A stretch of DNA of 64,000 nucleotides from Paludibacter propionicigenes WB4. GTDB lineage: Bacteria; Bacteroidota; Bacteroidia; Bacteroidales; Paludibacteraceae. Made by a program: the position numbers and the translations under genes. Location: contig NC_014734.1 in assembly GCF_000183135.1 (NCBI RefSeq), positions 1,674,001-1,738,000 on the forward strand, in the 5' to 3' direction. The first letter of the stretch is position 1. Every line of letters starts with the position of its first letter. Of the stretch, positions 1 through 64,000 are shown piece by piece. The notes below the pieces were generated by a model. That model made no database searches. It was not told the origin of the DNA and was given only the letters and a program-made list of their open reading frames with translations.

Positions 1-987
1 AAAATCTATTTCACCGTCATTTACCACTTTGAGTGTAGCTGCCAATGCATATTGCGCCGAGTGCGAAGTTCCGGCTGTTGTGGCATAAAGCACACCATAA
101 GGTATAAAATGCCCAAGCACATCACTGGTAAAATAATTCTTTAAATTCGGATAACGACGGGTGCGAAGCTTTTCGGAAGTAATCATCATACCAATGCGCT
201 GACCTGCGTAACTGAATATTTTGGATGCAGAAAGTAGCAAAATATAATTATCGGTATAATGTGCCACAGTTGGTTGGAAAGGAGCTACAGCAGGTGTTCC
301 GTAATGCTGACGAAAATCCATGGCAAAATATGCCAGGTCTTCTATCACTATCACATCGTATTTTGTAGCTAGTTCGCCGATTGTTTTCAATTCGCTTTCC
401 GAGAAGCAAAACCACGACGGATTATTCGGCGATGAATAACAAATAGAGCAAACATTACCTTCTTTCAGAAACGATTCCAGTTTGTCATGGAGTTTATCAC
501 CCCTGAAATTCAAGATATCAAATGACTTAAACGGCAATCCCATCAAGTGTAATTGCGATTTTTGCACCGGAAAACCCGGATCAATAAACAAGGTGTATGG
601 TTTATCGGGATTCGTACGGGCAGCTGCCAGTAAAGCTGCAAAACTACCCTGCATCCCTCCTACTGTGGGCACACAATTCAGAGGAGAAACTTCCAGATTT
701 ATAAACAGATTGGCAAAACGAGCTATCTCTGTTTTAGCAAACGGAATACCTTCTATATTTGGGTATTGAGCAGCTAGCCCATTATCCAGAGCCTCTTTTT
801 CAGCCGCAATAGCCACAGGTGAAGCCGGTAAGCCGGGCACACCCATTTCCATATGAATAAATTCTTGTCCGCTCTCTTTCTCTATCTGTGCTACCAGTTT
901 TCCCACTTCCCGAATGGACAATCGGGTTATATCCGACTCGCCAAACTGAGCAAAAAGAGCATCTACAAGTTCTTTTTGTATAATCAT
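1..987 (-). CDS. PLP-dependent aminotransferase, class I/II (3' end outside window)
   Basis: Reading the minus strand from an ATG at 987 gives an uninterrupted frame to the window edge, about 329 codons, so the C-terminus is missing. The translation looks like a fold-type I aminotransferase: a YSSPNNPSW segment, a downstream VIEDLAYF segment (Asp binding the PLP pyridine nitrogen), and SASKIFSYAGQRIG holding the probable Schiff-base lysine. Substrate cannot be read from sequence. It lies downstream of and codirectional with a phenylacetate-CoA ligase and an ACT-domain protein, which suggests a role in aromatic amino-acid/aryl-acid metabolism (inference). The gap to the ligase is about 125 bp, so cotranscription is likely but not certain. 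Confidence 0.85.
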   Translation of the reverse strand, partial: MIIQKELVDALFAQFGESDITRLSIREVGKLVAQIEKESGQEFIHMEMGVPGLPASPVAIAAEKEALDNGLAAQYPNIEGIPFAKTEIARFANLFINLEVSPLNCVPTVGGMQGSFAALLAAARTNPDKPYTLFIDPGFPVQKSQLHLMGLPFKSFDILNFRGDKLHDKLESFLKEGNVCSICYSSPNNPSWFCFSESELKTIGELATKYDVIVIEDLAYFAMDFRQHYGTPAVAPFQPTVAHYTDNYILLLSASKIFSYAGQRIGMMITSEKLRTRRYPNLKNYFTSDVLGHFIPYGVLYATTAGTSHSAQYALAATLKVVNDGEIDF

Positions 988-1112
988 TTTTTAAATTTTA
1001 AAGCTGACTTTCCAAAACTTCGGAACTTCGGAATTATTGAATACGATTAATATCGCGAAGCTAATATCACGACCAAAGTGAGTTTATGTCAATCAATAAC
1101 GCAGAATACAAA

Positions 1113-2411
1113 CTACTTCTTCCTGTTATCCACCACTCTTACCGCTTTTCCTTCGCTACGGGTAATCGTTCTTGGTTCCACCAAAGTGACTTTCACACTT
1201 AAACCAATGGCACTGTTAAGCGCATGAGATATCTTGCGCGACAAGTTCTGTAAATCGCGGATAGTATCGGTAAGTTTCGTTTCGTCCAGTTCCACTTTCA
1301 GTTCCAACGTATCCAGATTATTTTCTCTGTCCACGTAAAGCATGTAATGCGCACTTGTTTCACCAAGTTCCAGCAAAACATGTTCAATCTGCGAGGGAAA
1401 TAAATTCACTCCACGAATAATGAGCATATCGTCGCTTCGTCCGGTAATTTTCTTCATACGCACCGACGTACGGCCGCACTCACAAGTTTCGCGGCTTAAC
1501 GTGGAAAGATCGCGGGTGTTATAACGAAGCAACGGAATACCTTCTTTGGTCAATGTTGTAAATACCAGTTCTCCTTCCTGGCCGTCGGCAAGCGGCTCTT
1601 TGGTGTCAGGATGTACAATTTCAGGAAAGAAATGATCCTCGTGAATGTGCAATCCGGTATGGAATGTACAATCATTAGCCACACCCGGTCCCATAACTTC
1701 ACTTAGTCCGTAAATATCATGAGCCTGAATTCCCCATTTCTTTTCCAGTTCCAACCGCATATTCTCAGTCCACGGTTCTGCACCAAAAACACCAACTTTC
1801 AATTTCATATCGGCCAATGAATAACCATTTTCAGCCAATGCATCGGCCAAATGAAGGGCATACGAAGGCGTACAAGCCAATACTGTCGACCCAAAATCAG
1901 ACATAAGCTGCAACTGACGGCGTGTGTTTCCACCCGAAATAGGAACTACCGAGCAACCCGTAGTTTCCGCACCGTAATGAACACCTAATCCACCGGTAAA
2001 CAAGCCGTATCCATACGAAATCTGCATTATATCATCTGCACCTATTCCGGACATTGTCAAACAACGAGCCACCACTTCGCGCCAATTTTCAATATCATTC
2101 TTTGTATAACCCACAGTTGTTGGTTTTCCTGTAGTACCACTCGATGCATGAACGCGTACAATGTCTTTCATTGGCACAGCAAATAAACCAAACGGATAAT
2201 TATCGCGCAAATCGGTCTTGTACGTAAAAGGCAATTTTACTATATCGTCGATAGATTGAATATCGGATGGCTTCACGCCTTTTTCATCCATTCTTTTACG
2301 ATAAAAAACCACATTATTATATACGTGGTGTACTAACTTTATCAATCGCTCACTTTGCAAAGCCCGCATTTCCTGTCGACCCATGCACTCTATTTCTTTA
2401 TTCCAAATCAT
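1113..2411 (-). CDS. paaK: Phenylacetate-CoA ligase
   Basis: A 432-residue ANL-superfamily adenylate-forming enzyme of normal PaaK length. The phosphate-binding motif ASSGTTGKPT is near residue 90, YGLSEVMGPG forms the adenylate-binding segment, and the C-terminal lid carries the ITGRSDDMLIIRGVN hinge. It would activate phenylacetate or related aryl acids to CoA thioesters in the cytoplasm. In anaerobic Bacteroidota and archaea such ligases often sit beside indolepyruvate ferredoxin oxidoreductase genes and an ACT protein, where they can work towards ATP formation from aryl-acyl-CoA. The ACT gene is directly upstream here, but no oxidoreductase gene is inside the window. The family call is firm; the direction of the reaction in vivo is inference. 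Confidence 0.93.
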   Translation of the reverse strand: MIWNKEIECMGRQEMRALQSERLIKLVHHVYNNVVFYRKRMDEKGVKPSDIQSIDDIVKLPFTYKTDLRDNYPFGLFAVPMKDIVRVHASSGTTGKPTTVGYTKNDIENWREVVARCLTMSGIGADDIMQISYGYGLFTGGLGVHYGAETTGCSVVPISGGNTRRQLQLMSDFGSTVLACTPSYALHLADALAENGYSLADMKLKVGVFGAEPWTENMRLELEKKWGIQAHDIYGLSEVMGPGVANDCTFHTGLHIHEDHFFPEIVHPDTKEPLADGQEGELVFTTLTKEGIPLLRYNTRDLSTLSRETCECGRTSVRMKKITGRSDDMLIIRGVNLFPSQIEHVLLELGETSAHYMLYVDRENNLDTLELKVELDETKLTDTIRDLQNLSRKISHALNSAIGLSVKVTLVEPRTITRSEGKAVRVVDNRKK

Positions 2412-2483
2412 ATTAATAAATGATATTTTCCCCTTCGGTTGTGATATTTATGGTATTCTATTGTCTTGGTTTTTTCTTCAATT

Positions 2484-2903
2484 CTATTTTAGATCAGCTT
2501 CTGAAATAGATTTAAGTTTATTCTGCTCTATAACCTTTACAGCTTCATCGCATTTATCGGTACGTACCATAAGAATAGATTTGCTTCCAAAACTAAAAGC
2601 ATACACATATTCGATGCAAATATCAGCAGCGGTGAAAAGGTCAAGAATTTTAGACATAGAACCAGGAGCGGCATCCATTTCGAGCGAAAAGATGTCATGA
2701 ACACGAACCGTAAATTGCTCGGCCCGCAATGCTTGAAGTGCTTTTTCAGGATCTGAGACTATTGCACGCAAAATGCCATAATCACTTGAGTCAGCAACTG
2801 TCAGTGCAATAATATTAATATCGTTTTGAGCCAGAACGGATAAAATCTGGTTTAAATGGCCTGTTTTGTTTTCGAGGAAAACGGAAAGTTGGCGGATTGT
2901 CAT
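2484..2903 (-). CDS. Tandem ACT-domain protein
   Basis: A 139-residue protein made of two ACT modules (about residues 3-65 and 70-135) and nothing else. The first starts IRQLSVFLENKTGHLNQILSVL and the second MDAAPGSMSKILDLFTAADI. ACT domains bind amino acids and regulate linked enzymes. Stand-alone double-ACT proteins of this size commonly accompany phenylacetate-CoA ligase genes, as here (72 bp upstream of paaK, same strand). It is probably the first gene of the ACT-paaK-aminotransferase operon and may sense an aromatic or branched amino acid; the ligand cannot be seen. Confidence 0.88.
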   Translation of the reverse strand: MTIRQLSVFLENKTGHLNQILSVLAQNDINIIALTVADSSDYGILRAIVSDPEKALQALRAEQFTVRVHDIFSLEMDAAPGSMSKILDLFTAADICIEYVYAFSFGSKSILMVRTDKCDEAVKVIEQNKLKSISEADLK

Positions 2904-2940
2904 GGTATTCTATTTGAGGTTTGTTATTCTTTAGGAGGCA

Positions 2941-2948
2941 CAAATTTA
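2941..2948 (-). promoter_or_regulatory. Putative -7 element of a Bacteroidota promoter
   Basis: On the minus strand this reads TAAATTTG, matching the TAnnTTTG -7 consensus, about 38 bp upstream of the ACT-domain gene start. I see no clear TTTG -33 element at the usual spacing, so the call is tentative. Confidence 0.4.
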
Positions 2949-3050
2949 CACAATTTGACGGAAAACTGAAGCAGTTTGTTACAAATTAATAGGAAAATCG
3001 CGCATACAAAGTCAATTCATACGAATCAACCATTTCACAAACAATAATGC

Positions 3051-3102
3051 AAAATAAAAAACGCTTCTAAATAGCTTTTTACAAAGCACTTAGAAGCGTT
3101 TA
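3051..3102 (-). terminator. Rho-independent terminator of tRNA-Cys
   Basis: AACGCTTCTAA pairs with TTAGAAGCGTT around a loop of about 20 nt. On the minus strand a T-rich run follows, immediately downstream of the tRNA-Cys 3' end. Confidence 0.8.
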
Positions 3103-3106
3103 AAAG

Positions 3107-3177
3107 AGGTACCTGGCGGATTCGAACCGCCGTATACGGTTTTGCAGACCGGTGCCTAGCCACTCGGCCAAGGTACC
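3107..3177 (-). tRNA. tRNA-Cys (GCA)
   Basis: A cloverleaf of 71 nt can be drawn on the minus strand. The acceptor stem pairs GGTACCT with AGGTACC, the T-arm reads GGCGG-TTCGAAT-CCGCC, the anticodon loop is CTGCAAA with anticodon GCA, and the D-arm is short (GCC/GGC). The discriminator base is T and no CCA is encoded. A promoter lies just upstream and a hairpin terminator just downstream, so this is an independent single-tRNA transcription unit. Confidence 0.96.
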
Positions 3178-3192
3178 TTGTTTTTCGGTGTG

Positions 3193-3223
3193 CAAAGATA
3201 GTATTTTTTTAGTTCCACCCAAA
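3193..3223 (-). promoter_or_regulatory. Bacteroidota-type promoter of tRNA-Cys
   Basis: On the minus strand TTTG is followed after exactly 19 nt by TATCTTTG, an excellent match to the primary sigma factor consensus of this phylum (TTTG, about 19 nt, TAnnTTTG). The -7 element ends 15 bp before the mature tRNA. Confidence 0.8.
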
Positions 3224-3261
3224 GCTTTTTGTTTGAATTTGCCCAAAAAGCTTAAATAAAA

Positions 3262-3726
3262 TTACGGTTTTGGAGCTTCACGTGGTCCACGATCCTGAAA
3301 ATCACGTAATAATTTACGCTTAAACTCTTTTTCGGCAAGATAATATTTGAAAAGAGTTTCCGGAGGCAATAGCTTACGTAATTTATAATGGTAATTTCTA
3401 AAAAGCTGGGCATCTTGAAAATCAAAGTCAGCATATCTGTCATTAAGTTCTGCAAAATTTGGTTTCCCTTTCGATTTATTTTGAAAAGCCGATTTGAAAA
3501 ACTCACGATTCTTTTGATGCAACGTCCAAACTGCATTTTCATACTCCATAAATACCGGCTGAACAAGTTCAACTTCTTTTGGACTTAATTGGGCTTGAGA
3601 GACTAAAATATTCCACTTCCGCAAATGCATTTGGTCAATCATTGACGGATTACCGGCATCGGTTGCATACAGGAAACCACTTAACAATAAAAGTGCTCCC
3701 AATATTTTAAATTTCATCATTTTCAT
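3262..3726 (-). CDS. Secreted CpxP/Spy-like small protein in an ECF operon
   Basis: A 154-residue protein with an N-terminal signal peptide (FKILGALLLLSGFLYA), then a charged, mostly helical body rich in Lys, Glu, Phe and aromatic residues and ending in REAPKP. No catalytic motif is visible. It is third in a sigma factor / membrane protein / secreted protein operon. In Bacteroidota a helical periplasmic protein in this position often resembles CpxP/Spy-type envelope sensors, and I infer the same here. The exact family is not recognised. Confidence 0.7.
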   Translation of the reverse strand: MKMMKFKILGALLLLSGFLYATDAGNPSMIDQMHLRKWNILVSQAQLSPKEVELVQPVFMEYENAVWTLHQKNREFFKSAFQNKSKGKPNFAELNDRYADFDFQDAQLFRNYHYKLRKLLPPETLFKYYLAEKEFKRKLLRDFQDRGPREAPKP

Positions 3727-3762
3727 ATCTTTAATCTTGATTTTATTACCTTTTGCAAGTAT

Positions 3763-4080
3763 TTATTTTGTGTTTGGCTCCACATAATAATCCAATAACG
3801 AAGATTCATCTACCTGCGATAACACATAGGACTCATAGTTTTCCGCATTTTTAGCCAGATTTCGTTGATGCGTTGAATAAAAAACCTGTCCGACAATCAG
3901 TACGCCAACAAACACAGCAGCAACAGACATCCATATTCTAAATATCTTGTGGTTATGCGTGTGTTTATATCCGATTTGTTCTTCCATTTGAAGAGCAAAT
4001 TGATCAAAATAATTTTCGGGAACACTAAACGGTAATTCGTTCCCAATGTTTTCTAATAATATATTCTCATTCTTTTTCAT
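3763..4080 (-). CDS. Small membrane protein, putative anti-sigma factor
   Basis: A 105-residue protein with a soluble N-terminal half (about residues 1-45), one clear transmembrane helix (about 48-68, SVAAVFVGVLIVGQVF), and a short extracytoplasmic tail. It lies between an ECF sigma factor gene and a secreted helical protein gene, all on the minus strand. Topology and position fit a minimal single-pass anti-sigma factor, but no zinc-binding HxxxCxxC motif is present, so this function rests on context. Confidence 0.65.
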   Translation of the reverse strand: MKKNENILLENIGNELPFSVPENYFDQFALQMEEQIGYKHTHNHKIFRIWMSVAAVFVGVLIVGQVFYSTHQRNLAKNAENYESYVLSQVDESSLLDYYVEPNTK

Positions 4081-4191
4081 ACTAATACTTTGACTATCTG
4101 CGTTTGATTAGGTTTAATTTATTATATAATTATGACAAACATATAACAATTTAAATACCATTTTTCGCCTAATTAAGTGCAGTTTCAGTTA

Positions 4192-4740
4192 TTATTCTTC
4201 TTCCAATAAATATTTCTCAATTTTTTTTACAGCATAATGATACGAAGCTTTCAAGGCTCCTACGCTGGTTCCGAGTATCGTTTCCATCTCTTCATACTTT
4301 ATATCATCAAAGTACTTCATGTTAAATACCAACCTCTGTTTTTCAGGCAGTGTCAGTATTGCCTTTTGTAATTTCATTTGAATATCGGTACCGCTAAAAT
4401 AATTATCAGCCTGCAAATTCTGAAGTAAGGATTCTTCTACATTATCCACCGAATTCTGACTCCTCATCCTTTTATTGGTCAAAAATGTCAATGTTTCATT
4501 TGTTGCTATTCTATAAAGCCAAGTAGAAAACTGAGAATCACCCCTAAACCCTTCAATACCATTCCAAGCCTTCATAAATGTATTCTGCAAAACATCATTC
4601 GCATCATCGTGAGAAAGTACCATTTTCCGGATGTGCCAATAAAGCCGCTCCTGATAGGTACGAACAACAATTGAAAATGCACTGCTTCTGCTTTTCGGCT
4701 GACTTAGTTGAAGTAGTAATTCCTCTTCAGTTGGATTCAT
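4192..4740 (-). CDS. ECF-family RNA polymerase sigma factor
   Basis: A 182-residue group 4 sigma factor. Region 2 spans roughly residues 22-90 (DDANDVLQNTFMKAWNGIEGF then FSTWLYRIATNETL) and region 4 roughly residues 125-178, with LPEKQRLVFNMKYF and a helix-turn-helix around YEEMETILGTSVGALKASYHYA. It would direct RNA polymerase to envelope-stress or similar promoters. It heads an operon with a small transmembrane protein and a secreted helical protein. ECF genes are often autoregulated, but I did not identify its own promoter. Confidence 0.93.
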   Translation of the reverse strand: MNPTEEELLLQLSQPKSRSSAFSIVVRTYQERLYWHIRKMVLSHDDANDVLQNTFMKAWNGIEGFRGDSQFSTWLYRIATNETLTFLTNKRMRSQNSVDNVEESLLQNLQADNYFSGTDIQMKLQKAILTLPEKQRLVFNMKYFDDIKYEEMETILGTSVGALKASYHYAVKKIEKYLLEEE

Positions 4741-4826
4741 ACTTTTTTTTAGTTGTGAGGACTATAGCAATTTTTCCTTTTCTCATATTTGACTGACGTA
4801 AAGCATAAAAGTTTAGTGGCAGATCA

Positions 4827-5819
4827 TTAATTGACTCTATTTATGTCTGTACGCCCTGCAAAGTAACGAATTATATTTTGTGAAACAAGCCTTGCCATAT
4901 CATTTCTTGCTTCAATAGTGGCAGTTCCGTTGTGGGGAGCCAAAACCACGTTATCCATTTGCAAAAGTTCCTGATTAATAATAGGTTCAAATTCATACAC
5001 GTCCAGTGCTGCTGCATAAATTCGTCTATCTTTCAGTACCTTAACCAAGTCCAATTCATTTACTACCGGACCTCTGGCCGTATTAATTAGAATAGCTGTT
5101 GTCTTCATTCGCGCCAGTTTTTTACTATCTATCAGATGAAAAGTTTCATTAGTCAGCGGCACATGCAATGATACCACATCACTTGCTGACAATAAATTAT
5201 CCAGCTCCATCCACTCAGCCTGATAAAGATTTTCAATGTCCAATGGAAGCTTTGTTCTGTTATAATAAACAATTTTCATTCCATTGGCTAGAGCTCGTCT
5301 GGCTAATGACTGCCCTATCCGACCCATCCCCACTATTCCAATTGTTTTGCCATAGAGAGTCTGACCTAAATTTTCCAAAACTCCCCACTTTAAACCATCC
5401 TTAAGCCTTAATTTTCTATCGCATTCGGCAACTCTGCGAGCTGCAGCCAGCATTAACGCGAATGCTTGCTCGGCAGTTGGCTCAATTACAGGATCAGGAG
5501 TATTCGTTACAAGAATATTTTTACGACATGCATAGTCAATATCAATGTTATTATACCCTACGCCAAAATTAGCTATAATCTTCAGCCGATCCTGACCTGC
5601 ATCTATAATATCTTTATCTACTTTAAATTGAAATGTAGGAACAAATGCATCAAATGAAGGTAGCAGTTGAAGTATTTCATTTCTGGAGAAAACTTCATTT
5701 TCCGGAAATGCAACTTCAAAATGTTCTTCTAACTGTGAGAAACCTTCGCGTAGCAAACGTGTAGAAACAAGAACTCGCTTTTTCTCCTTTAAATTACCCG
5801 ATGTCGAAAATAAATTCAT
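4827..5819 (-). CDS. D-isomer-specific 2-hydroxyacid dehydrogenase
   Basis: A 330-residue NAD(P)-dependent oxidoreductase of the D-2-hydroxyacid dehydrogenase family, which interconverts 2-oxoacids and D-2-hydroxyacids. The catalytic domain is split around a Rossmann domain whose dinucleotide loop is GIVGMGRIGQ. Family signatures include the LHVPLTNETFHLI strand, INTARGPVVNE with the substrate-binding Arg, and APHNGTATIEAR with the catalytic His. Glyoxylate/hydroxypyruvate reductase-like specificity is likely, but phosphoglycerate or D-lactate cannot be excluded. It is monocistronic with its own promoter. Confidence 0.9.
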   Translation of the reverse strand: MNLFSTSGNLKEKKRVLVSTRLLREGFSQLEEHFEVAFPENEVFSRNEILQLLPSFDAFVPTFQFKVDKDIIDAGQDRLKIIANFGVGYNNIDIDYACRKNILVTNTPDPVIEPTAEQAFALMLAAARRVAECDRKLRLKDGLKWGVLENLGQTLYGKTIGIVGMGRIGQSLARRALANGMKIVYYNRTKLPLDIENLYQAEWMELDNLLSASDVVSLHVPLTNETFHLIDSKKLARMKTTAILINTARGPVVNELDLVKVLKDRRIYAAALDVYEFEPIINQELLQMDNVVLAPHNGTATIEARNDMARLVSQNIIRYFAGRTDINRVN

Positions 5820-5850
5820 ATAGTTTTACCTACAAGTTTTTTTAATGAGA

Positions 5851-5882
5851 CAAATGTAGCAAAATTTAAATGTTTTGACAAA
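5851..5882 (-). promoter_or_regulatory. Bacteroidota-type promoter of the 2-hydroxyacid dehydrogenase
   Basis: On the minus strand TTTG is followed after 20 nt by TACATTTG, close to the TTTG-N19-TAnnTTTG consensus. Transcription would start about 25 nt before the ATG at 5819. Confidence 0.65.
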
Positions 5883-5954
5883 TCGTTGACACATTGAACA
5901 ATTCGTTAACCTTGATTCTGCTATACGTTTTTGTATCAACGCCAAACCGCGTAC

Positions 5955-5966
5955 TACATAAATGTA
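5955..5966. promoter_or_regulatory. Putative NifA upstream activator element (TACATAAATGTA)
   Basis: A near-palindromic 12-mer identical to the one upstream of nifE and one base different from the perfect palindrome upstream of nifH. It is centred about 63 bp upstream of the putative sigma-54 promoter at 6022. Its role as a NifA site is inferred from recurrence and placement. Confidence 0.5.
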
Positions 5967-6021
5967 TAAAATTTATTTCTTTACAATACACAAATTGCTT
6001 ATAAACTGACAATTACGCCCA

Positions 6022-6037
6022 CGGCACGACATTTGAT
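6022..6037 (+). promoter_or_regulatory. Putative sigma-54 promoter of the DUF683 operon
   Basis: CGGCACGACATTTGAT carries the -24 GGCACG block and, after GG-N10, GA in place of the canonical -12 GC. The same variant occurs upstream of modE, nifH and nifE. The predicted start point near 6048 leaves almost no leader for an ATG at 6051 and favours the ATG at 6072. Confidence 0.55.
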
Positions 6038-6071
6038 TATCTTTAGTATTATGTCTATAAAAAACAATGGT

Positions 6072-6287
6072 ATGACAACAGAAGAAATAAAAGAAATAGA
6101 AAAAGCCGTAACAAAAGCACGCTTTATTCTATCGCAAAAAGCAGGTGCTTTACATGATTTAATAGAAGATCGTTTGCCTGCCGATTACATGGAAATTCCT
6201 GAATATGCCGAAGCCACATACTTGGCATGTAAGGCCTGGGATGAACTAAATAAAAAACTCATTGAATGCAAAAAAGAAATACAATAA
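6072..6287 (+). CDS. DUF683 / CCE_0567-family nitrogen-fixation metalloprotein
   Basis: A 71-residue helical protein. The core, KARFILSQKAGALHDLIEDR then DYMEIPEYAEATYLACKAWDEL, matches the DUF683 pattern known from nif clusters, where members form small helical hairpins that bind metal through conserved acidic and His residues. The frame is open further upstream. I chose the ATG at 6072 because it gives family-typical length and leaves a leader for the sigma-54-like promoter at 6022. It is followed after 36 bp by a nitrogenase-associated ArsC-like gene, forming a two-gene satellite operon 11 kb from nifH. Confidence 0.82.
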   Translation: MTTEEIKEIEKAVTKARFILSQKAGALHDLIEDRLPADYMEIPEYAEATYLACKAWDELNKKLIECKKEIQ

Positions 6288-6323
6288 TCTGATTATTTAT
6301 TCTAACGCTAAAATTCAAAAGAT

Positions 6324-6758
6324 ATGATTATACATTTTTACGAAAAACCAGGCTGTATCAACAATACAAAACAAAAAAAGCTACTGGAAGAAAGTGGTCA
6401 TACAGTAATAGCTCATTCAATACTTACACAATCATGGACTCCTGAAACACTCAGAAAATATTTTGGGAGTCTTTCAATTGTAGATTGGTTTAATCCGGCA
6501 TCCCCAAGAATTAAAAATGGAGAAATCATTCCTGAAAAAATAAATGAAGCAACAGCTTTGCAACACATGGTAAAGGATCCAATACTTATTCGTCGTCCTC
6601 TGATAAACGCGCAAGGTGAACTTATATGTGGATTTGACAATAAAGCTATCGTCAGATTGACCGCCAACAAAGACATACATCATTTACTCACGTGCCCTAA
6701 TCTTGAAAAAGATACTAATTGCAATAACTCAATTTCCAAAATTTCTTTTGATTTATAA
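6324..6758 (+). CDS. Nitrogenase-associated ArsC/Spx-like protein
   Basis: A 144-residue thioredoxin-fold protein of the arsenate reductase-like superfamily. It begins IIHFYEKPGCINNTKQKKLL, and GCINN replaces the usual redox CX5R or CXXC arrangement. Downstream segments WTPETLRKYFG, VDWFNPASPRIK and DPILIRRPLI are typical of the subfamily annotated as nitrogenase-associated protein. The biochemical role is not established. Position behind a DUF683 gene and a nif-type promoter supports a nitrogen-fixation link. The C-terminal 20 residues contain two Cys (around DTNC). Confidence 0.85.
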   Translation: MIIHFYEKPGCINNTKQKKLLEESGHTVIAHSILTQSWTPETLRKYFGSLSIVDWFNPASPRIKNGEIIPEKINEATALQHMVKDPILIRRPLINAQGELICGFDNKAIVRLTANKDIHHLLTCPNLEKDTNCNNSISKISFDL

Positions 6759-6773
6759 ATCTCAATTGTACGC

Positions 6774-6810
6774 AAAAAAAATCCCCGACATTCATATAGA
6801 TTGCCGAGGA
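6774..6810 (-). terminator. Rho-independent terminator of the OmpA-like gene
   Basis: On the minus strand TCCTCGGCA pairs with TGTCGGGGA, including two G-T wobbles, and is followed by eight T. The wobbles pair only in minus-strand RNA, which fixes the direction. It lies about 35 bp after the OmpA-like stop codon. Confidence 0.8.
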
Positions 6811-6844
6811 CTTTTAATATTAAATTCAGAAATTTGTCTACGTC

Positions 6845-8365
6845 TTAGAAATTTACTTTGAACTCTACTCTACGGTTTTTAGCTCTTCCGGCAGCAGTTG
6901 CATTATCAGCAACAGGCACGGTTTGTCCAAAACCTTTAGCCGCTAATTTACCTGCATCAACTCCATTCTTAGTCAAGTATGCTTTAACGGCATCGGCACG
7001 TTTTTGCGACAATGTTAGATTCATTGCAGCAGCACCCTGATTATCTGTATGACCATTGATTTCAAGGTTATAAGATGGATTATCATTCATTACTTTTACT
7101 ACCTTATTCAGGATAGCGAAAGAAGATTTCTTGATAACATCTTTACCTGATTCAAATTGAATTCCCTGCAAAGCCTGAGCAAATATTTTCTTAGTTTCAG
7201 CCTTTACTTCTGGACAACCTTTATTTGCAGCTATACCCGGAACTGTTGGACATTTATCTAAATAATCCGGAACTCCATCGCCATCAGTATCAATCGGACA
7301 ACCACTCGTATCTACTTTTACTCCCTTAGGAGTATCAGGGCACTTATCAATATTATCTGGAACACCATCGCCGTCACTATCTAAAGGACAACCTGAAGCA
7401 TTTACCTTCACACCCTTAGGAGTATTTGGACATTTGTCAAGAGAATCCGGAACACCATCACCATCACTGTCAAGTGGACAACCCGCTGCATCTACCTTTA
7501 TACCTTTAGGGGTATTCGGACATTTGTCAAGGTAATCCGGAACACCATCACCATCACTGTCAAGTGGACAACCATTAGCATCAACAGCTGCACCGGCTGG
7601 TGTGTTTGGACATTTATCAAGATAATCTGCCACGCCATCGCCATCTGTATCAATTGGGCAACCAAAAGCATCAACCTCTACACCTTTAGGAGTATTTGGA
7701 CATTTATCTAATTTGTCAGAAACGCCATCGCCGTCTGCATCTTTAGGAGAACCAAATGAGAAAATCAAACCGATTGAATGTTCAGCAAATTTATCTTTAC
7801 TACCTGATACTACAAAATCACGGTCATCTTTATTAGTTAGATTATACACGAACTTATATTGTAAAGCAAAAGCGTCATTAAATTGGTATTTTAAACCAAC
7901 TCCCAGAGGAACAATAACGTCCGAACCTCCGGTATTAATTCTGTCGGTAACACTTTGCCCATTCTTTGAGTAAGAAGCAAAGCCCACACCTACTTCTACA
8001 AATGGAGATAGCTTGAGTTCTTTACTTAACAAGTACCCATTATTGAATTTGTAATGTAAAGATAAAGTTCCTTCATACTTAGAACCTAACATGTTGGTCA
8101 AGGTGTTTGAAGTAGGGAAGTACCCGTAATTCCCATAGTTACCCTGAAGACTTAAATCAAATGAAGGTGAAATATAAGTAGCAAATGACACCCCTCCAAA
8201 ACCATAAAAAGCTTTGTTAAAGTTGAAAATACCATTACCTAAATCTCCTTTGTATTCGTTCTTTCCAAAGTAAAGACCGATAGCAACTTTATTGTTATCT
8301 GTCTGAGCACCGGCAAACAAAACCATTGATAATAAACCAACCAATAATAAACTCTTTTTTTTCAT
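6845..8365 (-). CDS. OmpA-family outer-membrane protein with thrombospondin type 3 repeats
   Basis: A 506-residue secreted protein. It has a signal peptide (residues 1-20), an N-terminal eight-strand-like beta-barrel (about 21-205), and six calcium-binding thrombospondin type 3 repeats (about 207-385, each built on DxDGDGVxDxxDKCPxTPxG). The C-terminal OmpA domain (about 390-506) has peptidoglycan-binding NGHTDNQGAAAMNLTLS and RRVEF segments. It would anchor the outer membrane to peptidoglycan as a major porin. The tandem TSP3 coding units are near-identical and could recombine. It is monocistronic with a clear terminator. Confidence 0.95.
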   Translation of the reverse strand: MKKKSLLLVGLLSMVLFAGAQTDNNKVAIGLYFGKNEYKGDLGNGIFNFNKAFYGFGGVSFATYISPSFDLSLQGNYGNYGYFPTSNTLTNMLGSKYEGTLSLHYKFNNGYLLSKELKLSPFVEVGVGFASYSKNGQSVTDRINTGGSDVIVPLGVGLKYQFNDAFALQYKFVYNLTNKDDRDFVVSGSKDKFAEHSIGLIFSFGSPKDADGDGVSDKLDKCPNTPKGVEVDAFGCPIDTDGDGVADYLDKCPNTPAGAAVDANGCPLDSDGDGVPDYLDKCPNTPKGIKVDAAGCPLDSDGDGVPDSLDKCPNTPKGVKVNASGCPLDSDGDGVPDNIDKCPDTPKGVKVDTSGCPIDTDGDGVPDYLDKCPTVPGIAANKGCPEVKAETKKIFAQALQGIQFESGKDVIKKSSFAILNKVVKVMNDNPSYNLEINGHTDNQGAAAMNLTLSQKRADAVKAYLTKNGVDAGKLAAKGFGQTVPVADNATAAGRAKNRRVEFKVNF

Positions 8366-8886
8366 GTGTAATTAATTTAACAGTTTGTAATTTATTTCAA
8401 AATACTGATTCAGCTCAGTATTCTTATTATAAAAGCATCATTAGGAATTGATTTAAGACAAATCAATAAAGTATTCTCTAGCTAGAAGCAATTGGCGTAA
8501 AACACGATATTTAAACTTTTATCGTAATAGTAAATACTACAATTCACAACAAAAGACCGGGCAAATAAACAATAAAATTCAGGCTCGTACTACAATACAA
8601 ATATCATTGTATATCTGTCAGTTAAAACAACAATTGACTCTGCAAGTTTTCATTCCATCGCACTACAATTATTTTGAATAAAAAAATACAATTTAAATAT
8701 ATAATAGCAAAAGTCTACAAAAAGTTGTGAAACATATCAGTTTTAACTTTCCAACTAATTCTTTCTGGATTAAAATAGGTTAAATTCGAATTAATTTATT
8801 GAGCTTAAAAACAAGTTTTACGTCTAAAACGTTAGGTGTTTAATGAATTAAAATTTATAAGAACAGAAAAACAACTAAATTGCCTC
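8366..8886. other. Long AT-rich intergenic region between divergent genes
   Basis: About 520 bp between the minus-strand OmpA-like gene and plus-strand sucC. It must hold both promoters and probably a leader for the abundant porin mRNA. I see no coding frame, hairpin terminator or recognisable RNA, and no clear TTTG/TAnnTTTG pair. Confidence 0.5.
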
Positions 8887-10041
8887 ATGAAAATTCACGA
8901 ATATCAAGCCAGACAATTGTTCAGGAAATACGGAATACCAGTTCCGGAAGATGTATTATGTTATACTGTAAGCGAAGTAGAAAAAGCCGCTAAGGATTTA
9001 AACCGAATGGTAGTAGTTAAAGCTCAGGTTTTAGTAGGTGGAAGAGGTAAAGCAGGTGGAGTTAAGCTTGCCAGAAATGTAGAGGATGCTGTTTCTGCAG
9101 CAAAACAGATTTTGGGAATGGATATAAAGGGATATAAAGTTGAAAAGGTTTTGGTAGCCGATGCAGTAGACATCTCTAAAGAATTTTATGTCGGACTAAT
9201 TAACGACAGGAATAGCAAGACGGTAACTTTAATGGCAAGCTCAGAAGGAGGAGTTGAAATTGAAGAAGTTGCAAAAGAAAACCCTGAGAAGATTATTAAA
9301 TTTCATATTAATCCTCTTACTGGATTACTTGACTACCAGGCAAGGGATATAGCGTTACAGCTTTTTGGAGAAATCAAAACTGCCCAAAAGGCTGCTTCTA
9401 TTTTCAAGAAGCTATATAAATTGTACGTAGAAACAGATGCAACTATTGCTGAAATAAATCCATTGGTGCTTACTCCAGACAACGAGGTACTTGCCATAGA
9501 TGGAAAAATGAATTTTGATGATAATGCACTTTTCCGTCAGCCTGAGATTTTGGCAATGCGAGAACCCGATGAAGATGAATTAGTGGAAATTGATGCTCAT
9601 AGCAAAGGATTATCTTATATCCGCTTGGATGGAAATATAGGTTGCATGGTCAATGGAGCTGGATTGGCAATGGCTACTATGGATATGATTAAATTGTATG
9701 GTGGAGAACCAGCTAATTTTCTGGATATTGGCGGTAGTTCAAGTCCGCAAAAAGTGATTGACGCCATGAACATTCTGCTAAACGACAAACATGTAAAAGC
9801 CGTAATGATCAATATTTTTGGTGGAATAACACGATGCGACGATGTAGCGAAAGGGCTTATAAAGGCTATGGAGGTGATATCAACAGATATACCGATTGTA
9901 GTACGACTCTCAGGAACGAATGCAGCAGAAGGACTTGAGTTACTAAAACAAACCAATCTTCCTACAGTAAGTTCAATGAGCGAAGCTGCTCAGCTAGCAA
10001 TAGAACTTAGCAACAACCTTATTTTTACACCACATAAATAA
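8887..10041 (+). CDS. sucC: Succinyl-CoA synthetase beta subunit
   Basis: A 384-residue ADP/GDP-forming succinate-CoA ligase beta subunit. The ATP-grasp domain starts [16 protein letters not shown], with [19 protein letters not shown] binding nucleotide, and the C-terminal ligase domain contains [15 protein letters not shown]. The frame extends 17 codons upstream, but the ATG at 8887 gives the invariant MKIHEYQ start. It pairs with SucD to interconvert succinyl-CoA and succinate with substrate-level phosphorylation. In fermentative Bacteroidales it can also feed the succinate-propionate route (inference). The sucD gene follows after 7 bp. Confidence 0.96.
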
Positions 10042-10048
10042 TATAGAC

Positions 10049-10924
10049 ATGAGCATATTAGTCAATAAAAACACAAAATTATTAGTTCAGGGAATAACCG
10101 GTAGAGATGGTAAATTTCATACCGGAAAAATGAGAGAATACGGAACAAATGTAGTGGCAGGAGTTTCTCCGGGAAAAGAAGGGGTGGTTCTTGATGGTGT
10201 ACCAGTTTTTAATTCTGTTGCCAGTGCAGTTGAAGCTACGGGAGCAAATACTTCGATAATATTTGTACCTGCTGCATTTGCGGCCGATGCCATTCTCGAG
10301 GCTTCTGAGGCCGGAATTGAACTTGTGATCGCCATCAGCGAAGGTCTACCAATACAAGACATGATTCGGATAACTCCCATTCTAAAGCAGAACGGAACAC
10401 TTCTAATTGGGCCCAATTGCCCGGGATTAATTACTCCGGGTGAATCTCTGGTCGGCATTTTACCTGCCAACATCTTCAAAAAAGGGAATATCGGATTTAT
10501 ATCACGAAGTGGAACTTTGACTTATGAAGTTGTAAATCTACTGACTGAAAACGATTTTGGTCAAACAACTTGCGTAGGAATTGGTGGAGACCCTGTTGCC
10601 GGATTATATTTTATTGATCTATTGGAACGATTTGAAAATGATCCTGAAACAATAGCAGTAGTAGTTATCGGCGAAATTGGTGGAGATGCAGAAGAACAAG
10701 CAGCTCAGTTTATAGCCGATAAAATGACAAAACCTGTTGTGGCATTTATAGCCGGCCAAACAGCTCCTCCCGGAAAAAGGATGGGACATGCCGGAGCTAT
10801 TATTTCAAGCGGATCCGGAACAGCAGCTGAAAAAATTGCAGCTTTTAATAAAGCAGGAGTACCAGTGGCGAAAGAACCAAATGAAATTCCTGAATTATTA
10901 AGACAGAAACTACAAAACAGGTAA
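10049..10924 (+). CDS. sucD: Succinyl-CoA synthetase alpha subunit
   Basis: A 291-residue alpha subunit of normal length. It has a CoA-binding Rossmann domain ([14 protein letters not shown] near residue 13), the [12 protein letters not shown] segment, and the phosphohistidine loop [17 protein letters not shown] with the catalytic His near residue 250. It is phosphorylated on that His during turnover and forms a heteromer with SucC. It lies 7 bp after sucC and is followed by a strong inverted repeat separating it from the converging molbindin gene. Confidence 0.97.
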
Positions 10925-10995
10925 TATCTTCAGTTACTCCTTTATATTATTAGCAATATTTATCTGACTGGCTTTAGCATTTAAAAGCCAAACTT

Positions 10996-11040
10996 ATATT
11001 ACGGTGAAGTCGCTTATTTATAGCGGTTTCACCGTAATAT
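10996..11040. terminator. Long inverted repeat between convergent sucD and molbindin genes
   Basis: ATATTACGGTGAA and TTCACCGTAATAT form a perfect 13-bp stem with a second internal stem (GTCGC/TAGCG-like). No T-run follows on either strand beyond ATATTTAT, so it is a plausible bidirectional terminator but not a textbook one. Confidence 0.6.
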
Positions 11041-11053
11041 ATTTATGTGGATA

Positions 11054-11473
11054 TTAATCTACCGCAAGAATAACAGAGGATGCCTTAACTATTGCACTCG
11101 CTTCCACACCCAAAGCTAACTCTAGTGAAGCAACAGATGATTTAGTAATTACCGCAGTAATAGTGAAGCCACTTCCCAAATCTATTGAAACTTCATCATT
11201 AACAGACCCTTCAATAATTGAGGATATCTTGCCTGTCAATACATTGCGAGCGCTTATTTTTTTCACATCGATTCCAATTATTACGCTCGATGATTTTATA
11301 AGCGCATAAGCTGTATCTCCTTTTTTCAAATCCAGACTTTTTATTGCACCATTTGTTACCACTGATACAATTTCAGTCCTACCAGGTAAAGTAAGTATAA
11401 CTTCAGCATTTATTGCTCCTTCGGTTATAGAAGTTACCTGCCCTTTCAGTTGGTTTCTTGTACTTAATTTCAT
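11054..11473 (-). CDS. Molbindin: two tandem Mop/TOBE domains, stand-alone
   Basis: A 139-residue protein made only of two Mop repeats: MKLSTRNQLKGQVTSITEGAIN to about residue 67, then ISARNVLTGKISSIIEGSVN to the end. Each has the SxRNxLxGxVxxIxxGxxxxEV pattern that binds molybdate or tungstate at subunit interfaces. A TTG five codons upstream is in frame, but the ATG at 11473 gives the standard N-terminus. Neither the neighbouring ModE nor ModC carries Mop domains, so this protein may supply the sensing or storage function for both (inference). It is transcribed divergently from modE. Confidence 0.88.
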   Translation of the reverse strand: MKLSTRNQLKGQVTSITEGAINAEVILTLPGRTEIVSVVTNGAIKSLDLKKGDTAYALIKSSSVIIGIDVKKISARNVLTGKISSIIEGSVNDEVSIDLGSGFTITAVITKSSVASLELALGVEASAIVKASSVILAVD

Positions 11474-11777
11474 GTTTTCTAATTTCAATATTTACAAAAG
11501 TATAATTCGAGTTCAAATATACAGTAAATTCATTTATATTTAAGCACATTTATACTAAAAACAGCACTTTATTTCCATTTTGCGTTCAAATTAGATATTT
11601 ATGTATTATTTTTACACGATAAAAGCTCAATTAAAGCTCAAAAAGACAATAACACTTTGGAGAATATATAGATTACTTTACGAGTAGGTTTATATAATCG
11701 AACAGAGTAATGAATTACAGAATAGCAATATTAAAAACGTACAGCAAAAATGTATTAAAAATAGCGACCTAAATTCT

Positions 11778-11789
11778 TACCATTATGTA
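11778..11789. promoter_or_regulatory. Weak match to the nif upstream element
   Basis: TACCATTATGTA followed by GGATT resembles TACATTAATGTA plus GGATT upstream of nifH, with the central bases shifted. It is centred about 103 bp upstream of the sigma-54-like site at 11885. Taken alone it would not be called. Confidence 0.3.
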
Positions 11790-11884
11790 GGATTATTATA
11801 AAAACACTGCATTCACGTAATTTTTGAAGTTTATTTTTTAAGCTTACAAAACACAAATTGCTGATTAGATTATATTTACGTTAT

Positions 11885-11900
11885 TGGCATGCAAATTGAA
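11885..11900 (+). promoter_or_regulatory. Putative sigma-54 promoter upstream of modE
   Basis: TGGCATGCAAATTGAA has the GG-N10-GA spacing and sequence style of the putative promoters of nifH, nifE and the DUF683 operon. It would leave a leader of about 65 nt before the modE ATG. This suggests modE is co-regulated with nif (inference). Confidence 0.45.
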
Positions 11901-11975
11901 AATGAGTATCTGAATTTTCAATGTTCAGAGTGCACCTGATCAATGAAAAGAAAATTATAAAAAAACAGTAAGGCA

Positions 11976-12329
11976 ATGAAGAATCCGTCATTTAATATGG
12001 CTGCAGAGCTTTCATTTTATCGCGAAGGTGAAATTTTTCTCAGCAATTTACAAATCCGACTAATGAAGCAAGTTATTCTGGACGGATCAATTCATGCAGC
12101 TGCCAAAAATCTAAAAATGTCCTATCAACACGCTTGGCATCTACTAGACAAGGTGAACCGATTATCGCCACTACCAGTAGTCATAAGACAAAAAGGAGGA
12201 CGAGATGGAGGAGGCTGCGTTGTTAGCAACTATGGACTGAAACTAATCAGGACATTTGAAGCTAAGGAAATTGCTTTGAAGGAATTCTTGGCCAATAACA
12301 AGGCTGATTTTGACACCTGTTTTTTTTAA
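11976..12329 (+). CDS. modE: ModE-type molybdate regulator, DNA-binding domain only
   Basis: A 117-residue winged-helix protein matching the N-terminal HTH domain of ModE: GEIFLSNLQIRLMKQVILDGSIHAAA, then the recognition-helix region LKMSYQHAWHLLDKVNRLS, and the wing with GGRDGGGCVVSNYGLKLI. Classical ModE is about 260 residues with two C-terminal Mop domains; here they are absent. A separate di-Mop protein is encoded divergently 500 bp away. It would bind operators in the mod or nif region; whether it responds to molybdate alone is unknown. It precedes an outer-membrane barrel gene and modABC. Confidence 0.88.
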   Translation: MKNPSFNMAAELSFYREGEIFLSNLQIRLMKQVILDGSIHAAAKNLKMSYQHAWHLLDKVNRLSPLPVVIRQKGGRDGGGCVVSNYGLKLIRTFEAKEIALKEFLANNKADFDTCFF

Positions 12330-12456
12330 CTATCGATATACCCGCAATGGAATATCGTTTTTTTTGAAACTCGTTATTCTTTTAGTATTATAACGAAATT
12401 TCTCTAGTTATTCATTTACGTGTTCAAAATTGAATATCGTATAAAACTAAATTAGT

Positions 12457-13740
12457 ATGAAAAAAGAAATTATTAAAGCTATATTACTTGCTGCAATTGC
12501 AATTCCGCAATTTACAACTGCCCAGAACGTAGTCATTGATGGAGAAATACGTCCCAGAGTAGAATATCGGGATGGGTTAAGCAAACCGTTACCCGAAACA
12601 ACCGATCCAGGCGTATCGGCCATCCAACGAACCCGATTAGGAATGACTTTTACCAGTGGATTACTGAACACTCAGATTACACTGCAAGATTCAAGAACTT
12701 TCGGACAAAATCCTAATGCTTCGAGTGATGCAACAGTAGGTATATTTGAAGCATGGGCAGAAATGCTCCTAATGCCCGGCGGATCGTTCAAAATAGGAAG
12801 GCAGGCAATTAAATATGATGATAACAGATTATTTTCAGCTTCGGCCTGGAGTAATACCGGGACTTCGCATGACATGGCATTATTTAAGTATTGTGTAAAT
12901 GACTTTCAGGGACATATTGGAGTCGCGTATAATAATAACAATATAATCTCATCAGAAACATATTATACCCCAAAATCAAACTATCGTTACATGGGATATA
13001 TCTGGTTGACAAAAGATTTAGTCAAAGGATTAAATTTGAGCTTGATAGGCGTTGATGAAGGTGTGCAGGACACAACAGGAACAAAAGCAGGAGTAAACTA
13101 TATGAAAACCAAGATGAATCATGCATACACTTACGGAGGTAATTTAAAATACTCTGACGAAAATTCACCGATTGGTGTATTTGCCACAGCTTATTTTCAG
13201 TCGGGTAAGAGTGCAACTAAATCTACTTTGGCGGGTAAATTATTAGCCATTAAAGTTGATTATAAGTTCTCGAATATTATCGTCGCCAATGTAGGAACCG
13301 ATTATCTATCCGGAGACAATACAACCGATGGAACTCAGTCAAATTTTAAAAAATTGTATGGTACCGATCACAGTTTTAATGGTGCAATGGAGTATTGGAA
13401 AACACCGCTAAATCAGGGATTGTTGGATTATTATGCAGGAGTAACGGGTAAAATCAACAAGGCATTAAGCATAGACGGAACATTTCACCTCTTTAATTCC
13501 GAGTTCTCGGGAAAAAATTCTAAAGGAATAGCATTTGGCAAAGATTTAGGTTCCGAGTTGGATATAATTGTCAATTACAAGCTAAATTCATGGACAAATA
13601 TTCAAGGTGGGTGGTGTACATATTTTAGCAACAATAATACACTTGCAGCAAAGAGCATTACAACTTCCGCCACCATTCCGGCTGTGAGAACTCCACAATG
13701 GGCGTACATAATGTTCACAATTAAACCAAAGTTCCTATAG
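12457..13740 (+). CDS. Outer-membrane beta-barrel of the alginate-export/porin type in the mod locus
   Basis: A 427-residue protein with a signal peptide (about residues 1-22, ending TTAQ) and alternating beta-strand pattern throughout, ending in a C-terminal aromatic strand (YIMFTIKPKFL). Early segments GEIRPRVEYRDG, IQRTRLGMTF and IGRQAIKYDDNRLF fit the alginate_exp-like porin group of Bacteroidota. The name does not imply alginate transport. Lying between modE and modA, it probably passes molybdate or another oxyanion across the outer membrane (inference from context). Confidence 0.8.
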   Translation: MKKEIIKAILLAAIAIPQFTTAQNVVIDGEIRPRVEYRDGLSKPLPETTDPGVSAIQRTRLGMTFTSGLLNTQITLQDSRTFGQNPNASSDATVGIFEAWAEMLLMPGGSFKIGRQAIKYDDNRLFSASAWSNTGTSHDMALFKYCVNDFQGHIGVAYNNNNIISSETYYTPKSNYRYMGYIWLTKDLVKGLNLSLIGVDEGVQDTTGTKAGVNYMKTKMNHAYTYGGNLKYSDENSPIGVFATAYFQSGKSATKSTLAGKLLAIKVDYKFSNIIVANVGTDYLSGDNTTDGTQSNFKKLYGTDHSFNGAMEYWKTPLNQGLLDYYAGVTGKINKALSIDGTFHLFNSEFSGKNSKGIAFGKDLGSELDIIVNYKLNSWTNIQGGWCTYFSNNNTLAAKSITTSATIPAVRTPQWAYIMFTIKPKFL

Positions 13741-13742
13741 AT

Positions 13743-13858
13743 AGCCCCCTAAATCCCCCAAAGGGGGACTTTAAGAGCTCAAGAACAATAGATTTATCTA
13801 TAAAAAGAATATACAAATCCTGCCTTCAAGTCCCCCTTTGGGGGATTTAAGGGCTTAA
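13743..13858. repeat. Paired inverted G/C-box repeat element between porin gene and modA
   Basis: The left arm holds CCCCCTAAATCCCCCAAAGG and the right arm the inverted equivalent with CCCCCTTTGGGGGATTTAAG, about 60 bp apart. Each arm is itself a short palindrome. It belongs to the family seen at 18457, 20651, 23952, 26982, 28315 and 30904, using the C5/G5 variant of the core. Confidence 0.85.
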
Positions 13859-13868
13859 AATACACATT

Positions 13869-14624
13869 ATGAAACGAATAATTATCTCATTAGCGATATT
13901 GCTCGCTACAATAACAGTATCGGCTCAGAAAGTAAACGTAGCTGCAGCAGCCAATTTACGGTATGTATTGGAAGAAATCAAAACGGCATATTTAAAACAA
14001 AACCCGAAAGCAAAGGTAAATCTCACATTTGGGGCTTCAGGCACACTGGTACAACAGATTCAGAATGGCGCATCGTTCGATTTCTTTATGGCCGCCGACA
14101 ATGAATTTCCTTTAAAATTAAAAGAAAAGGGATTAACTACAGAACCAATGTCAACTTATGCTTTTGGAAAGCTCGCAATCTATAGTACGACTCTCGACGT
14201 TAGCAAACAAGGTCTGGACGTTTTAAAAAGTTCTGCTATCAAGAAAATTGCAATTGCCAATCCTGAAACAGCTCCATACGGAGAAAGGGCAGTACAATTA
14301 CTCAAATCTCAGAAACTTTACGAGAGTTTGAAATCTAAAATCGTGTTAGGAGAAAATATATCACAAACAGCGCAATTTGCTTTTACAGGAAATGCAGAAA
14401 TTGGATTCGTGGCTCTGTCGTTGGCTTTAGCTCCTGACATGGCCGGAAAAGGTGACTACTACATTGTACCACAATCCATGTATCAACCTATTGAACAAGC
14501 ATGTATCTTAATAAAAACACAGGTACTAAATACCGAAGCAGCTAAATTTAAAAAGTTTGTATTATCACCAAATTCTAAAGCTATTTGGGAAAAATGGGGA
14601 TACGGATTAGCCTCCGGTAAATAG
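13869..14624 (+). CDS. modA: Molybdate ABC transporter substrate-binding protein
   Basis: A 251-residue periplasmic binding protein with a signal peptide (about residues 1-19, cleavage after VSAQ). The mature start NVAAAANLRYVLEEI, FGASGTLVQQIQNGASFDFFMAAD with ligand-binding Ser residues, and NPETAPYGERAVQLL are ModA signatures. It captures molybdate or tungstate for ModBC. The order modA-modB-modC is codirectional. A paired repeat element sits immediately upstream, so transcription may read through from the porin gene. Confidence 0.95.
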   Translation: MKRIIISLAILLATITVSAQKVNVAAAANLRYVLEEIKTAYLKQNPKAKVNLTFGASGTLVQQIQNGASFDFFMAADNEFPLKLKEKGLTTEPMSTYAFGKLAIYSTTLDVSKQGLDVLKSSAIKKIAIANPETAPYGERAVQLLKSQKLYESLKSKIVLGENISQTAQFAFTGNAEIGFVALSLALAPDMAGKGDYYIVPQSMYQPIEQACILIKTQVLNTEAAKFKKFVLSPNSKAIWEKWGYGLASGK

Positions 14625-14696
14625 TAGAAAACAGAACAATAAAATCTTAACCAAAGCTCTCGGCTTTGGTTAAGTCTGTGAAACTAAAATTGAAAT

Positions 14697-15371
14697 ATGG
14701 ATCAAGACTTTATAAACACACTTTTACTAACAGGCAAATTAGCCGGCTGGACTACCATAATACTTTTTATAATCGGGTTTCCGGTTGCATACCTGCTGGC
14801 TTATAAACGATTTCCACTAAAACCGGTTTTTGAAGCTTTGATAAGCATGCCACTGGTATTGCCACCAACTGTACTTGGATTTTATATGCTGGTGGCTTAC
14901 AGTCCGCAAAATGCCTTTGGGAGATTCTTGGAGCAACACTTCAATACCAGATTGGCATTTAGTTTCCAGGGTGTGTTGATAGCCAGTGTACTTTTCAGTT
15001 TACCATTTATGATACAACCGCTGCAAAACGGACTGACAAGTATTCCGAAAAGTTTCAGAGAAACTGCATATACCTTGGGTAAGTCGGAATTTACAACTTT
15101 TATCAGGGTATTGATTCCCAATATGATTCCTTCAATTATCACAGCCGCAGCTATGACTTTTGCTCATTGTATAGGCGAATTTGGTGTGGTGATAATGGTT
15201 GGTGGAAATATGCCCGGCGAAACCCGTGTGGCTTCCATAGCTATTTACGACGAAGTACAAGCAATGAATTACCAGGCTGCCAATCAGTATTCGTTTATTT
15301 TGTTTATCATTTCTTTGCTCATTCTTACGCTGATTTATAGCATTAATGGCAAGAAAAAAATCTTCTTTTGA
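14697..15371 (+). CDS. modB: Molybdate ABC transporter permease
   Basis: A 224-residue inner-membrane permease with about five transmembrane helices. The cytoplasmic loop FRETAYTLGKSEFTTFIRVLIPNMIPSI carries the EAA motif that contacts ModC. The GEFGVVIMVGGNMPGETRVASIAIYD segment is characteristic of ModB. It lies 72 bp after modA. The stop codon is 1 bp before the ATG of modC, a translational-coupling arrangement. Confidence 0.95.
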   Translation: MDQDFINTLLLTGKLAGWTTIILFIIGFPVAYLLAYKRFPLKPVFEALISMPLVLPPTVLGFYMLVAYSPQNAFGRFLEQHFNTRLAFSFQGVLIASVLFSLPFMIQPLQNGLTSIPKSFRETAYTLGKSEFTTFIRVLIPNMIPSIITAAAMTFAHCIGEFGVVIMVGGNMPGETRVASIAIYDEVQAMNYQAANQYSFILFIISLLILTLIYSINGKKKIFF

Positions 15372-15372
15372 T

Positions 15373-16074
15373 ATGTTGAAAATCGATATAAAACGAGCCA
15401 TGCTCACTTCCGAAGGCAAAACGAATCTGGAAGTAACCGCGGAAATTCAAGACAACGAATTGCTGTGTTTGTTCGGGCATTCAGGAGCAGGAAAAACAAC
15501 CCTGCTGCGCATACTGGCCGGATTGACTAAACCTGATAAGGGTCGAATTGTGTTTAATGATACTGTTTGGTTTGATTCTGAGAAAAAAATAAACATTTCA
15601 CCACAACAGCGAAATGTGGGTTACATGTTTCAGGACTACGCACTCTTTCCTAATATGACTGTTGAGAAAAATATCAGCTTCGCTCAAAAGGAAAAAGATA
15701 AAGATGAAGTAAATAAGCTGATGGAGCTTTTTGATCTGGATGCTTTGAAAAATCAACATCCGGCTAAGCTATCCGGAGGACAGAAACAACGGGTGGCACT
15801 GGCTCGTGCTTTGGCATCCAAACCCAATGTTCTGCTGCTTGACGAACCGCTCTCTGCACTTGATTTTGATATGCGACTTGCTCTGCAACACGAAATACGC
15901 AAGGCTCACGAGCTACTTAACACCGTTACATGTTTAGTTAGTCATGACTTACAAGAAGTTTTTCATTTGGCATCATCAGTCATCTTGATTAAAAACGGAA
16001 CGGTAATTAATCAGGGAAAACCTGCCGATGTATTCTCCGGTAAGCAAGATTTCTACCCTAAACAAGCATATTAA
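15373..16074 (+). CDS. modC: Molybdate ABC transporter ATPase lacking a Mop domain
   Basis: A 233-residue ABC ATPase. The Walker A is GHSGAGKTT, the Q-loop region NVGYMFQDYALFPNMTV, the signature LSGGQKQRVALARALA, the Walker B VLLLDEPLSALD, and the H-loop VSHDLQEV. It ends soon after the nucleotide-binding domain, whereas classical ModC is about 350 residues with a C-terminal Mop domain for substrate inhibition. I start at the ATG at 15373, directly after the modB stop; an in-frame ATG at 15346 would overlap modB by 26 bp. Feedback inhibition, if any, would need the separate molbindin (inference). Confidence 0.93.
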   Translation: MLKIDIKRAMLTSEGKTNLEVTAEIQDNELLCLFGHSGAGKTTLLRILAGLTKPDKGRIVFNDTVWFDSEKKINISPQQRNVGYMFQDYALFPNMTVEKNISFAQKEKDKDEVNKLMELFDLDALKNQHPAKLSGGQKQRVALARALASKPNVLLLDEPLSALDFDMRLALQHEIRKAHELLNTVTCLVSHDLQEVFHLASSVILIKNGTVINQGKPADVFSGKQDFYPKQAY

Positions 16075-16104
16075 TTCAAAGCGTATAAGTCGAAGATATA
16101 TAAA

Positions 16105-16143
16105 CAAAAAACCGACCTGATATTCTAATCAGGTCGGTTTTTT
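16105..16143. terminator. Bidirectional rho-independent terminator after modC
   Basis: ACCGACCTGAT pairs perfectly with ATCAGGTCGGT, with A6 before and T6 after, so it works on both strands. It ends modABC and the convergent secreted-protein gene. Confidence 0.92.
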
Positions 16144-16162
16144 AAGTATAAATGCTATTTGA

Positions 16163-16519
16163 TTATTTTTGACGTTTCAAAGTCATCTCCATGTCACCCA
16201 TTGGAGAATCAATCATTTTCAGAATGATAGTATCGTCATCTTTTAATGTACCAGCATATTTCATTGCCTGGTCACCAAAAGCCATTTCAAAACTTATATT
16301 TTTACCATCCACTTTTACGTTAGTTACAGGTAAGTCGCCATTTGGCATTTTCATAGAGCCTGTTACCTTTTCACCTTCTGTTTTGAAAACATAAGTCAGT
16401 TCAAACTCATTACCATCTGGGGTTTTTACTTTTGTTAGCCATGTACCGTCAAAACCTGCAGCATAAGTAACAGCTGAAATCATTAAAAATAGGACTGTTG
16501 ATAAGATTGTTTTTTTCAT
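16163..16519 (-). CDS. Small secreted beta-rich protein of unknown function
   Basis: A 118-residue protein with a signal peptide (MKKTILSTVLFLMISAVTYA) and a beta-rich body with FDGTWLTKVKTPDG and VTGSMKMPNGD segments, resembling small lipocalin-like or META-like Bacteroidota secreted proteins. The frame is open 23 codons further upstream, but the ATG at 16519 gives the canonical signal peptide. It lies alone between modC and the nifH control region on the opposite strand. No nif-specific role can be argued. Confidence 0.72.
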   Translation of the reverse strand: MKKTILSTVLFLMISAVTYAAGFDGTWLTKVKTPDGNEFELTYVFKTEGEKVTGSMKMPNGDLPVTNVKVDGKNISFEMAFGDQAMKYAGTLKDDDTIILKMIDSPMGDMEMTLKRQK

Positions 16520-16709
16520 TGGTTGATTTTTTTGAATTAATATTAGTTTAATGAAAAACAAAGGTATATAAAAAATTAAATCTGACAAGTGAAATAGATT
16601 ATTTCGGAAATTCCATCGACATATTCGGTTTTTTTATCGACAAAACCGGAGTTTGTGTTTTACTTACATGCTTTTTTATAAAGCCCTATAATCCGCATTT
16701 TTCCGAGCC

Positions 16710-16840
16710 GCAAGTCTGCAGCTAGCTTTCCCAACATGGGGAAACCAGTTGCACATTTGCAGCAATCTTTCACATACTTAGGAAACCTTGTCGCAAGTTT
16801 GCAGGAGACATTCCCCGATATGGGAAGCGTTACTGCAATA
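16710..16840. repeat. Degenerate 42-bp tandem repeat (three copies) upstream of nifH
   Basis: Units begin GCAAGTCTGCAG (16710), GCACATTTGCAG (16751) and GCAAGTTTGCAG (16793), with a fourth partial start at 16835. Spacing is 41, 42 and 42 bp. Each has a shared later segment with GGAAACC or GGGAAGC. A 67-codon minus-strand frame crosses it with 14-residue periodicity (FPKYVKD, FPMLGK), but I do not call it a gene. Confidence 0.65.
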
Positions 16841-16941
16841 AAGAGACTTTCATAGATTCTCATGGATTAATTTTAAAAAATACCTCTCATCAAAAAACAG
16901 CATTACGATACCATCAATCTTCATCCCATTCGACGTTACCT

Positions 16942-17003
16942 TTCCTACCTTTTAAGTATAATTTGATACATTAATGTAGGATTTAGAGCAATTCCTACGA
17001 AAT
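16942..17003. promoter_or_regulatory. nifH upstream enhancer block with palindrome TACATTAATGTA
   Basis: TTCCTAC (16942), then TTTTAAGTA, then the perfect palindrome TACATTAATGTA (16967-16978), then GGATTT and AATTCCTACGAA. The block aligns base for base in spacing with one upstream of nifE (TTCCTAC at 23748, palindrome at 23773). The palindrome is about 143 bp upstream of the promoter. No canonical TGT-N10-ACA NifA site was found between 16900 and 17114. Confidence 0.6.
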
Positions 17004-17113
17004 GGCTTTTTCAATAAATGAGATTTTATCTATCAAAATTCAAAAAAATATAGCACTGAATTACAACGGATTAAACCTTTATAAAATATGAAAAATAGCT
17101 ATCTATTTGTTAA

Positions 17114-17130
17114 TGGCACGGTAAATGAAT
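17114..17130 (+). promoter_or_regulatory. Putative sigma-54 promoter of nifH operon
   Basis: TGGCACGGTAAATGAAT matches TGGCACG-N4-TTGCW except that the -12 block reads ATGAA, so the invariant GC is GA. The flanking TGTTAA and TAAGG are also conserved at nifE. The predicted leader is about 65 nt. Confidence 0.65.
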
Positions 17131-17190
17131 AAGGCTAGTCAGGTTATTCAAAAAAGCCTCAACAAACAGAAACATTAGTAATTCATTTAA

Positions 17191-18027
<837 letters not shown>

Positions 18028-18129
18028 TACACTGGTAAACAAGCTGACGAGGGGATATCGTTATCAGCTCGTCACTTGTTTCTCTTTTTGAAATTGGAAA
18101 TTAGCTATTACCCTAAAAAATTAAACATT

Positions 18130-18453
18130 ATGTATTTATTAAGAGCAATTGTTCGTCCTGAGAAATCAACTGTAGTTATGAAAGCATTATTCGATGCAGG
18201 CTTTCCGGCAATTACTAAACTAGCTGTATTCGGCCGTGGTAAACAACGTGGTATCAAAGTAGGAAACGTAACATACGATGAGTTACCTAAAGATTTACTT
18301 ATGATGGTAATTCCTGAAAAAGATAAAGATTTTGTAATTGAAACAATAATATTGGCTGCCCGCTCCGGTGAAAAAGGACAGTTTGGTGATGGAAAGATCT
18401 TCGTTACCCCTGTTGAAGAAAGTTACACAATATCAAGCGGCAAAAAAGACTAA
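18130..18453 (+). CDS. nifI1: NifI1, nitrogenase-specific PII protein
   Basis: A 107-residue GlnB-family protein. It starts MYLLRAIVRPEKSTVVMKALFDAGF, has a T-loop around KQRGIKVGNVTYDELPKDLL, and a C-terminal GDGKIFVTPVEESYTIS. The frame extends 18 codons upstream, but the ATG at 18130 gives the family start. In methanogens NifI1 and NifI2 form a complex that blocks NifDK when fixed nitrogen is plentiful and is released by 2-oxoglutarate and ATP. Position between nifH and nifD is diagnostic. Confidence 0.95.
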   Translation: MYLLRAIVRPEKSTVVMKALFDAGFPAITKLAVFGRGKQRGIKVGNVTYDELPKDLLMMVIPEKDKDFVIETIILAARSGEKGQFGDGKIFVTPVEESYTISSGKKD

Positions 18454-18456
18454 GAA

Positions 18457-18555
18457 AACCCCTAAATCCCCTAAAGGGGACTTTGGAAAAGAAACACTTA
18501 GAATTATAGTATAAATCTCGACCTCTCTTATTCCCCTTTAGGGGTTAGGGGTCTA
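18457..18555. repeat. Paired inverted G/C-box repeat element between nifI1 and nifI2
   Basis: The left arm has CCCCTAAATCCCCTAAAGGG and the right arm CCCCTTTAGGGGTTAGGGG, separated by about 50 bp of AT-rich sequence. It fills nearly the whole intergenic gap. Confidence 0.85.
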
Positions 18556-18567
18556 AACAAATAGATT

Positions 18568-18933
18568 ATGAAATTAATATTAGCAATGATACGCATTGAC
18601 AAGATGGCCGCTACCAAACTTGCTCTTTCAGATGTCGGTCTGCCTTCGTTTACTGCTATGCCGGTTTTAGGTCGCGGAAAAGGGAAAGGCGGATTTGAAA
18701 AAGCTGTAGGTCTGGACGAGGATCAAAAAGAGCTCATTATCGAGATGCCACGTTTAAAATCCAAACGAATGATTACCCTGGTTGTAACCGACGATAAAAA
18801 AGAATTAGCAGTGGAAACTCTTATCAAAACAAACCAGACAGGTAAAAGCGGAGATGGAAAGATATTTATCCTCCCGGCCAGCGATTCTTACCGGGTTCGT
18901 ACAGGAGAAAACGGAGATATTACATTAGACTAA
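18568..18933 (+). CDS. nifI2: NifI2, nitrogenase-specific PII protein
   Basis: A 121-residue GlnB-family protein of the NifI2 branch. It starts MKLILAMIRIDKMAATKLAL, has a Gly/Lys-rich T-loop start (GRGKGKGGFEKAVG), a conserved KSKRMITLVV strand and a GDGKIFILPASDSYRVRTGE end. It should act with NifI1 in 2-oxoglutarate-sensitive switch-off of nitrogenase (known for archaeal homologues, inferred here). It is separated from nifI1 by a paired repeat element and from nifD by an AT-rich inverted repeat. Confidence 0.95.
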   Translation: MKLILAMIRIDKMAATKLALSDVGLPSFTAMPVLGRGKGKGGFEKAVGLDEDQKELIIEMPRLKSKRMITLVVTDDKKELAVETLIKTNQTGKSGDGKIFILPASDSYRVRTGENGDITLD

Positions 18934-18935
18934 TT

Positions 18936-19008
18936 GATAATTCACAATTCATAATGCATAATTAAGCATTGACATTATGAATTATACATTATGCATTATA
19001 AATTATAA
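18936..19008. repeat. AT-rich inverted repeat between nifI2 and nifD
   Basis: AATTCATAATGCATAATTAA and the inverted ATGAATTATACATTATGC lie 10-20 bp apart, so the gap can fold into a long weak hairpin. It is unlike the G/C-box elements elsewhere in the operon. It has no T-run and is probably not a terminator. Confidence 0.6.
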
Positions 19009-19013
19009 AAATT

Positions 19014-20648
19014 ATGGGAAAGACATTAATAGATGAACTGGAAATGAGTAAGTTTACCGAGGAGGTAGTTAAAGCTTACCCGAAGAAGGTTGCCAAGAAA
19101 AGAAGTAAATCGATTGTAATAAACGATCCGGACTCTATTCCCCAAATCCAATCGAACGTACGTACCATCCCGGGTATTATTACTCAACGCGGTTGTACAT
19201 ATGCAGGTTGTAAAGGAGTGGTTCTCGGTCCTACAAGAGATATAGTGAACATTACACATGGACCCATCGGATGCGGTTTTTATTCATGGTTAACACGTCG
19301 AAATCAAACACGTGCCGACAAACCCGAAATGGATAACTTCATTCCGTATACATTCTCTACCGACATGCAGGATTCAAATATCGTGTTCGGTGGTGAAGAA
19401 AAACTAAAAGTGGCTATTCGTGAAGCCGTAGAATTATTTAACCCAAAGGGTATTGCCATTTTCTCTACTTGTCCTGTAGGACTGATTGGTGACGATGTTC
19501 ACCGTGTAGCCCGCCAGATGAAAGAAGAATTCCCCGGAGTAAATATTTTCGGTTTCTCTTGCGAAGGCTACCGCGGAGTATCGCAATCGGCCGGTCACCA
19601 CATTGCAAACAACGGTTTATACAAACACCTTATCGGACGTAATGACAATCCGACACGTAAGTATAAATATGCTGTAAACGTATTGGGAGAGTACAATATT
19701 GGTGGTGATGCCTTTGTTATTGAAGATTTGTTCGAGAGAATAGGGGTTGATATTATCGCTACCATGTCAGGAAACTCTACACTGGAGCAATTTGAAACAG
19801 CACACACTGCAGATTTCAGTTTAGTGATGTGCCACCGTTCTATCAACTATGTAGCTGAAATGCTTGAGACATCGTTTGGTATTCCTTGGGCTAAAGCAAA
19901 CTTTATCGGCGCTGAAGCTACAGCTAAAACGCTTCGCAAAGTAGGACAGTATTTTGGCGATCAGGAATTAATTGACAGAATAGAAGAGGTAATTGCCGAT
20001 GAAATGAAAGCTGTAAATGCAGCCATTGAAAAAGCAAGAGCAAAGACAGAAGGAAAAACTGCTATGATGTTCGTAGGAGGTTCTCGCGCTCACCATTATC
20101 AGGAGCTATTTAGCGAACTTGGCATGGAAACGCTGGTGGCAGGTTACGAATTCGGACACCGCGATGACTACGAAGGTCGCCGGGTAATTCCAACCATACA
20201 AATTGATGCTGACAGTCGTAACATTGAGGAAATCACTGTATATCCTGACCCAACACGCTACAAACCACGTAAAACCGAAGAAGAGCTTGCTCAGCTGAGA
20301 GAAGCATTTGACATTGAGTTCAACGAATACAAAGGTATGATGAACGATATGAAAAAAGGAACATTGGTAATTGACGATTTGAGCCATTACGAAATGGAGA
20401 AACTTATCGAACTCTATAAGCCTGATGTTTTCTGCGCCGGTATCAAAGAAAAATATGTGGTTCAAAAAATGGGTATCCCAATGAAACAGCTCCACAACTA
20501 CGATAATGGTGGTCCATATGCAGCTTTCGAAGGTGCAATTAACTTCTACAAGGACATTGAAATGATTGCATGCAGCACCATTTTCAAACAAATGAAAGCT
20601 CCTTGGGAACGTGAAGAGGTGTTAGAAGCGGAATACGTTTTCAATTGA
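19014..20648 (+). CDS. nifD: Nitrogenase molybdenum-iron protein alpha chain
   Basis: A 544-residue NifD. P-cluster ligands are Cys61, Cys87 and Cys153. FeMo-cofactor ligands are Cys273 (VMCHRSINY) and His494 (QLHNYDNGGPY), and His195 lies in SAGHHIAN. It is about 50 residues longer than Azotobacter NifD because of an insertion at about residues 385-440, typical of the clostridial/Chlorobi anaerobe group. Together with NifK it forms the catalytic heterotetramer. All ligands present support a functional Mo-nitrogenase rather than a Nif-like paralogue. Confidence 0.98.
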   Translation: MGKTLIDELEMSKFTEEVVKAYPKKVAKKRSKSIVINDPDSIPQIQSNVRTIPGIITQRGCTYAGCKGVVLGPTRDIVNITHGPIGCGFYSWLTRRNQTRADKPEMDNFIPYTFSTDMQDSNIVFGGEEKLKVAIREAVELFNPKGIAIFSTCPVGLIGDDVHRVARQMKEEFPGVNIFGFSCEGYRGVSQSAGHHIANNGLYKHLIGRNDNPTRKYKYAVNVLGEYNIGGDAFVIEDLFERIGVDIIATMSGNSTLEQFETAHTADFSLVMCHRSINYVAEMLETSFGIPWAKANFIGAEATAKTLRKVGQYFGDQELIDRIEEVIADEMKAVNAAIEKARAKTEGKTAMMFVGGSRAHHYQELFSELGMETLVAGYEFGHRDDYEGRRVIPTIQIDADSRNIEEITVYPDPTRYKPRKTEEELAQLREAFDIEFNEYKGMMNDMKKGTLVIDDLSHYEMEKLIELYKPDVFCAGIKEKYVVQKMGIPMKQLHNYDNGGPYAAFEGAINFYKDIEMIACSTIFKQMKAPWEREEVLEAEYVFN

Positions 20649-20650
20649 TG

Positions 20651-20766
20651 ACCCCAAACCCCTAAAGGGGACTTAAAGACGTAGTTTCTGAAAATGTTCA
20701 GATAGAAATTATAAATATAAACTAAAGAGCCGAAGTAACTCTGTTCCCCTTTAGGGGTTAGGGGTG
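20651..20766. repeat. Paired inverted G/C-box repeat element between nifD and nifK
   Basis: The left arm is CCCCAAACCCCTAAAGGGGA followed by CTTAAAGAC; the right arm is GAAGTAACT followed by CCCCTTTAGGGGTTAGGGGT. The outer flanks match those of the element at 28315, so these two are copies of the same unit. Confidence 0.88.
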
Positions 20767-20786
20767 GTTCTTAAATTCTAAAGATT

Positions 20787-22166
20787 ATGTTACTTAGACA
20801 TACAACAGCAAAAGAAATAGACAGAAAGGCGTTGACGATCAACCCTGCCAAAACCTGTCAGCCAGTAGGCGCAATGTATGCTGCATTAGGCATCCATGGA
20901 TGCTTGCCTCACAGTCACGGTTCACAAGGATGTTGTTCGTATCACCGTAGTGCGCTTTCGCGTCACTTCCGCGAACCCATCATGGCTGGAACTAGCTCTT
21001 TCTCAGAAGGATCTTCAGTATTTGGTGGATCGGCTAACCTGGTTCAGGCAATCGACACCATGTTTACAATCTACAAACCCGACGTTATTGCAGTTCACAC
21101 AACCTGTTTATCCGAAACAATTGGTGATGACTTGACTCAAATCATTTCCAAAGCTGCCGACGATGGTTGCGTACCTGAAGGTAAACAAGTGATTTACTGT
21201 AATACCCCTAGTTATGTGGGAACACATGTTACAGGATACTCCAATCAGGTGGCTGCATTTATCAAGTTCTTTTCTACTGCAACTCCAAAAAAACGCAACG
21301 TTATTAATATCGCTGCAGGATGGATGGAACCTTCGGATCAACGTGAAATCAAACGTCTTACTTCGGTAATGGAAGCACGCACTATATTGTTTCCTGACTT
21401 TACAGACGTGTTGGACGCTCCACTCGATGGACATTATAAAATGTATCCAAACGGAGGAACAACCATAGCCGATATGAAACTGACCGGGGATAGCAAGTTT
21501 ACATTGGGACTTGGTCAGTCATGTACCGAGGATGCATGTATCAAACTGGAAAACAAGTGTAAAGTAAAATTCGAATTATTGGATATTCCTATCGGATTCA
21601 AAGCTACAGACCGTTTCCTGATGTCGCTTAGCCGTCATGCCAATGTGCCGATTCCTGAAAGTTTATCGGACGAACGCGGAAGATTAATCGATTTAATTTC
21701 TGACAGTTCGAAATATCTTTACGGAAAACGTGTTGCTCTTTTCGGAGACCCTGATACTTTAATTCCGTTGACTGAATTCCTGGTAAGTATGGATATGAAA
21801 CCTGTTTACATTGTAACCGGTACTCCAAGCAAATACTTTACCGAAAGAATGACTGAGATTCTGAAAGATATACCGGAAGCTAAATTTAAGAGTGGAGAAC
21901 AGGCAGATATGTTCCAACTTCACCAATGGATCAAACAAGAAGGTGTTGACTTATTAATGGGTAACACGTATGGCAAATACATAGCCCGCGACGAGGATCT
22001 ACCTTTCGTTCGCATCGGTTTCCCGATTGCCGACCGTCCCGGACACAACTACTTTGCTAAAACAGGTTACGAAGGAGGTGCTAATCTGGTAAAACAAATT
22101 ATGGATGCATTCCTTGATCATTTCGACCGTACTTGTCTGGAAGAAAAGGTAGAATGGCAATTGTAA
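20787..22166 (+). CDS. nifK: Nitrogenase molybdenum-iron protein beta chain
   Basis: A 459-residue NifK. P-cluster ligands are Cys24 (KTCQPVG), Cys49 (SQGCCSYH) and Cys107 (TTCLSETIGDD). It lacks the N-terminal extension of about 50 residues found in proteobacterial NifK, a feature paired with the inserted NifD of the anaerobe group. It ends the first nif operon; a strong hairpin terminator lies about 145 bp downstream. Separation from nifD by a repeat element suggests tolerance of this insertion within the operon. Confidence 0.98.
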   Translation: MLLRHTTAKEIDRKALTINPAKTCQPVGAMYAALGIHGCLPHSHGSQGCCSYHRSALSRHFREPIMAGTSSFSEGSSVFGGSANLVQAIDTMFTIYKPDVIAVHTTCLSETIGDDLTQIISKAADDGCVPEGKQVIYCNTPSYVGTHVTGYSNQVAAFIKFFSTATPKKRNVINIAAGWMEPSDQREIKRLTSVMEARTILFPDFTDVLDAPLDGHYKMYPNGGTTIADMKLTGDSKFTLGLGQSCTEDACIKLENKCKVKFELLDIPIGFKATDRFLMSLSRHANVPIPESLSDERGRLIDLISDSSKYLYGKRVALFGDPDTLIPLTEFLVSMDMKPVYIVTGTPSKYFTERMTEILKDIPEAKFKSGEQADMFQLHQWIKQEGVDLLMGNTYGKYIARDEDLPFVRIGFPIADRPGHNYFAKTGYEGGANLVKQIMDAFLDHFDRTCLEEKVEWQL

Positions 22167-22192
22167 GCGCATCAAATTCACATTAGTCCGAT

Positions 22193-22245
22193 CGACGCAT
22201 GACTCCAGTCCTTCATTAAGACGCATGACACCAGTCGGAGTGACT
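22193..22245. repeat. Short direct and inverted repeats after nifK
   Basis: GACGCATGACTCCAGTC (22195) and GACGCATGACACCAGTC (22221) are direct repeats 26 bp apart, the second extended by an inverted GGAGTGAC. Function is unknown. It looks like another intergenic repeat type. Confidence 0.55.
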
Positions 22246-22309
22246 ATTATTGTTGACATCAATATAGATTTGTCCAAATCTATAATTGCGATCAGATGAG
22301 AAAATTCAT

Positions 22310-22348
22310 AGACGGTTTTACTTTGAAGGTAAAACCGTCTGTTTTTTT
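22310..22348 (+). terminator. Rho-independent terminator of nifH-I1-I2-D-K
   Basis: AGACGGTTTTAC pairs perfectly with GTAAAACCGTCT, loop of 7, followed by G and T7. It is the first strong terminator after nifH, which supports a five-gene transcript. Confidence 0.93.
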
Positions 22349-22410
22349 AAAGAAAAAGACACAAATTGCATGTGCCTTCTTTACGCTATGCCGAACAGAG
22401 CATTACCCCA

Positions 22411-22959
22411 TCACTCAGACATTATTCTATTTGCTTTTTTATCATAGTAAATACTCTTAACTGAATCTCTTTTGATATATACACCTTCACGATATAAATC
22501 AGATAAGGCATTGATACTATTTAGATTATCAAGTTCAACTCCTTTATATAAATATTGAAGAGCAAGTTTTAATGATTTATCGTCAATTTTACCATATAGT
22601 TGTTTGTATTTATAATTTGAAATTAATGAGTGATAAACTCTGAAATAAGCCTCCTTATATCCGTATTTATTAGCCATTATAATATCATAAAGTAATGTTT
22701 CACCAGAGTATTTGTCTTCGAAATGCTTTATATGTAATTTTTCATAGGCTATAGTATCACCTTTAACCAACACTCTTTTCTGAAGTTCATCATCAGACTC
22801 ATTAACTTGATTTCCAGTTTTTGTACTTTCTAACTTTTTTATCAATATCAAGGTTTTATATTTACTGTATTTATATCCAGTAATAAACCCGACAATTAAA
22901 ATGATAATCATCAACATAGATTTTCTAAAGTAATGATTGTTTAAGAAGATATTTTTCAT
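22411..22959 (-). CDS. Membrane-anchored Sel1-like protein, possible immunity protein
   Basis: A 182-residue protein with one N-terminal transmembrane helix (about residues 14-33, MLMIIILIVGFITGYKYS), a charged linker, and C-terminal Sel1/TPR-like helices (ALQYLYKGVELDNLNSINAL, then a second partial unit). The ATG is 3 bp after the stop of a broken upstream frame resembling a toxin C-terminus (22963-23154). That coupling and the Sel1-like fold suggest an orphan immunity protein, but neither family is recognised with certainty. It interrupts the nif region on the opposite strand and has AT-rich codon use typical of transferred cargo. Confidence 0.55.
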   Translation of the reverse strand: MKNIFLNNHYFRKSMLMIIILIVGFITGYKYSKYKTLILIKKLESTKTGNQVNESDDELQKRVLVKGDTIAYEKLHIKHFEDKYSGETLLYDIIMANKYGYKEAYFRVYHSLISNYKYKQLYGKIDDKSLKLALQYLYKGVELDNLNSINALSDLYREGVYIKRDSVKSIYYDKKANRIMSE

Positions 22960-22962
22960 ATA

Positions 22963-23154
22963 TCATTTTTTTAATTGTATATGTATCTTTGGAGCATTAC
23001 CTGTTTCTCGCGCTAACAAACCCCATTCCTCCGGATCTATCTTATTTCTTTGCAGAATATTTCTGACTGGTTGTTGAAATTTGTTATCCCAACTTTTGTA
23101 TTCTTCTGATTTGAAATTAGGAATTATTCGATCTTGACCTCCGGCAAACCTTTT
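22963..23154 (-). pseudogene. Remnant C-terminal coding fragment, possible polymorphic-toxin tail
   Basis: An open stretch of 63 codons with no plausible start, bounded upstream by an in-frame stop. It reads FAGGQDRIIPNFKSEEYKSW, then ILQRNKIDPEEWGLLARETG, and ends in IQLKK just before the stop, 3 bp from the following ATG. Acidic/basic helical composition and coupling to the downstream gene suggest the end of a secreted toxin whose body was lost. The family is not identified. Confidence 0.45.
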
Positions 23155-23335
23155 CTACCCCTGTTCTCCGTTGTGTATAATTTCTTACTCTGCTGTTCGG
23201 CGAATGGCTTCAGCCTTCGTCGCAACTAGAAGGAAAGCTCCTGCTGTCCACATTGTTTGCAAATATAACTATTTTCCCAACAAAACGGAATACAACTTAC
23301 TTGTAACCTTTTCAATGTGAATATGCAAGATCACT

Positions 23336-23650
23336 TTGTATACTGTCGAGCAGGCTTTGTATGTTGTCGAGATCACTTTGTATACTGTTGTGATGGCTAT
23401 GAATGTTGTTGAGATAACTTTGTATTGTGTCGAGACGACTTTGTATGTTGTCGAGCAGGCATGGTATACTGTTGAGATAGCTATGTATGTTGTCGAGATG
23501 ACTTTGTACATTGTCGAGCAGGCATGGTATACTGTCGAGATAACTATGTATGTTGTCGAGCAGGCATTGTATACTGTTGAGATGACTTTGTATACTGTCG
23601 AGCGGACTATGTATGTTGTCGAGGGGGTTTTGTATGTTGTCGAGCAGGGT
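23336..23650. repeat. 21-bp minisatellite, 15 perfect-length copies
   Basis: Fifteen consecutive 21-bp units with no insertion or deletion. The core is TTGTATGTTGTCGAG or TTGTATACTGTCGAG, followed by a variable hexamer (CAGGCA, ATAACT, ATGACT and others). Because 21 is divisible by 3 and stops are lacking, one plus frame and two minus frames are open, giving heptad peptides (LYVVEQA on plus; LDNIHSY or STTYKVI on minus). It lies upstream of the nifE enhancer block. Confidence 0.95.
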
Positions 23651-23747
23651 ACTGTGCAAAAATCTGTGTAAACTCTATTTTTTCGAGCGGATGATCCCCG
23701 ATGTAATCCCGTCCTGAAACACTGCGATGGTTTCGCATCAATACGCA

Positions 23748-23806
23748 TTCCTACATTTTAAGTACATTTTCCTACATAAATGTACGATTTTGGAAATTCC
23801 GGCAAG
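23748..23806. promoter_or_regulatory. nifE upstream enhancer block with TACATAAATGTA
   Basis: TTCCTAC at 23748, then TTTTAAGTA, then TACATAAATGTA at 23773-23784, then CGATTT and AAATTCC. It matches the nifH block in order and spacing. The 12-mer centre is about 144 bp upstream of the sigma-54-like promoter, against 143 bp at nifH. No TGT-N10-ACA site was found between 23700 and 23920. Confidence 0.6.
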
Positions 23807-23920
23807 AGTAAAATACACTTTTCCTTCAGCTTTCATCTTAAAATCACAAACATTCATACATCTAATTACAAGCATGTTACACACCAACAACGGCAGCCTA
23901 AAAGCCTCCAATACTGTTAA

Positions 23921-23937
23921 TGGCACGATAAATGAAT
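23921..23937 (+). promoter_or_regulatory. Putative sigma-54 promoter of nifE operon
   Basis: TGGCACGATAAATGAAT differs by one base from the nifH promoter and shares its CTGTTAA-like left and TAAAGG-like right flanks. It has GG-N10-GA rather than GG-N10-GC. The second half of the nif cluster therefore has its own promoter. Confidence 0.65.
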
Positions 23938-23951
23938 AAAGGTATGCAACG

Positions 23952-24078
23952 CCTACCCCTAGCCCCTAAAGGGGAACTATATTAGTATTGATTTATAACC
24001 CTTGTAAAATGAAAAATATAAAAACAAATATAATTAATGATACTAACTTCAACTCCCCTTTAGGGGCTGGGGGTAGTA
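23952..24078. repeat. Paired inverted G/C-box repeat straddling the nifE start
   Basis: The left arm is CCCCTAGCCCCTAAAGGGGA (about 23956) and the right arm CCCCTTTAGGGGCTGGGGGT (about 24055). The nifE ATG at 24009 lies between the arms and the right arm is translated. The family core CCCCTAAAGGGG is intact in both arms. Confidence 0.88.
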
Positions 24079-25400
24079 TATTATTAGATGAAAGAATGAA
24101 GCAAGTGTCAGTCGCTGGTGCCAATGAGCGCACGATTGATTGCAACAAAGCAAGTTTGGCAGGAAGTGTCAGCCAACGTGCTTGTGTGTTTTGCGGATCG
24201 CGGGTGGTACTTTATCCGATAGTAGATGCATTACATATAATACACGGACCCATTGGCTGTGCAGCTTACACCTGGGATATCAGAGGTTCTCTTTCCTCCG
24301 GACCTGAATTACATAGATTAAGCTACAGCACAGATTTACAAGAAAAAGATGTGATTTTTGGTGGAGAAAAAAAACTCTACGCTTCCATTATCGAATTGAT
24401 AGATCTTCATCAACCTAAGGCAGCATTTATTTATACTACCTGTATAGTTGGTGTTATTGGCGATGACGTAGAACAGATTTGCCGAACGGTGGAAAAGGAA
24501 AAAGGAATTCCTATCATTCCCGTTCAGGCTCCCGGATTTCAGGGGTCGAAAAAAGACGGATACAAAGTGGCCTGCGAGGCTATATTTACATTAGTAGGAA
24601 CCAAAAACAAACTTTACACCCCTGCAAAAAGTATCAATATTCTGGGCGACTTCAATCTGGCCGGAGAACTTTGGATTTTACTTGAATACTATAAAAAAAT
24701 GGGTGTACATGTCAATGCCACCATTACCGGCGACGGACGGGTGGATGATATTTGTAACGCTCACAATGCGGCTCTGAATGTCGTTCAGTGTTCCGGATCG
24801 ATGAATTATCTGGCTAAGATGATGAAAGATAAGTACGGAATTCCTTCGATGCGGGTTTCTTATTTTGGAATTGAGGACATGAGCGATGCTTTGTATGATG
24901 TTGCCCGATTTTTTAAGGATGATGATATGATGGATAAAGCGCGTGAATTAGTAAAAGAGGAGTTTTCCAAGCTTATTCCAAAGTTGGCATGGTACAAAGA
25001 GCGACTGACTGGTAAAAAAGCTGCCATATATGTTGGAGGTGCATTTAAAGCCATATCGTTAGTGAAAGCACTACGTCTTATTGGCGTTCAATCGGTGATT
25101 GTTGGTTCGCAAACCGGAACAACCGAGGATTATGAGCTTATAAAACAGCTTTGCGACGAAGGAACCATCATCGTTGACGACTCGAATCCGGTGGAACTTT
25201 CGCATTTCGTGAAAGAAAAGCAAGCTGATATTTTTATAGGAGGCGTTAAAGAACGCCCCATTGCTCATAAAATCGGACTCGGTTTCTGCGACCACAATCA
25301 CGAACGCAAAGAACCACTGGCCGGATACGAGGGCATGCTGAATTTCGCTAAAGAAATATATGCAACAGCCATGAGTCCGGTGTGGAAATTTACGAAGTAG
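24009..25400 (+). CDS. nifE: FeMo-cofactor scaffold protein NifE
   Basis: A 463-residue NifE. The diagnostic segment SLAGSVSQRACVFCGSRVVL is followed by HGPIGCAAYTWD, FGGEKKLYASI and TTCIVGVIGDDVEQI. It assembles with NifN into the scaffold on which NifB-cofactor is converted to FeMo-cofactor. Start choice is uncertain: ATG 24009 adds a repeat-encoded NSPLGAGGS segment before ILLDERMKQ, the first part resembling normal NifE N-termini, while an in-frame ATG at 24096 would omit both. An ATG-like frame extends further upstream to 23988 but has no support. Confidence 0.95.
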   Translation: MKNIKTNIINDTNFNSPLGAGGSILLDERMKQVSVAGANERTIDCNKASLAGSVSQRACVFCGSRVVLYPIVDALHIIHGPIGCAAYTWDIRGSLSSGPELHRLSYSTDLQEKDVIFGGEKKLYASIIELIDLHQPKAAFIYTTCIVGVIGDDVEQICRTVEKEKGIPIIPVQAPGFQGSKKDGYKVACEAIFTLVGTKNKLYTPAKSINILGDFNLAGELWILLEYYKKMGVHVNATITGDGRVDDICNAHNAALNVVQCSGSMNYLAKMMKDKYGIPSMRVSYFGIEDMSDALYDVARFFKDDDMMDKARELVKEEFSKLIPKLAWYKERLTGKKAAIYVGGAFKAISLVKALRLIGVQSVIVGSQTGTTEDYELIKQLCDEGTIIVDDSNPVELSHFVKEKQADIFIGGVKERPIAHKIGLGFCDHNHERKEPLAGYEGMLNFAKEIYATAMSPVWKFTK

Positions 25401-25492
25401 TTAAATAGTTAACTGGTTAATTCGTTAGTTGGAATTGAAAACAACGCTTAACAAATAAACCAATCACTAATGAACAATTAAAACTAAACAAA

Positions 25493-26800
25493 ATGATTGA
25501 AGCAAAAACATATACATCCACACGCAACTCCTGCAAACTTTGTGCTCCATTAGGTGCATCGATGGTGTTTAAGGGAATTGAGGGTTGTGTGCCGCTTATA
25601 CATGGAAGTCAGGGTTGCGCTACTTACATACGCCGTTATATGATTAGCCATTATAAAGAACCCGTTGATATCGCATCCAGTAATTTCAGCGAAGAATCAA
25701 CTGTTTTTGGAGGAAGTAAGAATTTTATCACCGGAATTGAAAATATTATAAAACAATATAAGCCCAGTGTCATTGGTATTGCTTCAACATGCTTATCGGA
25801 AACGATTGGCGAAGATATTCCGGGACATATCCGACACTATAAAGAATCACATGAAGCCGATGGAAGTTTCATACCTACTTTCATCCATACTTCAACACCC
25901 AGCTATAGCGGCAGCCACGCCGAAGGTTTCCATAACACCGTCTTGGCTGCCGTGAAAGCTATCGCTAAGCACGATCAAACCGTTGAGGCATTAAATATTT
26001 TCCCGGGCATGGTATCGCCTGCAGACATACGATACTTAAAGGAATTATTAGACGACTTTGGTTTGAAGTATGTTCTTTTTCCTGATTTTAGCGAAACGCT
26101 TGACAACGAATACACTTCTGAATACCAATTGATTCCTACAGGAGGTACTCCCATGGCTGACATAGAACATCTGGGAGATGCCAAAGCCACTATTGAATTT
26201 GGCAGTGCATTCAACAAAACGGTAAACAGAACAAAAGATAGCGGCACACTTCAAACTGCCGGCGAATGGTTGCAATCGACATATTATATCAAAAATAATC
26301 AAATGCCATTGCCAATTGGTATCGAAGCTTCCGATAAATTTATCAAAGTGCTGGAAGAAATTAGCGGGCAAGCAATCCCCGAAAAACACAGGAAAGAACG
26401 GGGCCGACTGGTAGATGCTTACGTCGATGCACATAAATATGTATTTGGGAAAAAGGCCTTGATTTACGGTGAAGAAGACTTTGTAACCGCCATGTCCGAT
26501 TGGTTGAAAGAAATCGGAATTGAAGCATTTTGGATAAAAGGTACCGATTTTGAAACCTTACGCGAAGAAGCCGACAAGTTCAAACCTGACTTTTTATTAG
26601 GAAACAGTAAAGGCTATTACATTGCCCGCGAACTAAAAATTCCGCTAGTACGGGTTGGTTTTCCTATTCACGATCGCTTTGGTGCAACTCGCATGCATCA
26701 TATAGGTTATCGCGGTACTCAGGAACTTTTCGATCGGGTAGTGAATGCATTAATAGAATTCAAACAAGAGAATTCTCCGATTGGGTATAAATACCTTTAA
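25493..26800 (+). CDS. nifN: FeMo-cofactor scaffold protein NifN
   Basis: A 435-residue NifK-like protein. The start reads RNSCKLCAPLGASMVFKGIE, then HGSQGCATYIRRYMISHYKEP and SSNFSEESTVFGGSKN, and STCLSETIGEDIPGH. Together with its place after nifE this fixes it as NifN rather than NifK. The C-terminal half includes LVRVGFPIHDRFGATRMHHIGY. It is separated from nifE by 92 bp of AT-rich sequence and lies upstream of nifB. It partners NifE in cofactor maturation. Confidence 0.95.
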   Translation: MIEAKTYTSTRNSCKLCAPLGASMVFKGIEGCVPLIHGSQGCATYIRRYMISHYKEPVDIASSNFSEESTVFGGSKNFITGIENIIKQYKPSVIGIASTCLSETIGEDIPGHIRHYKESHEADGSFIPTFIHTSTPSYSGSHAEGFHNTVLAAVKAIAKHDQTVEALNIFPGMVSPADIRYLKELLDDFGLKYVLFPDFSETLDNEYTSEYQLIPTGGTPMADIEHLGDAKATIEFGSAFNKTVNRTKDSGTLQTAGEWLQSTYYIKNNQMPLPIGIEASDKFIKVLEEISGQAIPEKHRKERGRLVDAYVDAHKYVFGKKALIYGEEDFVTAMSDWLKEIGIEAFWIKGTDFETLREEADKFKPDFLLGNSKGYYIARELKIPLVRVGFPIHDRFGATRMHHIGYRGTQELFDRVVNALIEFKQENSPIGYKYL

Positions 26801-26858
26801 ACAATGGTCAGTCATCAGAGAACAGTTATCAGTTGATGATGAAAACCAAATAAACTAT

Positions 26859-26942
26859 AACCACGGAGTGGTTGAAAGTGAATAACCTCCGGTGAAACCG
26901 GAGGATGAAAAACTCTCAAAAGTTACAACCCTGAAAGGGTTG
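26859..26942. repeat. Cluster of three small palindromes between nifN and nifB
   Basis: AACCACGGAGTGGTT, CCTCCGGTGAAACCGGAGG and CAACCCTGAAAGGGTTG occur within 84 bp. Each is a self-complementary hairpin of REP-like type. They differ from the G/C-box family that follows at 26982. No transposase is near. Confidence 0.75.
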
Positions 26943-26981
26943 AACTAGGATATAGGAAGTAGAGAAAAATATAGTACAAAC

Positions 26982-27019
26982 TAACTCAAAAGTCCCCCAA
27001 GGGGGATTTAGGGGGCTAA
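26982..27019. repeat. Single-arm G/C-box repeat upstream of nifB
   Basis: AAGTCCCCCAAGGGGGATTT then AGGGGGCTAAA. It corresponds to one arm of the paired element at 13743. I see no inverted partner nearby, so it is solitary or a remnant. Confidence 0.75.
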
Positions 27020-27031
27020 ACAATAGACGAT

Positions 27032-28306
27032 ATGGAAATGACCGAAGAAAGAAAACAAGCACACCCTTGTTTCAACGAAGAAGCAAAGCACACCAATGCA
27101 CGTGTTCACCTGCCCGTAGCTCCCAAGTGTAATATTCAGTGTAACTACTGCAATAGAAAATATGACTGTGTCAACGAAAGTCGTCCTGGTGTAACATCAT
27201 CGGTTTTAGCACCATTTCAGGCTGTTGAATATTTAAGAGATTTAGATGGAAGAATCGAGAATCTTGCAGTTATCGGCATTGCAGGTCCTGGCGATCCGTT
27301 CGCGAATCCCGAGGAAACGCTCGAAACCATGCGAAGAGTAAGTAAGGAATTTCCGGAGAAAATATTCTGCCTCTCCACCAACGGATTGAACTTAGAGCCA
27401 TATATTGATGAAATTGCAGAATTAAATGTTTCGCATGTAACCATCACTATCAATGCTATAGACCCAAAAATTACAGCAAAAATTTACAAATGGGTTCGTT
27501 TCAATAAAAAAGTATACAGAGGCGAAGAAGGAGCAGCCATTTTGCTCGAACGTCAGTTGGCGTGTATTGCTAAACTTAAAGCCAGAAGTATTACAATTAA
27601 AATCAACTCCATCATTATACCGGGGATAAACGAAGATCATATACCTGAGGTGGCTAAAAAATGTGCAGAACTGGGAGCTGATGTAATCAACTGTATTCCA
27701 CTTATTCCAACTGCCGAAACACCATTCGAAGCTGTAGAGAAACCCGATACAAAAATGATTTTCAAAACACGCACGTTGTGTTCAGAACATTTAAAGATAA
27801 TGAGTCACTGCGCTCGTTGCCGTGCTGATGCTGCAGGACTTTTAGGGCAGGATCTGAACGAAACGCATGCTTTACTCAAAGAATATTCTTCACGCGCCGA
27901 AGAAATGGATACTACAGGCCGGCCATACGTAGCTGTTGCCACCAACGAAGGCTTATTAGTTAATCTCCACTTAGGGGAAGCCCGTAATGTCTACATTTTC
28001 GAACAAACCAAAAATGGGTTCAAAAACGTGGAAGTAAGAGACATGCCACCAAAAGGAAGCGGTGATGAACGCTGGCTGAATATGGCTCGTACACTCAAAG
28101 ACTGTCGGGCAATACTGGTGAGCGGTGTGGGTGAAAACCCCAAAGCCATGTTAAAAGGATGCGGTTTACATGTGGTGGAAATGACAGGACTTATCGATGA
28201 AGGTCTTGAAGGAGTATACAATAACAAAGTAATTCGATCCATAGCCAAGCCTGATGCATTTAAATGTGGAAGCAGCTGTAAAGGAAACGCCCAAGGATGC
28301 GGATGA
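27032..28306 (+). CDS. nifB: FeMo-cofactor precursor synthase NifB (radical SAM plus NifX domain)
   Basis: A 424-residue NifB. The radical-SAM cluster motif CNIQCNYC (Cys33, Cys37, Cys40) is followed by KYDCVNESRPGV and the GIAGPGDPFANPE segment. A C-terminal NifX-like domain spans about residues 295-405 (YVAVATNEGLLVNLHLGEA to GLIDEGLEGVY). The protein ends in a Cys-rich tail, CGSSCKGNAQGCG. It makes the carbide-containing NifB-cofactor. An ATG two codons downstream (MTEER) is an equal start candidate. Fusion of a NifX domain is common in this family, and here a separate nifX also exists. Confidence 0.97.
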   Translation: MEMTEERKQAHPCFNEEAKHTNARVHLPVAPKCNIQCNYCNRKYDCVNESRPGVTSSVLAPFQAVEYLRDLDGRIENLAVIGIAGPGDPFANPEETLETMRRVSKEFPEKIFCLSTNGLNLEPYIDEIAELNVSHVTITINAIDPKITAKIYKWVRFNKKVYRGEEGAAILLERQLACIAKLKARSITIKINSIIIPGINEDHIPEVAKKCAELGADVINCIPLIPTAETPFEAVEKPDTKMIFKTRTLCSEHLKIMSHCARCRADAAGLLGQDLNETHALLKEYSSRAEEMDTTGRPYVAVATNEGLLVNLHLGEARNVYIFEQTKNGFKNVEVRDMPPKGSGDERWLNMARTLKDCRAILVSGVGENPKAMLKGCGLHVVEMTGLIDEGLEGVYNNKVIRSIAKPDAFKCGSSCKGNAQGCG

Positions 28307-28314
28307 TCACCCAT

Positions 28315-28411
28315 AACCCCAAACCCCTAAAGGGGCTTAAAGACAATATTTATCACTCAATTATAAAAAACAGAGACGAAGTAACTTAGTTCCCCTTTAG
28401 GGGCTAGGGGT
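28315..28411. repeat. Paired inverted G/C-box repeat between nifB and ferredoxin gene
   Basis: The left arm is CCCCAAACCCCTAAAGGGG then CTTAAAGAC; the right arm is GAAGTAACT, then CCCCTTTAGGGGCTAGGGGT. Outer and inner flanks match the nifD-nifK element, which shows a common origin beyond the palindromic cores. Confidence 0.88.
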
Positions 28412-28430
28412 CGTCATTAAAATTACTCGT

Positions 28431-28739
28431 ATGAAAAAACCAACTTATCACATTCTAGTTTGCAATTCATTCAGAATTGCCGGAGACGCACAAGGTGCAT
28501 GTAACAAAAAAGGTGCAAGCGATTTGCTTCAATACATTTCAGAAGAAGCTTCTGACCGAGGTTTAGACGTCGCTGTGAGCACTACAGCCTGCTTAAACGT
28601 ATGTTCTCAGGGTCCGGTTATGGTTATTCACCCGAATAACTTTTGGTATGGAGGCGTTGAATCTGAAGAGATAATCGATGAAATTTTCGACGCACTAGAA
28701 GAAGATGAGCTTTGCGAAAAGTATTCTATAGCAGATTAG
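28431..28739 (+). CDS. Thioredoxin-like [2Fe-2S] ferredoxin of the nif cluster
   Basis: A 102-residue ferredoxin with a thioredoxin-like fold. Cluster ligands are Cys11 and Cys24 (C-X12-C) and Cys54 and Cys58 (C-X3-C), in YHILVCNSFR and TTACLNVCSQGPVMVIHP. Proteins of this type occur in nif clusters, where they may donate electrons to cofactor assembly or nitrogenase (not proven). It follows nifB after a paired repeat and precedes nifV by 90 bp, so it belongs to the nifE operon. Confidence 0.9.
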   Translation: MKKPTYHILVCNSFRIAGDAQGACNKKGASDLLQYISEEASDRGLDVAVSTTACLNVCSQGPVMVIHPNNFWYGGVESEEIIDEIFDALEEDELCEKYSIAD

Positions 28740-28741
28740 TA

Positions 28742-28828
28742 GTTAGTTGATTGGTTTATCGGTTGATTAGCTTTATAAAGCTATTGACCAACGAACTAAT
28801 CAACTAGTCAACCATTCAACTTTAAACA
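28742..28828. repeat. Imperfect inverted repeat between ferredoxin and nifV
   Basis: GTTGATTGGTTTATCGGTTG and the inverted ACCAACGAACTAATCAAC flank the palindrome TAGCTTTATAAAGCTA, so the whole gap can fold on itself. There is no T-run, so it is probably an intergenic repeat rather than a terminator. Confidence 0.6.
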
Positions 28829-28829
28829 A

Positions 28830-29981
28830 ATGAATCCATACTTCATCGACACTACACTGCGCGACGGTGAGCAATCACCGGGCGTTGTCTTTTCTCTTCC
28901 CGAGAAAATTCGCATAGCGGCATTGCTGGACGGAGCTCATATACCGGAAATTGAAATAGGTACACCTGCCATGGGCGAAGCTGAAGTAACCGATATCAGA
29001 ACAATCTGCGAAATGGGATTTGGGTTTAAAACTCTTTCGTGGTGCAGGGCAACCAAAAATGACATTCGGGCTGCTTCACATGCCGGAACCAATGGAGTAC
29101 ATGTCTCATTCCCTGTATCGCCCATTCTTATGAAAGCCATGGAAAAGGATTCGACATGGGTAATTCAGCAAATGCAACAATTGATAGAATTTGCTTACCC
29201 CATGTTCGATTATGTTACCATTGGAGCTCAGGACGCAGCCAGGGCAGAAACAAGTTTTCTGAAAGAATTTGTGTGTGCAGCCAGTGCATTTGGTGCTGCC
29301 AGGGTTCGTTTGGCCGATACAGTAGGTATATTAAATCCCATTACTACATTTGACATGGTTTCTTCTATTCGTAGCGTTGAAAAAGATCTTCCACTCGAAA
29401 TCCATGCTCACAACGATCTGGGAATGGCAACAGCAAATACCCTGGCAGCGTACATGGCCGGTGCAAATTGCCTGAGTACTACTGTAAACGGACTGGGCGA
29501 AAGAGCAGGAAATGCTGCCATGGAAGAAGTTGCTTTGGCGTTAGAATTAAGTGCAGGTATTTCAAGTACCTTACGAACCGAAAGTTTCTCTGAGTTGAGC
29601 GATTTTGTTGCCAAAGTTTCAAATCGTCCTTTGAACGAAAGCAAGCCTGTTACCGGAAGCCTTGTACTCACACACGAAAGCGGAGTTCATACCAATTGTT
29701 TGCTCAAAGACAGGAATACTTATCAGCTTATTCCGGCTGCAAAAATTGGCAAACAGGAACAAAAATTCCTGATTGGCAAACACAGCGGTAAAGCAACAAT
29801 TATGCACTATTTATCCGAAGCTAATCTTCCATACACAGATGAAGACTGCTTATCGCTGCTTGAGAGAGTGAAAGAATGTGCAGATGCTCTAAAACGGGCA
29901 ATCACTAAAGAAGAATTATTGGATATATATCTTGAATTATATTCAAACCAACATCATTCAATTGTAAATTATAAATCGTAA
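28830..29981 (+). CDS. nifV: Homocitrate synthase
   Basis: A 383-residue HMGL-like TIM-barrel enzyme. It starts with FIDTTLRDGEQSPGV (residues 5-19); the metal-binding segment HAHNDLGMATANTL begins at residue 192, and GLGERAGNAAMEEV follows. It condenses acetyl-CoA and 2-oxoglutarate to homocitrate, the organic ligand of FeMo-cofactor. It lacks the long C-terminal allosteric domain of 2-isopropylmalate synthases, and nif context supports NifV. A downstream gene starts 4 bp after its stop. Confidence 0.95.
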   Translation: MNPYFIDTTLRDGEQSPGVVFSLPEKIRIAALLDGAHIPEIEIGTPAMGEAEVTDIRTICEMGFGFKTLSWCRATKNDIRAASHAGTNGVHVSFPVSPILMKAMEKDSTWVIQQMQQLIEFAYPMFDYVTIGAQDAARAETSFLKEFVCAASAFGAARVRLADTVGILNPITTFDMVSSIRSVEKDLPLEIHAHNDLGMATANTLAAYMAGANCLSTTVNGLGERAGNAAMEEVALALELSAGISSTLRTESFSELSDFVAKVSNRPLNESKPVTGSLVLTHESGVHTNCLLKDRNTYQLIPAAKIGKQEQKFLIGKHSGKATIMHYLSEANLPYTDEDCLSLLERVKECADALKRAITKEELLDIYLELYSNQHHSIVNYKS

Positions 29982-29985
29982 AAAT

Positions 29986-30435
29986 ATGTCAACTACCATA
30001 ATCCCCGATGATGAAATGAAAGCATTAGCTATCTCCAGTTTACGATATGCTAACAGCTTCTTTTCAACCTTTCAGAAAAGCCTGAATAATGAGAAATCCC
30101 GCTTCGACAACGATTTGCTTTACAATTTTGCTGTTATGAGTGTAGAAAAGTATTTCGTCGCATTACTGGCTCGTTTTGATTGGAATGCCGAGCACCATAT
30201 GCCCATTGCACTTTATAAAGAAGCACTTCCATTCGAGCCGGAACTGACCGAAGAAATGAAACAAACAGCAATTCTTATTGGAAAGTTTGAGGCTATATGC
30301 TCATTGGATGGGTTCGGGTATCGAACGCCTTCTACAGAAGAACTTGAAGCAATGGCTTCCGGGATAGCCTCAATCAAAAATTTAGTAGAAAAAAGAATCG
30401 CAGAGGTGACAACTAGCCTCGAAAAAATTAATTAA
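29986..30435 (+). CDS. Small helical protein at end of nif operon, HEPN-like
   Basis: A 149-residue all-helical protein translated 4 bp after nifV, so certainly part of the operon. LAISSLRYANSFFSTFQKSL, LLYNFAVMSVEKYFVALLAR and a final long helix suggest a HEPN-type four-helix bundle, but the RX4-6H RNase motif of active HEPN toxins is not evident. The residue pattern does not resemble any known nitrogenase subunit. Operon position implies a nitrogen-fixation-related accessory role; the HEPN assignment is tentative. Confidence 0.7.
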   Translation: MSTTIIPDDEMKALAISSLRYANSFFSTFQKSLNNEKSRFDNDLLYNFAVMSVEKYFVALLARFDWNAEHHMPIALYKEALPFEPELTEEMKQTAILIGKFEAICSLDGFGYRTPSTEELEAMASGIASIKNLVEKRIAEVTTSLEKIN

Positions 30436-30447
30436 TTATCTCAGCAT

Positions 30448-30480
30448 CGGCTTCACAATATGTGAAGCCGTTATTTTTTT
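30448..30480 (+). terminator. Rho-independent terminator of the nifE operon
   Basis: CGGCTTCACA pairs perfectly with TGTGAAGCCG around ATA, followed by TTATTTTTTT, 13 bp after the HEPN-like stop codon. Confidence 0.92.
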
Positions 30481-30604
30481 AATCGTCAAACATGCAAATT
30501 TGATCAACTTCATCAGAAGTACTATAATTCCAACAATGAATATTAAGTAACCTCGTAATATTATCAGATAAAATCACACAAGTCAGTAATTTTTAAACGG
30601 GAGG

Positions 30605-30637
30605 ATACCAACATATTAATTTATGTTGGTATTTTTT
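30605..30637 (+). terminator. Second hairpin with T-run between convergent genes
   Basis: ATACCAACAT pairs with ATGTTGGTAT, followed by T6 on the plus strand. It may back up the nifE-operon terminator or help end the convergent nif11 transcript. Confidence 0.65.
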
Positions 30638-30645
30638 CGTTAGGT

Positions 30646-30891
30646 TCAATCTTTCCGAAACAAAGTAAACCAGGCTTTCACTTCGTGCACTCTGCCGGCC
30701 TGTTCGTAGGTTTGGCATTTTAGCTCCAGCACATTAAATGCATCTTCTATTTCATCAGAGCTAAAACTCATATCCAGCTTTTTTAGCAGTTCTTGCAACT
30801 CTGATTGAGATTTACACACGTAACACGATTTTCTGAAATCTGCGTCCGAATCAACCTTCGATATAAAATGTATCGCATTTTGTAAACTCAT
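30646..30891 (-). CDS. Nif11-domain protein
   Basis: An 81-residue protein. The start MSLQNAIHFISKVDSDADFRK and later LDMSFSSDEIEDAF match the Nif11 domain, first described in nitrogen-fixing cyanobacteria and also used as the leader of some ribosomally made peptides. Here the tail has Cys residues (SCYVCKS and LKCQTYEQ) but no double-Gly leader cleavage site, and no lanthionine or YcaO enzyme lies nearby. A nif-associated role is therefore more likely than a RiPP precursor. It is last in the minus-strand group after nifX. Confidence 0.78.
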   Translation of the reverse strand: MSLQNAIHFISKVDSDADFRKSCYVCKSQSELQELLKKLDMSFSSDEIEDAFNVLELKCQTYEQAGRVHEVKAWFTLFRKD

Positions 30892-30903
30892 TTTCTTCTT
30901 AAA

Positions 30904-31019
30904 TTTACCCCTAACCTCTGAAGGGGAAGATAATTAGTACTAAATATGTAAAATAATTTCTGAATATATAAAAAGAACAAGACGCAAATTATTTAATCCC
31001 CCTTTAGGGGTTAGGGGTA
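30904..31019. repeat. Paired inverted G/C-box repeat overlapping the nifX stop
   Basis: The left arm is degenerate (CCCCTAACCTCTGAAGGGGA) and the right arm intact (CCCCCTTTAGGGGTTAGGGG), about 75 bp apart. The right arm encodes the last residues and stop of nifX on the minus strand. Confidence 0.85.
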
Positions 31020-31408
31020 CAATCTGTCTTACAATCACTACATTCTCCACCACATATAGTTGCAAATTCCATTGCAGAATCCATATTAAAAGGCGCTAGT
31101 TCATTATTGGCCAGAAACCTGATATTTATATCCAGATCATCACCTATAGACTTAAACACAGAGAAACCCTTATTTACAAGTACTTTCAGTGCCATAGGTT
31201 GCAATTGTTTTGTAATAATGGTGAATACATTATTTCGCTCAAGAGCCGGAAGTAATTCGCCCATGTTAGGAGCCAGGTCCAATGTCTTTATCCAACTTCC
31301 CTCATGTTTATCAGTATCGTAAATGCACAAACAACCAACAACGCTCAAACTACTGGCAATACGATTGCTCTGCAGTTCTCTGTCAATCACCGGAATAGCT
31401 ATTTTCAT
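31004..31408 (-). CDS. nifX: NifX/NifB-C-terminal-like FeMo-cofactor binding protein
   Basis: A 134-residue protein with the dinitrogenase iron-molybdenum cofactor fold. It starts MKIAIPVIDRELQSNRIASS, has APNMGELLPALERNNVFTII in the middle, and a C-terminal Cys cluster, CGGECSDCKTDC. It may carry or store NifB-cofactor or a later intermediate. The last residues TPNP and the stop codon are encoded by the right arm of a G/C-box repeat element. It lies 59 bp after the GNAT gene on the same strand, likely in the nifA operon. Confidence 0.85.
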   Translation of the reverse strand: MKIAIPVIDRELQSNRIASSLSVVGCLCIYDTDKHEGSWIKTLDLAPNMGELLPALERNNVFTIITKQLQPMALKVLVNKGFSVFKSIGDDLDINIRFLANNELAPFNMDSAMEFATICGGECSDCKTDCTPNP

Positions 31409-31467
31409 AATTGTGTAGAAATAATTAAACTATTATTAATATCACTCTCCGATTAAAATCCGAATAT

Positions 31468-31938
31468 CTATAATTTCTTAGTCCAGAACAACATATTTGG
31501 TTGACACTCTTCAAAGCCCATGCTACTGTATAACGCCTGAGCTACAACATTATCTTCTCTTACTTCAAGGGTTATTTTGCAGTAGTCTCTGGATGTTGAA
31601 ATAGATATTAACTCTTGCATTAAGCTCTTCGAAAGACCCTTTCCTCTATACTCCGGATGTACGAAAAAATCGTGTATATTAAGATATGGCTTTACCTTGA
31701 AAGTCGAAAAATTAATAAAACAAGTTGCCAATCCAACTACTTCATTATCATAAATCTGAAAAAGAACAAAAGATGAAGGATGATTTGCCAACCCATCTAT
31801 AAGTCTCAATTGCTGCAACTTACTCAACTGCGGAGCATCACCCATAGGATCAGCCATGTACATATTGAGCAATTCTGCCAGCTTAGTCAGATGTGTGGGA
31901 TTTTCAAAATCGCAAAATTCGAAAGATATTGAGCTCAT
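31468..31938 (-). CDS. GNAT-family N-acetyltransferase
   Basis: A 156-residue single GNAT domain. The acetyl-CoA pyrophosphate-binding loop is VHPEYRGKGLSKSLMQEL (near residues 92-109), after strand YLNIHDFF, with a conserved C-terminal ALYSSMGFEECQ segment. The substrate is unknown. It sits 43 bp downstream of nifA and upstream of nifX, so it is probably cotranscribed with them. A role in nitrogen fixation is only suggested by position. Confidence 0.88.
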   Translation of the reverse strand: MSSISFEFCDFENPTHLTKLAELLNMYMADPMGDAPQLSKLQQLRLIDGLANHPSSFVLFQIYDNEVVGLATCFINFSTFKVKPYLNIHDFFVHPEYRGKGLSKSLMQELISISTSRDYCKITLEVREDNVVAQALYSSMGFEECQPNMLFWTKKL

Positions 31939-31981
31939 GAGATTATTCTATGCTAAAAAAGTCACTAAAACATGTATACTA

Positions 31982-33532
31982 TCACACCTTAAACCTCTTG
32001 GGTTCAATTTCATATTTCTTTATTCTTATACCCATCATTCTTTCAGTAATTCCTAATTGCTCTGCAGCCCTAACACAGTTGCCTTTGGTCGAAATCAGCG
32101 CATCAATAATAATCTGTTGTTCCATTTTCCCCAGAATAATATCTAATGTGCCACTTTGCATTGTTTCTGAAGTGGAAGCTGTCTGAAGGGATGCTGGCAG
32201 ATTATGAGTTCGTATTACTTGATCGGTACTCAAAATACATGCGCGTTCAATACAGTTTTCCAACTCACGAATATTTCCCGGCCAATGATAAACCATAAGA
32301 GTATCTATAGCCATCGAAGTGATTCTTTTGATATTTTTCCCGTGTTTTTTATTGAATTTATCTATAAAAAAATCCGTTAATATAGGGATATCGTTGATTC
32401 GCTCCCTCAAGGCCGGTATATATATTGGAAAGACATTAATTCTGTAATATAAATCCTCTCTAAACTGATCTTTACTAATAAGTTCCTCTAAATTCCTGTT
32501 AGTAGCACATAAAATGCGAACATCTACCTTTATAGGCTTAGTGCTACCAATTCGCTCAATTTCCCGTTCCTGCAAAACGCGTAATAACTTAACTTGTGTA
32601 GAAGCCGGGATATCACCAAACTCATCCAAAAATATTGTTCCACCATTAGCTGCTTCGAACCTACCGATACGAGTAGTAGATGCTCCGGTAAACGATCCTT
32701 TCTCATGACCGAACAGTTCGCTTTCAATTAAACTTTCGGGTAATGCTGCGCAATTTACTTTGACAAAAGGTTTGTTCTTACGGGAACTGCTATAATGTAT
32801 GGCATCTGCCACGAGCTCCTTCCCAACTCCACTTTCTCCTCTAATCAGAACTGTGGCATCGGTTGGTGCCACGCTATCAATAAGCGAAAACACTTCGTTC
32901 ATCTTTCCCGAATTTCCTTTTATTCTGTCTGGCATAATACGATTTCTGAGTTCACCTCTTAAATTCATATTTTCACTGCGCAGTTGCTCAAGCTCTTCGG
33001 CATATTCTTGTCTGCGGCGTAAGGTTCTTCCGATCATCGAACCGACAATTTTCAATAATCTCAAATCATAATCAAACGATACAATTCGTTTATAAACTTT
33101 ATGTTGGCTCAGGGTACCTATTACTTCATCTTTGTAACGTATTGGAGTACAAATGAATGACACATCTATACCATCGATAACCGTAGCTGCATCAGTCAGA
33201 TTCAAAAACTCGTGTGAGGAAGCAATTTTAGGTAAAAGAACTTGTTTGCCGGTTTCTATTACACGACCAATTATTCCGTGCCCCACATGATATACTGCAT
33301 CTTTAATTTTTTTCTCATCAATTCCATAAGCACCCTCAATCGTGATTTGAGAATTTTCGCGATTCAGTATGGTCAGAATAATTCGCTCAGCTTTTAAGTG
33401 TTCAGCCAATATTCTCAAGACTTCATTTAAATCAATTTCCTTATTGCTCAATAAAGAACTTAACTCAAGTAATACCTCCAACTCTTTAGCTCCATAACAA
33501 TCGGAACCATTAAACCTACACAAAGTTTCCAT
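31982..33532 (-). CDS. nifA: NifA-like sigma-54-dependent transcriptional activator
   Basis: A 516-residue enhancer-binding protein. An N-terminal GAF domain (about residues 20-170) is followed by a coiled-coil linker, the AAA+ domain (about 205-435) and a C-terminal Fis-type HTH (about 475-510, CVRAAEQLGITERMMGIRIK). Walker A is GESGVGKE, the sigma-54 contact loop GAFTGA reads GSFTGA, and Walker B is GGTIFLDEFGD. The GAF domain may sense fixed nitrogen or redox state. It heads a minus-strand group with GNAT, nifX and nif11. It is the obvious candidate for the four putative promoters in this window. Confidence 0.93.
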   Translation of the reverse strand: METLCRFNGSDCYGAKELEVLLELSSLLSNKEIDLNEVLRILAEHLKAERIILTILNRENSQITIEGAYGIDEKKIKDAVYHVGHGIIGRVIETGKQVLLPKIASSHEFLNLTDAATVIDGIDVSFICTPIRYKDEVIGTLSQHKVYKRIVSFDYDLRLLKIVGSMIGRTLRRRQEYAEELEQLRSENMNLRGELRNRIMPDRIKGNSGKMNEVFSLIDSVAPTDATVLIRGESGVGKELVADAIHYSSSRKNKPFVKVNCAALPESLIESELFGHEKGSFTGASTTRIGRFEAANGGTIFLDEFGDIPASTQVKLLRVLQEREIERIGSTKPIKVDVRILCATNRNLEELISKDQFREDLYYRINVFPIYIPALRERINDIPILTDFFIDKFNKKHGKNIKRITSMAIDTLMVYHWPGNIRELENCIERACILSTDQVIRTHNLPASLQTASTSETMQSGTLDIILGKMEQQIIIDALISTKGNCVRAAEQLGITERMMGIRIKKYEIEPKRFKV

Positions 33533-33889
33533 AAAATCTTTATTTTATACCATTTTGACACACCTACCATAATAAATCACACCTTTGTCTGCAAAATTAC
33601 TCATTTTTACGCCATTATGAAATTATTTGAGAGAAAATTTTATTGATTATTTCAAGAGAAAATTTATCAAACAGATAACTATCAGATTACAAGTGATTTA
33701 ATTATAAGTAAAAGTCAACTGCTAATTAAATTCGTATTCCGGCTAGTATAAAACAGATTTGGACCTCTGATTCAAAAGAAATAATCACTGGCATGAATAA
33801 TTGTTGAACAAAACAAAAAAAAACGTACTTTTGCAACTTTGTGAGTCAGACTTGATTTGGAATGTAAACTCGACAGGAATTTATTGATT
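33533..33889. other. Divergent intergenic region between nifA and SpmA/B-like gene
   Basis: About 357 bp of AT-rich sequence. It holds a good plus-strand promoter at 33804. I could not identify a sigma-54-type site or the TACATWAATGTA element on the nifA side, so nifA is likely expressed from another promoter. Confidence 0.55.
33804..33833 (+). promoter_or_regulatory. Bacteroidota-type promoter of the SpmA/B-like gene
   Basis: TTG at 33804 is followed after 19 nt by TACTTTTG, the standard spacing and -7 form of the primary sigma factor. Confidence 0.7.
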
Positions 33890-35122
33890 ATGATATTAAA
33901 CTACATTTGGATTGGATTTATTCTCATTGCTTTCGTGGTAGCGTGCATACAATTTTTTGTTTCCGGTAATACCAATATTTTCATGGACGTAATGCAGTCT
34001 GCATTTGGATCGGCTAAAACCGGTTTTGAAATTTCTATTGGATTAACTGGGATGTTGTCATTGTGGTTGGGAATTCTTAAAATAGGTGAAAGAGGTGGTG
34101 CAATCAATATTATCTCCCGAATGGTGGCTCCTTTTTTTTCCAAAATCTTCCCCGATATTCCTAAAGGTCATCCTGCCATGGGAAGTATCTTCATGAATCT
34201 CTCAGCCAACATGCTCGGACTAGATAATGCAGCCACGCCACTGGGTCTAAAAGCCATGCGCGAACTACAGGAAATTAATCCTGACAAAGAAAAAGCGTCT
34301 AATCCCATGATCATGTTTTTGGTGCTTAATACGGCAGGCCTTATGTTGGTGCCTGTTAGCATTCTGACCTTTCGTCAGCAGCTCGGAGCTGCAAACCCGG
34401 CCGATGTATTTCTACCAATACTGATCGCCACTTTTTGTGCGGCATTAACAGGCCTTATAACTGTATCTGTTATCCAAAAAATCAATCTGTTGAACCGTGT
34501 TGTTCTTTTAACCCTTGGGGGAATGATTACGTTGATTGGTACGTTAATATACGTTTTGAGCAGACTTCCCAAAGCTGACATTTCTAAATATTCGAATTTT
34601 ACTGCATATTTTATTCTTTTCAGCATCATTATCATATTCATTAGCATTGCATTAAGAAGTAAAACCAATGTATACGAGTCATTCATAGATGGCGCAAAAG
34701 AAGGATTTCAGGTGGCAATAGGAATAGTTCCTTATCTTATTGGCATATTAGTCGCAATTGCTATGTTTCGCGCATCCGGGGCTATGGATTATCTGATATT
34801 AGGAATAAAGTACCTTGTTTCTCTCACCGGTGTTAATACAGATTTTGTTGAAGCTCTACCTACCGCATTAATGAAACCTTTGAGTGGAAGCGGTGCCAGA
34901 GGCATGATGGTTGATGCAATGAAAATTCATGGTGCCGATTCATTTGTAGGTCGTTTATCCTGCATAATTCAAGGTTCGGCCGATACAACTTTCTTTATCT
35001 TAGCCGTATATTTTGGTTCTGTAAATATAAAAAATACCCGTTACGCTTTGGCTTGTGGCCTTTTAGCCGATTTTGCAGGAATTACAGCTGCCATTTTACT
35101 TGGATATTTATTTTTTCATTGA
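33890..35122 (+). CDS. Fused SpmA/SpmB-like nucleoside-recognition membrane protein
   Basis: A 410-residue integral membrane protein with about ten transmembrane helices and two Gate (nucleoside_recognition) modules corresponding to SpmA and SpmB joined end to end. Segments include FGSAKTGFEISIGLTGMLSL, LSANMLGLDNAATPLGLKAM and MKPLSGSGARGMMVDAM. Family members are predicted transporters; the substrate is unknown and sporulation is not implied in this phylum. The in-frame extension upstream uses TTG; the ATG at 33890 is preferred. The ybeY gene follows after 33 bp. Confidence 0.85.
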   Translation: MILNYIWIGFILIAFVVACIQFFVSGNTNIFMDVMQSAFGSAKTGFEISIGLTGMLSLWLGILKIGERGGAINIISRMVAPFFSKIFPDIPKGHPAMGSIFMNLSANMLGLDNAATPLGLKAMRELQEINPDKEKASNPMIMFLVLNTAGLMLVPVSILTFRQQLGAANPADVFLPILIATFCAALTGLITVSVIQKINLLNRVVLLTLGGMITLIGTLIYVLSRLPKADISKYSNFTAYFILFSIIIIFISIALRSKTNVYESFIDGAKEGFQVAIGIVPYLIGILVAIAMFRASGAMDYLILGIKYLVSLTGVNTDFVEALPTALMKPLSGSGARGMMVDAMKIHGADSFVGRLSCIIQGSADTTFFILAVYFGSVNIKNTRYALACGLLADFAGITAAILLGYLFFH

Positions 35123-35155
35123 TTTCAAATCCCGTATTTTACAAACACAAAGAAC

Positions 35156-35572
35156 ATGATTCAATATATTGCCGAAGACATTAAAGTTCCATCTATCCCA
35201 AAACAAAAGATCAATGCATGGATTAAAAATACAGCTACCTTTTACGGAAAAAAAGTAGGAGAAATTGCTTATATTTTTTGTTCAGATGAGCGCATACTGG
35301 AAATAAACAAACAATATCTGAATCATGATTATTACACAGATATAATAACCTTTGACTACAGTGAATCTTCAGTTATTTCAGGAGATATATTTATAAGTAT
35401 TGACACCGTAAAAAGCAATGCCGAAGAATTTAATGTAAGTATAGAAGAGGAGCTTAAACGAATTTTGATTCATGGCATTCTACACCTCTGCGGACAAGCC
35501 GACAACACTCCTGAATTAAGAGCCGAAATGACAAATAAAGAGAATCTGGCACTTCAAACTTTCTCTATCTAA
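35156..35572 (+). CDS. ybeY: Endoribonuclease YbeY (rRNA maturation factor)
   Basis: A 138-residue UPF0054 protein. The metal-binding motif HGILHLCGQAD has two His and an Asp where many homologues have a third His, a change also usual in Bacteroidota members. The central strand TDIITFDYSE and ISGDIFISIDTV are family features. It acts in 16S rRNA 3' processing and ribosome quality control in the cytoplasm. It lies 33 bp after the SpmA/B-like gene. Confidence 0.93.
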   Translation: MIQYIAEDIKVPSIPKQKINAWIKNTATFYGKKVGEIAYIFCSDERILEINKQYLNHDYYTDIITFDYSESSVISGDIFISIDTVKSNAEEFNVSIEEELKRILIHGILHLCGQADNTPELRAEMTNKENLALQTFSI

Positions 35573-35783
35573 AAGCATTTTAAGCTTCTTTATCATTATA
35601 CAAACCAGTTCTGCTATTAACTCACTATTTTTGCAATAATATGTTAAATATAGCCTCCACTTTGAAGGCATTTTATTATCATTAAAAGATTATCACTACT
35701 TTTGTTGCTGTATTCTGTTTGAAACATCTAGATTTAATCTTAAGAAACTCTTTTAGTCTCTAATTACTGATACTTATTTAGGA

Positions 35784-36452
35784 ATGACTATGGATATCAG
35801 ACTTATAAAATTTTGTGTATTTGTTGCCTGTATAACAATGTCTGTCAACACTTTTTCGCAAGATTTATATCGTGCCGAGATTGGAATATCAGGTGGTGGG
35901 TCATCGTATATAGGTGATGCAAACAGTAAGCTCTTCAATAATATGCAATTTACTTACGGTGCATTTGTTCGATACAGAATAGACACTCGTTTTGCAGTTA
36001 AGGCGGAGTTTTCAAGAATATCTAAAATAGTTGGGCCAAACAACTCTTTTGTAAACGATACGATTAATGTTGGTGATCTCTGTTTAGAATTCAATTTTTT
36101 TGATTTGGAACATAATCCTTATAAAAGAAACAGTCGGTTCTTTTCTCCCTATATATTTGTAGGAGCAGGAATGATGACTGATTTATATATAAAACAAAAA
36201 CGACCAGAACCATTTATACCTTTTGGGTTCGGAATGAAAGTAAAATTAGCAGAGCGTTGGAACTTAACAGCTCAATGGTCCAATAAACTGCTGCTATTTT
36301 CGGATAATATGGAAAATATGCCAAAATATAACAATCCTCAGAATCTGAATGGATCAAATATATTTAATAACGATTTGCTCTCAACCCTTACGATTGGTGT
36401 GAGTTATGACTTTTGGGAAAAGAAATGTAATTGTCTGAACAATTCGTATTAA
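35784..36452 (+). CDS. DUF6089-type outer-membrane protein
   Basis: A 222-residue beta-barrel protein with a signal peptide (about residues 1-25, ending TFSQ), then [21 protein letters not shown] and repeated aromatic strands, ending in a Cys-containing tail. This family typically precedes uppS and bamA in Bacteroidota, as here, and PorG-like members work with the type IX secretion system. The frame overlaps the upstream extension of uppS by a few bases but not its likely ATG. Precise role unknown. Confidence 0.82.
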
Positions 36453-36472
36453 TAAATTCGCCATCTATAATT

Positions 36473-37198
36473 ATGTCATCATATATTGAAAAAATAGACA
36501 AATCCAGACTTCCAAAGCACATTGCCATCATAATGGATGGGAATGGACGTTGGGCTAAAGAACGTGGATATGATCGAATTTTCGGACATCAGAATGGTGT
36601 TACTTCTGTTCGAGAGACTACTGAAGCCGCGGCTAAAATAGGAATTGAGTATCTTACTCTATACGCCTTTTCTACTGAAAACTGGGGAAGACCTCAGTCT
36701 GAAGTAGATGCTTTAATGGAGCTCTTAATAGACACCATTGAGAAAGAAACGCCAACACTAAATAAAAATAATGTGCGACTGCTGGCTATTGGTGACATAA
36801 GCAGACTACCGGGAAATGCCGGTGAAAAGCTACAACGTTGCATTTCTCAAACGGCTGATAATACCAGTCTCTCCCTTGTACTTGCTTTAAGTTACTCATC
36901 GCGTTGGGAAATAACAAATGCACTAAAAAACATTTGTAAAGATGTATCAGCTGGAAAAATAAGCGATAAAGATATTAACGAAGAACTCATTAGTACATAT
37001 TTAACTACCAATTCAATACCAGACCCGGATTTACTAATAAGAACCAGTGGAGAAGAGCGGATCAGTAATTTTTTGTTATGGCAAATAGCTTACACAGAAC
37101 TATATTTTACCGAAACACATTGGCCGGAATTCAGAAAAGAAAATTTACACGAAGCTATTTATAAATTTCAACAAAGAGAACGCCGTTTTGGTAAATAA
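36473..37198 (+). CDS. uppS: Isoprenyl transferase (undecaprenyl diphosphate synthase)
   Basis: A 241-residue cis-prenyltransferase. [12 protein letters not shown] near residues 21-32 contains the catalytic Asp, and [14 protein letters not shown] and [22 protein letters not shown] are signatures. It makes the lipid carrier for peptidoglycan and other envelope polymers. I start at the ATG at 36473 ([16 protein letters not shown]), which follows the upstream stop by 20 bp. It sits in an envelope operon directly before bamA. Confidence 0.96.
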
Positions 37199-37249
37199 AT
37201 AATTAAAACCACACCAAATACTACCGTAACTCGACACTCCAAATAAATT

Positions 37250-39892
37250 ATGCAATACAAAACGCTTTTCACTTTCTCCCTGCTATTTGTTTTTAGCCAA
37301 CTTCTTGTAGCGCAAACTGTTTCAGTACAAGACACAACAATTTTACCAACCATAGAATACGCCAATACCACACCAAGGTATGAAATAGCTGAAATTAAGG
37401 TTTCAGGAGCCAGTAATTACGACGACCTCACTATCATTGGTTATTCAGGCTTAAATGTGGGTCAGACTATAAATGTACCCGGAACGGCTATCACCAGTGC
37501 TGTGAAGAAATTTTGGAAACAAGGCTTGTTTTCTCAGGTTAAAATTTTGGCAACCAAAATAAAAGATGGAAAAGTTTGGCTAACCATAGATTTAAAAGAA
37601 CGTCCCCGTGTATCTGAGGTGAATTATACCGGACTAAAGAAAAGCGAAAAAGAAGATCTTGAACAACGTGTCGGTATCACTAAAGGAAATCAGATTACTC
37701 CTAACATTTCTGATATCGCAAAGAAAGTCATTGATAAGTACATGGAAGAAAAAGGATTTCTTAATGTACAAGTAAATGTATATCAACGTAACGATCCAAA
37801 TAAACCTGGATATGTCATTGTAGATATTAATGTAGACAAAAAACTCAAAACCAAAATTCATAAATTATATTATTTTGGAAACGTAGCTTTAAGCCATAAT
37901 CAGATAAACAAGGCTATGAAAAAAACCAATGACAATAATTGGAGAAATTTTTTCAGAACCAAGAAATTTGTTCGCGAAGAGTATGAAAAAGACAAAGTAG
38001 CTCTTATAGAAAAGTACAATGAAATTGGTTACAGAGATGCATATATTGTTTCAGATAGCGTTGTACGATATAACGATAAAACTGTAGACGTATATTTAAC
38101 CGTAAATGAAGGTAAAAAATATTATTATAGAAATATAAAATGGATTGGTAACACCATTTATCCATACCAAAAACTTGATGCATTATTAGGAATAAAGAAA
38201 GGTGATATATACAATCACAAAAAATTAATGGCCAGACTGGTTACCGATGAAGGTGATGCAGTTAGCAAACTTTATCAAAACAACGGATATTTGTTCTCGC
38301 AAATTGATCCGGTAGAAGTACAAGTCGATAATGATTCGATTGATTTTGAAATGAGGGTAATAGAGGGAAAACCCGCAACTATAAACGAGATAGGAATTAA
38401 AGGTAATACCCGCGTTTACGAACACGTAATCAGAAGAGAATTGCGCACTAAACCCGGTCAATTATACAGTCAGGATGATATTATGCGTACAATGCGCGAG
38501 TTGGCTCAAATGGGTCACTTTGATCCTGAAAAAATTGTACCGGATGTTCAGCCTGATGCTGAAAACGGAACCGTGGATATAACATACAAACTTGAAACAA
38601 AAGGAAGTGATCAGGTAGAATTTTCTGCTGGTTGGGGTTCAACAGGGGTTGTAGGTAGTATTGGTTTGAAATTTAGCAACTTCGCTATACAAAATTTATT
38701 CAAACCTGACACCTATAGAATTGTACCTCAGGGTGAAGGACAAACGCTTACAATAAACGGTAGAACTAGTGGACAATCATATTCATCAGTCAGTTTATCA
38801 TTTTTGGAACCATGGCTAGGTGGAAAGCGTCCAAACTCATTGTCTGCATCCATTTATTATTCCACTCAATCAACAGTTAGTGATCGTTATTCTGCTAACT
38901 ACAGCAATTACATAAACCAAATGTATAGCGGAGGTTACGGCGGATATGGTGGCTATGGAGGCTACGGAGGTGGTTATGGAGGTTACGGAAACAGTAATTA
39001 CAGTACTCAATACCAAAGTGAAATGGACCCGACTAAGTACATGCGAACCATAGGAGCATCTCTTGGTTATGGTAAACGCCTTAATTGGCCGGATGATTAT
39101 TTCATATTCCAGGGAGAGCTTTCTTATCAGTTGTTCATGTTAAGCAAATGGTATTATTTACCTCCGTTGACTGATGGTAATTACAATAATTTCAGTGTAA
39201 ACCTTACGCTAAGTCGTAATTCTGTCGACAATCCAATTTACAGCCGTAGCGGTTCGGCATTCTCTTTAGGATTAAAAATAACTCCACCCTATTCATTGAT
39301 AAATGGGAAAAATTATGGTAGTTCAAGCATGACCAATGCAGAAAAGTATAAGTTTCTGGAATATCATAAGTGGACGTTTAGCGGAAAAACATTTACGCCC
39401 GTAGCTGGAGATAAATTAGTATTGATGGGAAGAGCATTATTCTCATACCTTGGAAGCTATAATAAAAACGTCCGTTCTCCTTTTGAAACATTTGTTATGG
39501 GAGGTGATGGAATGTCAAACTACACCACTTATGGAACAGATTATATCTCGATGAGAGGTTATACCAGCGGTTCAATAACCCCTTACGATCCTAAGATTGG
39601 TACTAATGTTGGATATTTGTATGATAAATTCACAATGGAATTACGTTATCCTCTATCGCTAGAACAATCTGCAACAATATACGCACTGACTTTCGTAGAA
39701 GCCGGAAACTGTTTTAACAAAATGTCAGACTTCAACCCGTTCAATTTGAAACGTTCGGCTGGTATTGGTGTTCGTATATTCCTTCCAATGTTCGGTATGA
39801 TGGGAGTTGACTGGGGATATGGTTTTGATGCAGATAATACAGGTAAAAAGAGCGGTAGTCAATTCCACTTCGTTCTTGGACAAGAGCTTTAA
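37250..39892 (+). CDS. bamA: Outer-membrane protein assembly factor BamA
   Basis: An 880-residue Omp85 protein. It has a signal peptide (about residues 1-22), POTRA domains (about 40-450), and a C-terminal 16-strand barrel ending MMGVDWGYGFDAD and FHFVLGQEL. It inserts beta-barrel proteins into the outer membrane. It is longer than E. coli BamA, partly from an odd low-complexity insert of tandem YGG units near residues 562-582 within the barrel. Position after uppS and before two OmpH genes is conserved in the phylum. Confidence 0.96.
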   Translation: MQYKTLFTFSLLFVFSQLLVAQTVSVQDTTILPTIEYANTTPRYEIAEIKVSGASNYDDLTIIGYSGLNVGQTINVPGTAITSAVKKFWKQGLFSQVKILATKIKDGKVWLTIDLKERPRVSEVNYTGLKKSEKEDLEQRVGITKGNQITPNISDIAKKVIDKYMEEKGFLNVQVNVYQRNDPNKPGYVIVDINVDKKLKTKIHKLYYFGNVALSHNQINKAMKKTNDNNWRNFFRTKKFVREEYEKDKVALIEKYNEIGYRDAYIVSDSVVRYNDKTVDVYLTVNEGKKYYYRNIKWIGNTIYPYQKLDALLGIKKGDIYNHKKLMARLVTDEGDAVSKLYQNNGYLFSQIDPVEVQVDNDSIDFEMRVIEGKPATINEIGIKGNTRVYEHVIRRELRTKPGQLYSQDDIMRTMRELAQMGHFDPEKIVPDVQPDAENGTVDITYKLETKGSDQVEFSAGWGSTGVVGSIGLKFSNFAIQNLFKPDTYRIVPQGEGQTLTINGRTSGQSYSSVSLSFLEPWLGGKRPNSLSASIYYSTQSTVSDRYSANYSNYINQMYSGGYGGYGGYGGYGGGYGGYGNSNYSTQYQSEMDPTKYMRTIGASLGYGKRLNWPDDYFIFQGELSYQLFMLSKWYYLPPLTDGNYNNFSVNLTLSRNSVDNPIYSRSGSAFSLGLKITPPYSLINGKNYGSSSMTNAEKYKFLEYHKWTFSGKTFTPVAGDKLVLMGRALFSYLGSYNKNVRSPFETFVMGGDGMSNYTTYGTDYISMRGYTSGSITPYDPKIGTNVGYLYDKFTMELRYPLSLEQSATIYALTFVEAGNCFNKMSDFNPFNLKRSAGIGVRIFLPMFGMMGVDWGYGFDADNTGKKSGSQFHFVLGQEL

Positions 39893-39988
39893 TCTGGCTT
39901 CTTAATACTGATAATTATTTGGCAGAGATTTTGTAATGCGTAATTGAAATCAGAAATTATTGTTCAACAATCTAACGAGAGAGAAAAC

Positions 39989-40504
39989 ATGAAAAAATTA
40001 ATTATTGCACTTTGTTTATTGGCAGGAGTAACCTTTACCGGTAACGCACAAAAATTCGCAATGGTAGATATGGAATATATCATGAAAAATATTCCTGCTT
40101 ACGAAACTGCCAATGATCAGTTAAACCAAATATCAAAAAAATGGCAATCTGAAGTAGAAGAAAAATTGCAAGAAGTTCAGAAGTTATACAAAAACTATCA
40201 GACAGAGCTGGTTTTTCTCTCAGATGAAATGAAAACCAAAAGGGAAGAAGAAATTGTAGCAAAAGAAAAAGCTGCTCAGGAGCTGAAAAGAACTTACTTC
40301 GGACCGGAAGGCGAACTCTTTAAAAAACGTCAAAGTTTAATGAAACCTATTCAGGACGAAGTATATTCTGCCATTCAGCAGATAAGTAAAGATCAAGGTC
40401 TGGAACTTGTTTTTGACAAAAGTTCTTCTATGAATGTGATATTTACATCGCCTAAATTAGACGTTAGCGATGCAGTTCTCAAAAAATTGGGATATTCAAA
40501 ATAA
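39989..40504 (+). CDS. OmpH/Skp-family periplasmic chaperone
   Basis: A 171-residue Skp-like protein with a signal peptide (MKKLIIALCLLAGVTFTGNAQ) and a long coiled-coil segment (about 45-120, many Lys/Glu), flanked by FAMVDMEYIMKNIPAYE and a C-terminal LELVFDKSS strand. It would hold unfolded outer-membrane proteins in the periplasm for BamA. The open frame extends 15 codons upstream without a signal; the ATG at 39989 is right. First of two tandem copies. Confidence 0.94.
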   Translation: MKKLIIALCLLAGVTFTGNAQKFAMVDMEYIMKNIPAYETANDQLNQISKKWQSEVEEKLQEVQKLYKNYQTELVFLSDEMKTKREEEIVAKEKAAQELKRTYFGPEGELFKKRQSLMKPIQDEVYSAIQQISKDQGLELVFDKSSSMNVIFTSPKLDVSDAVLKKLGYSK

Positions 40505-40558
40505 ATTTATACATTTGCAGTCCATTTTCAAATAAATAAAACTCAAAATAAAAATAAT

Positions 40559-41065
40559 ATGTTTAAGAAAATTGCTTTATTAGTGCTTTGCGCTCTTCCT
40601 TTCAGTTTAATGGCACAGGAAGTAAAATTAGGTCACATCAATTCTCAGGAGATTCTATCGTTAATGCCTGAACGCACCACAATCGAAAAAACCATTAGTG
40701 ATTTACAAGCTCAATGGGAAAAAGAAATTGCGAAAATGCGTGAAGAATATTTTGCAAAAACAAAAGAATATCAGGAAAAACAAGCGACTATGCCTGAGAG
40801 CATCAAACAAGCTCGTCAAAGCGAAATTGCAGAAATGGAACAACGTATTAGTACTACAGGCCAAAATGCTCAGACTGATTTACAAAAAAAATCACAGGAT
40901 TTATTTGCTCCCGTAATTGAAAAAGTCAAAAAAGCAATTAATGAAGTTGGTGCTGAAAATGGATATCTTTATATTTTCGATCTTGGAGCACAAAGTATCA
41001 TCTATCAATCTCCAAAATCAAATGATGTAACTGCACTGGTTAAGAAAAAATTAGCTTTAAAATAA
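40559..41065 (+). CDS. OmpH/Skp-family periplasmic chaperone, second copy
   Basis: A 168-residue Skp-like protein with a signal peptide (MFKKIALLVLCALPFSLMAQ) and a coiled-coil central segment, starting VKLGHINSQEILSLMPER after cleavage and ending YLYIFDLGAQSIIYQS. It is a divergent tandem duplicate of the gene 54 bp upstream. A tandem ompH pair behind bamA is typical of Bacteroidota. The operon ends in a strong hairpin. Confidence 0.94.
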   Translation: MFKKIALLVLCALPFSLMAQEVKLGHINSQEILSLMPERTTIEKTISDLQAQWEKEIAKMREEYFAKTKEYQEKQATMPESIKQARQSEIAEMEQRISTTGQNAQTDLQKKSQDLFAPVIEKVKKAINEVGAENGYLYIFDLGAQSIIYQSPKSNDVTALVKKKLALK

Positions 41066-41082
41066 GCCATATTTATTTTATA

Positions 41083-41126
41083 AAAAAACAGACTTTGAAG
41101 TTAATTCTTCAAAGTCTGTTTTTTTT
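41083..41126. terminator. Bidirectional terminator between ompH and YgbA-like gene
   Basis: AAACAGACTTTGAAG pairs perfectly with CTTCAAAGTCTGTTT, with A7 before and T8 after. The stop codon of the convergent gene lies inside the right arm. Confidence 0.93.
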
Positions 41127-41408
41127 GATATGATTCAAAAAATCGAGAGGATGGTATAAAAGCATCCTTGGCCCCGAGAACCTCATTACTTCCTTTATCT
41201 TCAATCGAAAATCCGGTTTGTAGCAATGTATAGTGCAGTTGGCACATTTTCCTTTCTCATCTCCAAACGGGCATTTAGACAATCTCTCTATTGCATATTG
41301 CATTAGTAAAGAACAATCCTCACATAAGTGAACAGTTCGATGCTTTTTTCGACAATATAGGCTTATCATCTTATGAACTGTAAGCTTTTCTTGTTCTATA
41401 TTTCCCAT
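41109..41408 (-). CDS. Nitrous oxide-stimulated promoter (YgbA) family protein
   Basis: A 99-residue Cys-rich protein. The body has MISLYCRKKHRTVHLCEDCS, LSKCPFGDEKGKCANCTIHC and VMRFSGPRMLLYHP, matching the YgbA_NO family. Eight or so Cys suggest metal or Fe-S binding. E. coli ygbA is induced by nitric oxide; function is little known. The longer frame begins 16 codons upstream, but the ATG at 41408 gives family length. Its stop codon overlaps the shared terminator hairpin. Confidence 0.85.
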   Translation of the reverse strand: MGNIEQEKLTVHKMISLYCRKKHRTVHLCEDCSLLMQYAIERLSKCPFGDEKGKCANCTIHCYKPDFRLKIKEVMRFSGPRMLLYHPLDFLNHIKKNRL

Positions 41409-41599
41409 AATTTTATGGTTAAGGTATAATTGAGCTAAAAAGATATTACTCCTCACAGAATAAATTAAAAATAAGATATCATAAGTTCTCTATAAAAGAA
41501 ATTAGCGAGTAGATAAATTAGTAGAAGAAAATAGCGGATTACCCCCTAAGAGGCAATTATCAGGAGTAGATTTTCATTCAGAAACAAAAAAAAAAATCA

Positions 41600-41914
41600 C
41601 TAAAGTGCATTGGAAATTCCTATCAGCTCTTTTCTGATAGCTTTAAGACGTTCTACAACTTCCTGCTGCTTTGCTATAGTATCTTTCTTTTGACTCAGCT
41701 TACGCCGTGCACCATCTAAAGTCAGTTTTTGTTCTGTAGTCAGATAAATGATCTGCTTGATAGTTTGGATATCATCCGGAGTATAAAATCGCGTTCCCTT
41801 ATCGTTTCGTTTAGGATTAAGTTGTTTAAATTCTTTCTCCCAAAAACGTAGGTTTGATTGATTGATGCCGAACATTTTGGCAACTTCAGAGATGGAATAA
41901 AAAAGCTTTTCCAT
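41600..41914 (-). CDS. MerR-family transcriptional regulator
   Basis: A 104-residue protein with an N-terminal MerR winged HTH (residues 3-72: YSISEVAKMFGINQSNLRFW, then FYTPDDIQTIKQIIYLT) and a short helical tail (about 75-104). It lacks a ligand-binding domain. The gene family is conserved beside lytic transglycosylase genes in Bacteroidota. Target unknown. It lies 16 bp after the lytic transglycosylase stop on the same strand. Confidence 0.9.
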   Translation of the reverse strand: MEKLFYSISEVAKMFGINQSNLRFWEKEFKQLNPKRNDKGTRFYTPDDIQTIKQIIYLTTEQKLTLDGARRKLSQKKDTIAKQQEVVERLKAIRKELIGISNAL

Positions 41915-41930
41915 ATTTCTCGTAAGTCAA

Positions 41931-43214
41931 TTATTTAATAATCTTCAGTTTCTGACCTATCACAATTTTTGATCCTTTGATGTTATTCCATTTCTTTAAT
42001 TTCTTCAAAGAAACGCCATATTTGTCAGCTACATCACTTAAGGTCTGACCAGATTTAACCTTATGATACGTTACCCTTCCGGATCCTCCGGGAGTTATAG
42101 TAGCTGCGGCCTGAATAATTTCAATTTCGCCACGACGGTTATTAATCAGTTCATCAGCCTTATAAGAAACCACTTCGTTGAATTTAGCAATAAATGCATT
42201 AATGGAGTTCAAAGGCAGGCACAAGGCATAAGGCTTGATATCGCCCGGAATTATGTCTTTTTTATATTGCGGATTAAGTAGGCGAACTTCATCAATCGGA
42301 AGATTAAGTACGTTTGCAACCTGTTCGAGATGTATGCGTTGATGTACCATAACTGTATCTGTCAACGTTGGCATATTTACAATGGCTGGACATAAATTGT
42401 GCTGAGAAGCATAATGTAAGGAATAATTAGCCGCTATAAAAATAGGGACATAACCTCGGGTTTCTCTGGGCAAATAAGGATATATAGCCCAGTAATCGCG
42501 CTTTCCTCCAGCACGTCGTATAGCTTTATTTATATTTCCGGGACCACAATTATAGGATGCTATAACAAGGTTCCAATCACCATAAATGGCATACAAATCC
42601 TTCAAAAATTTAGCAGCAGCATTTGTAGCTTTTACCGGCGAAAGTCTTTCATCTACCAAACTGTTTATTTCAAGCCCATACATGCGACCGGTGCCAATCA
42701 TCAACTGCCATAAACCCGCAGCTCCCATTCTGGAAACAATAGTGGTATTTAGAGCCGATTCAATAATTGAAAGATACTTTAGTTCCAGTGGTAAATTATT
42801 TGCACCAAGCACCTGCTCAAATAATGGGAAGTAATAATTACTCATTCCAAGCATATACTCTACCTGATGACGTTTACGAACAGTGTATAATTCAATGAAC
42901 GAACGTACATTAGGATTATACGGCATTTCCATCAAACATGGCATTTTGGATAACCTGAGTTTGTAAACTGAATCAGGAACAGCTACAACATTATCACTTG
43001 AGTTACAATTTAATGTGCTGGCTCGTTGTATAACCCACGATTGGAGCATATAATCCAACGTATTATCAAATTCCAACGGAACAGTCAATGTGGAATCAAA
43101 CACCAACTCATTAGCCGACTTATCTTTATGCGCATTACTTTTAACCTGTGAATGAACACATGTTGAACTAATTAGAAAGAGTAAAACGGTTGAAAACAGT
43201 ATTTGAAACCTCAT
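41931..43214 (-). CDS. MltD-like lytic transglycosylase with LysM domain
   Basis: A 427-residue secreted muralytic enzyme with a signal peptide (about residues 1-22). The SLT domain (about 130-270) has the catalytic Glu in IIESALNTTIVSRMGAAGLW and the later NLVIASYNCGPGNINKAI. A C-terminal LysM domain (about 380-426, KVKSGQTLSDVADKYGVS) binds peptidoglycan. It cleaves glycan strands to form anhydromuropeptides. It is 32 bp downstream of the DUF5683 gene and probably in the parAB-to-MerR gene string. Confidence 0.93.
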   Translation of the reverse strand: MRFQILFSTVLLFLISSTCVHSQVKSNAHKDKSANELVFDSTLTVPLEFDNTLDYMLQSWVIQRASTLNCNSSDNVVAVPDSVYKLRLSKMPCLMEMPYNPNVRSFIELYTVRKRHQVEYMLGMSNYYFPLFEQVLGANNLPLELKYLSIIESALNTTIVSRMGAAGLWQLMIGTGRMYGLEINSLVDERLSPVKATNAAAKFLKDLYAIYGDWNLVIASYNCGPGNINKAIRRAGGKRDYWAIYPYLPRETRGYVPIFIAANYSLHYASQHNLCPAIVNMPTLTDTVMVHQRIHLEQVANVLNLPIDEVRLLNPQYKKDIIPGDIKPYALCLPLNSINAFIAKFNEVVSYKADELINNRRGEIEIIQAAATITPGGSGRVTYHKVKSGQTLSDVADKYGVSLKKLKKWNNIKGSKIVIGQKLKIIK

Positions 43215-43246
43215 CTTAAATATATATATCTTTATAAATCAACTTA

Positions 43247-43960
43247 CTAAAAATTAAAACTACACTGCATTGCAAATGTATTATTGTAGCCGTTTTTTAT
43301 CATTATCGGCTGAAAACGCATAGACAGGTCAGGACTGATATCAAAATCGTACAACTGAGCATCAACATAAGCATCTACAATTGACAATGCGTAACAACCA
43401 ATTGCTGCAATTATACTCAAATCTCTGTATCGTCTGAAAGCGCTCTGAGCAGTATTCAAGGTTTTTTCGTATTCAGAATAACCCCGATAATCTACTTCAA
43501 TAGTACGCCCTTTAGGCAAAATTTGATAAAAACTAACTTTACTTTTATCCTTGTCTATAGCATTCTTATAATTAATATCACTCGTATTATACTTATTTAT
43601 ATCCAGATAAGCATTTCTATACGAATTATACTGCGTTGAATTCCATGAAATCGCATAAGCACAACCAAGAAAGGCGCCATATACGATGGGCAATTTCCAA
43701 TATTTCTTATTCAATATTTGCCCATAACCAGGAATAATAGCTGCCATCCAAACAACCTTAGATGGATTTGGTTTAAAGGCTTTCAATTTTGTTGAATCCT
43801 TTGTCAGCGTTACATTGTTTACAAGCGGAACAGCTTGTTTCTCAATTAACCGTGCAACCGTATCTATAGGCAATCGAGTGCTTATAGTATCAGCCTGTGC
43901 CATTGCACTTTCCGATATCAGAAAAATAAAAAGAATAAGTATGCTTAGGTATTTATACAC
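43247..43960 (-). CDS. DUF5683-type membrane protein
   Basis: A 237-residue protein with a hydrophobic N-terminal signal (YKYLSILILFIFLISESAMA) and a DUF5683 region containing VVWMAAIIPGYGQILNKKYWKLPIVYGAFLGCAY, followed by a charged loop and further hydrophobic segments. The only in-frame ATG upstream lies within parB, so I prefer a GTG at 43960, just after the parB stop. The usual neighbour relation parA-parB-DUF5683-lytic transglycosylase is conserved in Bacteroidota. Role not established. Confidence 0.8.
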   Translation of the reverse strand: MYKYLSILILFIFLISESAMAQADTISTRLPIDTVARLIEKQAVPLVNNVTLTKDSTKLKAFKPNPSKVVWMAAIIPGYGQILNKKYWKLPIVYGAFLGCAYAISWNSTQYNSYRNAYLDINKYNTSDINYKNAIDKDKSKVSFYQILPKGRTIEVDYRGYSEYEKTLNTAQSAFRRYRDLSIIAAIGCYALSIVDAYVDAQLYDFDISPDLSMRFQPIMIKNGYNNTFAMQCSFNF

Positions 43961-43970
43961 AAAAACAACA

Positions 43971-44852
43971 TTAAATTTTGTCGAATAATTCCATAATACG
44001 CGCCAACTCTTCATCGCTGGCAAAAGGAATTGAAATTTTGCCTTTACCATCCGAGTTGCAGAGAAACTGAACTTTAGTCCCAAAAACATTACTCAATTGA
44101 GTCTGCAGTTCATCAAACTCTTTAAGTTTAGTCACCGGATTTCCCCCACCCGATTTAGGTTTAGTGTCTAAACTACCTGTTTCTAAGAATAAGCGTACAA
44201 GTTCCTCAACCTTACGCACTGTATAATCATTTTGAATAATCGATTCATACAAATGCAATTGTACTGCAGGATCGTTCAATCCTAAGATAGCACGGGCATG
44301 TCCCATATCGATTTTCTTATCCTTAATTCCCATTTGAATTTCGGCAGGCAATCGAAGCAACCGCAAATAATTAGCAATCGTAGCGCGTTTCTTTCCAACC
44401 CTTTCACTCAAACGTTCCTGAGTCAACTTGTATTCCTCCATCAAACGATAGAAAGTCAAAGCAATTTCAATAGCATTTAAATCTTCACGCTGAATATTTT
44501 CAATCAGCGCCATTTCCATCACCTGTTCATCGGCAGCCGTTTTTACGTAAGCCGGGATGGTTTTTAGTCCAACTTGCTTTGATGCCCTAAATCTGCGTTC
44601 ACCGGCAATAATTAAGTATGTACCATCATCATTCTTACGCAGTGTTATTGGCGAAATAACACCTAATTCGCGAATTGAAGCAGCCAGTTCACTCAGGGCA
44701 TCTTCATCAAAATAAGTTCTGGGTTGATTCGGATTTGCAAAAACCAAATGCATTTCCACTTCGCTGATAGACGATGATCCGCTTGTACTAATATTCTCAG
44801 TATCAATCAAAGCACCCAAACCTCTTCCTAAACCTGTTATATTTTTTGCCAT
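43971..44852 (-). CDS. parB: Chromosome-partitioning protein ParB
   Basis: A 293-residue ParB/Spo0J protein. The CTPase/ParB domain has VFANPNQPRTYFDEDALSEL and the GERRFRASK motif. The central HTH is around LTQERLSERVGKKRATIANYLRLLRL, and a C-terminal dimerisation region follows. It loads onto parS sites near the origin and works with ParA. It lies 51 bp downstream of parA. No parS sequence was noted within this window. Confidence 0.95.
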   Translation of the reverse strand: MAKNITGLGRGLGALIDTENISTSGSSSISEVEMHLVFANPNQPRTYFDEDALSELAASIRELGVISPITLRKNDDGTYLIIAGERRFRASKQVGLKTIPAYVKTAADEQVMEMALIENIQREDLNAIEIALTFYRLMEEYKLTQERLSERVGKKRATIANYLRLLRLPAEIQMGIKDKKIDMGHARAILGLNDPAVQLHLYESIIQNDYTVRKVEELVRLFLETGSLDTKPKSGGGNPVTKLKEFDELQTQLSNVFGTKVQFLCNSDGKGKISIPFASDEELARIMELFDKI

Positions 44853-44903
44853 ACTCTGTTTTACGAAACGCAGCTTTTATTAATTTATTTCTTTGTAGGC
44901 TAA

Positions 44904-45677
44904 TCAATTAACCTTTTTGTTTTTTGCAATCAATTCCTTAGCTAAGTCCATATAATTGGTTGAACCTTTCGATTCTGCATCATACAGCAAAACCGGTTTT
45001 CCGTGACTGGGAGCCTCACTTAAGCGCACATTACGGGTTATAACCGATTCGAATACCATTCCCTCGAAATGTTTTCTTACTTCTGCATAGACTTGATTAG
45101 CCAAGCGTAATCTATTATCGTACATTGTCAGCAAGAAGCCCTCAATTTCTAATGCAGTATTTAGTTTGCTCTTTATAATCTTGATTGTATTTAACAGTTT
45201 GCTAATTCCCTCCAATGCAAAGTACTCACATTGAACCGGAATAATAACAGAATCTGATGCTGTTAGTGCATTGACAGTTATCAGACCCAGAGACGGAGAA
45301 CAATCAATCAACAAATAATCATAAGACGATTTCAATGGAGTCAGGATATTCTCCATCACCCGCTCTCTGTTGTCCATGTTCAACATTTCAATTTCAGCCC
45401 CAACCAAGTCGATGTGAGAAGGTAAAATATATAAGTTCTCTACATCGGTTTGATGTATTGCCTGAGCCGGCGGTACATTATCTATTAAACACTCATAGAT
45501 GGTAAACTCAAGCGTTCTGATATCTACGCCCAAACCCGATGAGGCATTAGCCTGAGGATCGGCATCAATAAGCAATACTTTTTTTCCAAGCGAAGCCAAA
45601 GACGCTGCTAAATTAATTGCAGTTGTGGTTTTTCCTACACCACCCTTTTGGTTTGCCAACGAGATTATTCTACCCAT
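44904..45677 (-). CDS. parA: Chromosome-partitioning ATPase ParA
   Basis: A 257-residue Soj-like ATPase with a deviant Walker A, NQKGGVGKTTTAINLA, near residues 9-24, then LLIDADPQANASSGLG and LIDCSPSLGLITVNAL. It drives chromosome segregation with ParB. The frame extends 16 codons upstream, but MGRIISLANQKGG at 45677 matches the family start. A promoter lies about 150 bp upstream. Confidence 0.95.
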   Translation of the reverse strand: MGRIISLANQKGGVGKTTTAINLAASLASLGKKVLLIDADPQANASSGLGVDIRTLEFTIYECLIDNVPPAQAIHQTDVENLYILPSHIDLVGAEIEMLNMDNRERVMENILTPLKSSYDYLLIDCSPSLGLITVNALTASDSVIIPVQCEYFALEGISKLLNTIKIIKSKLNTALEIEGFLLTMYDNRLRLANQVYAEVRKHFEGMVFESVITRNVRLSEAPSHGKPVLLYDAESKGSTNYMDLAKELIAKNKKVN

Positions 45678-45832
45678 ATAGAAAGGATTTATTAGAAATG
45701 AACGTGAGATTAAATATACAGACACAAAAATTTATACCGATTTTCATCAGTTTAAATTCTTCCAGTCAGAAAAAGCCAACTCTCTGAATGTCAAAATTAT
45801 TGACTTAAGCAACTGTTTTTTATACCGATTTG

Positions 45833-45863
45833 CAAAGATAATAAAATAAATCCACCCTTTCAA
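45833..45863 (-). promoter_or_regulatory. Bacteroidota-type promoter of parA
   Basis: On the minus strand TTG is followed after 20 nt by TATCTTTG, close to consensus. It would give a leader of about 150 nt. Confidence 0.6.
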
Positions 45864-46045
45864 TAAGCAACTGAGGCATCATTTATAAATAAGTTTTTTT
45901 AAGGCACAAAAATGAATATTGTGTTTCAAGCTCTTTACACCCGCATTTTTTCACTTAAGCACTTTAGTTTGGACAAGTCTCGCAGCTGCATTTCAATTTT
46001 GCTTTTTTTGTTGGATTTTTAAATTAAAACAGTTCCAAAAATGAT

Positions 46046-46053
46046 TATCTTTG
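46046..46053 (+). promoter_or_regulatory. Putative -7 element upstream of gldG
   Basis: TATCTTTG matches the -7 consensus; the -33 region is poor. The predicted start near 46060 falls after the in-frame ATG at 46057, which supports starting GldG at 46138. Confidence 0.45.
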
Positions 46054-46137
46054 CCAATGATAAAATCGGGGTACTTTATCAAATTATTAACTTCTATTTA
46101 CCTCACAATTAAACTTAAAGACTCAACACATCATTAT

Positions 46138-47829
46138 ATGACCATTCGAAATCGAAAAAATCTACTCTTATTGATTCTTCTTCTGACAGTCATCATACTT
46201 TCATATTTTTATTTTTTTCGCCTCGACCTTACAACCGACAAGCGATATAGCGTGAGCAGTCAGACTAAAAACCTGATGGAAAAAATAGAATCTCCGCTTG
46301 AGGTGGTGGTTTACCTTGATGGTGACTTAAACCCAGGATTTCAACGACTGAAGAAATCAACGGTTGAGCTACTCGAAGAATTATCTGTTTATGCCGGCAA
46401 AAACATCAGTATCAAATACGAAAACCCTTCATTAGCAGATTCTCCTGAAGAACGAGAAAAAAGATATACACAATTGATGAACAACGGACTAACTCCGACC
46501 GCTGTTTACGAAAGAGATAAAGAAGGAAAATCTATTCAGAAAATTATTTTTCCATGGATTGAGATCAGCTCAAATGGAAAAAAAATCCCGGTTTGCCTAT
46601 TGAAAAACATTTTGGGAAATTCCGGAGCCGAAAATTTAAATATTTCCATTGAGAATCTGGAATTTGAGATTACAGATGGTATCCGCAGATTAGTCAATAA
46701 AGATGTAAAGAAAATTGCATTTCTTGAGGGGCACGGCGAACTCACTGAAGCGGAAACCTATGACATCAGCAAATCTCTGAGCCGTTATTTTCAGATTGAT
46801 CGTGGCACTCTAGCCAGCAATGCCGCAGTACTGAATGATTATAAAGTTGTGATAATTGCGAAACCCATAAAACCATTTAGTGAATCCGACAAATACATTA
46901 TAGACCAATATATTATGAACGGAGGAAGAGTCCTCTGGTTGCTCGATGGTGTAAGAATCTCAAAGGAAAACCTATCTACAATCGGACTTTCGCCGGCCAT
47001 TGAACTGGACTTAAACCTCAATGACCAGCTTTTCAGATATGGCATTCGCATAAACTCCATCCTACTCCAGGACGTGCAATGTGCTAGCGTACCTGTTAAT
47101 ATTGCACCAGCCAATGCATCTCCTCAATTCGAACCGACTCCCTGGTATTTTGCGCCGTTATTATTGGCTTCGCCCGAACATCCTGTAAGTCGAAACATCA
47201 CCGAAGTGCGTTCAGAATTCTGTTCCGGAATTGATGTTGTTGGTAACAACAAGCAGGTAGATTATCAATTACTACTGGCCACCTCGGACAATACCCACAT
47301 CATTGGCACACCTACAACCATTGATTTAAGTCAAAAAATTAAAGAAAACGATAAAACATACTTCAGCGGTGCTTATGTTCCGGTAGCTGTTTCGATGGAA
47401 GGTATTTTTGATTCGGATTTTGCCAACAGAATGACTCCAAAGGGATTGGCCAATACCACACCTACACTAAAACAAAGTGTTAGAACCAGACAAATCGTTG
47501 TTGCAGATGGTGATATTGTAAGAAATGAAGTTTCCAGAAAAGACAGTGCTTCAATTCCATTAGGCTTTGACAGATACATGAATCAACAGTTTGGCAACAA
47601 GGATTTTGTCCAAAATGCAGTACTATTCCTTGCCGATAACGATGGCTGGATGCAATTGCGCTCACGCACTATCAAGTTAAGACTACTCAATAAAAAAATC
47701 ATAAGCGAGGACAGACTTTTCTGGCAACTTACCAATGTTTTGACCCCACTAACATTATTACTTTTGTTTGGTATCGGTTATCAAATAATTAGAAAGAGAA
47801 AATATACCAGAAATCAATCTGTAAAATAA
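46138..47829 (+). CDS. gldG: GldG-family ABC transporter-associated protein
   Basis: A 563-residue protein with an N-terminal membrane helix (about residues 9-26, LLLLILLLTVIILSYFYF), a large extracytoplasmic region with DLTTDKRYSVSSQTKNLM and EITDGIRRLVNKDVKKIAFLEGHGE, and a C-terminal helix (near 540). This matches GldG, paired with GldF in gliding motility and a putative ABC transporter. No gldF-like permease gene is adjacent, so it is separated from its usual partner. Real motility is not implied. The frame continues 29 codons upstream; ATG 46138 is chosen from membrane-signal position and promoter. Confidence 0.85.
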   Translation: MTIRNRKNLLLLILLLTVIILSYFYFFRLDLTTDKRYSVSSQTKNLMEKIESPLEVVVYLDGDLNPGFQRLKKSTVELLEELSVYAGKNISIKYENPSLADSPEEREKRYTQLMNNGLTPTAVYERDKEGKSIQKIIFPWIEISSNGKKIPVCLLKNILGNSGAENLNISIENLEFEITDGIRRLVNKDVKKIAFLEGHGELTEAETYDISKSLSRYFQIDRGTLASNAAVLNDYKVVIIAKPIKPFSESDKYIIDQYIMNGGRVLWLLDGVRISKENLSTIGLSPAIELDLNLNDQLFRYGIRINSILLQDVQCASVPVNIAPANASPQFEPTPWYFAPLLLASPEHPVSRNITEVRSEFCSGIDVVGNNKQVDYQLLLATSDNTHIIGTPTTIDLSQKIKENDKTYFSGAYVPVAVSMEGIFDSDFANRMTPKGLANTTPTLKQSVRTRQIVVADGDIVRNEVSRKDSASIPLGFDRYMNQQFGNKDFVQNAVLFLADNDGWMQLRSRTIKLRLLNKKIISEDRLFWQLTNVLTPLTLLLLFGIGYQIIRKRKYTRNQSVK

Positions 47830-48236
47830 TCTATTTCTGTTTCAAAAAATAGCAGATTTTATTCAAAATTTATAAAAACAGAGGGTGTTCATTACAAGTA
47901 ATACTCTTTTATTTCGTCCCAACTTGCTCCGAATTATCAGCACTTTCTCTATCAATAATAAGGCCGAAAACAAACTATTCAGACAATTTCCCTCTCATAC
48001 TCTATCCTATCAGGCGCAAGCACCTCAAAGATTAATGGAGCAAATAACTAGCCAAATCATCATAATGATTTATACAACAGAAGGTTACATATATCTAAAA
48101 ATATAGTCGTTAATTTACTTCACATATAAATCTGTACACAATATTCACAGCTTAGTAATCATTGCATAACAAGAATGTAACCTTAATGAAACTTAAATCA
48201 TCTTATTTTGTGAGCAAATAAACATTATAAGAATTT
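47830..48236. other. Intergenic region upstream of the SusCD locus
   Basis: About 407 bp between gldG and susC. A 73-codon frame at 47885-48106 has no family resemblance. I see no riboswitch, terminator with T-run or clean promoter. Confidence 0.45.
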
Positions 48237-51200
48237 ATGACTGATTTAAAAAAATTATTTAAGGCAAAAAAGTTTGTATTGTTACTTTCGTTCGTCGCAT
48301 TTCAGGTTATTGGATATGCGCAATCTACTATTAAGGGCAAGGTTACCGATAGTAAAGGGGATCCTTTAATAGGAGCCACTATAGTAGTCAAAAACTCTGC
48401 CGAAGGTGCTGCCAGCAATGCACAGGGAGAGTTTTCATTCCAAACGAGCAAAACTCTAAAGCACGGATCTATTCTTACATTCAGCTATATTGGGTACAAA
48501 AGTCAAGAGGTGAAATTCAATGACACTTACCTCAACGTATCCTTGTCCGATAACTCAACAGAACTGGATAATGTAGTAGTTACAGCTTTAGGTATAAAAC
48601 GTGAAGAAAAAGGATTAGGATATTCTACCCGCAGCGTTGGGGGAGATGAAATTGCAAATACAAATCAAAGCAACTGGTCGTCAGCACTTAATGGAAAGGT
48701 AGCCGGGTTGTCAGTAATGTCTCCCGGAGGTCCGCTTTCATCCACCAGGGTTTCATTGCGAGGTGATGTATCCTTAAATGTTGGTGGAAATAATGCGCTA
48801 ATTATTGTAGATGGCGTGCCTATGAGCAGCCCACAAAGTAACCCCGGAGTAGCTTATGGTGCAGGAAGTGCAGCAGAACTATCCGTTGATTATGGAAATG
48901 GCTTCTCGGATATAAATCCTAACGATATAGAGAATATCCAAGTACTAAAAGGAGCTAGCGCTACAGCTTTATACGGTACGCGTGCAGCCAACGGGGTAAT
49001 TATGGTTACAACCAAATCCGGCAGCAATGCAAATAAAGGATTGGGAGTAACATTTACGTCCAATATAAGCACAGAAGATGCTGCTCATTTCCCAGATTAT
49101 CAGTACGAATTTGGACAAGGACTTCCAAGTAACATAGGCAAAGTAGGAACCGAATATGCAGGAAAATTATACTATTCTTATGGAGCGGCCCCTGACGGAA
49201 ACTCATCTACCAGTGGCACCAGTAGTGCTTATGGAGCAGCCTTCAATCCTGATCAATTATATTATCAATTTGATCCTATTACTCAAACAAGATCTACTAC
49301 TGCAACTCCCTGGATACCTTACAAAGACAATCGGAGCGGCTTATTTCAGACAGGATACACGCTTACAAATTCTGTTGCAATAACGGGCAAAGGAGATAAA
49401 GGATCGATGCGTGTATCCCTTACTCATACAAAAAATGAATGGATATTACCAAACACCGGATTTCAACGTTTTGTAGCCAGTGTTTCGGCACAACAACAAG
49501 TTTCAAGGCGGTTAAAGGTCGCATTAAAAACTTCGCAAACTTACCGAACAACGGATAATGTTCCTGCCCTGGGTTATAATAGTAATTCCATTTCGTACTT
49601 TTTGATTTTCCAAAATCCCAATGTAGACTTAAGCTGGCTACGCCCAATGTGGAGAACAGGTTTAGAGAAATCAAAACAGCTACAACCTTATAGTTCATTC
49701 ATCGGTAATCCCTATGTTACATTATACGAAAACGAAAATCCATCAAAGAAATACAGTAGCGCTTCTTCGCTTACAGCCAATCTGGAATTGTCCAACAGAT
49801 TTGAATTTCAGGTTCGTTCTGCAATTCAGTTGACTAATGATATCCAAGAGCAACACAGAACAGTGAGTGATGTAGTATATGGAAACGGTTACTTTAAAAA
49901 GCAAAATGTATTTGACTATGAATTAAATACAGATGCTTTACTAACGTTCCATGATTCGTACAGCAATGGTCTTACGGTAAATACTTCTGTGGGAGGAAAT
50001 GTAATGTATAGATACTACGATGCACTTTCGTCAGCTGTTATCGGATTGATAACTCCGGGCATATATATGCTGGCTAACGGGGCATCAAATGCTGTGGTAT
50101 CAACTAACATCAGAAAAAAAGCCATTAACAGCTTATACTTCACCGCCAATTTTGCATATCAAAACAAATTATTTCTGGATGTAACAGGCCGAAATGATTG
50201 GTCATCTACACTGCCGGCTCAAAACAGATCCTTCTTTTACCCATCGGTTACAACCAGCATACTTGTAAATGAACTAGTCGAGTTACCCTCAGCAATTAGC
50301 CTTTTAAAACTAAGAGCTTCATGGGCGCAAGTTGGTAACGATACTGATCCTTATAAAACTTCAAGTTATTATAACACCGGCAATTTTCCGGGCTCCGTAA
50401 CAGTAGCTTCAACATTATTCAATCAAAACTTTAAACCGGAGATATCAACCAATTACGAAACCGGAATAGATTTCAGAATGTTTAAAAATCGTTTAGCTAT
50501 AGATTTGGCGTATTATAGCAATAAAACCAAGAACCAGATTTTAGATGCTCCGTTAGATCCGACGACTGGCTATTCCCGGGCTACAATTAATTCCGGAACA
50601 GTTCGAAATCAGGGCATTGAGGTTGAATTAACTGCAATCCCGGTGAAAACAAAAGATTTCGTTTGGAAAGCAAACCTGAATTGGTCAAAAAACTACAACA
50701 AAATTCTTTCGTTAGCAGAAGGATCTGACGAAAATCAACTAATCTCCAATATTGGTAGCGCTTCTCTGATAGGAACCGTTGGAGGAACCACTGCTGATTT
50801 GTGGGGATATAAACTGGTTCGGAATCCAAATGGAGATGTAGTTATCGGAGCAGATGGTCTACCATTGCGTGGAAGCGAAATAGAATACGTAGGTTCCGCC
50901 TATCCATCGTGGAAAGCAGGAATGTCCAACGAATTTACATACAAAGGATTTAGATTCAGTTTCCAAATAGACGGACAACTTGGTGGGTTGATTTATTCAC
51001 AGTCTTTCCACAAAATGACAGAACAAGGAAAACTAGCCTATACTCTGAACGGACGTACACCAGGCTCTCAGTATTATATAGCAGGCGACGATCCGCGCAT
51101 TACAGGGAACCCAGCATTAACTCAATCAGGAGGCATTTATATGGTAGCTCCGGGCGTTGTAAAAAATACCGATGGTTCATACAGTCCAAATAGTAAGCTT

Positions 51201-51512
51201 ATTACAGTTGAATCATATTATAAAGAGTATAACCGCATAGCAAACGTTGAAACAAACTCTTTCGATGGTTCATACCTGAAACTTCGTGAAGTCAGATTTG
51301 ATTATTCGTTGCCGGCTAAAATTATCAAGAAAACTCCTCTGACTGCAGCTTCTATTGGCGTTTATGGACGAAACCTGCTATGTATAACCGATTATCCTTT
51401 ATTCGATCCTGAAACAGTAGCATTAAATGGAAGTTCAATAGTTCCGGGTATTGAAACCGGCTCATTACCCTCTACCCGAACACTGGGAGTAAACCTGAGT
51501 GTGAGTTTCTAA
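48237..51512 (+). CDS. SusC/RagA-family TonB-linked outer-membrane transporter
   Basis: A 1091-residue protein with a signal peptide (about residues 1-28), a carboxypeptidase-like beta-sandwich (about 30-105, STIKGKVTDSKGDPLIGATI), a plug domain (about 110-265, with GLGYSTRSVGGDEI and IENIQVLKGASATALYG), and a 22-strand barrel ending TRTLGVNLSVSF. It imports a large substrate with its SusD partner 111 bp downstream. No sugar-degrading enzyme follows, but a phosphoesterase does, so a phosphorylated ligand is possible (inference). Confidence 0.96.
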   Translation: MTDLKKLFKAKKFVLLLSFVAFQVIGYAQSTIKGKVTDSKGDPLIGATIVVKNSAEGAASNAQGEFSFQTSKTLKHGSILTFSYIGYKSQEVKFNDTYLNVSLSDNSTELDNVVVTALGIKREEKGLGYSTRSVGGDEIANTNQSNWSSALNGKVAGLSVMSPGGPLSSTRVSLRGDVSLNVGGNNALIIVDGVPMSSPQSNPGVAYGAGSAAELSVDYGNGFSDINPNDIENIQVLKGASATALYGTRAANGVIMVTTKSGSNANKGLGVTFTSNISTEDAAHFPDYQYEFGQGLPSNIGKVGTEYAGKLYYSYGAAPDGNSSTSGTSSAYGAAFNPDQLYYQFDPITQTRSTTATPWIPYKDNRSGLFQTGYTLTNSVAITGKGDKGSMRVSLTHTKNEWILPNTGFQRFVASVSAQQQVSRRLKVALKTSQTYRTTDNVPALGYNSNSISYFLIFQNPNVDLSWLRPMWRTGLEKSKQLQPYSSFIGNPYVTLYENENPSKKYSSASSLTANLELSNRFEFQVRSAIQLTNDIQEQHRTVSDVVYGNGYFKKQNVFDYELNTDALLTFHDSYSNGLTVNTSVGGNVMYRYYDALSSAVIGLITPGIYMLANGASNAVVSTNIRKKAINSLYFTANFAYQNKLFLDVTGRNDWSSTLPAQNRSFFYPSVTTSILVNELVELPSAISLLKLRASWAQVGNDTDPYKTSSYYNTGNFPGSVTVASTLFNQNFKPEISTNYETGIDFRMFKNRLAIDLAYYSNKTKNQILDAPLDPTTGYSRATINSGTVRNQGIEVELTAIPVKTKDFVWKANLNWSKNYNKILSLAEGSDENQLISNIGSASLIGTVGGTTADLWGYKLVRNPNGDVVIGADGLPLRGSEIEYVGSAYPSWKAGMSNEFTYKGFRFSFQIDGQLGGLIYSQSFHKMTEQGKLAYTLNGRTPGSQYYIAGDDPRITGNPALTQSGGIYMVAPGVVKNTDGSYSPNSKLITVESYYKEYNRIANVETNSFDGSYLKLREVRFDYSLPAKIIKKTPLTAASIGVYGRNLLCITDYPLFDPETVALNGSSIVPGIETGSLPSTRTLGVNLSVSF

Positions 51513-51623
51513 TAACAATACTGTGTACCTAACTGATTATCAAACAAAATTAGTATAAAACTGGAATTTGAATCAATGTTATAAGTTCTCAAATCCAACA
51601 CATACGATAAAAAATAGCTTTAT

Positions 51624-53072
51624 ATGAAATATCTTAGTAAAAAAATAGCTTTACTCGTTCTCATAACGTTAGCTTTCAGCTCTTGCACCAATTTCGATGA
51701 GCTGAATACCGACCCAACCCGGCTAAATCAATCCAATCCGGGCACTTTATTAAACCCTGTTCTCTACGAAATGGCTTCTTATAACTGGAGCAGATATAAC
51801 GACTACACTTTTCCACTGATGCAAGGCACTGTATCAACGTCGAGTATTAGCGGTGTGGGTTGGTACAACATACAAGATGCTGCAGGTGATGGGAGTTGGT
51901 CTACTTACTATAAATGGCTAACCAATATCAAAGAAATGGAGAAACAGGCAATCAAGCTTAATGAACCAAATTACCGCGCCATAGGAATGACTCTCAGAAG
52001 CTGGATATTCCAGCTATTAACTGATGGATTTGGAGATATTCCTATGACAGAGGCTTGTCGGGGCGGAGAAGGTATCTTGACTCCAAAGTTTGACAATCAG
52101 TTGGACGTTTACAAACAAATCATCAACGATTTAGATTCTGCCAATATGATTTTCGATACTGCTAACGGTTTAAAATACAATGCAGATGGAGAGTTATTAT
52201 ACGGAACTAACACTACGCTGACTTCAGGAGTTTCAACCGGAATTGTGAAATGGAAACGATTTTGCAACTCTTTAAGAATGCGCGCTTTGCTTCGTACATT
52301 AAATGTATCAGATCTTAACTCGAAAAACAAACTGTCTGAAATGCTTACCAACCCGACAAAGTATCCTGTATTTGAGTCAAACACTGACGCTGCACTTCTT
52401 CCTCTATCGGGAGTAAATCCTCAGTTGGCTCCAATGACTCGTCCGCAAGATTTTACGGCTTATATCTACTTGTCAGAATTTTTTGTTGAGAATCTGAAAA
52501 CATGGAACGATCCGCGATTAGCACTATTTGCAACTCAGGCAACTAATGGTACTGTAAAATCGTATATTGGTCTGCCAAGCGGATACGCAGTTACTCCATC
52601 AATCAATGCCTCTCAGCCAAAACAAGCTTTAGCAATAGCTCCCATGAAGATAACATTGATGTCGTATGCAGAACTTGAATTAATAAAAGCAGAATACGAC
52701 CAACGTTTCGGGACCGCGACTGATGCCGGTAATCATTATAAGAAAGGAGTGACAGCCTCTATCGAACAATGGGGAGGAGTTGTACCTGCAACTTATTTCT
52801 CGAACGCAGCAGTAGCTTATAATGGCACGCTGGAACAATTAATGACTCAGAAATATTATGCATTATTCTTTTGCGATTATCAGGCATGGTATGAGTATAA
52901 CCGTACCGGGCTACCCAAAGTACCACGGGGTGTGGGCGTTTCTGTAGGAAAAGACATCCCAAAACGGTTTAAATATCCGATGGCTATACAACGGACAAAC
53001 ATGAAAAATTATCAACTTGCAAAAGCAAATATGGGAGGCGATGAATTCTCAATAAAACTTATTTGGCAATAA
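51624..53072 (+). CDS. SusD/RagB-family substrate-binding lipoprotein
   Basis: A 482-residue lipoprotein. The signal ends in a lipobox, AFSSC, with acylated Cys near residue 21, followed by TNFDELNTDPTRLNQ. A TPR-rich fold of the SusD type follows, with LRSWIFQLLTDGFGDIPMTEAC and a C-terminal region. It caps the SusC channel on the outer face. The ligand is unknown. It sits between susC and a small secreted-protein gene. Confidence 0.93.
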   Translation: MKYLSKKIALLVLITLAFSSCTNFDELNTDPTRLNQSNPGTLLNPVLYEMASYNWSRYNDYTFPLMQGTVSTSSISGVGWYNIQDAAGDGSWSTYYKWLTNIKEMEKQAIKLNEPNYRAIGMTLRSWIFQLLTDGFGDIPMTEACRGGEGILTPKFDNQLDVYKQIINDLDSANMIFDTANGLKYNADGELLYGTNTTLTSGVSTGIVKWKRFCNSLRMRALLRTLNVSDLNSKNKLSEMLTNPTKYPVFESNTDAALLPLSGVNPQLAPMTRPQDFTAYIYLSEFFVENLKTWNDPRLALFATQATNGTVKSYIGLPSGYAVTPSINASQPKQALAIAPMKITLMSYAELELIKAEYDQRFGTATDAGNHYKKGVTASIEQWGGVVPATYFSNAAVAYNGTLEQLMTQKYYALFFCDYQAWYEYNRTGLPKVPRGVGVSVGKDIPKRFKYPMAIQRTNMKNYQLAKANMGGDEFSIKLIWQ

Positions 53073-53124
53073 GTTCTCAGAATAAATCAATATTTCTTTA
53101 ATTCATTAACTAACTCTGATTTTT

Positions 53125-53673
53125 ATGAAGAAAATAATTCTTGCAGCATTTTCATTGCTTATTTTCATAAGCTCTTCAGCACAACAATCTGGAGATTTGG
53201 CAATGAGAACTAATGAAAACAAAACTGATAATCTTGATATTAACCCATCAAGCGCAATAAAACCGCATATAAAATATACTCTCGAATCATACGGAAACTC
53301 TATCAATATAAAAACTGCATTTCAAGATGAGCACTATTTAGGAGATACAATTTCAATTAAATGGAATTTGTTTTTAAAAAATTATAAACGAGTATATGAA
53401 CAGACTGTTGGACTTTCGGGAAGCACAGTAGAAATAGTCAAACCTACAGTTTTTAATGCTGTGAGTAAGATAAACAATTACTACAAGAAGCTCTTTAAAA
53501 ATGGAACTTTAAGCAAAGAAACTCTAGTTGCAAACATGAGTCACATATTAGATTGTGCAAATCTTCTTTGCTACGAAGATGACACAAAAAAAATAGAGTA
53601 TGACATCAAAAATGCAAAAGATCCCAACGATATTCTTCAGGTATTCAAATCTATAGAAATTATTTATCATTAA
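53125..53673 (+). CDS. Secreted protein of unknown function in the SusCD locus
   Basis: A 182-residue protein with a signal peptide (MKKIILAAFSLLIFISSSAQ), a low-complexity linker (about 21-45) and a mostly helical C-terminal part (with ETLVANMSHILDCANLLCYE). Not recognised. It lies 52 bp after susD and 17 bp before the metallophosphoesterase gene, so it belongs to the same operon and may act on or near the same substrate. Confidence 0.75.
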   Translation: MKKIILAAFSLLIFISSSAQQSGDLAMRTNENKTDNLDINPSSAIKPHIKYTLESYGNSINIKTAFQDEHYLGDTISIKWNLFLKNYKRVYEQTVGLSGSTVEIVKPTVFNAVSKINNYYKKLFKNGTLSKETLVANMSHILDCANLLCYEDDTKKIEYDIKNAKDPNDILQVFKSIEIIYH

Positions 53674-53690
53674 TCAAAACAAAAAAACAT

Positions 53691-55175
53691 ATGAACAAGC
53701 GTACACTTTCCATTATATATGGATTAATTATCCTGTTTAATCTTTCGTTGTTAAATTGTCAGGCAAGCACCAACAATATTGACAACACCTCCGATAAAAC
53801 CCAAATCAGCGACAAAGCCGGAATGACTGTAAAAGGCTTAATTGTGGACAATAACAATAAGCCAGTAGAAGGTGTGGTAGTAAACGATGGCAAAAATTTC
53901 ACCACCAGCGACCAAAACGGTATTTATTATCTACCATCCGAACTTTCGCGAAACAAATACGTAAGCATCTCAATACCTTCTGATTTTGATATTGAGAAGA
54001 ACGTGGCAAACAGTTATTTTACAAAACTCTCGGATAAAGAAGCCGTAAACCGACGAGATTTCAAACTAAACAAACGTATAAAAAAAACTGACAAGTTTGT
54101 TTACATAGCAATCTCCGATCCACAAGTTAAAACAAGCAGCGATGTTAGCAGATTAGAGAGTGAAACAATGACTGACCTGAAATCGACAATAAAACAAAAT
54201 GCAGGAAAAGAGATTTATGCAATGACTTTAGGGGATAATGTTTTTGATAAGATGAATCTGTTTCCACTGTACAAAACTATGCTTTCTTCACTGAAAGTTC
54301 CTGTCTTTTCCACCATCGGAAACCATGATTTCGACCTGAAATATAACGATTTGCACAACACAGAAAATCCGACAAACAATTACGCTGAAGAAATCTACGA
54401 ATCTTTTTTTGGCCCTGTAGATTATTCATTCAATCTGGGTAATGTACATATAATCAGTATGAAAAACATTGATTATTTTGCAGGAAAGAAATACACCGAG
54501 CAATTTACACCCGATCAACTTGAATGGCTAAAAAAAGACCTCGGATACGTAAAACCCGGCACCGTTATTTTTCTGAATCTGCATGCTCCCACTGCCAATA
54601 AAACATCGAAAGGCTCTGGCAATACCCGAAATGCAGCAGCACTTTTTGAGATTCTAAAAGGCTATCAGGTACATATCTTTGCAGGTCATACTCATTTCTA
54701 CGAGAACGAAGAGCCTGCACCGGGTATATATGAACATAATATCGGAGCTGCCTGTGGAGCATGGTGGGCAGGCGGCGTAAATCGTTGCGGGGCTCCGAAC
54801 GGCTACCTGATTGTTGACGTAAACGGCAAAGAGATCAAATGGCATTACAAATCAACCGGTAAAGACATAAACTACCAGTTCCGTGTATATAAACCGGCCG
54901 AATTTGCCACGCAAGCAAATTATGTAGTTGCAAATGTATGGGACTGGGACAGCAGTTACCAGATAAAATACTATGAGGATGGTGTTAGCAAAGGTTCAAT
55001 GGAACAATTCGAAGATGAAGATCAGGATTTCATAACCATGAAAAATGGCACGGGAACAGGATATCACACCCTGCATCTTTTCAGATTTCAACCCAAACCT
55101 GAAACAAAAACAGCAAAAATAGAAGTAACCAATCGCTTTGGTGAAATCTACACACAATCAATCAGTTTAAAATAA
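53691..55175 (+). CDS. Secreted calcineurin-like metallophosphoesterase lipoprotein
   Basis: A 494-residue protein with a lipobox (LSLLNC, Cys near residue 23), an N-terminal beta-sandwich (about 45-135, GMTVKGLIVDNNNKPVEGVV), a calcineurin-like domain (about 137-360: AISDPQVK, TLGDNVFDK, TIGNHDFD, FAGHTHFYE) with the expected metal ligands, and a C-terminal beta-domain (about 375-494). It hydrolyses a phosphate ester outside the cytoplasm. It ends the SusCD operon, before a terminator, which hints that the imported nutrient is phosphorylated. Confidence 0.93.
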   Translation: MNKRTLSIIYGLIILFNLSLLNCQASTNNIDNTSDKTQISDKAGMTVKGLIVDNNNKPVEGVVVNDGKNFTTSDQNGIYYLPSELSRNKYVSISIPSDFDIEKNVANSYFTKLSDKEAVNRRDFKLNKRIKKTDKFVYIAISDPQVKTSSDVSRLESETMTDLKSTIKQNAGKEIYAMTLGDNVFDKMNLFPLYKTMLSSLKVPVFSTIGNHDFDLKYNDLHNTENPTNNYAEEIYESFFGPVDYSFNLGNVHIISMKNIDYFAGKKYTEQFTPDQLEWLKKDLGYVKPGTVIFLNLHAPTANKTSKGSGNTRNAAALFEILKGYQVHIFAGHTHFYENEEPAPGIYEHNIGAACGAWWAGGVNRCGAPNGYLIVDVNGKEIKWHYKSTGKDINYQFRVYKPAEFATQANYVVANVWDWDSSYQIKYYEDGVSKGSMEQFEDEDQDFITMKNGTGTGYHTLHLFRFQPKPETKTAKIEVTNRFGEIYTQSISLK

Positions 55176-55216
55176 AACTTTCGATTATTCAATATATTTC
55201 CTTTCCTCATATCAAT

Positions 55217-55262
55217 AAGACTGACAACTACTTAGCAACAGTAGTTGTCAGTCTTATTTGTT
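55217..55262 (+). terminator. Rho-independent terminator of the SusCD operon
   Basis: AAGACTGACAACTAC pairs perfectly with GTAGTTGTCAGTCTT, followed by ATTTGTTG; stem strong, T-run short. Confidence 0.78.
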
Positions 55263-55326
55263 GCATATCACCTTCAACACTTACCCAATAATACATACTT
55301 TACTACTGGGATTTAAAAAAAAGTCT

Positions 55327-55334
55327 TATCTTTG
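55327..55334 (+). promoter_or_regulatory. -7 promoter element upstream of the cobalamin riboswitch
   Basis: TATCTTTG matches TAnnTTTG and precedes the riboswitch by a few bases; the -33 region has TGG rather than TTG. Confidence 0.55.
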
Positions 55335-55340
55335 CACCCG

Positions 55341-55632
55341 TATTTGGTTCACTTCTCTGCATTCGCAGAAAGTGATTAAAAGGGAATCAGGTGAAAATCC
55401 TGAACAGTCCCGCTGCTGTAAACTCTTTCTTTAATTGACAATAAACAATTGAAGAAAACGTATTGAACAACACTTTTGCCACTGAAGCATCAGTTATCAG
55501 GTATCAGGTATCAGTTATCAGTTGAAGTCAATCTGACTTTTTTACTGTTTACTGTTTACTGTTTTACTGTTCACTGACATCGGGAAGGCGTTCAATAACG
55601 GGAGTAAGTCAGAAGACCTGCCGATATATCGA
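55341..55632 (+). ncRNA. Cobalamin (B12) riboswitch with internal repeat insertion
   Basis: Conserved B12-box elements are present in order: AAAGGGAATCAGGTGAAAAT, then CAGTCCCGCTGCTGTAA, then GCCACTG, then CGGGAAGGCG, and finally GTCAGAAGACCTGCC. About 92 bp of simple repeats (TATCAGGTATCAG and TTTACTGTTTACTG units) separate GCCACTG from CGGGAAGGCG, where other Bacteroidota aptamers have only a few bases. The insert is flanked by CACTGA copies. It lies 130 bp upstream of a TonB-dependent receptor, so it probably represses transport when cobalamin is plentiful. Confidence 0.93.
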
Positions 55633-55759
55633 TTTGTAGCTTTCGGGAAAAAAGCAAACAATCAGCAGGCCAGTATGTCATCTCTTAGTGTGTCTTCGTT
55701 TGTTTTTATTTTCCATTGTTATAAATCTGGGATTTTGTATTTCACCAATTTAAATAACA

Positions 55760-58123
55760 ATGAAAGAACAAAAAACAAAACACGCAAAAAATTCAAACAA
55801 CGGGAAGATTGTTTGGCTTTGTCTCATTCTGACAATTATTTTTTTTCCAAAAAATGCATTCTCGCAGAAAAAAAACATGTCCGACTCGATTTATTCTATC
55901 GATGAAGTGCTCGTCACGAGTAAACAACAACGACGGGAAGTAATGAAAATTGACGTACCACTCAAGTATGTCCCTGTATCTATCAGTAGTATTTCGAGAA
56001 AAACTTTTGAACAACGCGGCATCGACAATGTAAACGATGCGCTAAAAAATGTAACTGGCGTAAAACCTGTAGTAACCTATGGCGGTTTTCAAACGTTTTA
56101 CATGCGGGGCTTTGGTTCTCCGGTACTGATGGTTGACGGACAGCGCGATGAGCGGATGAATTATTCGAGTAGCGCTCCGGTGCCGGACCTGACATCGGTA
56201 GAAAGTCTCGAACTCCTCAAAGGTCCGGCATCTGTGATGTATGGTCATTCGGCAGTGGGCGGCATTCTGAATATTGTGCGAAAAGCGCCTACCGAAGCAT
56301 TTCACGCCAATGCCTCTATATCATACGGGAGTTGGAACAGCAAGCGGGCTACATTTGGTTCGGGTGGTAGTCTGAGCGAAAAGCTTTCGTACCGACTGGA
56401 TATTGGAACCTCCGACAGGGATGGTTGGAGAGATAACCACGATAAACGGTTTTCGTCCTACCTAGCATTAGCTTACAAGCTTAGTTCCAAAGATAAATTG
56501 GAACTGAGATCGGGCTATGTAAATGATCTTTACGGTACTGAAGCCGGAATTCCTACCGTGCTCTATGATGTGAAAAATATTGCCGGGAGTGTGGTTTCTC
56601 CCAAAAGCACAATTCCTTCGACTATCAGTCGGGAGCAGCGGTTCAATGATCCGTCCGACTTTTTAAAGAATAAAAATTATAATGGTTTGCTGAAATACAA
56701 CCATATCTTTTCGGATAACTTATCCATGTCTAATATCTTTTCGGTAAACAAAGATGATATCAATTACTTTTCTACAGAAACACTGACCTATCTCACGTCA
56801 ACAAAACCTATTTATTCTACTTATTATGAACAGGGAGGAGTTAAAACCTATATCTGTCTGGATAGTATTCAACGCTCATCGCCCCTGCGCTTCTCGCATA
56901 TGACAACAACTTACCAAAACCAGTTGGAAACAAACTGGACTCCTGTTATTGCCGGGCTAAAGCATACGATACTAGGAGGGTGGTCTGTGATGTATCTGGA
57001 TAGAACAACTTATACCGGATATAATACCGGGGATGTCGTAGGACCGGGTTATTTGGCAACAGTGACTTCGGTAAATCCTGTATTGAATCAGGGAGCCATC
57101 ATTACCCGCTTCTCAAAAGCAAATCCTCGACGCGACATGACCAATGGTTTTTATTTCCAGGATTTGATTGAGCTGAGCAACAAATTAAAAGTATTACTGG
57201 CCGGTCGTCTTGATCTGTTCAAATTTCAGGCTGCCGGTTCGGCGAACACCATCGACGGTCAACGAGATTACCTGCGCAACAATCTGAATTGGAGTTCCTC
57301 ACAGAATACCTCTTTCACCTACAAGGTTGGTGCAGTTTATCTGCCTACTGAGAACTTTTCTTTGTACAGTTCTTTGGGTACGTTCTTTAAACCTTACCGC
57401 GATATTTATAACTCTACTTATATTTATGTGAATAAAGAAGGGACGGTTTTTACTCCTGTCAACGGTGAAGAAATTTTTAAACCAGAATCAGGTTATCAAG
57501 CAGAAGGAGGCTTCGGATACGATTATAAGAAATACATTCGTGTTACTGCCAGCGCATTCTACATCCACAAAGAAAATATTCGAGAGAATGTCGCTACAGT
57601 AAAAGTGGACGAAAACGGAACACAGGTAACCAAAAGAGTATACGCTCAAATAGGAGTAGTTAACTCTAAGGGGTTTGATATTGAAGCGCAGATTAATCCT
57701 ATCCAATCGCTTACCTTGGGTGGAGGCTATACGTTTACAGATGCCGAATACGGCGATTTTAAATCGAACCCTTATGTGCAGGGAGATACCCGCAAAGGAA
57801 ACCTACAAGTTTATTCTCCAAAACATCTTTTATTCGCGTCGGCTAATTATCTGTTTATGGATGGACCATTGAAGAACTTTAGCGTTGGAGGTGCATGCAA
57901 TTCTTCCAGCAAATCGTACACCAATGCTACTAACACGATCTTTCTGCCTTCCTATTTTGTGGCTGATGCTCATGTGAGTTACAGCTTTAAAACAGGATTG
58001 AGACTGGGCATTGTGCTTAAAAATATAGCCGATAAAACTTACTATGAATGGGCATTAAACAATAGTCAGTTTATTCCATCGGAAGGGCGAAGCTGTCTGG
58101 CCACACTCAGCTATTCACTCTAA
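55760..58123 (+). CDS. TonB-dependent receptor under cobalamin-riboswitch control
   Basis: A 787-residue receptor with a signal region (about residues 1-36), a TonB-box-like YSIDEVLVTSKQQR, a plug domain (about 60-170, IDNVNDALKNVTGVKP and LELLKGPASVMYGHSAVGG), and a beta-barrel ending RSCLATLSYSL. Sequence style is siderophore-receptor-like, but the cobalamin riboswitch indicates that it takes up a corrinoid or a cobalt complex (inference). The following PepSY protein is also typical of siderophore loci, so a dual assignment is open. Confidence 0.92.
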   Translation: MKEQKTKHAKNSNNGKIVWLCLILTIIFFPKNAFSQKKNMSDSIYSIDEVLVTSKQQRREVMKIDVPLKYVPVSISSISRKTFEQRGIDNVNDALKNVTGVKPVVTYGGFQTFYMRGFGSPVLMVDGQRDERMNYSSSAPVPDLTSVESLELLKGPASVMYGHSAVGGILNIVRKAPTEAFHANASISYGSWNSKRATFGSGGSLSEKLSYRLDIGTSDRDGWRDNHDKRFSSYLALAYKLSSKDKLELRSGYVNDLYGTEAGIPTVLYDVKNIAGSVVSPKSTIPSTISREQRFNDPSDFLKNKNYNGLLKYNHIFSDNLSMSNIFSVNKDDINYFSTETLTYLTSTKPIYSTYYEQGGVKTYICLDSIQRSSPLRFSHMTTTYQNQLETNWTPVIAGLKHTILGGWSVMYLDRTTYTGYNTGDVVGPGYLATVTSVNPVLNQGAIITRFSKANPRRDMTNGFYFQDLIELSNKLKVLLAGRLDLFKFQAAGSANTIDGQRDYLRNNLNWSSSQNTSFTYKVGAVYLPTENFSLYSSLGTFFKPYRDIYNSTYIYVNKEGTVFTPVNGEEIFKPESGYQAEGGFGYDYKKYIRVTASAFYIHKENIRENVATVKVDENGTQVTKRVYAQIGVVNSKGFDIEAQINPIQSLTLGGGYTFTDAEYGDFKSNPYVQGDTRKGNLQVYSPKHLLFASANYLFMDGPLKNFSVGGACNSSSKSYTNATNTIFLPSYFVADAHVSYSFKTGLRLGIVLKNIADKTYYEWALNNSQFIPSEGRSCLATLSYSL

Positions 58124-58146
58124 CTAAGTAGTTAATCTTTTTCTTT

Positions 58147-58195
58147 AAGCTGTGGAGGAATTCCCAACTGAAATTCCTCCACAGCTTATTTTTTC
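58147..58195 (+). terminator. Hairpin with T-run between TonB receptor and PepSY gene
   Basis: AAGCTGTGGAGGAATT pairs perfectly with AATTCCTCCACAGCTT, then ATTTTTTCC. It lies between two cooperating genes, so it may limit rather than abolish read-through. Confidence 0.85.
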
Positions 58196-58229
58196 CTCCA
58201 GAATCTATTTACAGTTCCAAACAAATAAT

Positions 58230-59669
58230 ATGAAAATCTTTTTTATAAAACTCCATCGCTACCTTGGGCTGGCGCTTAGTTTTGTATTTGTAATATGGTT
58301 CATCTCGGGTTTTGTGATGATGTTCTCGTCCTTCCCCAAACCGTTGAAAGCCGAGTACGCCAGACTAAACAGCCCGATACATCCAACCATCATTTTAAAC
58401 AATACAGACAGTATCAGGTCTCTTGTTTTGCATACACGACTGGATGAAACCCTACTTAGCGTAACTAAACAAAATGGAGAGCAAACAACTTACAGTTATC
58501 CCGATGAACATGCTGTTACCACTTATTCAGAAACCAGCTGTAGGAAATTGGCTGTGATGCGTGCTAAAGCCTCTGTCGGAGAAATGGAATCTATCTCAGA
58601 TTATGACAGATGGATTCCGTGGGAGAAGTATAAAGACTACTTTCCCATTTATAAATACCGGATGAACGATGGAAAGAAAACGGTACTATATGTGTCGTCG
58701 GTCACCGGAGAGATTGTACAGGAAACTAACCGTACAACCCGACTCTGGGCTTACGTTGGAGCTATGCCCCATTGGGGATATATAAAGCAATTGCGACTTC
58801 ATGCTGATTGTTGGAAAAATACCATTATCATTATCTCTGCACTGGGTGCAATTATGTGTATGGTCGGATTATGGCTGGGCATTAGCTACTCCCGAAAGGC
58901 ATGGAAGCGCAAGAAAACGATAAGTTCCATTACACCCTACAAACATTTCTGGTTTCGGTGGCATCACATACTCGGCTTGCTGTTCGGACTGGTTACGTTT
59001 ACATACGTTTTTAGCGGTATGATGTCCCTTTGCGAAGTTCCGCAATTTATAGCAAAGAGTCCCGACGAAAATGCTGTACGGTCGGATGCTCAGGCTCTGC
59101 CGTTAACCCGTTTTACCCGCAACCTAAACGAAGTCTTGAAACATTATCCACAAACCAACCGTGTGGAATGGAATATGATTGGAAAAGAACCCTACTACAA
59201 AATCAGCGACAAGGAAGGACATATAACTATGATACATGCCGACAGCAACCGGACAGAGTATCATCCTGTGTTTAGCAAAAAAGAAATACAAAACATCTAC
59301 AATAAGCAAATCGGTCGGCATCCATTCTCGCTCACACTTCAGAAAGCATACGACAATTATTATATTCCATCACAAAAGCGGCAATGCCCTCTCCCTGTTT
59401 ATTGCCTGACAATCGATGATGAATTTAAAACAACGCTTTACATCCATCCGAAAAACTCCGAACTACTGGCTGACTATAATAACAATACACGCATTCGTCG
59501 TTGGATCTACAATTTTTTCCATTCCTTTAATACGCTTTGGTTAATTGATCATCCTTTTTGGCGAAGACTGCTGGAGATCTGCTTACTTAGTGGAGGGTTA
59601 CTGCTTTCAATTACAGCAATGACTCTTACAAGCAAGCGAATCAAGAGAGTCAAACTAAATACAAAATAA
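58230..59669 (+). CDS. PepSY-associated transmembrane protein
   Basis: A 479-residue inner-membrane protein with four or so transmembrane helices: HRYLGLALSFVFVIWFISGF near the N-terminus, a periplasmic PepSY region, then ALGAIMCMVGLWLGISYS, HHILGLLFGLVTFTYVFSGM, and a last helix near LLSGGLLLSITAMTLTS. Several His face the membrane as in reductase-like members. Family proteins accompany TonB receptors for iron or corrinoids and may reduce or release the ligand. The frame starts earlier, but the ATG at 58230 gives MKIFFIKLHRYLG. Confidence 0.88.
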   Translation: MKIFFIKLHRYLGLALSFVFVIWFISGFVMMFSSFPKPLKAEYARLNSPIHPTIILNNTDSIRSLVLHTRLDETLLSVTKQNGEQTTYSYPDEHAVTTYSETSCRKLAVMRAKASVGEMESISDYDRWIPWEKYKDYFPIYKYRMNDGKKTVLYVSSVTGEIVQETNRTTRLWAYVGAMPHWGYIKQLRLHADCWKNTIIIISALGAIMCMVGLWLGISYSRKAWKRKKTISSITPYKHFWFRWHHILGLLFGLVTFTYVFSGMMSLCEVPQFIAKSPDENAVRSDAQALPLTRFTRNLNEVLKHYPQTNRVEWNMIGKEPYYKISDKEGHITMIHADSNRTEYHPVFSKKEIQNIYNKQIGRHPFSLTLQKAYDNYYIPSQKRQCPLPVYCLTIDDEFKTTLYIHPKNSELLADYNNNTRIRRWIYNFFHSFNTLWLIDHPFWRRLLEICLLSGGLLLSITAMTLTSKRIKRVKLNTK

Positions 59670-59860
59670 TCACGTTAGATTTCTTTAAAAACTAAACAGA
59701 AACAGAAGCATTGAATCACAGAAACAATAAATATCTCATAAATGAAGTAAGTTTTTTCGAACTCCTCTTTTTGTTCTATTGTTACATACATAAAACTTAG
59801 ATTTTTCGCTTCAGTACAGCTAGAGTAGTAAGTCATAAAATTCAAAATATTATGTAATCT

Positions 59861-60628
59861 ATGATAAATAACGAAACATCATTGCGTTGGGCAAAATTTG
59901 TAGCAGAGTATGCGGCATACCTTATGGGATGCGGTATTCACACGTCAAGAGTCATACGTAATACCAAACGTATCGGAGAGGCATTGGGCTTCGATGTAAA
60001 AATCAGTGTGTTTCAGAAAAGTATCATTCTCACAATTCTGGATAACGAATCTCAGCACACTTTTAGTGAGGTTATAGAAATTCCCGTACTGCCCATTAGT
60101 TTCAAAAACAACGCGGAGCTAAGCGCATTAAGTTGGGAAGCTATAGACAAGCATCTGAATTTTGAGCAGATTAAGGAAAAATACCAGCAAATAATATCAG
60201 CTCCGAGAATGAATTCTTTGCTGCTATTGTTGCTAGTTGGGTTGGCAAATGCATCTTTTTGTAGATTATTTAAGGGCGATTGGCTATCTATGCTTATTGT
60301 GTTTATCGCCACTATCGCCGGTTTCTTTGTCAGAACCGAACTACAAAAGCGACATGTTAATCATTTTATTATCTTCATCGTATCAGCATTCGTTGCTTCT
60401 CTGCTATCATCAACTACGCTATACTTCAACACAACTTCTGATATTGCTTTGGCAACCAGCGTATTGTATTTAATCCCGGGAGTTCCACTCATCAATGGAG
60501 TAATTGATATTGTAGAAGGACATACGCTTACCGGAATAAGCCGACTAGCCAACGCGTTACTACTGATAGCATGTCTTGCTATCGGGCTTTCATTCACATT
60601 GATTTTATTTAAAGGAGGTCTAATATGA
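59861..60628 (+). CDS. Threonine/serine exporter ThrE-type, N-terminal half
   Basis: A 255-residue protein of the DUF1212 (ThrE) family. An N-terminal cytoplasmic domain (about 1-120, with YAAYLMGCGIHTSRVIRNTKRI) is followed by five or so transmembrane helices. The segment LYLIPGVPLINGVIDIVEGH is a family signature. It pairs with the next gene, which overlaps by 4 bp, to form the equivalent of a fused ThrE exporter. The exported amino acid is not established here. Confidence 0.9.
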   Translation: MINNETSLRWAKFVAEYAAYLMGCGIHTSRVIRNTKRIGEALGFDVKISVFQKSIILTILDNESQHTFSEVIEIPVLPISFKNNAELSALSWEAIDKHLNFEQIKEKYQQIISAPRMNSLLLLLLVGLANASFCRLFKGDWLSMLIVFIATIAGFFVRTELQKRHVNHFIIFIVSAFVASLLSSTTLYFNTTSDIALATSVLYLIPGVPLINGVIDIVEGHTLTGISRLANALLLIACLAIGLSFTLILFKGGLI

Positions 60629-61116
60629 TAATAGCACTTGACATACTTTCAGATGGGTTTTTCGCTGCAATAGCAGCCATTGGTTTTGGGGCTATTTCCG
60701 ACCCGCCAAAACGCTCGTTTAAATTTATTGCTTTACTTGGAGCCGTTGGCCATGCTTGTCGCTTTTGCCTAATGAATTATTTTCAGGTTGACATTGCGGT
60801 AGCTTCGTTTGTAAGTGCTTTGATAATTGGGTTTGGAAGTCTTTGGTTAGGTGGCAAAATACATTGCCCGACAACCGTGATTTATATACCGGCGCTTCTG
60901 CCAATGATTCCGGGTAAGTTTGCCTACAACACTGTTTTTGCGCAAATCATGTTTTTACAAAACATGAATGTACCAACGCTGAAAGCAAAATACATGGAAA
61001 TGTTTTTCTCAAACGGAATGGTTACGCTTACGGTCATTTTCCTGTTAGCAATCGGAGCTACATTACCCATGTTTTTATTTAGCAAAAAAGCTTATTCTCT
61101 GACAAGAAAGCTATAG
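60625..61116 (+). CDS. Threonine/serine exporter ThrE-type, C-terminal half
   Basis: A 163-residue membrane protein of the DUF3815 type with four transmembrane helices, including ALLPMIPGKFAYNTVFAQIM, which parallels the partner's PGVPLI motif. It starts at an ATG overlapping the upstream stop (ATGA), which predicts translational coupling. Together the two equal one full ThrE protein. Confidence 0.9.
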   Translation: MIIALDILSDGFFAAIAAIGFGAISDPPKRSFKFIALLGAVGHACRFCLMNYFQVDIAVASFVSALIIGFGSLWLGGKIHCPTTVIYIPALLPMIPGKFAYNTVFAQIMFLQNMNVPTLKAKYMEMFFSNGMVTLTVIFLLAIGATLPMFLFSKKAYSLTRKL

Positions 61117-61224
61117 CAGAAGCGGGCAGACAGGGTATTACTTTGGAAATAATTAAAAAAATGACTTACTGAAACAAAAACAGGATTTTGTCATTTTTCA
61201 AGGTAAGTTTTCCTTTCTTTTAAC

Positions 61225-61232
61225 TACCTTTG
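61225..61232 (+). promoter_or_regulatory. -7 promoter element upstream of nudC
   Basis: TACCTTTG matches the -7 consensus 41 bp before the nudC ATG; a -33 TTTG is not clear. Confidence 0.45.
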
Positions 61233-61272
61233 TGCTTTCTAAAGTAACACAGAAATAAATCATTTTTCGCTC

Positions 61273-62109
61273 ATGATTCAGGATATATTACCACACAGTT
61301 TCGACAATCATTACCTTGCCGGAGCAAAAATAAAGGACAATGACTTTCTCCTTCACTTTAAAGAAAATACACTTTTAATAAAAACGAATAATGAAAATGT
61401 TGATTTACCCCGACTGTCTGACTTTCGGAATATAAGCGACGAATCAAATATTACTTTTTTATTCACTCTGGATGATGTTTCGGGCTTTATTTTGTGGGAC
61501 GAAGCTGAAACGGTGGAAAAAGAACATTTTGAATACAGAGAAATCGGTTTTTTCAGGACTATTCCTCAAAAAGAAATTGGCTGGATAAGTGTAGTGGGAC
61601 TGCATCTTCGAAACTGGTACGAAGAACATCGTTTTTGCGGAAAATGCGGGGCTGAGACTTACCACAAATCCGATGAAAGAGCCTTGGTGTGTCCTGCTTG
61701 TAACACGCACTTCTTCCCTAAAATTTCGCCAGCCATCATTGTAGCTATCATCAATAAAGACAAAATCCTGTTAGCCAGAAATAGCAATTTTAAAGCTGGT
61801 TGGCATTCATTAATAGCCGGTTATGTAGACGTGGGAGAAACGTTGGAAGAAACCGTAGTGCGCGAAGTAAAAGAAGAAGTAGGTCTTGATGTCAAAAATA
61901 TCCGGTATTATAAAAGTCAACCATGGCCACTGTCGGGATCATTGATGATTGGATATATTGCTGAAGCCGATGAAAACCAACCTATTGTAATCGACAACAA
62001 AGAAATAGTCGAAGCAGCATGGTTTAGCAGAGACAATTTACCCAGTCATCCCACCAACGCCAGTGTTGGAGGTGAGTTGATTGAAAAATTCATGAACGGA
62101 GAAATATAA
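61273..62109 (+). CDS. nudC: NADH pyrophosphatase NudC
   Basis: A 278-residue Nudix hydrolase. Zinc-ribbon Cys pairs are in FCGKCGAETYHK and VCPACNTHFF; the Nudix box is in GYVDVGETLEETVVREVKEE (near residues 182-201), with the NudC signature SQPWPLSGSLM downstream. It hydrolyses NADH to NMNH and AMP and can remove NAD caps from RNA in other bacteria. It appears monocistronic. Confidence 0.95.
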   Translation: MIQDILPHSFDNHYLAGAKIKDNDFLLHFKENTLLIKTNNENVDLPRLSDFRNISDESNITFLFTLDDVSGFILWDEAETVEKEHFEYREIGFFRTIPQKEIGWISVVGLHLRNWYEEHRFCGKCGAETYHKSDERALVCPACNTHFFPKISPAIIVAIINKDKILLARNSNFKAGWHSLIAGYVDVGETLEETVVREVKEEVGLDVKNIRYYKSQPWPLSGSLMIGYIAEADENQPIVIDNKEIVEAAWFSRDNLPSHPTNASVGGELIEKFMNGEI

Positions 62110-62189
62110 ACTACGACCAATCAACCAACTCATCGAATCAGGACATACTCAGGTATTTATGCCTGAATATTCCCTGGAAATTATCTAGA

Positions 62190-62387
62190 TTATTTAGTCG
62201 CACATCCACACGTTGAGGGATTTTTTGATGGAGTTTTGCTGTTTTTCAAAATTTCTTTCTTAACATCACACCCATTACAATCGCCACAGGGCGATGTGTC
62301 TTTTTTGCGTATATTTTTCAGCACTGCATACACTGAATAGATTATTGCAAATACTATAATTATCAAAACTATTATATTCTGTGTCAT
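62190..62387 (-). CDS. FeoB-associated Cys-rich membrane protein
   Basis: A 65-residue protein with one N-terminal transmembrane helix (about residues 4-22, NIIVLIIIVFAIIYSVYA) and a Cys-rich tail: CGDCNGCDVKK and later CGCATK. Small proteins of this type (FeoB-associated) occur directly after feoB, as here (72 bp). The function is not known but may be in iron handling at the membrane. Confidence 0.88.
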   Translation of the reverse strand: MTQNIIVLIIIVFAIIYSVYAVLKNIRKKDTSPCGDCNGCDVKKEILKNSKTPSKNPSTCGCATK

Positions 62388-62459
62388 TACATTCGTTTTA
62401 TTTGGAGATTATCATTTAATCAAACACTCCAACATGTTAGCCTACAATTAAAGTTCGTT

Positions 62460-64000
62460 TTATATAAACAAACTTCCTATCTGATATGTTGCAAAAGCCA
62501 CCAACCAGGCCATGGCAGTAGTATAAACCATGGTAAATACAGCCCATCCCCAACTGGATTCTTTTTTTATAGCCGCTATAACAGCTACACAAGGGAAATA
62601 GATCAACACGAAAAGCATAAAAGCAAAACTTACCAAAGGCGTGAAAACCTTTTGCCCTTTCAGCTCTCCACTGTTATGAGTCTGTGCCCGCAATTCATCT
62701 TTCAGAGAATTCGAATTCTCATCAGCTTTTAAGTCTGCTTGATAAAGAATACCCATAGAACTAACCACAATCTCTTTTGCAGCCAATCCAGTAATAATAC
62801 TCACACCCATTTTCCAGTCAAATCCCAATGGACTTATTACAGGCTCGATAGCATGTCCTAATTGACCTATATAAGATTTTTCCTGACGTTCAGACTCTTT
62901 ACTTACTTCTAATTGTCGGACAGCCTTATCCTTTTGATCAGGCTTCAACCCACTATTCGACTGAACTTGTTGAATCTTCGAATCATAATCTGTTGTATAG
63001 ACTATATGACGTGGAAAATATCCTAAAGCCCAGATTAATATGGAAGCCAACAAAATAACATTCCCCATTTTCTTCAGATATTGCTGACCTTTATGCCACA
63101 TGTGCAGACTTGTGTTTTTCAACGTTGGAATCCTATAGGGCGGCAATTCCATCACAAAAGGCACTTCTTTTTTGGCAAATGCTATCCTCTTCATCACCAA
63201 AGCTGTTAGAATTGCCAACACTATTCCAACCAGATAAATTGTAAAAAGAACAAGCCCCTGATTAGCCGGAAATATAGCCGATATAAGCAATACGTACACC
63301 GGTAACCGGGCGCTACAGGACATAAAAGGGGTGATAATCATCGTCAGAATACGGTCCTTTTTGTTATCCAGCGTACGAGTCGCCATTATGGCCGGCACAT
63401 TACAACCAAAACCCATCACCAGTGGAATGAACGACTTACCATGCAAGCCAATTTTATGCATCAACTTATCCATGATAAACGAAGCTCGAGCCATGTAGCC
63501 GGTATCTTCCATCAATGAAATAAAGAAAAATAATATCAAAATATTAGGAAGAAAAACGATCACTCCTCCTACTCCACCGATTATTCCATCAACCAGCAAA
63601 TCGCGTAAAGCTCCCGGAGACATGGTCGTCTGAAGCCAATCACTCAGCGATTCAACTCCCGTATTGATCCAGTCCATAGGATAACTACCAAGAGTAAACG
63701 TCGCCTGAAACATCAGCCACATAAAAAACAAAAATATAGGGAATCCCAGAAACCTGTGTGTCAGCAAATCATCAAGTTCCCGCTTACTTTCCCTTTTGTC
63801 TTTTTTGACCTCCTTATACGTTTCTTTCAATGCACCATCAATAAACCCATATTTGGCATCGGTTATAATCGTTTCAGAACGTTCACCATATTCTTTCTCA
63901 AGCTGCGCAATAGTTTGTTTTGCTACAGATTTAATTTCCTCATAATTAGCAAATTTCTCAAGCTGAGCTAGCGTACTTTTATCAGTTTCCAATAATTTGA
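62460..64000 (-). CDS. feoB: Ferrous iron transport protein B (N-terminal part outside window)
   Basis: The minus-strand frame runs open off the right edge, giving about 513 codons. It covers the helical linker and the whole membrane part: Gate motifs include GVGGVIVFLPNILILFFFIS, MGFGCNVPAIMATRTL and MTIITPFMSCSARLPVYVLL, the last with the conserved Cys. The N-terminal G-domain lies beyond the window. It imports Fe2+ under anaerobic conditions. Iron supply fits with the heavy Fe-S demand of nitrogenase. Confidence 0.95.
   Translation of the reverse strand, partial: KLLETDKSTLAQLEKFANYEEIKSVAKQTIAQLEKEYGERSETIITDAKYGFIDGALKETYKEVKKDKRESKRELDDLLTHRFLGFPIFLFFMWLMFQATFTLGSYPMDWINTGVESLSDWLQTTMSPGALRDLLVDGIIGGVGGVIVFLPNILILFFFISLMEDTGYMARASFIMDKLMHKIGLHGKSFIPLVMGFGCNVPAIMATRTLDNKKDRILTMIITPFMSCSARLPVYVLLISAIFPANQGLVLFTIYLVGIVLAILTALVMKRIAFAKKEVPFVMELPPYRIPTLKNTSLHMWHKGQQYLKKMGNVILLASILIWALGYFPRHIVYTTDYDSKIQQVQSNSGLKPDQKDKAVRQLEVSKESERQEKSYIGQLGHAIEPVISPLGFDWKMGVSIITGLAAKEIVVSSMGILYQADLKADENSNSLKDELRAQTHNSGELKGQKVFTPLVSFAFMLFVLIYFPCVAVIAAIKKESSWGWAVFTMVYTTAMAWLVAFATYQIGSLFI

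Follow-up and report, generated by a model that had tools for sequence, protein, structure and literature searches.

A CCTAC-N6-GTAGG inverted repeat as the probable NifA enhancer site of nif genes in Paludibacter propionicigenes and in several phyla

The nif genes of Paludibacter propionicigenes WB4 raise the question of which upstream sequence serves their transcriptional activator. The upstream activating sequence described for proteobacterial NifA is TGT-N10-ACA (PMC4999443). In the window, the 64,000-nt stretch of DNA analysed here, this motif occurs 15 times against 17.8 expected, and none of the 15 lies upstream of nifH or nifE, as the original prediction had stated. That prediction put a 12-mer, TACATWAATGTA, in its place as a Bacteroidota enhancer for the NifA-like protein encoded at 31982. 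Comparison across genomes supports a nif enhancer for this activator but not the 12-mer as the element. On these comparative grounds, the element is the inverted repeat CCTAC-N6-GTAGG with a TAC/GTA core, and the 12-mer is only one of its spellings.

Four candidate enhancer sites precede nif-linked genes in the window, and all four contain the TAC-N6-GTA inverted repeat of AnfA-type sites. Upstream of nifH (17203..18027, plus strand; Fer4_NifH, E 5.5e-128), the proximal site TACATTAATGTA at 16967..16978 reads TAC-ATTAAT-GTA within the context GATACATTAATGTAGG. A degenerate distal site (16942..16958, plus strand) lies about 20.5 bp away, centre to centre, and retains the CCTAC half-site with a spacer of 7. 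Upstream of nifE, the proximal site TACATAAATGTA (23773..23784; TAC-ATAAAT-GTA) is also accompanied by a degenerate distal one (23748..23764, plus strand). TTCCTAC begins exactly 25 bp 5' of the element at both genes (16942 and 23748), in agreement with the prediction, and the block TTCCTACNTTTTAAGTA is found within the window only at these two genes when up to two mismatches are allowed. The sequence TACATAAATGTA recurs at 5955..5966, before the Rop-like (PF05082) gene, which is the DUF683 gene (6054..6287, plus strand, in the frame 6033-6287), and a weak second site TACGTTTTTGTA (5924..5935) lies 31 bp further 5'. The modE site, TACCATTATGTA at 11778..11789, reads TAC-CATTAT-GTA. The 12-mer at nifH, nifE and DUF683, and its variant at modE, thus lie where they had been placed.

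Each of the four sites is followed by a putative sigma-54 -24/-12 promoter on the plus strand: TGGCACGGTAAATGA for nifH (17114..17128), TGGCACGATAAATGA for nifE (23921..23935), CGGCACGACATTTGA for the Rop-like gene (6022..6036) and TGGCATGCAAATTGA for modE (11885..11899). Measured on the sequence, the GG of the -24 box is 142.5 bp from the centre of the element at nifH, 143.5 at nifE, 102.5 at modE and 62.5 at DUF683; the first two values match the 143 and 144 bp claimed earlier. Sigma-54 upstream activating sequences take the form of repeats resembling protein-binding sites, roughly 60-230 bp 5' of the -24/-12 element, and the sites have this arrangement. Among nifH regions of the genus, a site lies 146-148 bp 5' of the promoter in 13/14, and its surroundings, compared in 12 genus regions (without L072 and without L021, which at 159 bp does not match the anchor), are poorly conserved. 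A strict helical-turn rule for the tandem copies was dropped, as spacings in Bacteroidota are commonly 20, 30, 40 and 100 bp and in the second set described below often 28 bp.

Within the window, the exact 12-mer gives four matches at three places, the palindromic copy being counted on both strands; in 100 shuffles of the window the mean was 0.05 and four matches were never reached. A matrix derived from 39 sites, taken from 29 further regions of Bacteroidota among which are those of genus relatives, ranks modE first (20.9), nifE second (20.2), nifH third (19.4) and DUF683 fifth (15.1), with 7.0 for the weak second DUF683 site. The modE site, considered weaker in the original prediction, is therefore the best-scoring one in the window. 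The four nif-linked sites fall within the top five, after which scores drop from 15.1 to 8.0. The remaining match, at 36150 (15.8), has no TAC and falls within the frame of an outer-membrane protein (35784-36452); it was discarded. Best scores in 30 window shuffles averaged 12.7 and once reached 22.5, exceeding all real sites.

Across the 3,685,504-bp genome, the 12-mer yields six matches at four places, namely nifH, nifE, DUF683 and glnK-amtB, against seven matches for the same pattern read backwards. Rarity beyond chance was accordingly rejected at genome scale; the striking feature is where the copies lie. A composite scan for a sigma-54 box together with TAC-N6-GTA returned 18 matches versus 5 in the reversed control. 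Ten of these fall inside open frames of 184-708 codons, and the other eight correspond to six promoters: nifH, nifE, the Rop-like gene, modE and two solute-binding proteins. A looser search with TGCCA and TAC-N6-GTA was abandoned as not useful (107 matches versus 54 in the control). The genes behind the six promoters, together with glnK-amtB, are the predicted targets in this genome.

Comparison of nifH upstream regions defines the element more closely. The 31 Bacteroidota regions comprise 21 named Bacteroidota loci, the P. propionicigenes genome itself and 9 of 13 full-length loci of the genus. Loci on the same contigs as others (L023, L024 and L026, with L067, L066 and L072), L020 (site and spacing as in L018) and the incomplete L031 were left out; L145 belongs to no group, and the 12-mer filter removed none. 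In this set, TAC-N6-GTA occurs in 30/31 regions (1.96 expected) and ranks first of 1,088 dyads, whereas the 12-mer occurs in 9/31 and was ruled out as the consensus. TGT-N10-ACA is found at chance frequency (3/31 versus 3.45 expected). The identical scan of a proteobacterial control, 17 plasmid records hand-picked from 243 (L200 standing outside the count and L202, a Treponema plasmid, unused), detected TGT-N10-ACA in 15/17 regions and TAC-N6-GTA in 0/17. A second set, the best 29 loci (30 with the own locus) from matches in 83/395 genomes and not a random draw, contains TAC-N6-GTA in 28/29 nifH regions (0.81 expected), although 26/29 regions represent one inferred green-sulfur family. With taxon groups as named in the records and 400 bp scanned, the dyad also precedes nifH in 4/5 Verrucomicrobia and 5/6 spirochaetes. 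It occurs in 15/33 sulfate reducers, often with different flanks. The site is thus broader than the Bacteroidota-specific one first proposed.

Beyond nifH, sites with a matrix score of at least 12 precede nifE in L066, L069, L072 and L073 and modE in L066 and L069. The nifH of P. jiangxiensis (L074) has degenerate copies only (10.2, 9.5 and 11.4). No exact site was found between -310 and -60 in L115 and L145, both from the same NifA clade as the window's protein. In Desulfovibrio vulgaris DP4 (L200), none of the three dyads sought occurs in the 400 bp upstream of nifH.

The letters of the skeleton are not new. They are identical to the published AnfA site of the alphaproteobacterium Rhodobacter capsulatus, TAC-N6-GTA, which PMC7294313 describes in two copies per promoter at the sigma-54-dependent anfH of the Fe-only nitrogenase, while NifA in that organism uses TGT-N10-ACA. 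The likeness extends to the paired copies and the sigma-54 nitrogenase operon; the difference is that the P. propionicigenes sites precede Mo-nitrogenase genes and carry added CC/GG flanks. No report of TAC-N6-GTA before Mo-nitrogenase genes across phyla was found in the literature searched. In Azotobacter vinelandii, VnfA1 has the motif GT(T/A)C-N6-GTAC, present twice at most promoters; spacing and inner TAC/GTA are the same, but the outer base is G/C (PMC9542535). The anfH promoter of P. propionicigenes shows this VnfA1 form and not the nif form. The proteobacterial NifA sequence shares an inverted repeat 5' of a -24/-12 nif promoter and a GAF-AAA+-HTH activator, yet half-sites and spacing differ (PMC4999443). 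For D. vulgaris, PMC4641369 describes DVUA0143, a presumed nitrogenase regulator with an AnfA/VnfA-like N-terminal domain, and a candidate motif 5' of nitrogenase operons in five Desulfovibrionales. This resembles the present case as a nif activator with a candidate operon motif.

The proposed binder is the NifA-like protein encoded at 31982..33532 on the minus strand. It combines GAF, sigma-54 AAA+ and Fis-type HTH_8 domains (PF01590, PF00158, PF02954) with a GSFTGA loop, and its HTH_8 domain (residues 469-507; 32012..32128, minus strand) has a recognition helix of the type TERMMGIRIKKYEI. Its score against TIGR01817 (502.8) lies below the curated equivalog cut-off of 528.85 but is the highest among the NCBIfam matches listed. 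In 21 genus relatives, NifA tracks nifH: seven have both, ten neither and four are discordant (p 0.008), with nifH but no NifA found in G015 and G018, and NifA without nifH in G017 and G019. Another activator is present in 33/36 genomes, the own included, and a third in 10/36, with only 1/9 nifH-positive relatives of the genus. In a NifA tree from which L080, L126 and L134 (short or containing X) were omitted, helix types group as clades. The helix type of the window's NifA is associated with TAC-N6-GTA in 16/18 of its regions. Sulfate reducers with the RQMGYR type, which also occurs in the DP4 protein (the presumed DVUA0143 ortholog), have the dyad in 5/13, so the helix alone is not decisive. 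Both helix type and site type follow the NifA tree, and their link could therefore reflect shared descent.

These observations make it quite probable that the element is the NifA enhancer site, here and in a distinct-helix clade of NifA relatives from several phyla, and that in this genome it would be bound by the protein at 31982-33532. A competing candidate is the second NifA-like activator of the genome (L033:9288-10898), which is AnfA-like and lies beside anfHDGK. It would bind the site as AnfA does in alphaproteobacteria, where the published consensus is the same TAC-N6-GTA, and it shares helix class and large clade with the window's NifA; moreover, one solute-binding-protein gene adjoining the anf cluster has the site. 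Still, no second match at E<=1e-130 exists in any of 21 genus relatives, and no second NifH at E<=1e-60 was detected in genus relatives, yet 13/13 of their full-length nifH regions keep TAC-N6-GTA. The own anfH lacks it and has two GTAC-N6-GWWC sites instead, and it is missing from 11 of 12 other Bacteroidota anfH-like regions (1/12 against 0.48 expected). The site does occur at the Bacteroidota anf operon L068, which has an AnfD-like frame and two P-II genes; TAC-N6-GTA lies 209 bp 5' of the nifH-like gene with a score of 14.3. Use of the site is therefore not limited to nif, and a clean split between nif and anf promoters is broken. This case moves some weight from NifA to the AnfA-like activator, which we nevertheless consider an unlikely binder. 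A search for AnfD in plasmid collections gave three Nostoc records and no AnfA or VnfA of Rhodobacter or Azotobacter.

A slightly less probable alternative assigns the palindrome to a general nitrogen-status regulator outside the sigma-54 activators, with NifA binding elsewhere. The fourth genomic copy invites this view, as the exact 12-mer lies only 63 bp 5' of the glnK-amtB start codon and has no good -12 box downstream. However, site and sigma-54 box are paired at six predicted promoters, and other high-ranked Bacteroidota dyads (CTA-N8-TAG, CCT-N10-AGG, ACA-N4-TGT, CAT-N2-ATG) are parts of the same repeat. TAC-N6-GTA also precedes glnK in 5/8 NifA-positive but 0/5 NifA-negative genomes (p 0.044). 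Of the 17/36 genomes with an amtB match, 13 with readable upstream DNA entered this last comparison. The upstream DNA of G013 and G015 was too short, glnK could not be recognised in G014, and G018, also left out, has nifH, no NifA found and no glnK site. Least credible is a hairpin or chance A+T-rich palindrome without any protein. A perfect palindrome at the window's nifH and a genomic 12-mer count near that of its control favour this reading, but position and gene set speak against chance. A hairpin was rejected because inner pairs lack covariation and the innermost pair is complementary below expectation in both site sets (0.25 of 40 Bacteroidota sites versus 0.45 expected; 0.12 of 41 sites in the second set versus 0.36).

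Binding as dimers and DNA looping are established for sigma-54 activators. By this model, the two half-sites of CCTAC-N6-GTAGG would each be recognised by one of the C-terminal helix-turn-helix domains in a dimer of NifA. The repeat is often present in two copies, and two adjacent dimers may help to build the AAA+ ring. Looping of the intervening DNA would bring the ring into contact with sigma-54 RNA polymerase at TGGCAC-N5-WTGA, and the ring would open the promoter through ATP hydrolysis. What the comparison establishes is the conserved sequence, its placement with respect to sigma-54 promoters, the set of genes and the match with one NifA clade; we infer binding, dimer and loop. More tentatively, and with somewhat more doubt than confidence, TAC-N6-GTA (core ACA-N4-TGT) could be the general enhancer of the NifA/AnfA/VnfA family across phyla, with TGT-N10-ACA a derived proteobacterial form whose half-sites stand in opposite order. 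Such an order is visible in CGACA-N4-TGTCG of some sulfate reducers versus TGTCG-N6-CGACA of many Proteobacteria.

For Bacteroidota, a textbook search with TGT-N10-ACA returns nothing above chance upstream of nifH. The corrected element would allow nif targets to be predicted from sequence in this phylum and in the inferred green-sulfur family. The CCTAC and GTAC half-sites hint at how one genome may separate nif from anf, although L068 shows that this is no general rule. The element also offers a direct test case for a change of specificity in the NifA recognition helix. Finally, it is relevant to the transfer of nif clusters between phyla, which may be affected because promoter and activator must match.

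Trimer dyads of the form XYZ-Nn-X'Y'Z' (spacers 0-16; 1,088 dyads) were scanned in nifH upstream regions against first-order Markov shuffles. Among Bacteroidota, TAC-N6-GTA ranks first (30/31 regions; expected 1.96), and TGT-N10-ACA does not rise above chance (3/31; expected 3.45). As a positive control, 17 regions from plasmids of Proteobacteria returned TGT-N10-ACA as the top dyad (15/17; expected 1.02) and TAC-N6-GTA in none (expected 0.26). A second set of 29 nifH regions, from a phylum-level search, contains TAC-N6-GTA in 28 (expected 0.81) and TGT-N10-ACA in two (expected 1.43); the former also leads in 25 regions of other phyla (11/25; expected 0.67). Sulfate reducers and kin, 33 regions grouped by record title, carry ACA-N4-TGT in 19 (expected 2.00), TAC-N6-GTA in 15 (expected 1.09) and TGT-N10-ACA in nine (expected 1.99). 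The dyad scans support the original prediction that another nif enhancer replaces TGT-N10-ACA. Its proposed form, an exact 12-mer, does not hold (9/31 Bacteroidota and 2/29 second-set regions), and the proposed limit to the phylum gives way to a wider scope.

One family accounts for 26 of the 29 second-set regions, probably green sulfur bacteria, since the sites and positions of locus L227 match those listed for Chlorobium sp. N1. Its sites often occur in pairs 28 bp apart, followed by a canonical TGGCAC...TTGC promoter. In many of these presumed green sulfur genomes (nifH regions L225-L253), the paired sites lie about 168 and 196 bp upstream of the promoter. Sulfate-reducer regions L119, L122, L132 and others display GCGACA-N4-TGTCGC-type repeats; these share their half-site with many NifA sites of Proteobacteria (TGTCG-N6-CGACA), where it is set in the reverse order.

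The nif region of the 3,685,504-bp single-contig WB4 genome lies in the window. The coordinates and distances given for the sites, and the 25-bp block spacing at nifH and nifE, proved correct on recheck, and all four sites (DUF683 or Rop-like gene, 5955; modE, 11778; nifH, 16967; nifE, 23773) have the TAC-N6-GTA form. Each is followed by a sigma-54-like box with GA, not GC, as its -12 element. This GA is found at 6023-6036, 11886-11899, 17115-17128 and 23922-23935; nifH promoters of relatives at genus level likewise have TGA instead of TTGC, and the second-set promoters found have mostly TTGC. The exact 12-mer occurs at four places in the genome, three of them those first noted; the fourth, upstream of glnK-amtB, played no part in defining the element. 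Its frequency is at the level of a control pattern (6 versus 7 matches), so the evidence lies in where the copies sit, not in how many there are.

A base matrix trained on 39 sites from 29 other Bacteroidota regions, genus relatives among them, yields the consensus CCTACA-N4-TGTAGG. It scores 20.9 at modE, 20.2 at nifE, 19.4 at nifH and 15.1 at the Rop-like gene (PF05082; 6054-6287), and 15.8 within coding sequence at 36150; the next score is 8.0. In 30 window shuffles, a mean of 0.03 to 0.17 matches reached each of the top five scores; the best hits averaged 12.7, with a single maximum of 22.5. By the same matrix, sites precede nifE in loci L066, L069 and L072 (weakly in L073, 12.1) and modE in L066 and L069; in L070 and L073 they occupy the modE-nifA intergenic space.

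A whole-genome search for a sigma-54 box with TAC-N6-GTA in two distance ranges gave 13 and 5 hits, against 2 and 3 for reversed controls. Ten of the 18 fall inside open frames 184-708 codons long, and one of these ten scores 13.4 by the matrix. The remaining eight represent six promoters: nifH, nifE, the Rop-like gene, modE and two genes for PF13343 solute-binding proteins. One of the latter (L033:11020-12156) stands beside the anf cluster, its site overlapping a 100-codon open frame; the other (L148:1717-2781, at 596 kb) has two sites 30 bp apart, scoring 13.0 and 16.0. Both combine a nif-type enhancer with a sigma-54 box and are possibly uptake genes of the nif regulon. Some 190-245 bp upstream of glnK, TAC-N6-GTA is present in five of eight NifA-positive genomes (G000, G005, G007, G017, G019) and in none of five NifA-negative ones (G008, G016, G037, G041, G043; p 0.044), an association that agrees weakly in direction with a NifA site. 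G017 and G019, both genus relatives, have NifA and the glnK site, and nifH was not found in them; their assemblies are possibly incomplete.

Of 14 regions from the genus (L017-L019, L021, L022, L025, L027-L030, L066, L067, L069, L072), 13 have a site 146-148 bp before TGGCAC; the exception is L021, at 159 bp. In locus L074, titled P. jiangxiensis and outside these 14, the copies are degenerate and stand at 150, 170 and 280 bp. Across 12 of the 14, mean pairwise identity of the 16-bp site is 0.77, or about 0.64 from column values once the six TAC/GTA alignment-anchor columns are removed, compared with 0.31 in the two measured flanks. The promoter itself reaches 0.88, and the segment immediately before it 0.40. 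An additional copy or half-site is frequent 20-40 bp upstream of the site; in the window, the TTCCTAC block before nifH and nifE is such a copy, degenerate with CCTAC retained. A 21-bp tandem repeat array (23286-23686) directly precedes the nifE enhancer. A hairpin is disfavoured as the function of the dyad because its inner base pairs show no covariation among Bacteroidota and second-set sites.

Among candidate activators, the NifA-like protein of the window (31982-33532, minus strand) follows the presence of nifH across 21 genus relatives: seven have both, ten have neither and four are discordant. One of the other strong sigma-54 activators occurs in 33 of 36 genomes searched, WB4 included; a further one occurs in 10 of the 36 and, among the nine nifH-positive genus relatives, in one. 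Another WB4 activator has, by eye, no HTH after AAA+ in its 383-aa frame, one more match is a 186-aa fragment, and the anf-linked activator was detected in WB4 only, at the threshold applied. The window's NifA also carries cysteines at residues 5 and 12, at the extreme N-terminus before the GAF domain. Its recognition helix type (TERMMGIRIKK and close variants in Bacteroidota) differs from the proteobacterial one, for example TPRQVGYAIRR. In a 44-protein tree, three helix types are each set apart by a single branch: Q/Y (support 100/99), the type lacking both residues (94/92) and a small third type (92/86). TAC-N6-GTA is present in 16/18 nifH regions of the clade of the window's NifA; for the sulfate reducers on the Q/Y side the count is 5/13, and for the third group 0/4. 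Helix and site types agree well, yet the agreement follows descent and falls short of proving recognition.

The WB4 anfH promoter (L032), which precedes the Fe-only nitrogenase genes, differs: GTAC-N6-GWWC, a form known for VnfA, occurs there twice, at -267 and -236 relative to the start codon (a spacing of 31 bp), upstream of a sigma-54 box at -76. TAC-N6-GTA occurs in 1/12 other anfH-like upstream regions (expected 0.48). Outer half-site bases seem to distinguish nif from anf promoters in WB4. This is not a general rule, because the anf operon of L068 (Dysgonamonadaceae), unlike that of WB4, bears a nif-type site (9268-9279, score 14.3) that precedes its nifH-like gene by 209 bp; that operon includes an AnfD-like frame interrupted by the contig end.

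Earlier reports record nif and anf genes and acetylene reduction in P. propionicigenes (PMC4356463), TAC-N6-GTA as the alphaproteobacterial AnfA site (PMC7294313) and a candidate nif motif for D. vulgaris DVUA0143 (PMC4641369). The literature searched, mostly outside the subscription journals, yielded no defined NifA site for Bacteroidota, Chlorobiota, Verrucomicrobiota or Spirochaetota. First detected in a single genome, the element is conserved and looks like a functional enhancer, probably of NifA, whose scope reaches well beyond Bacteroidota.
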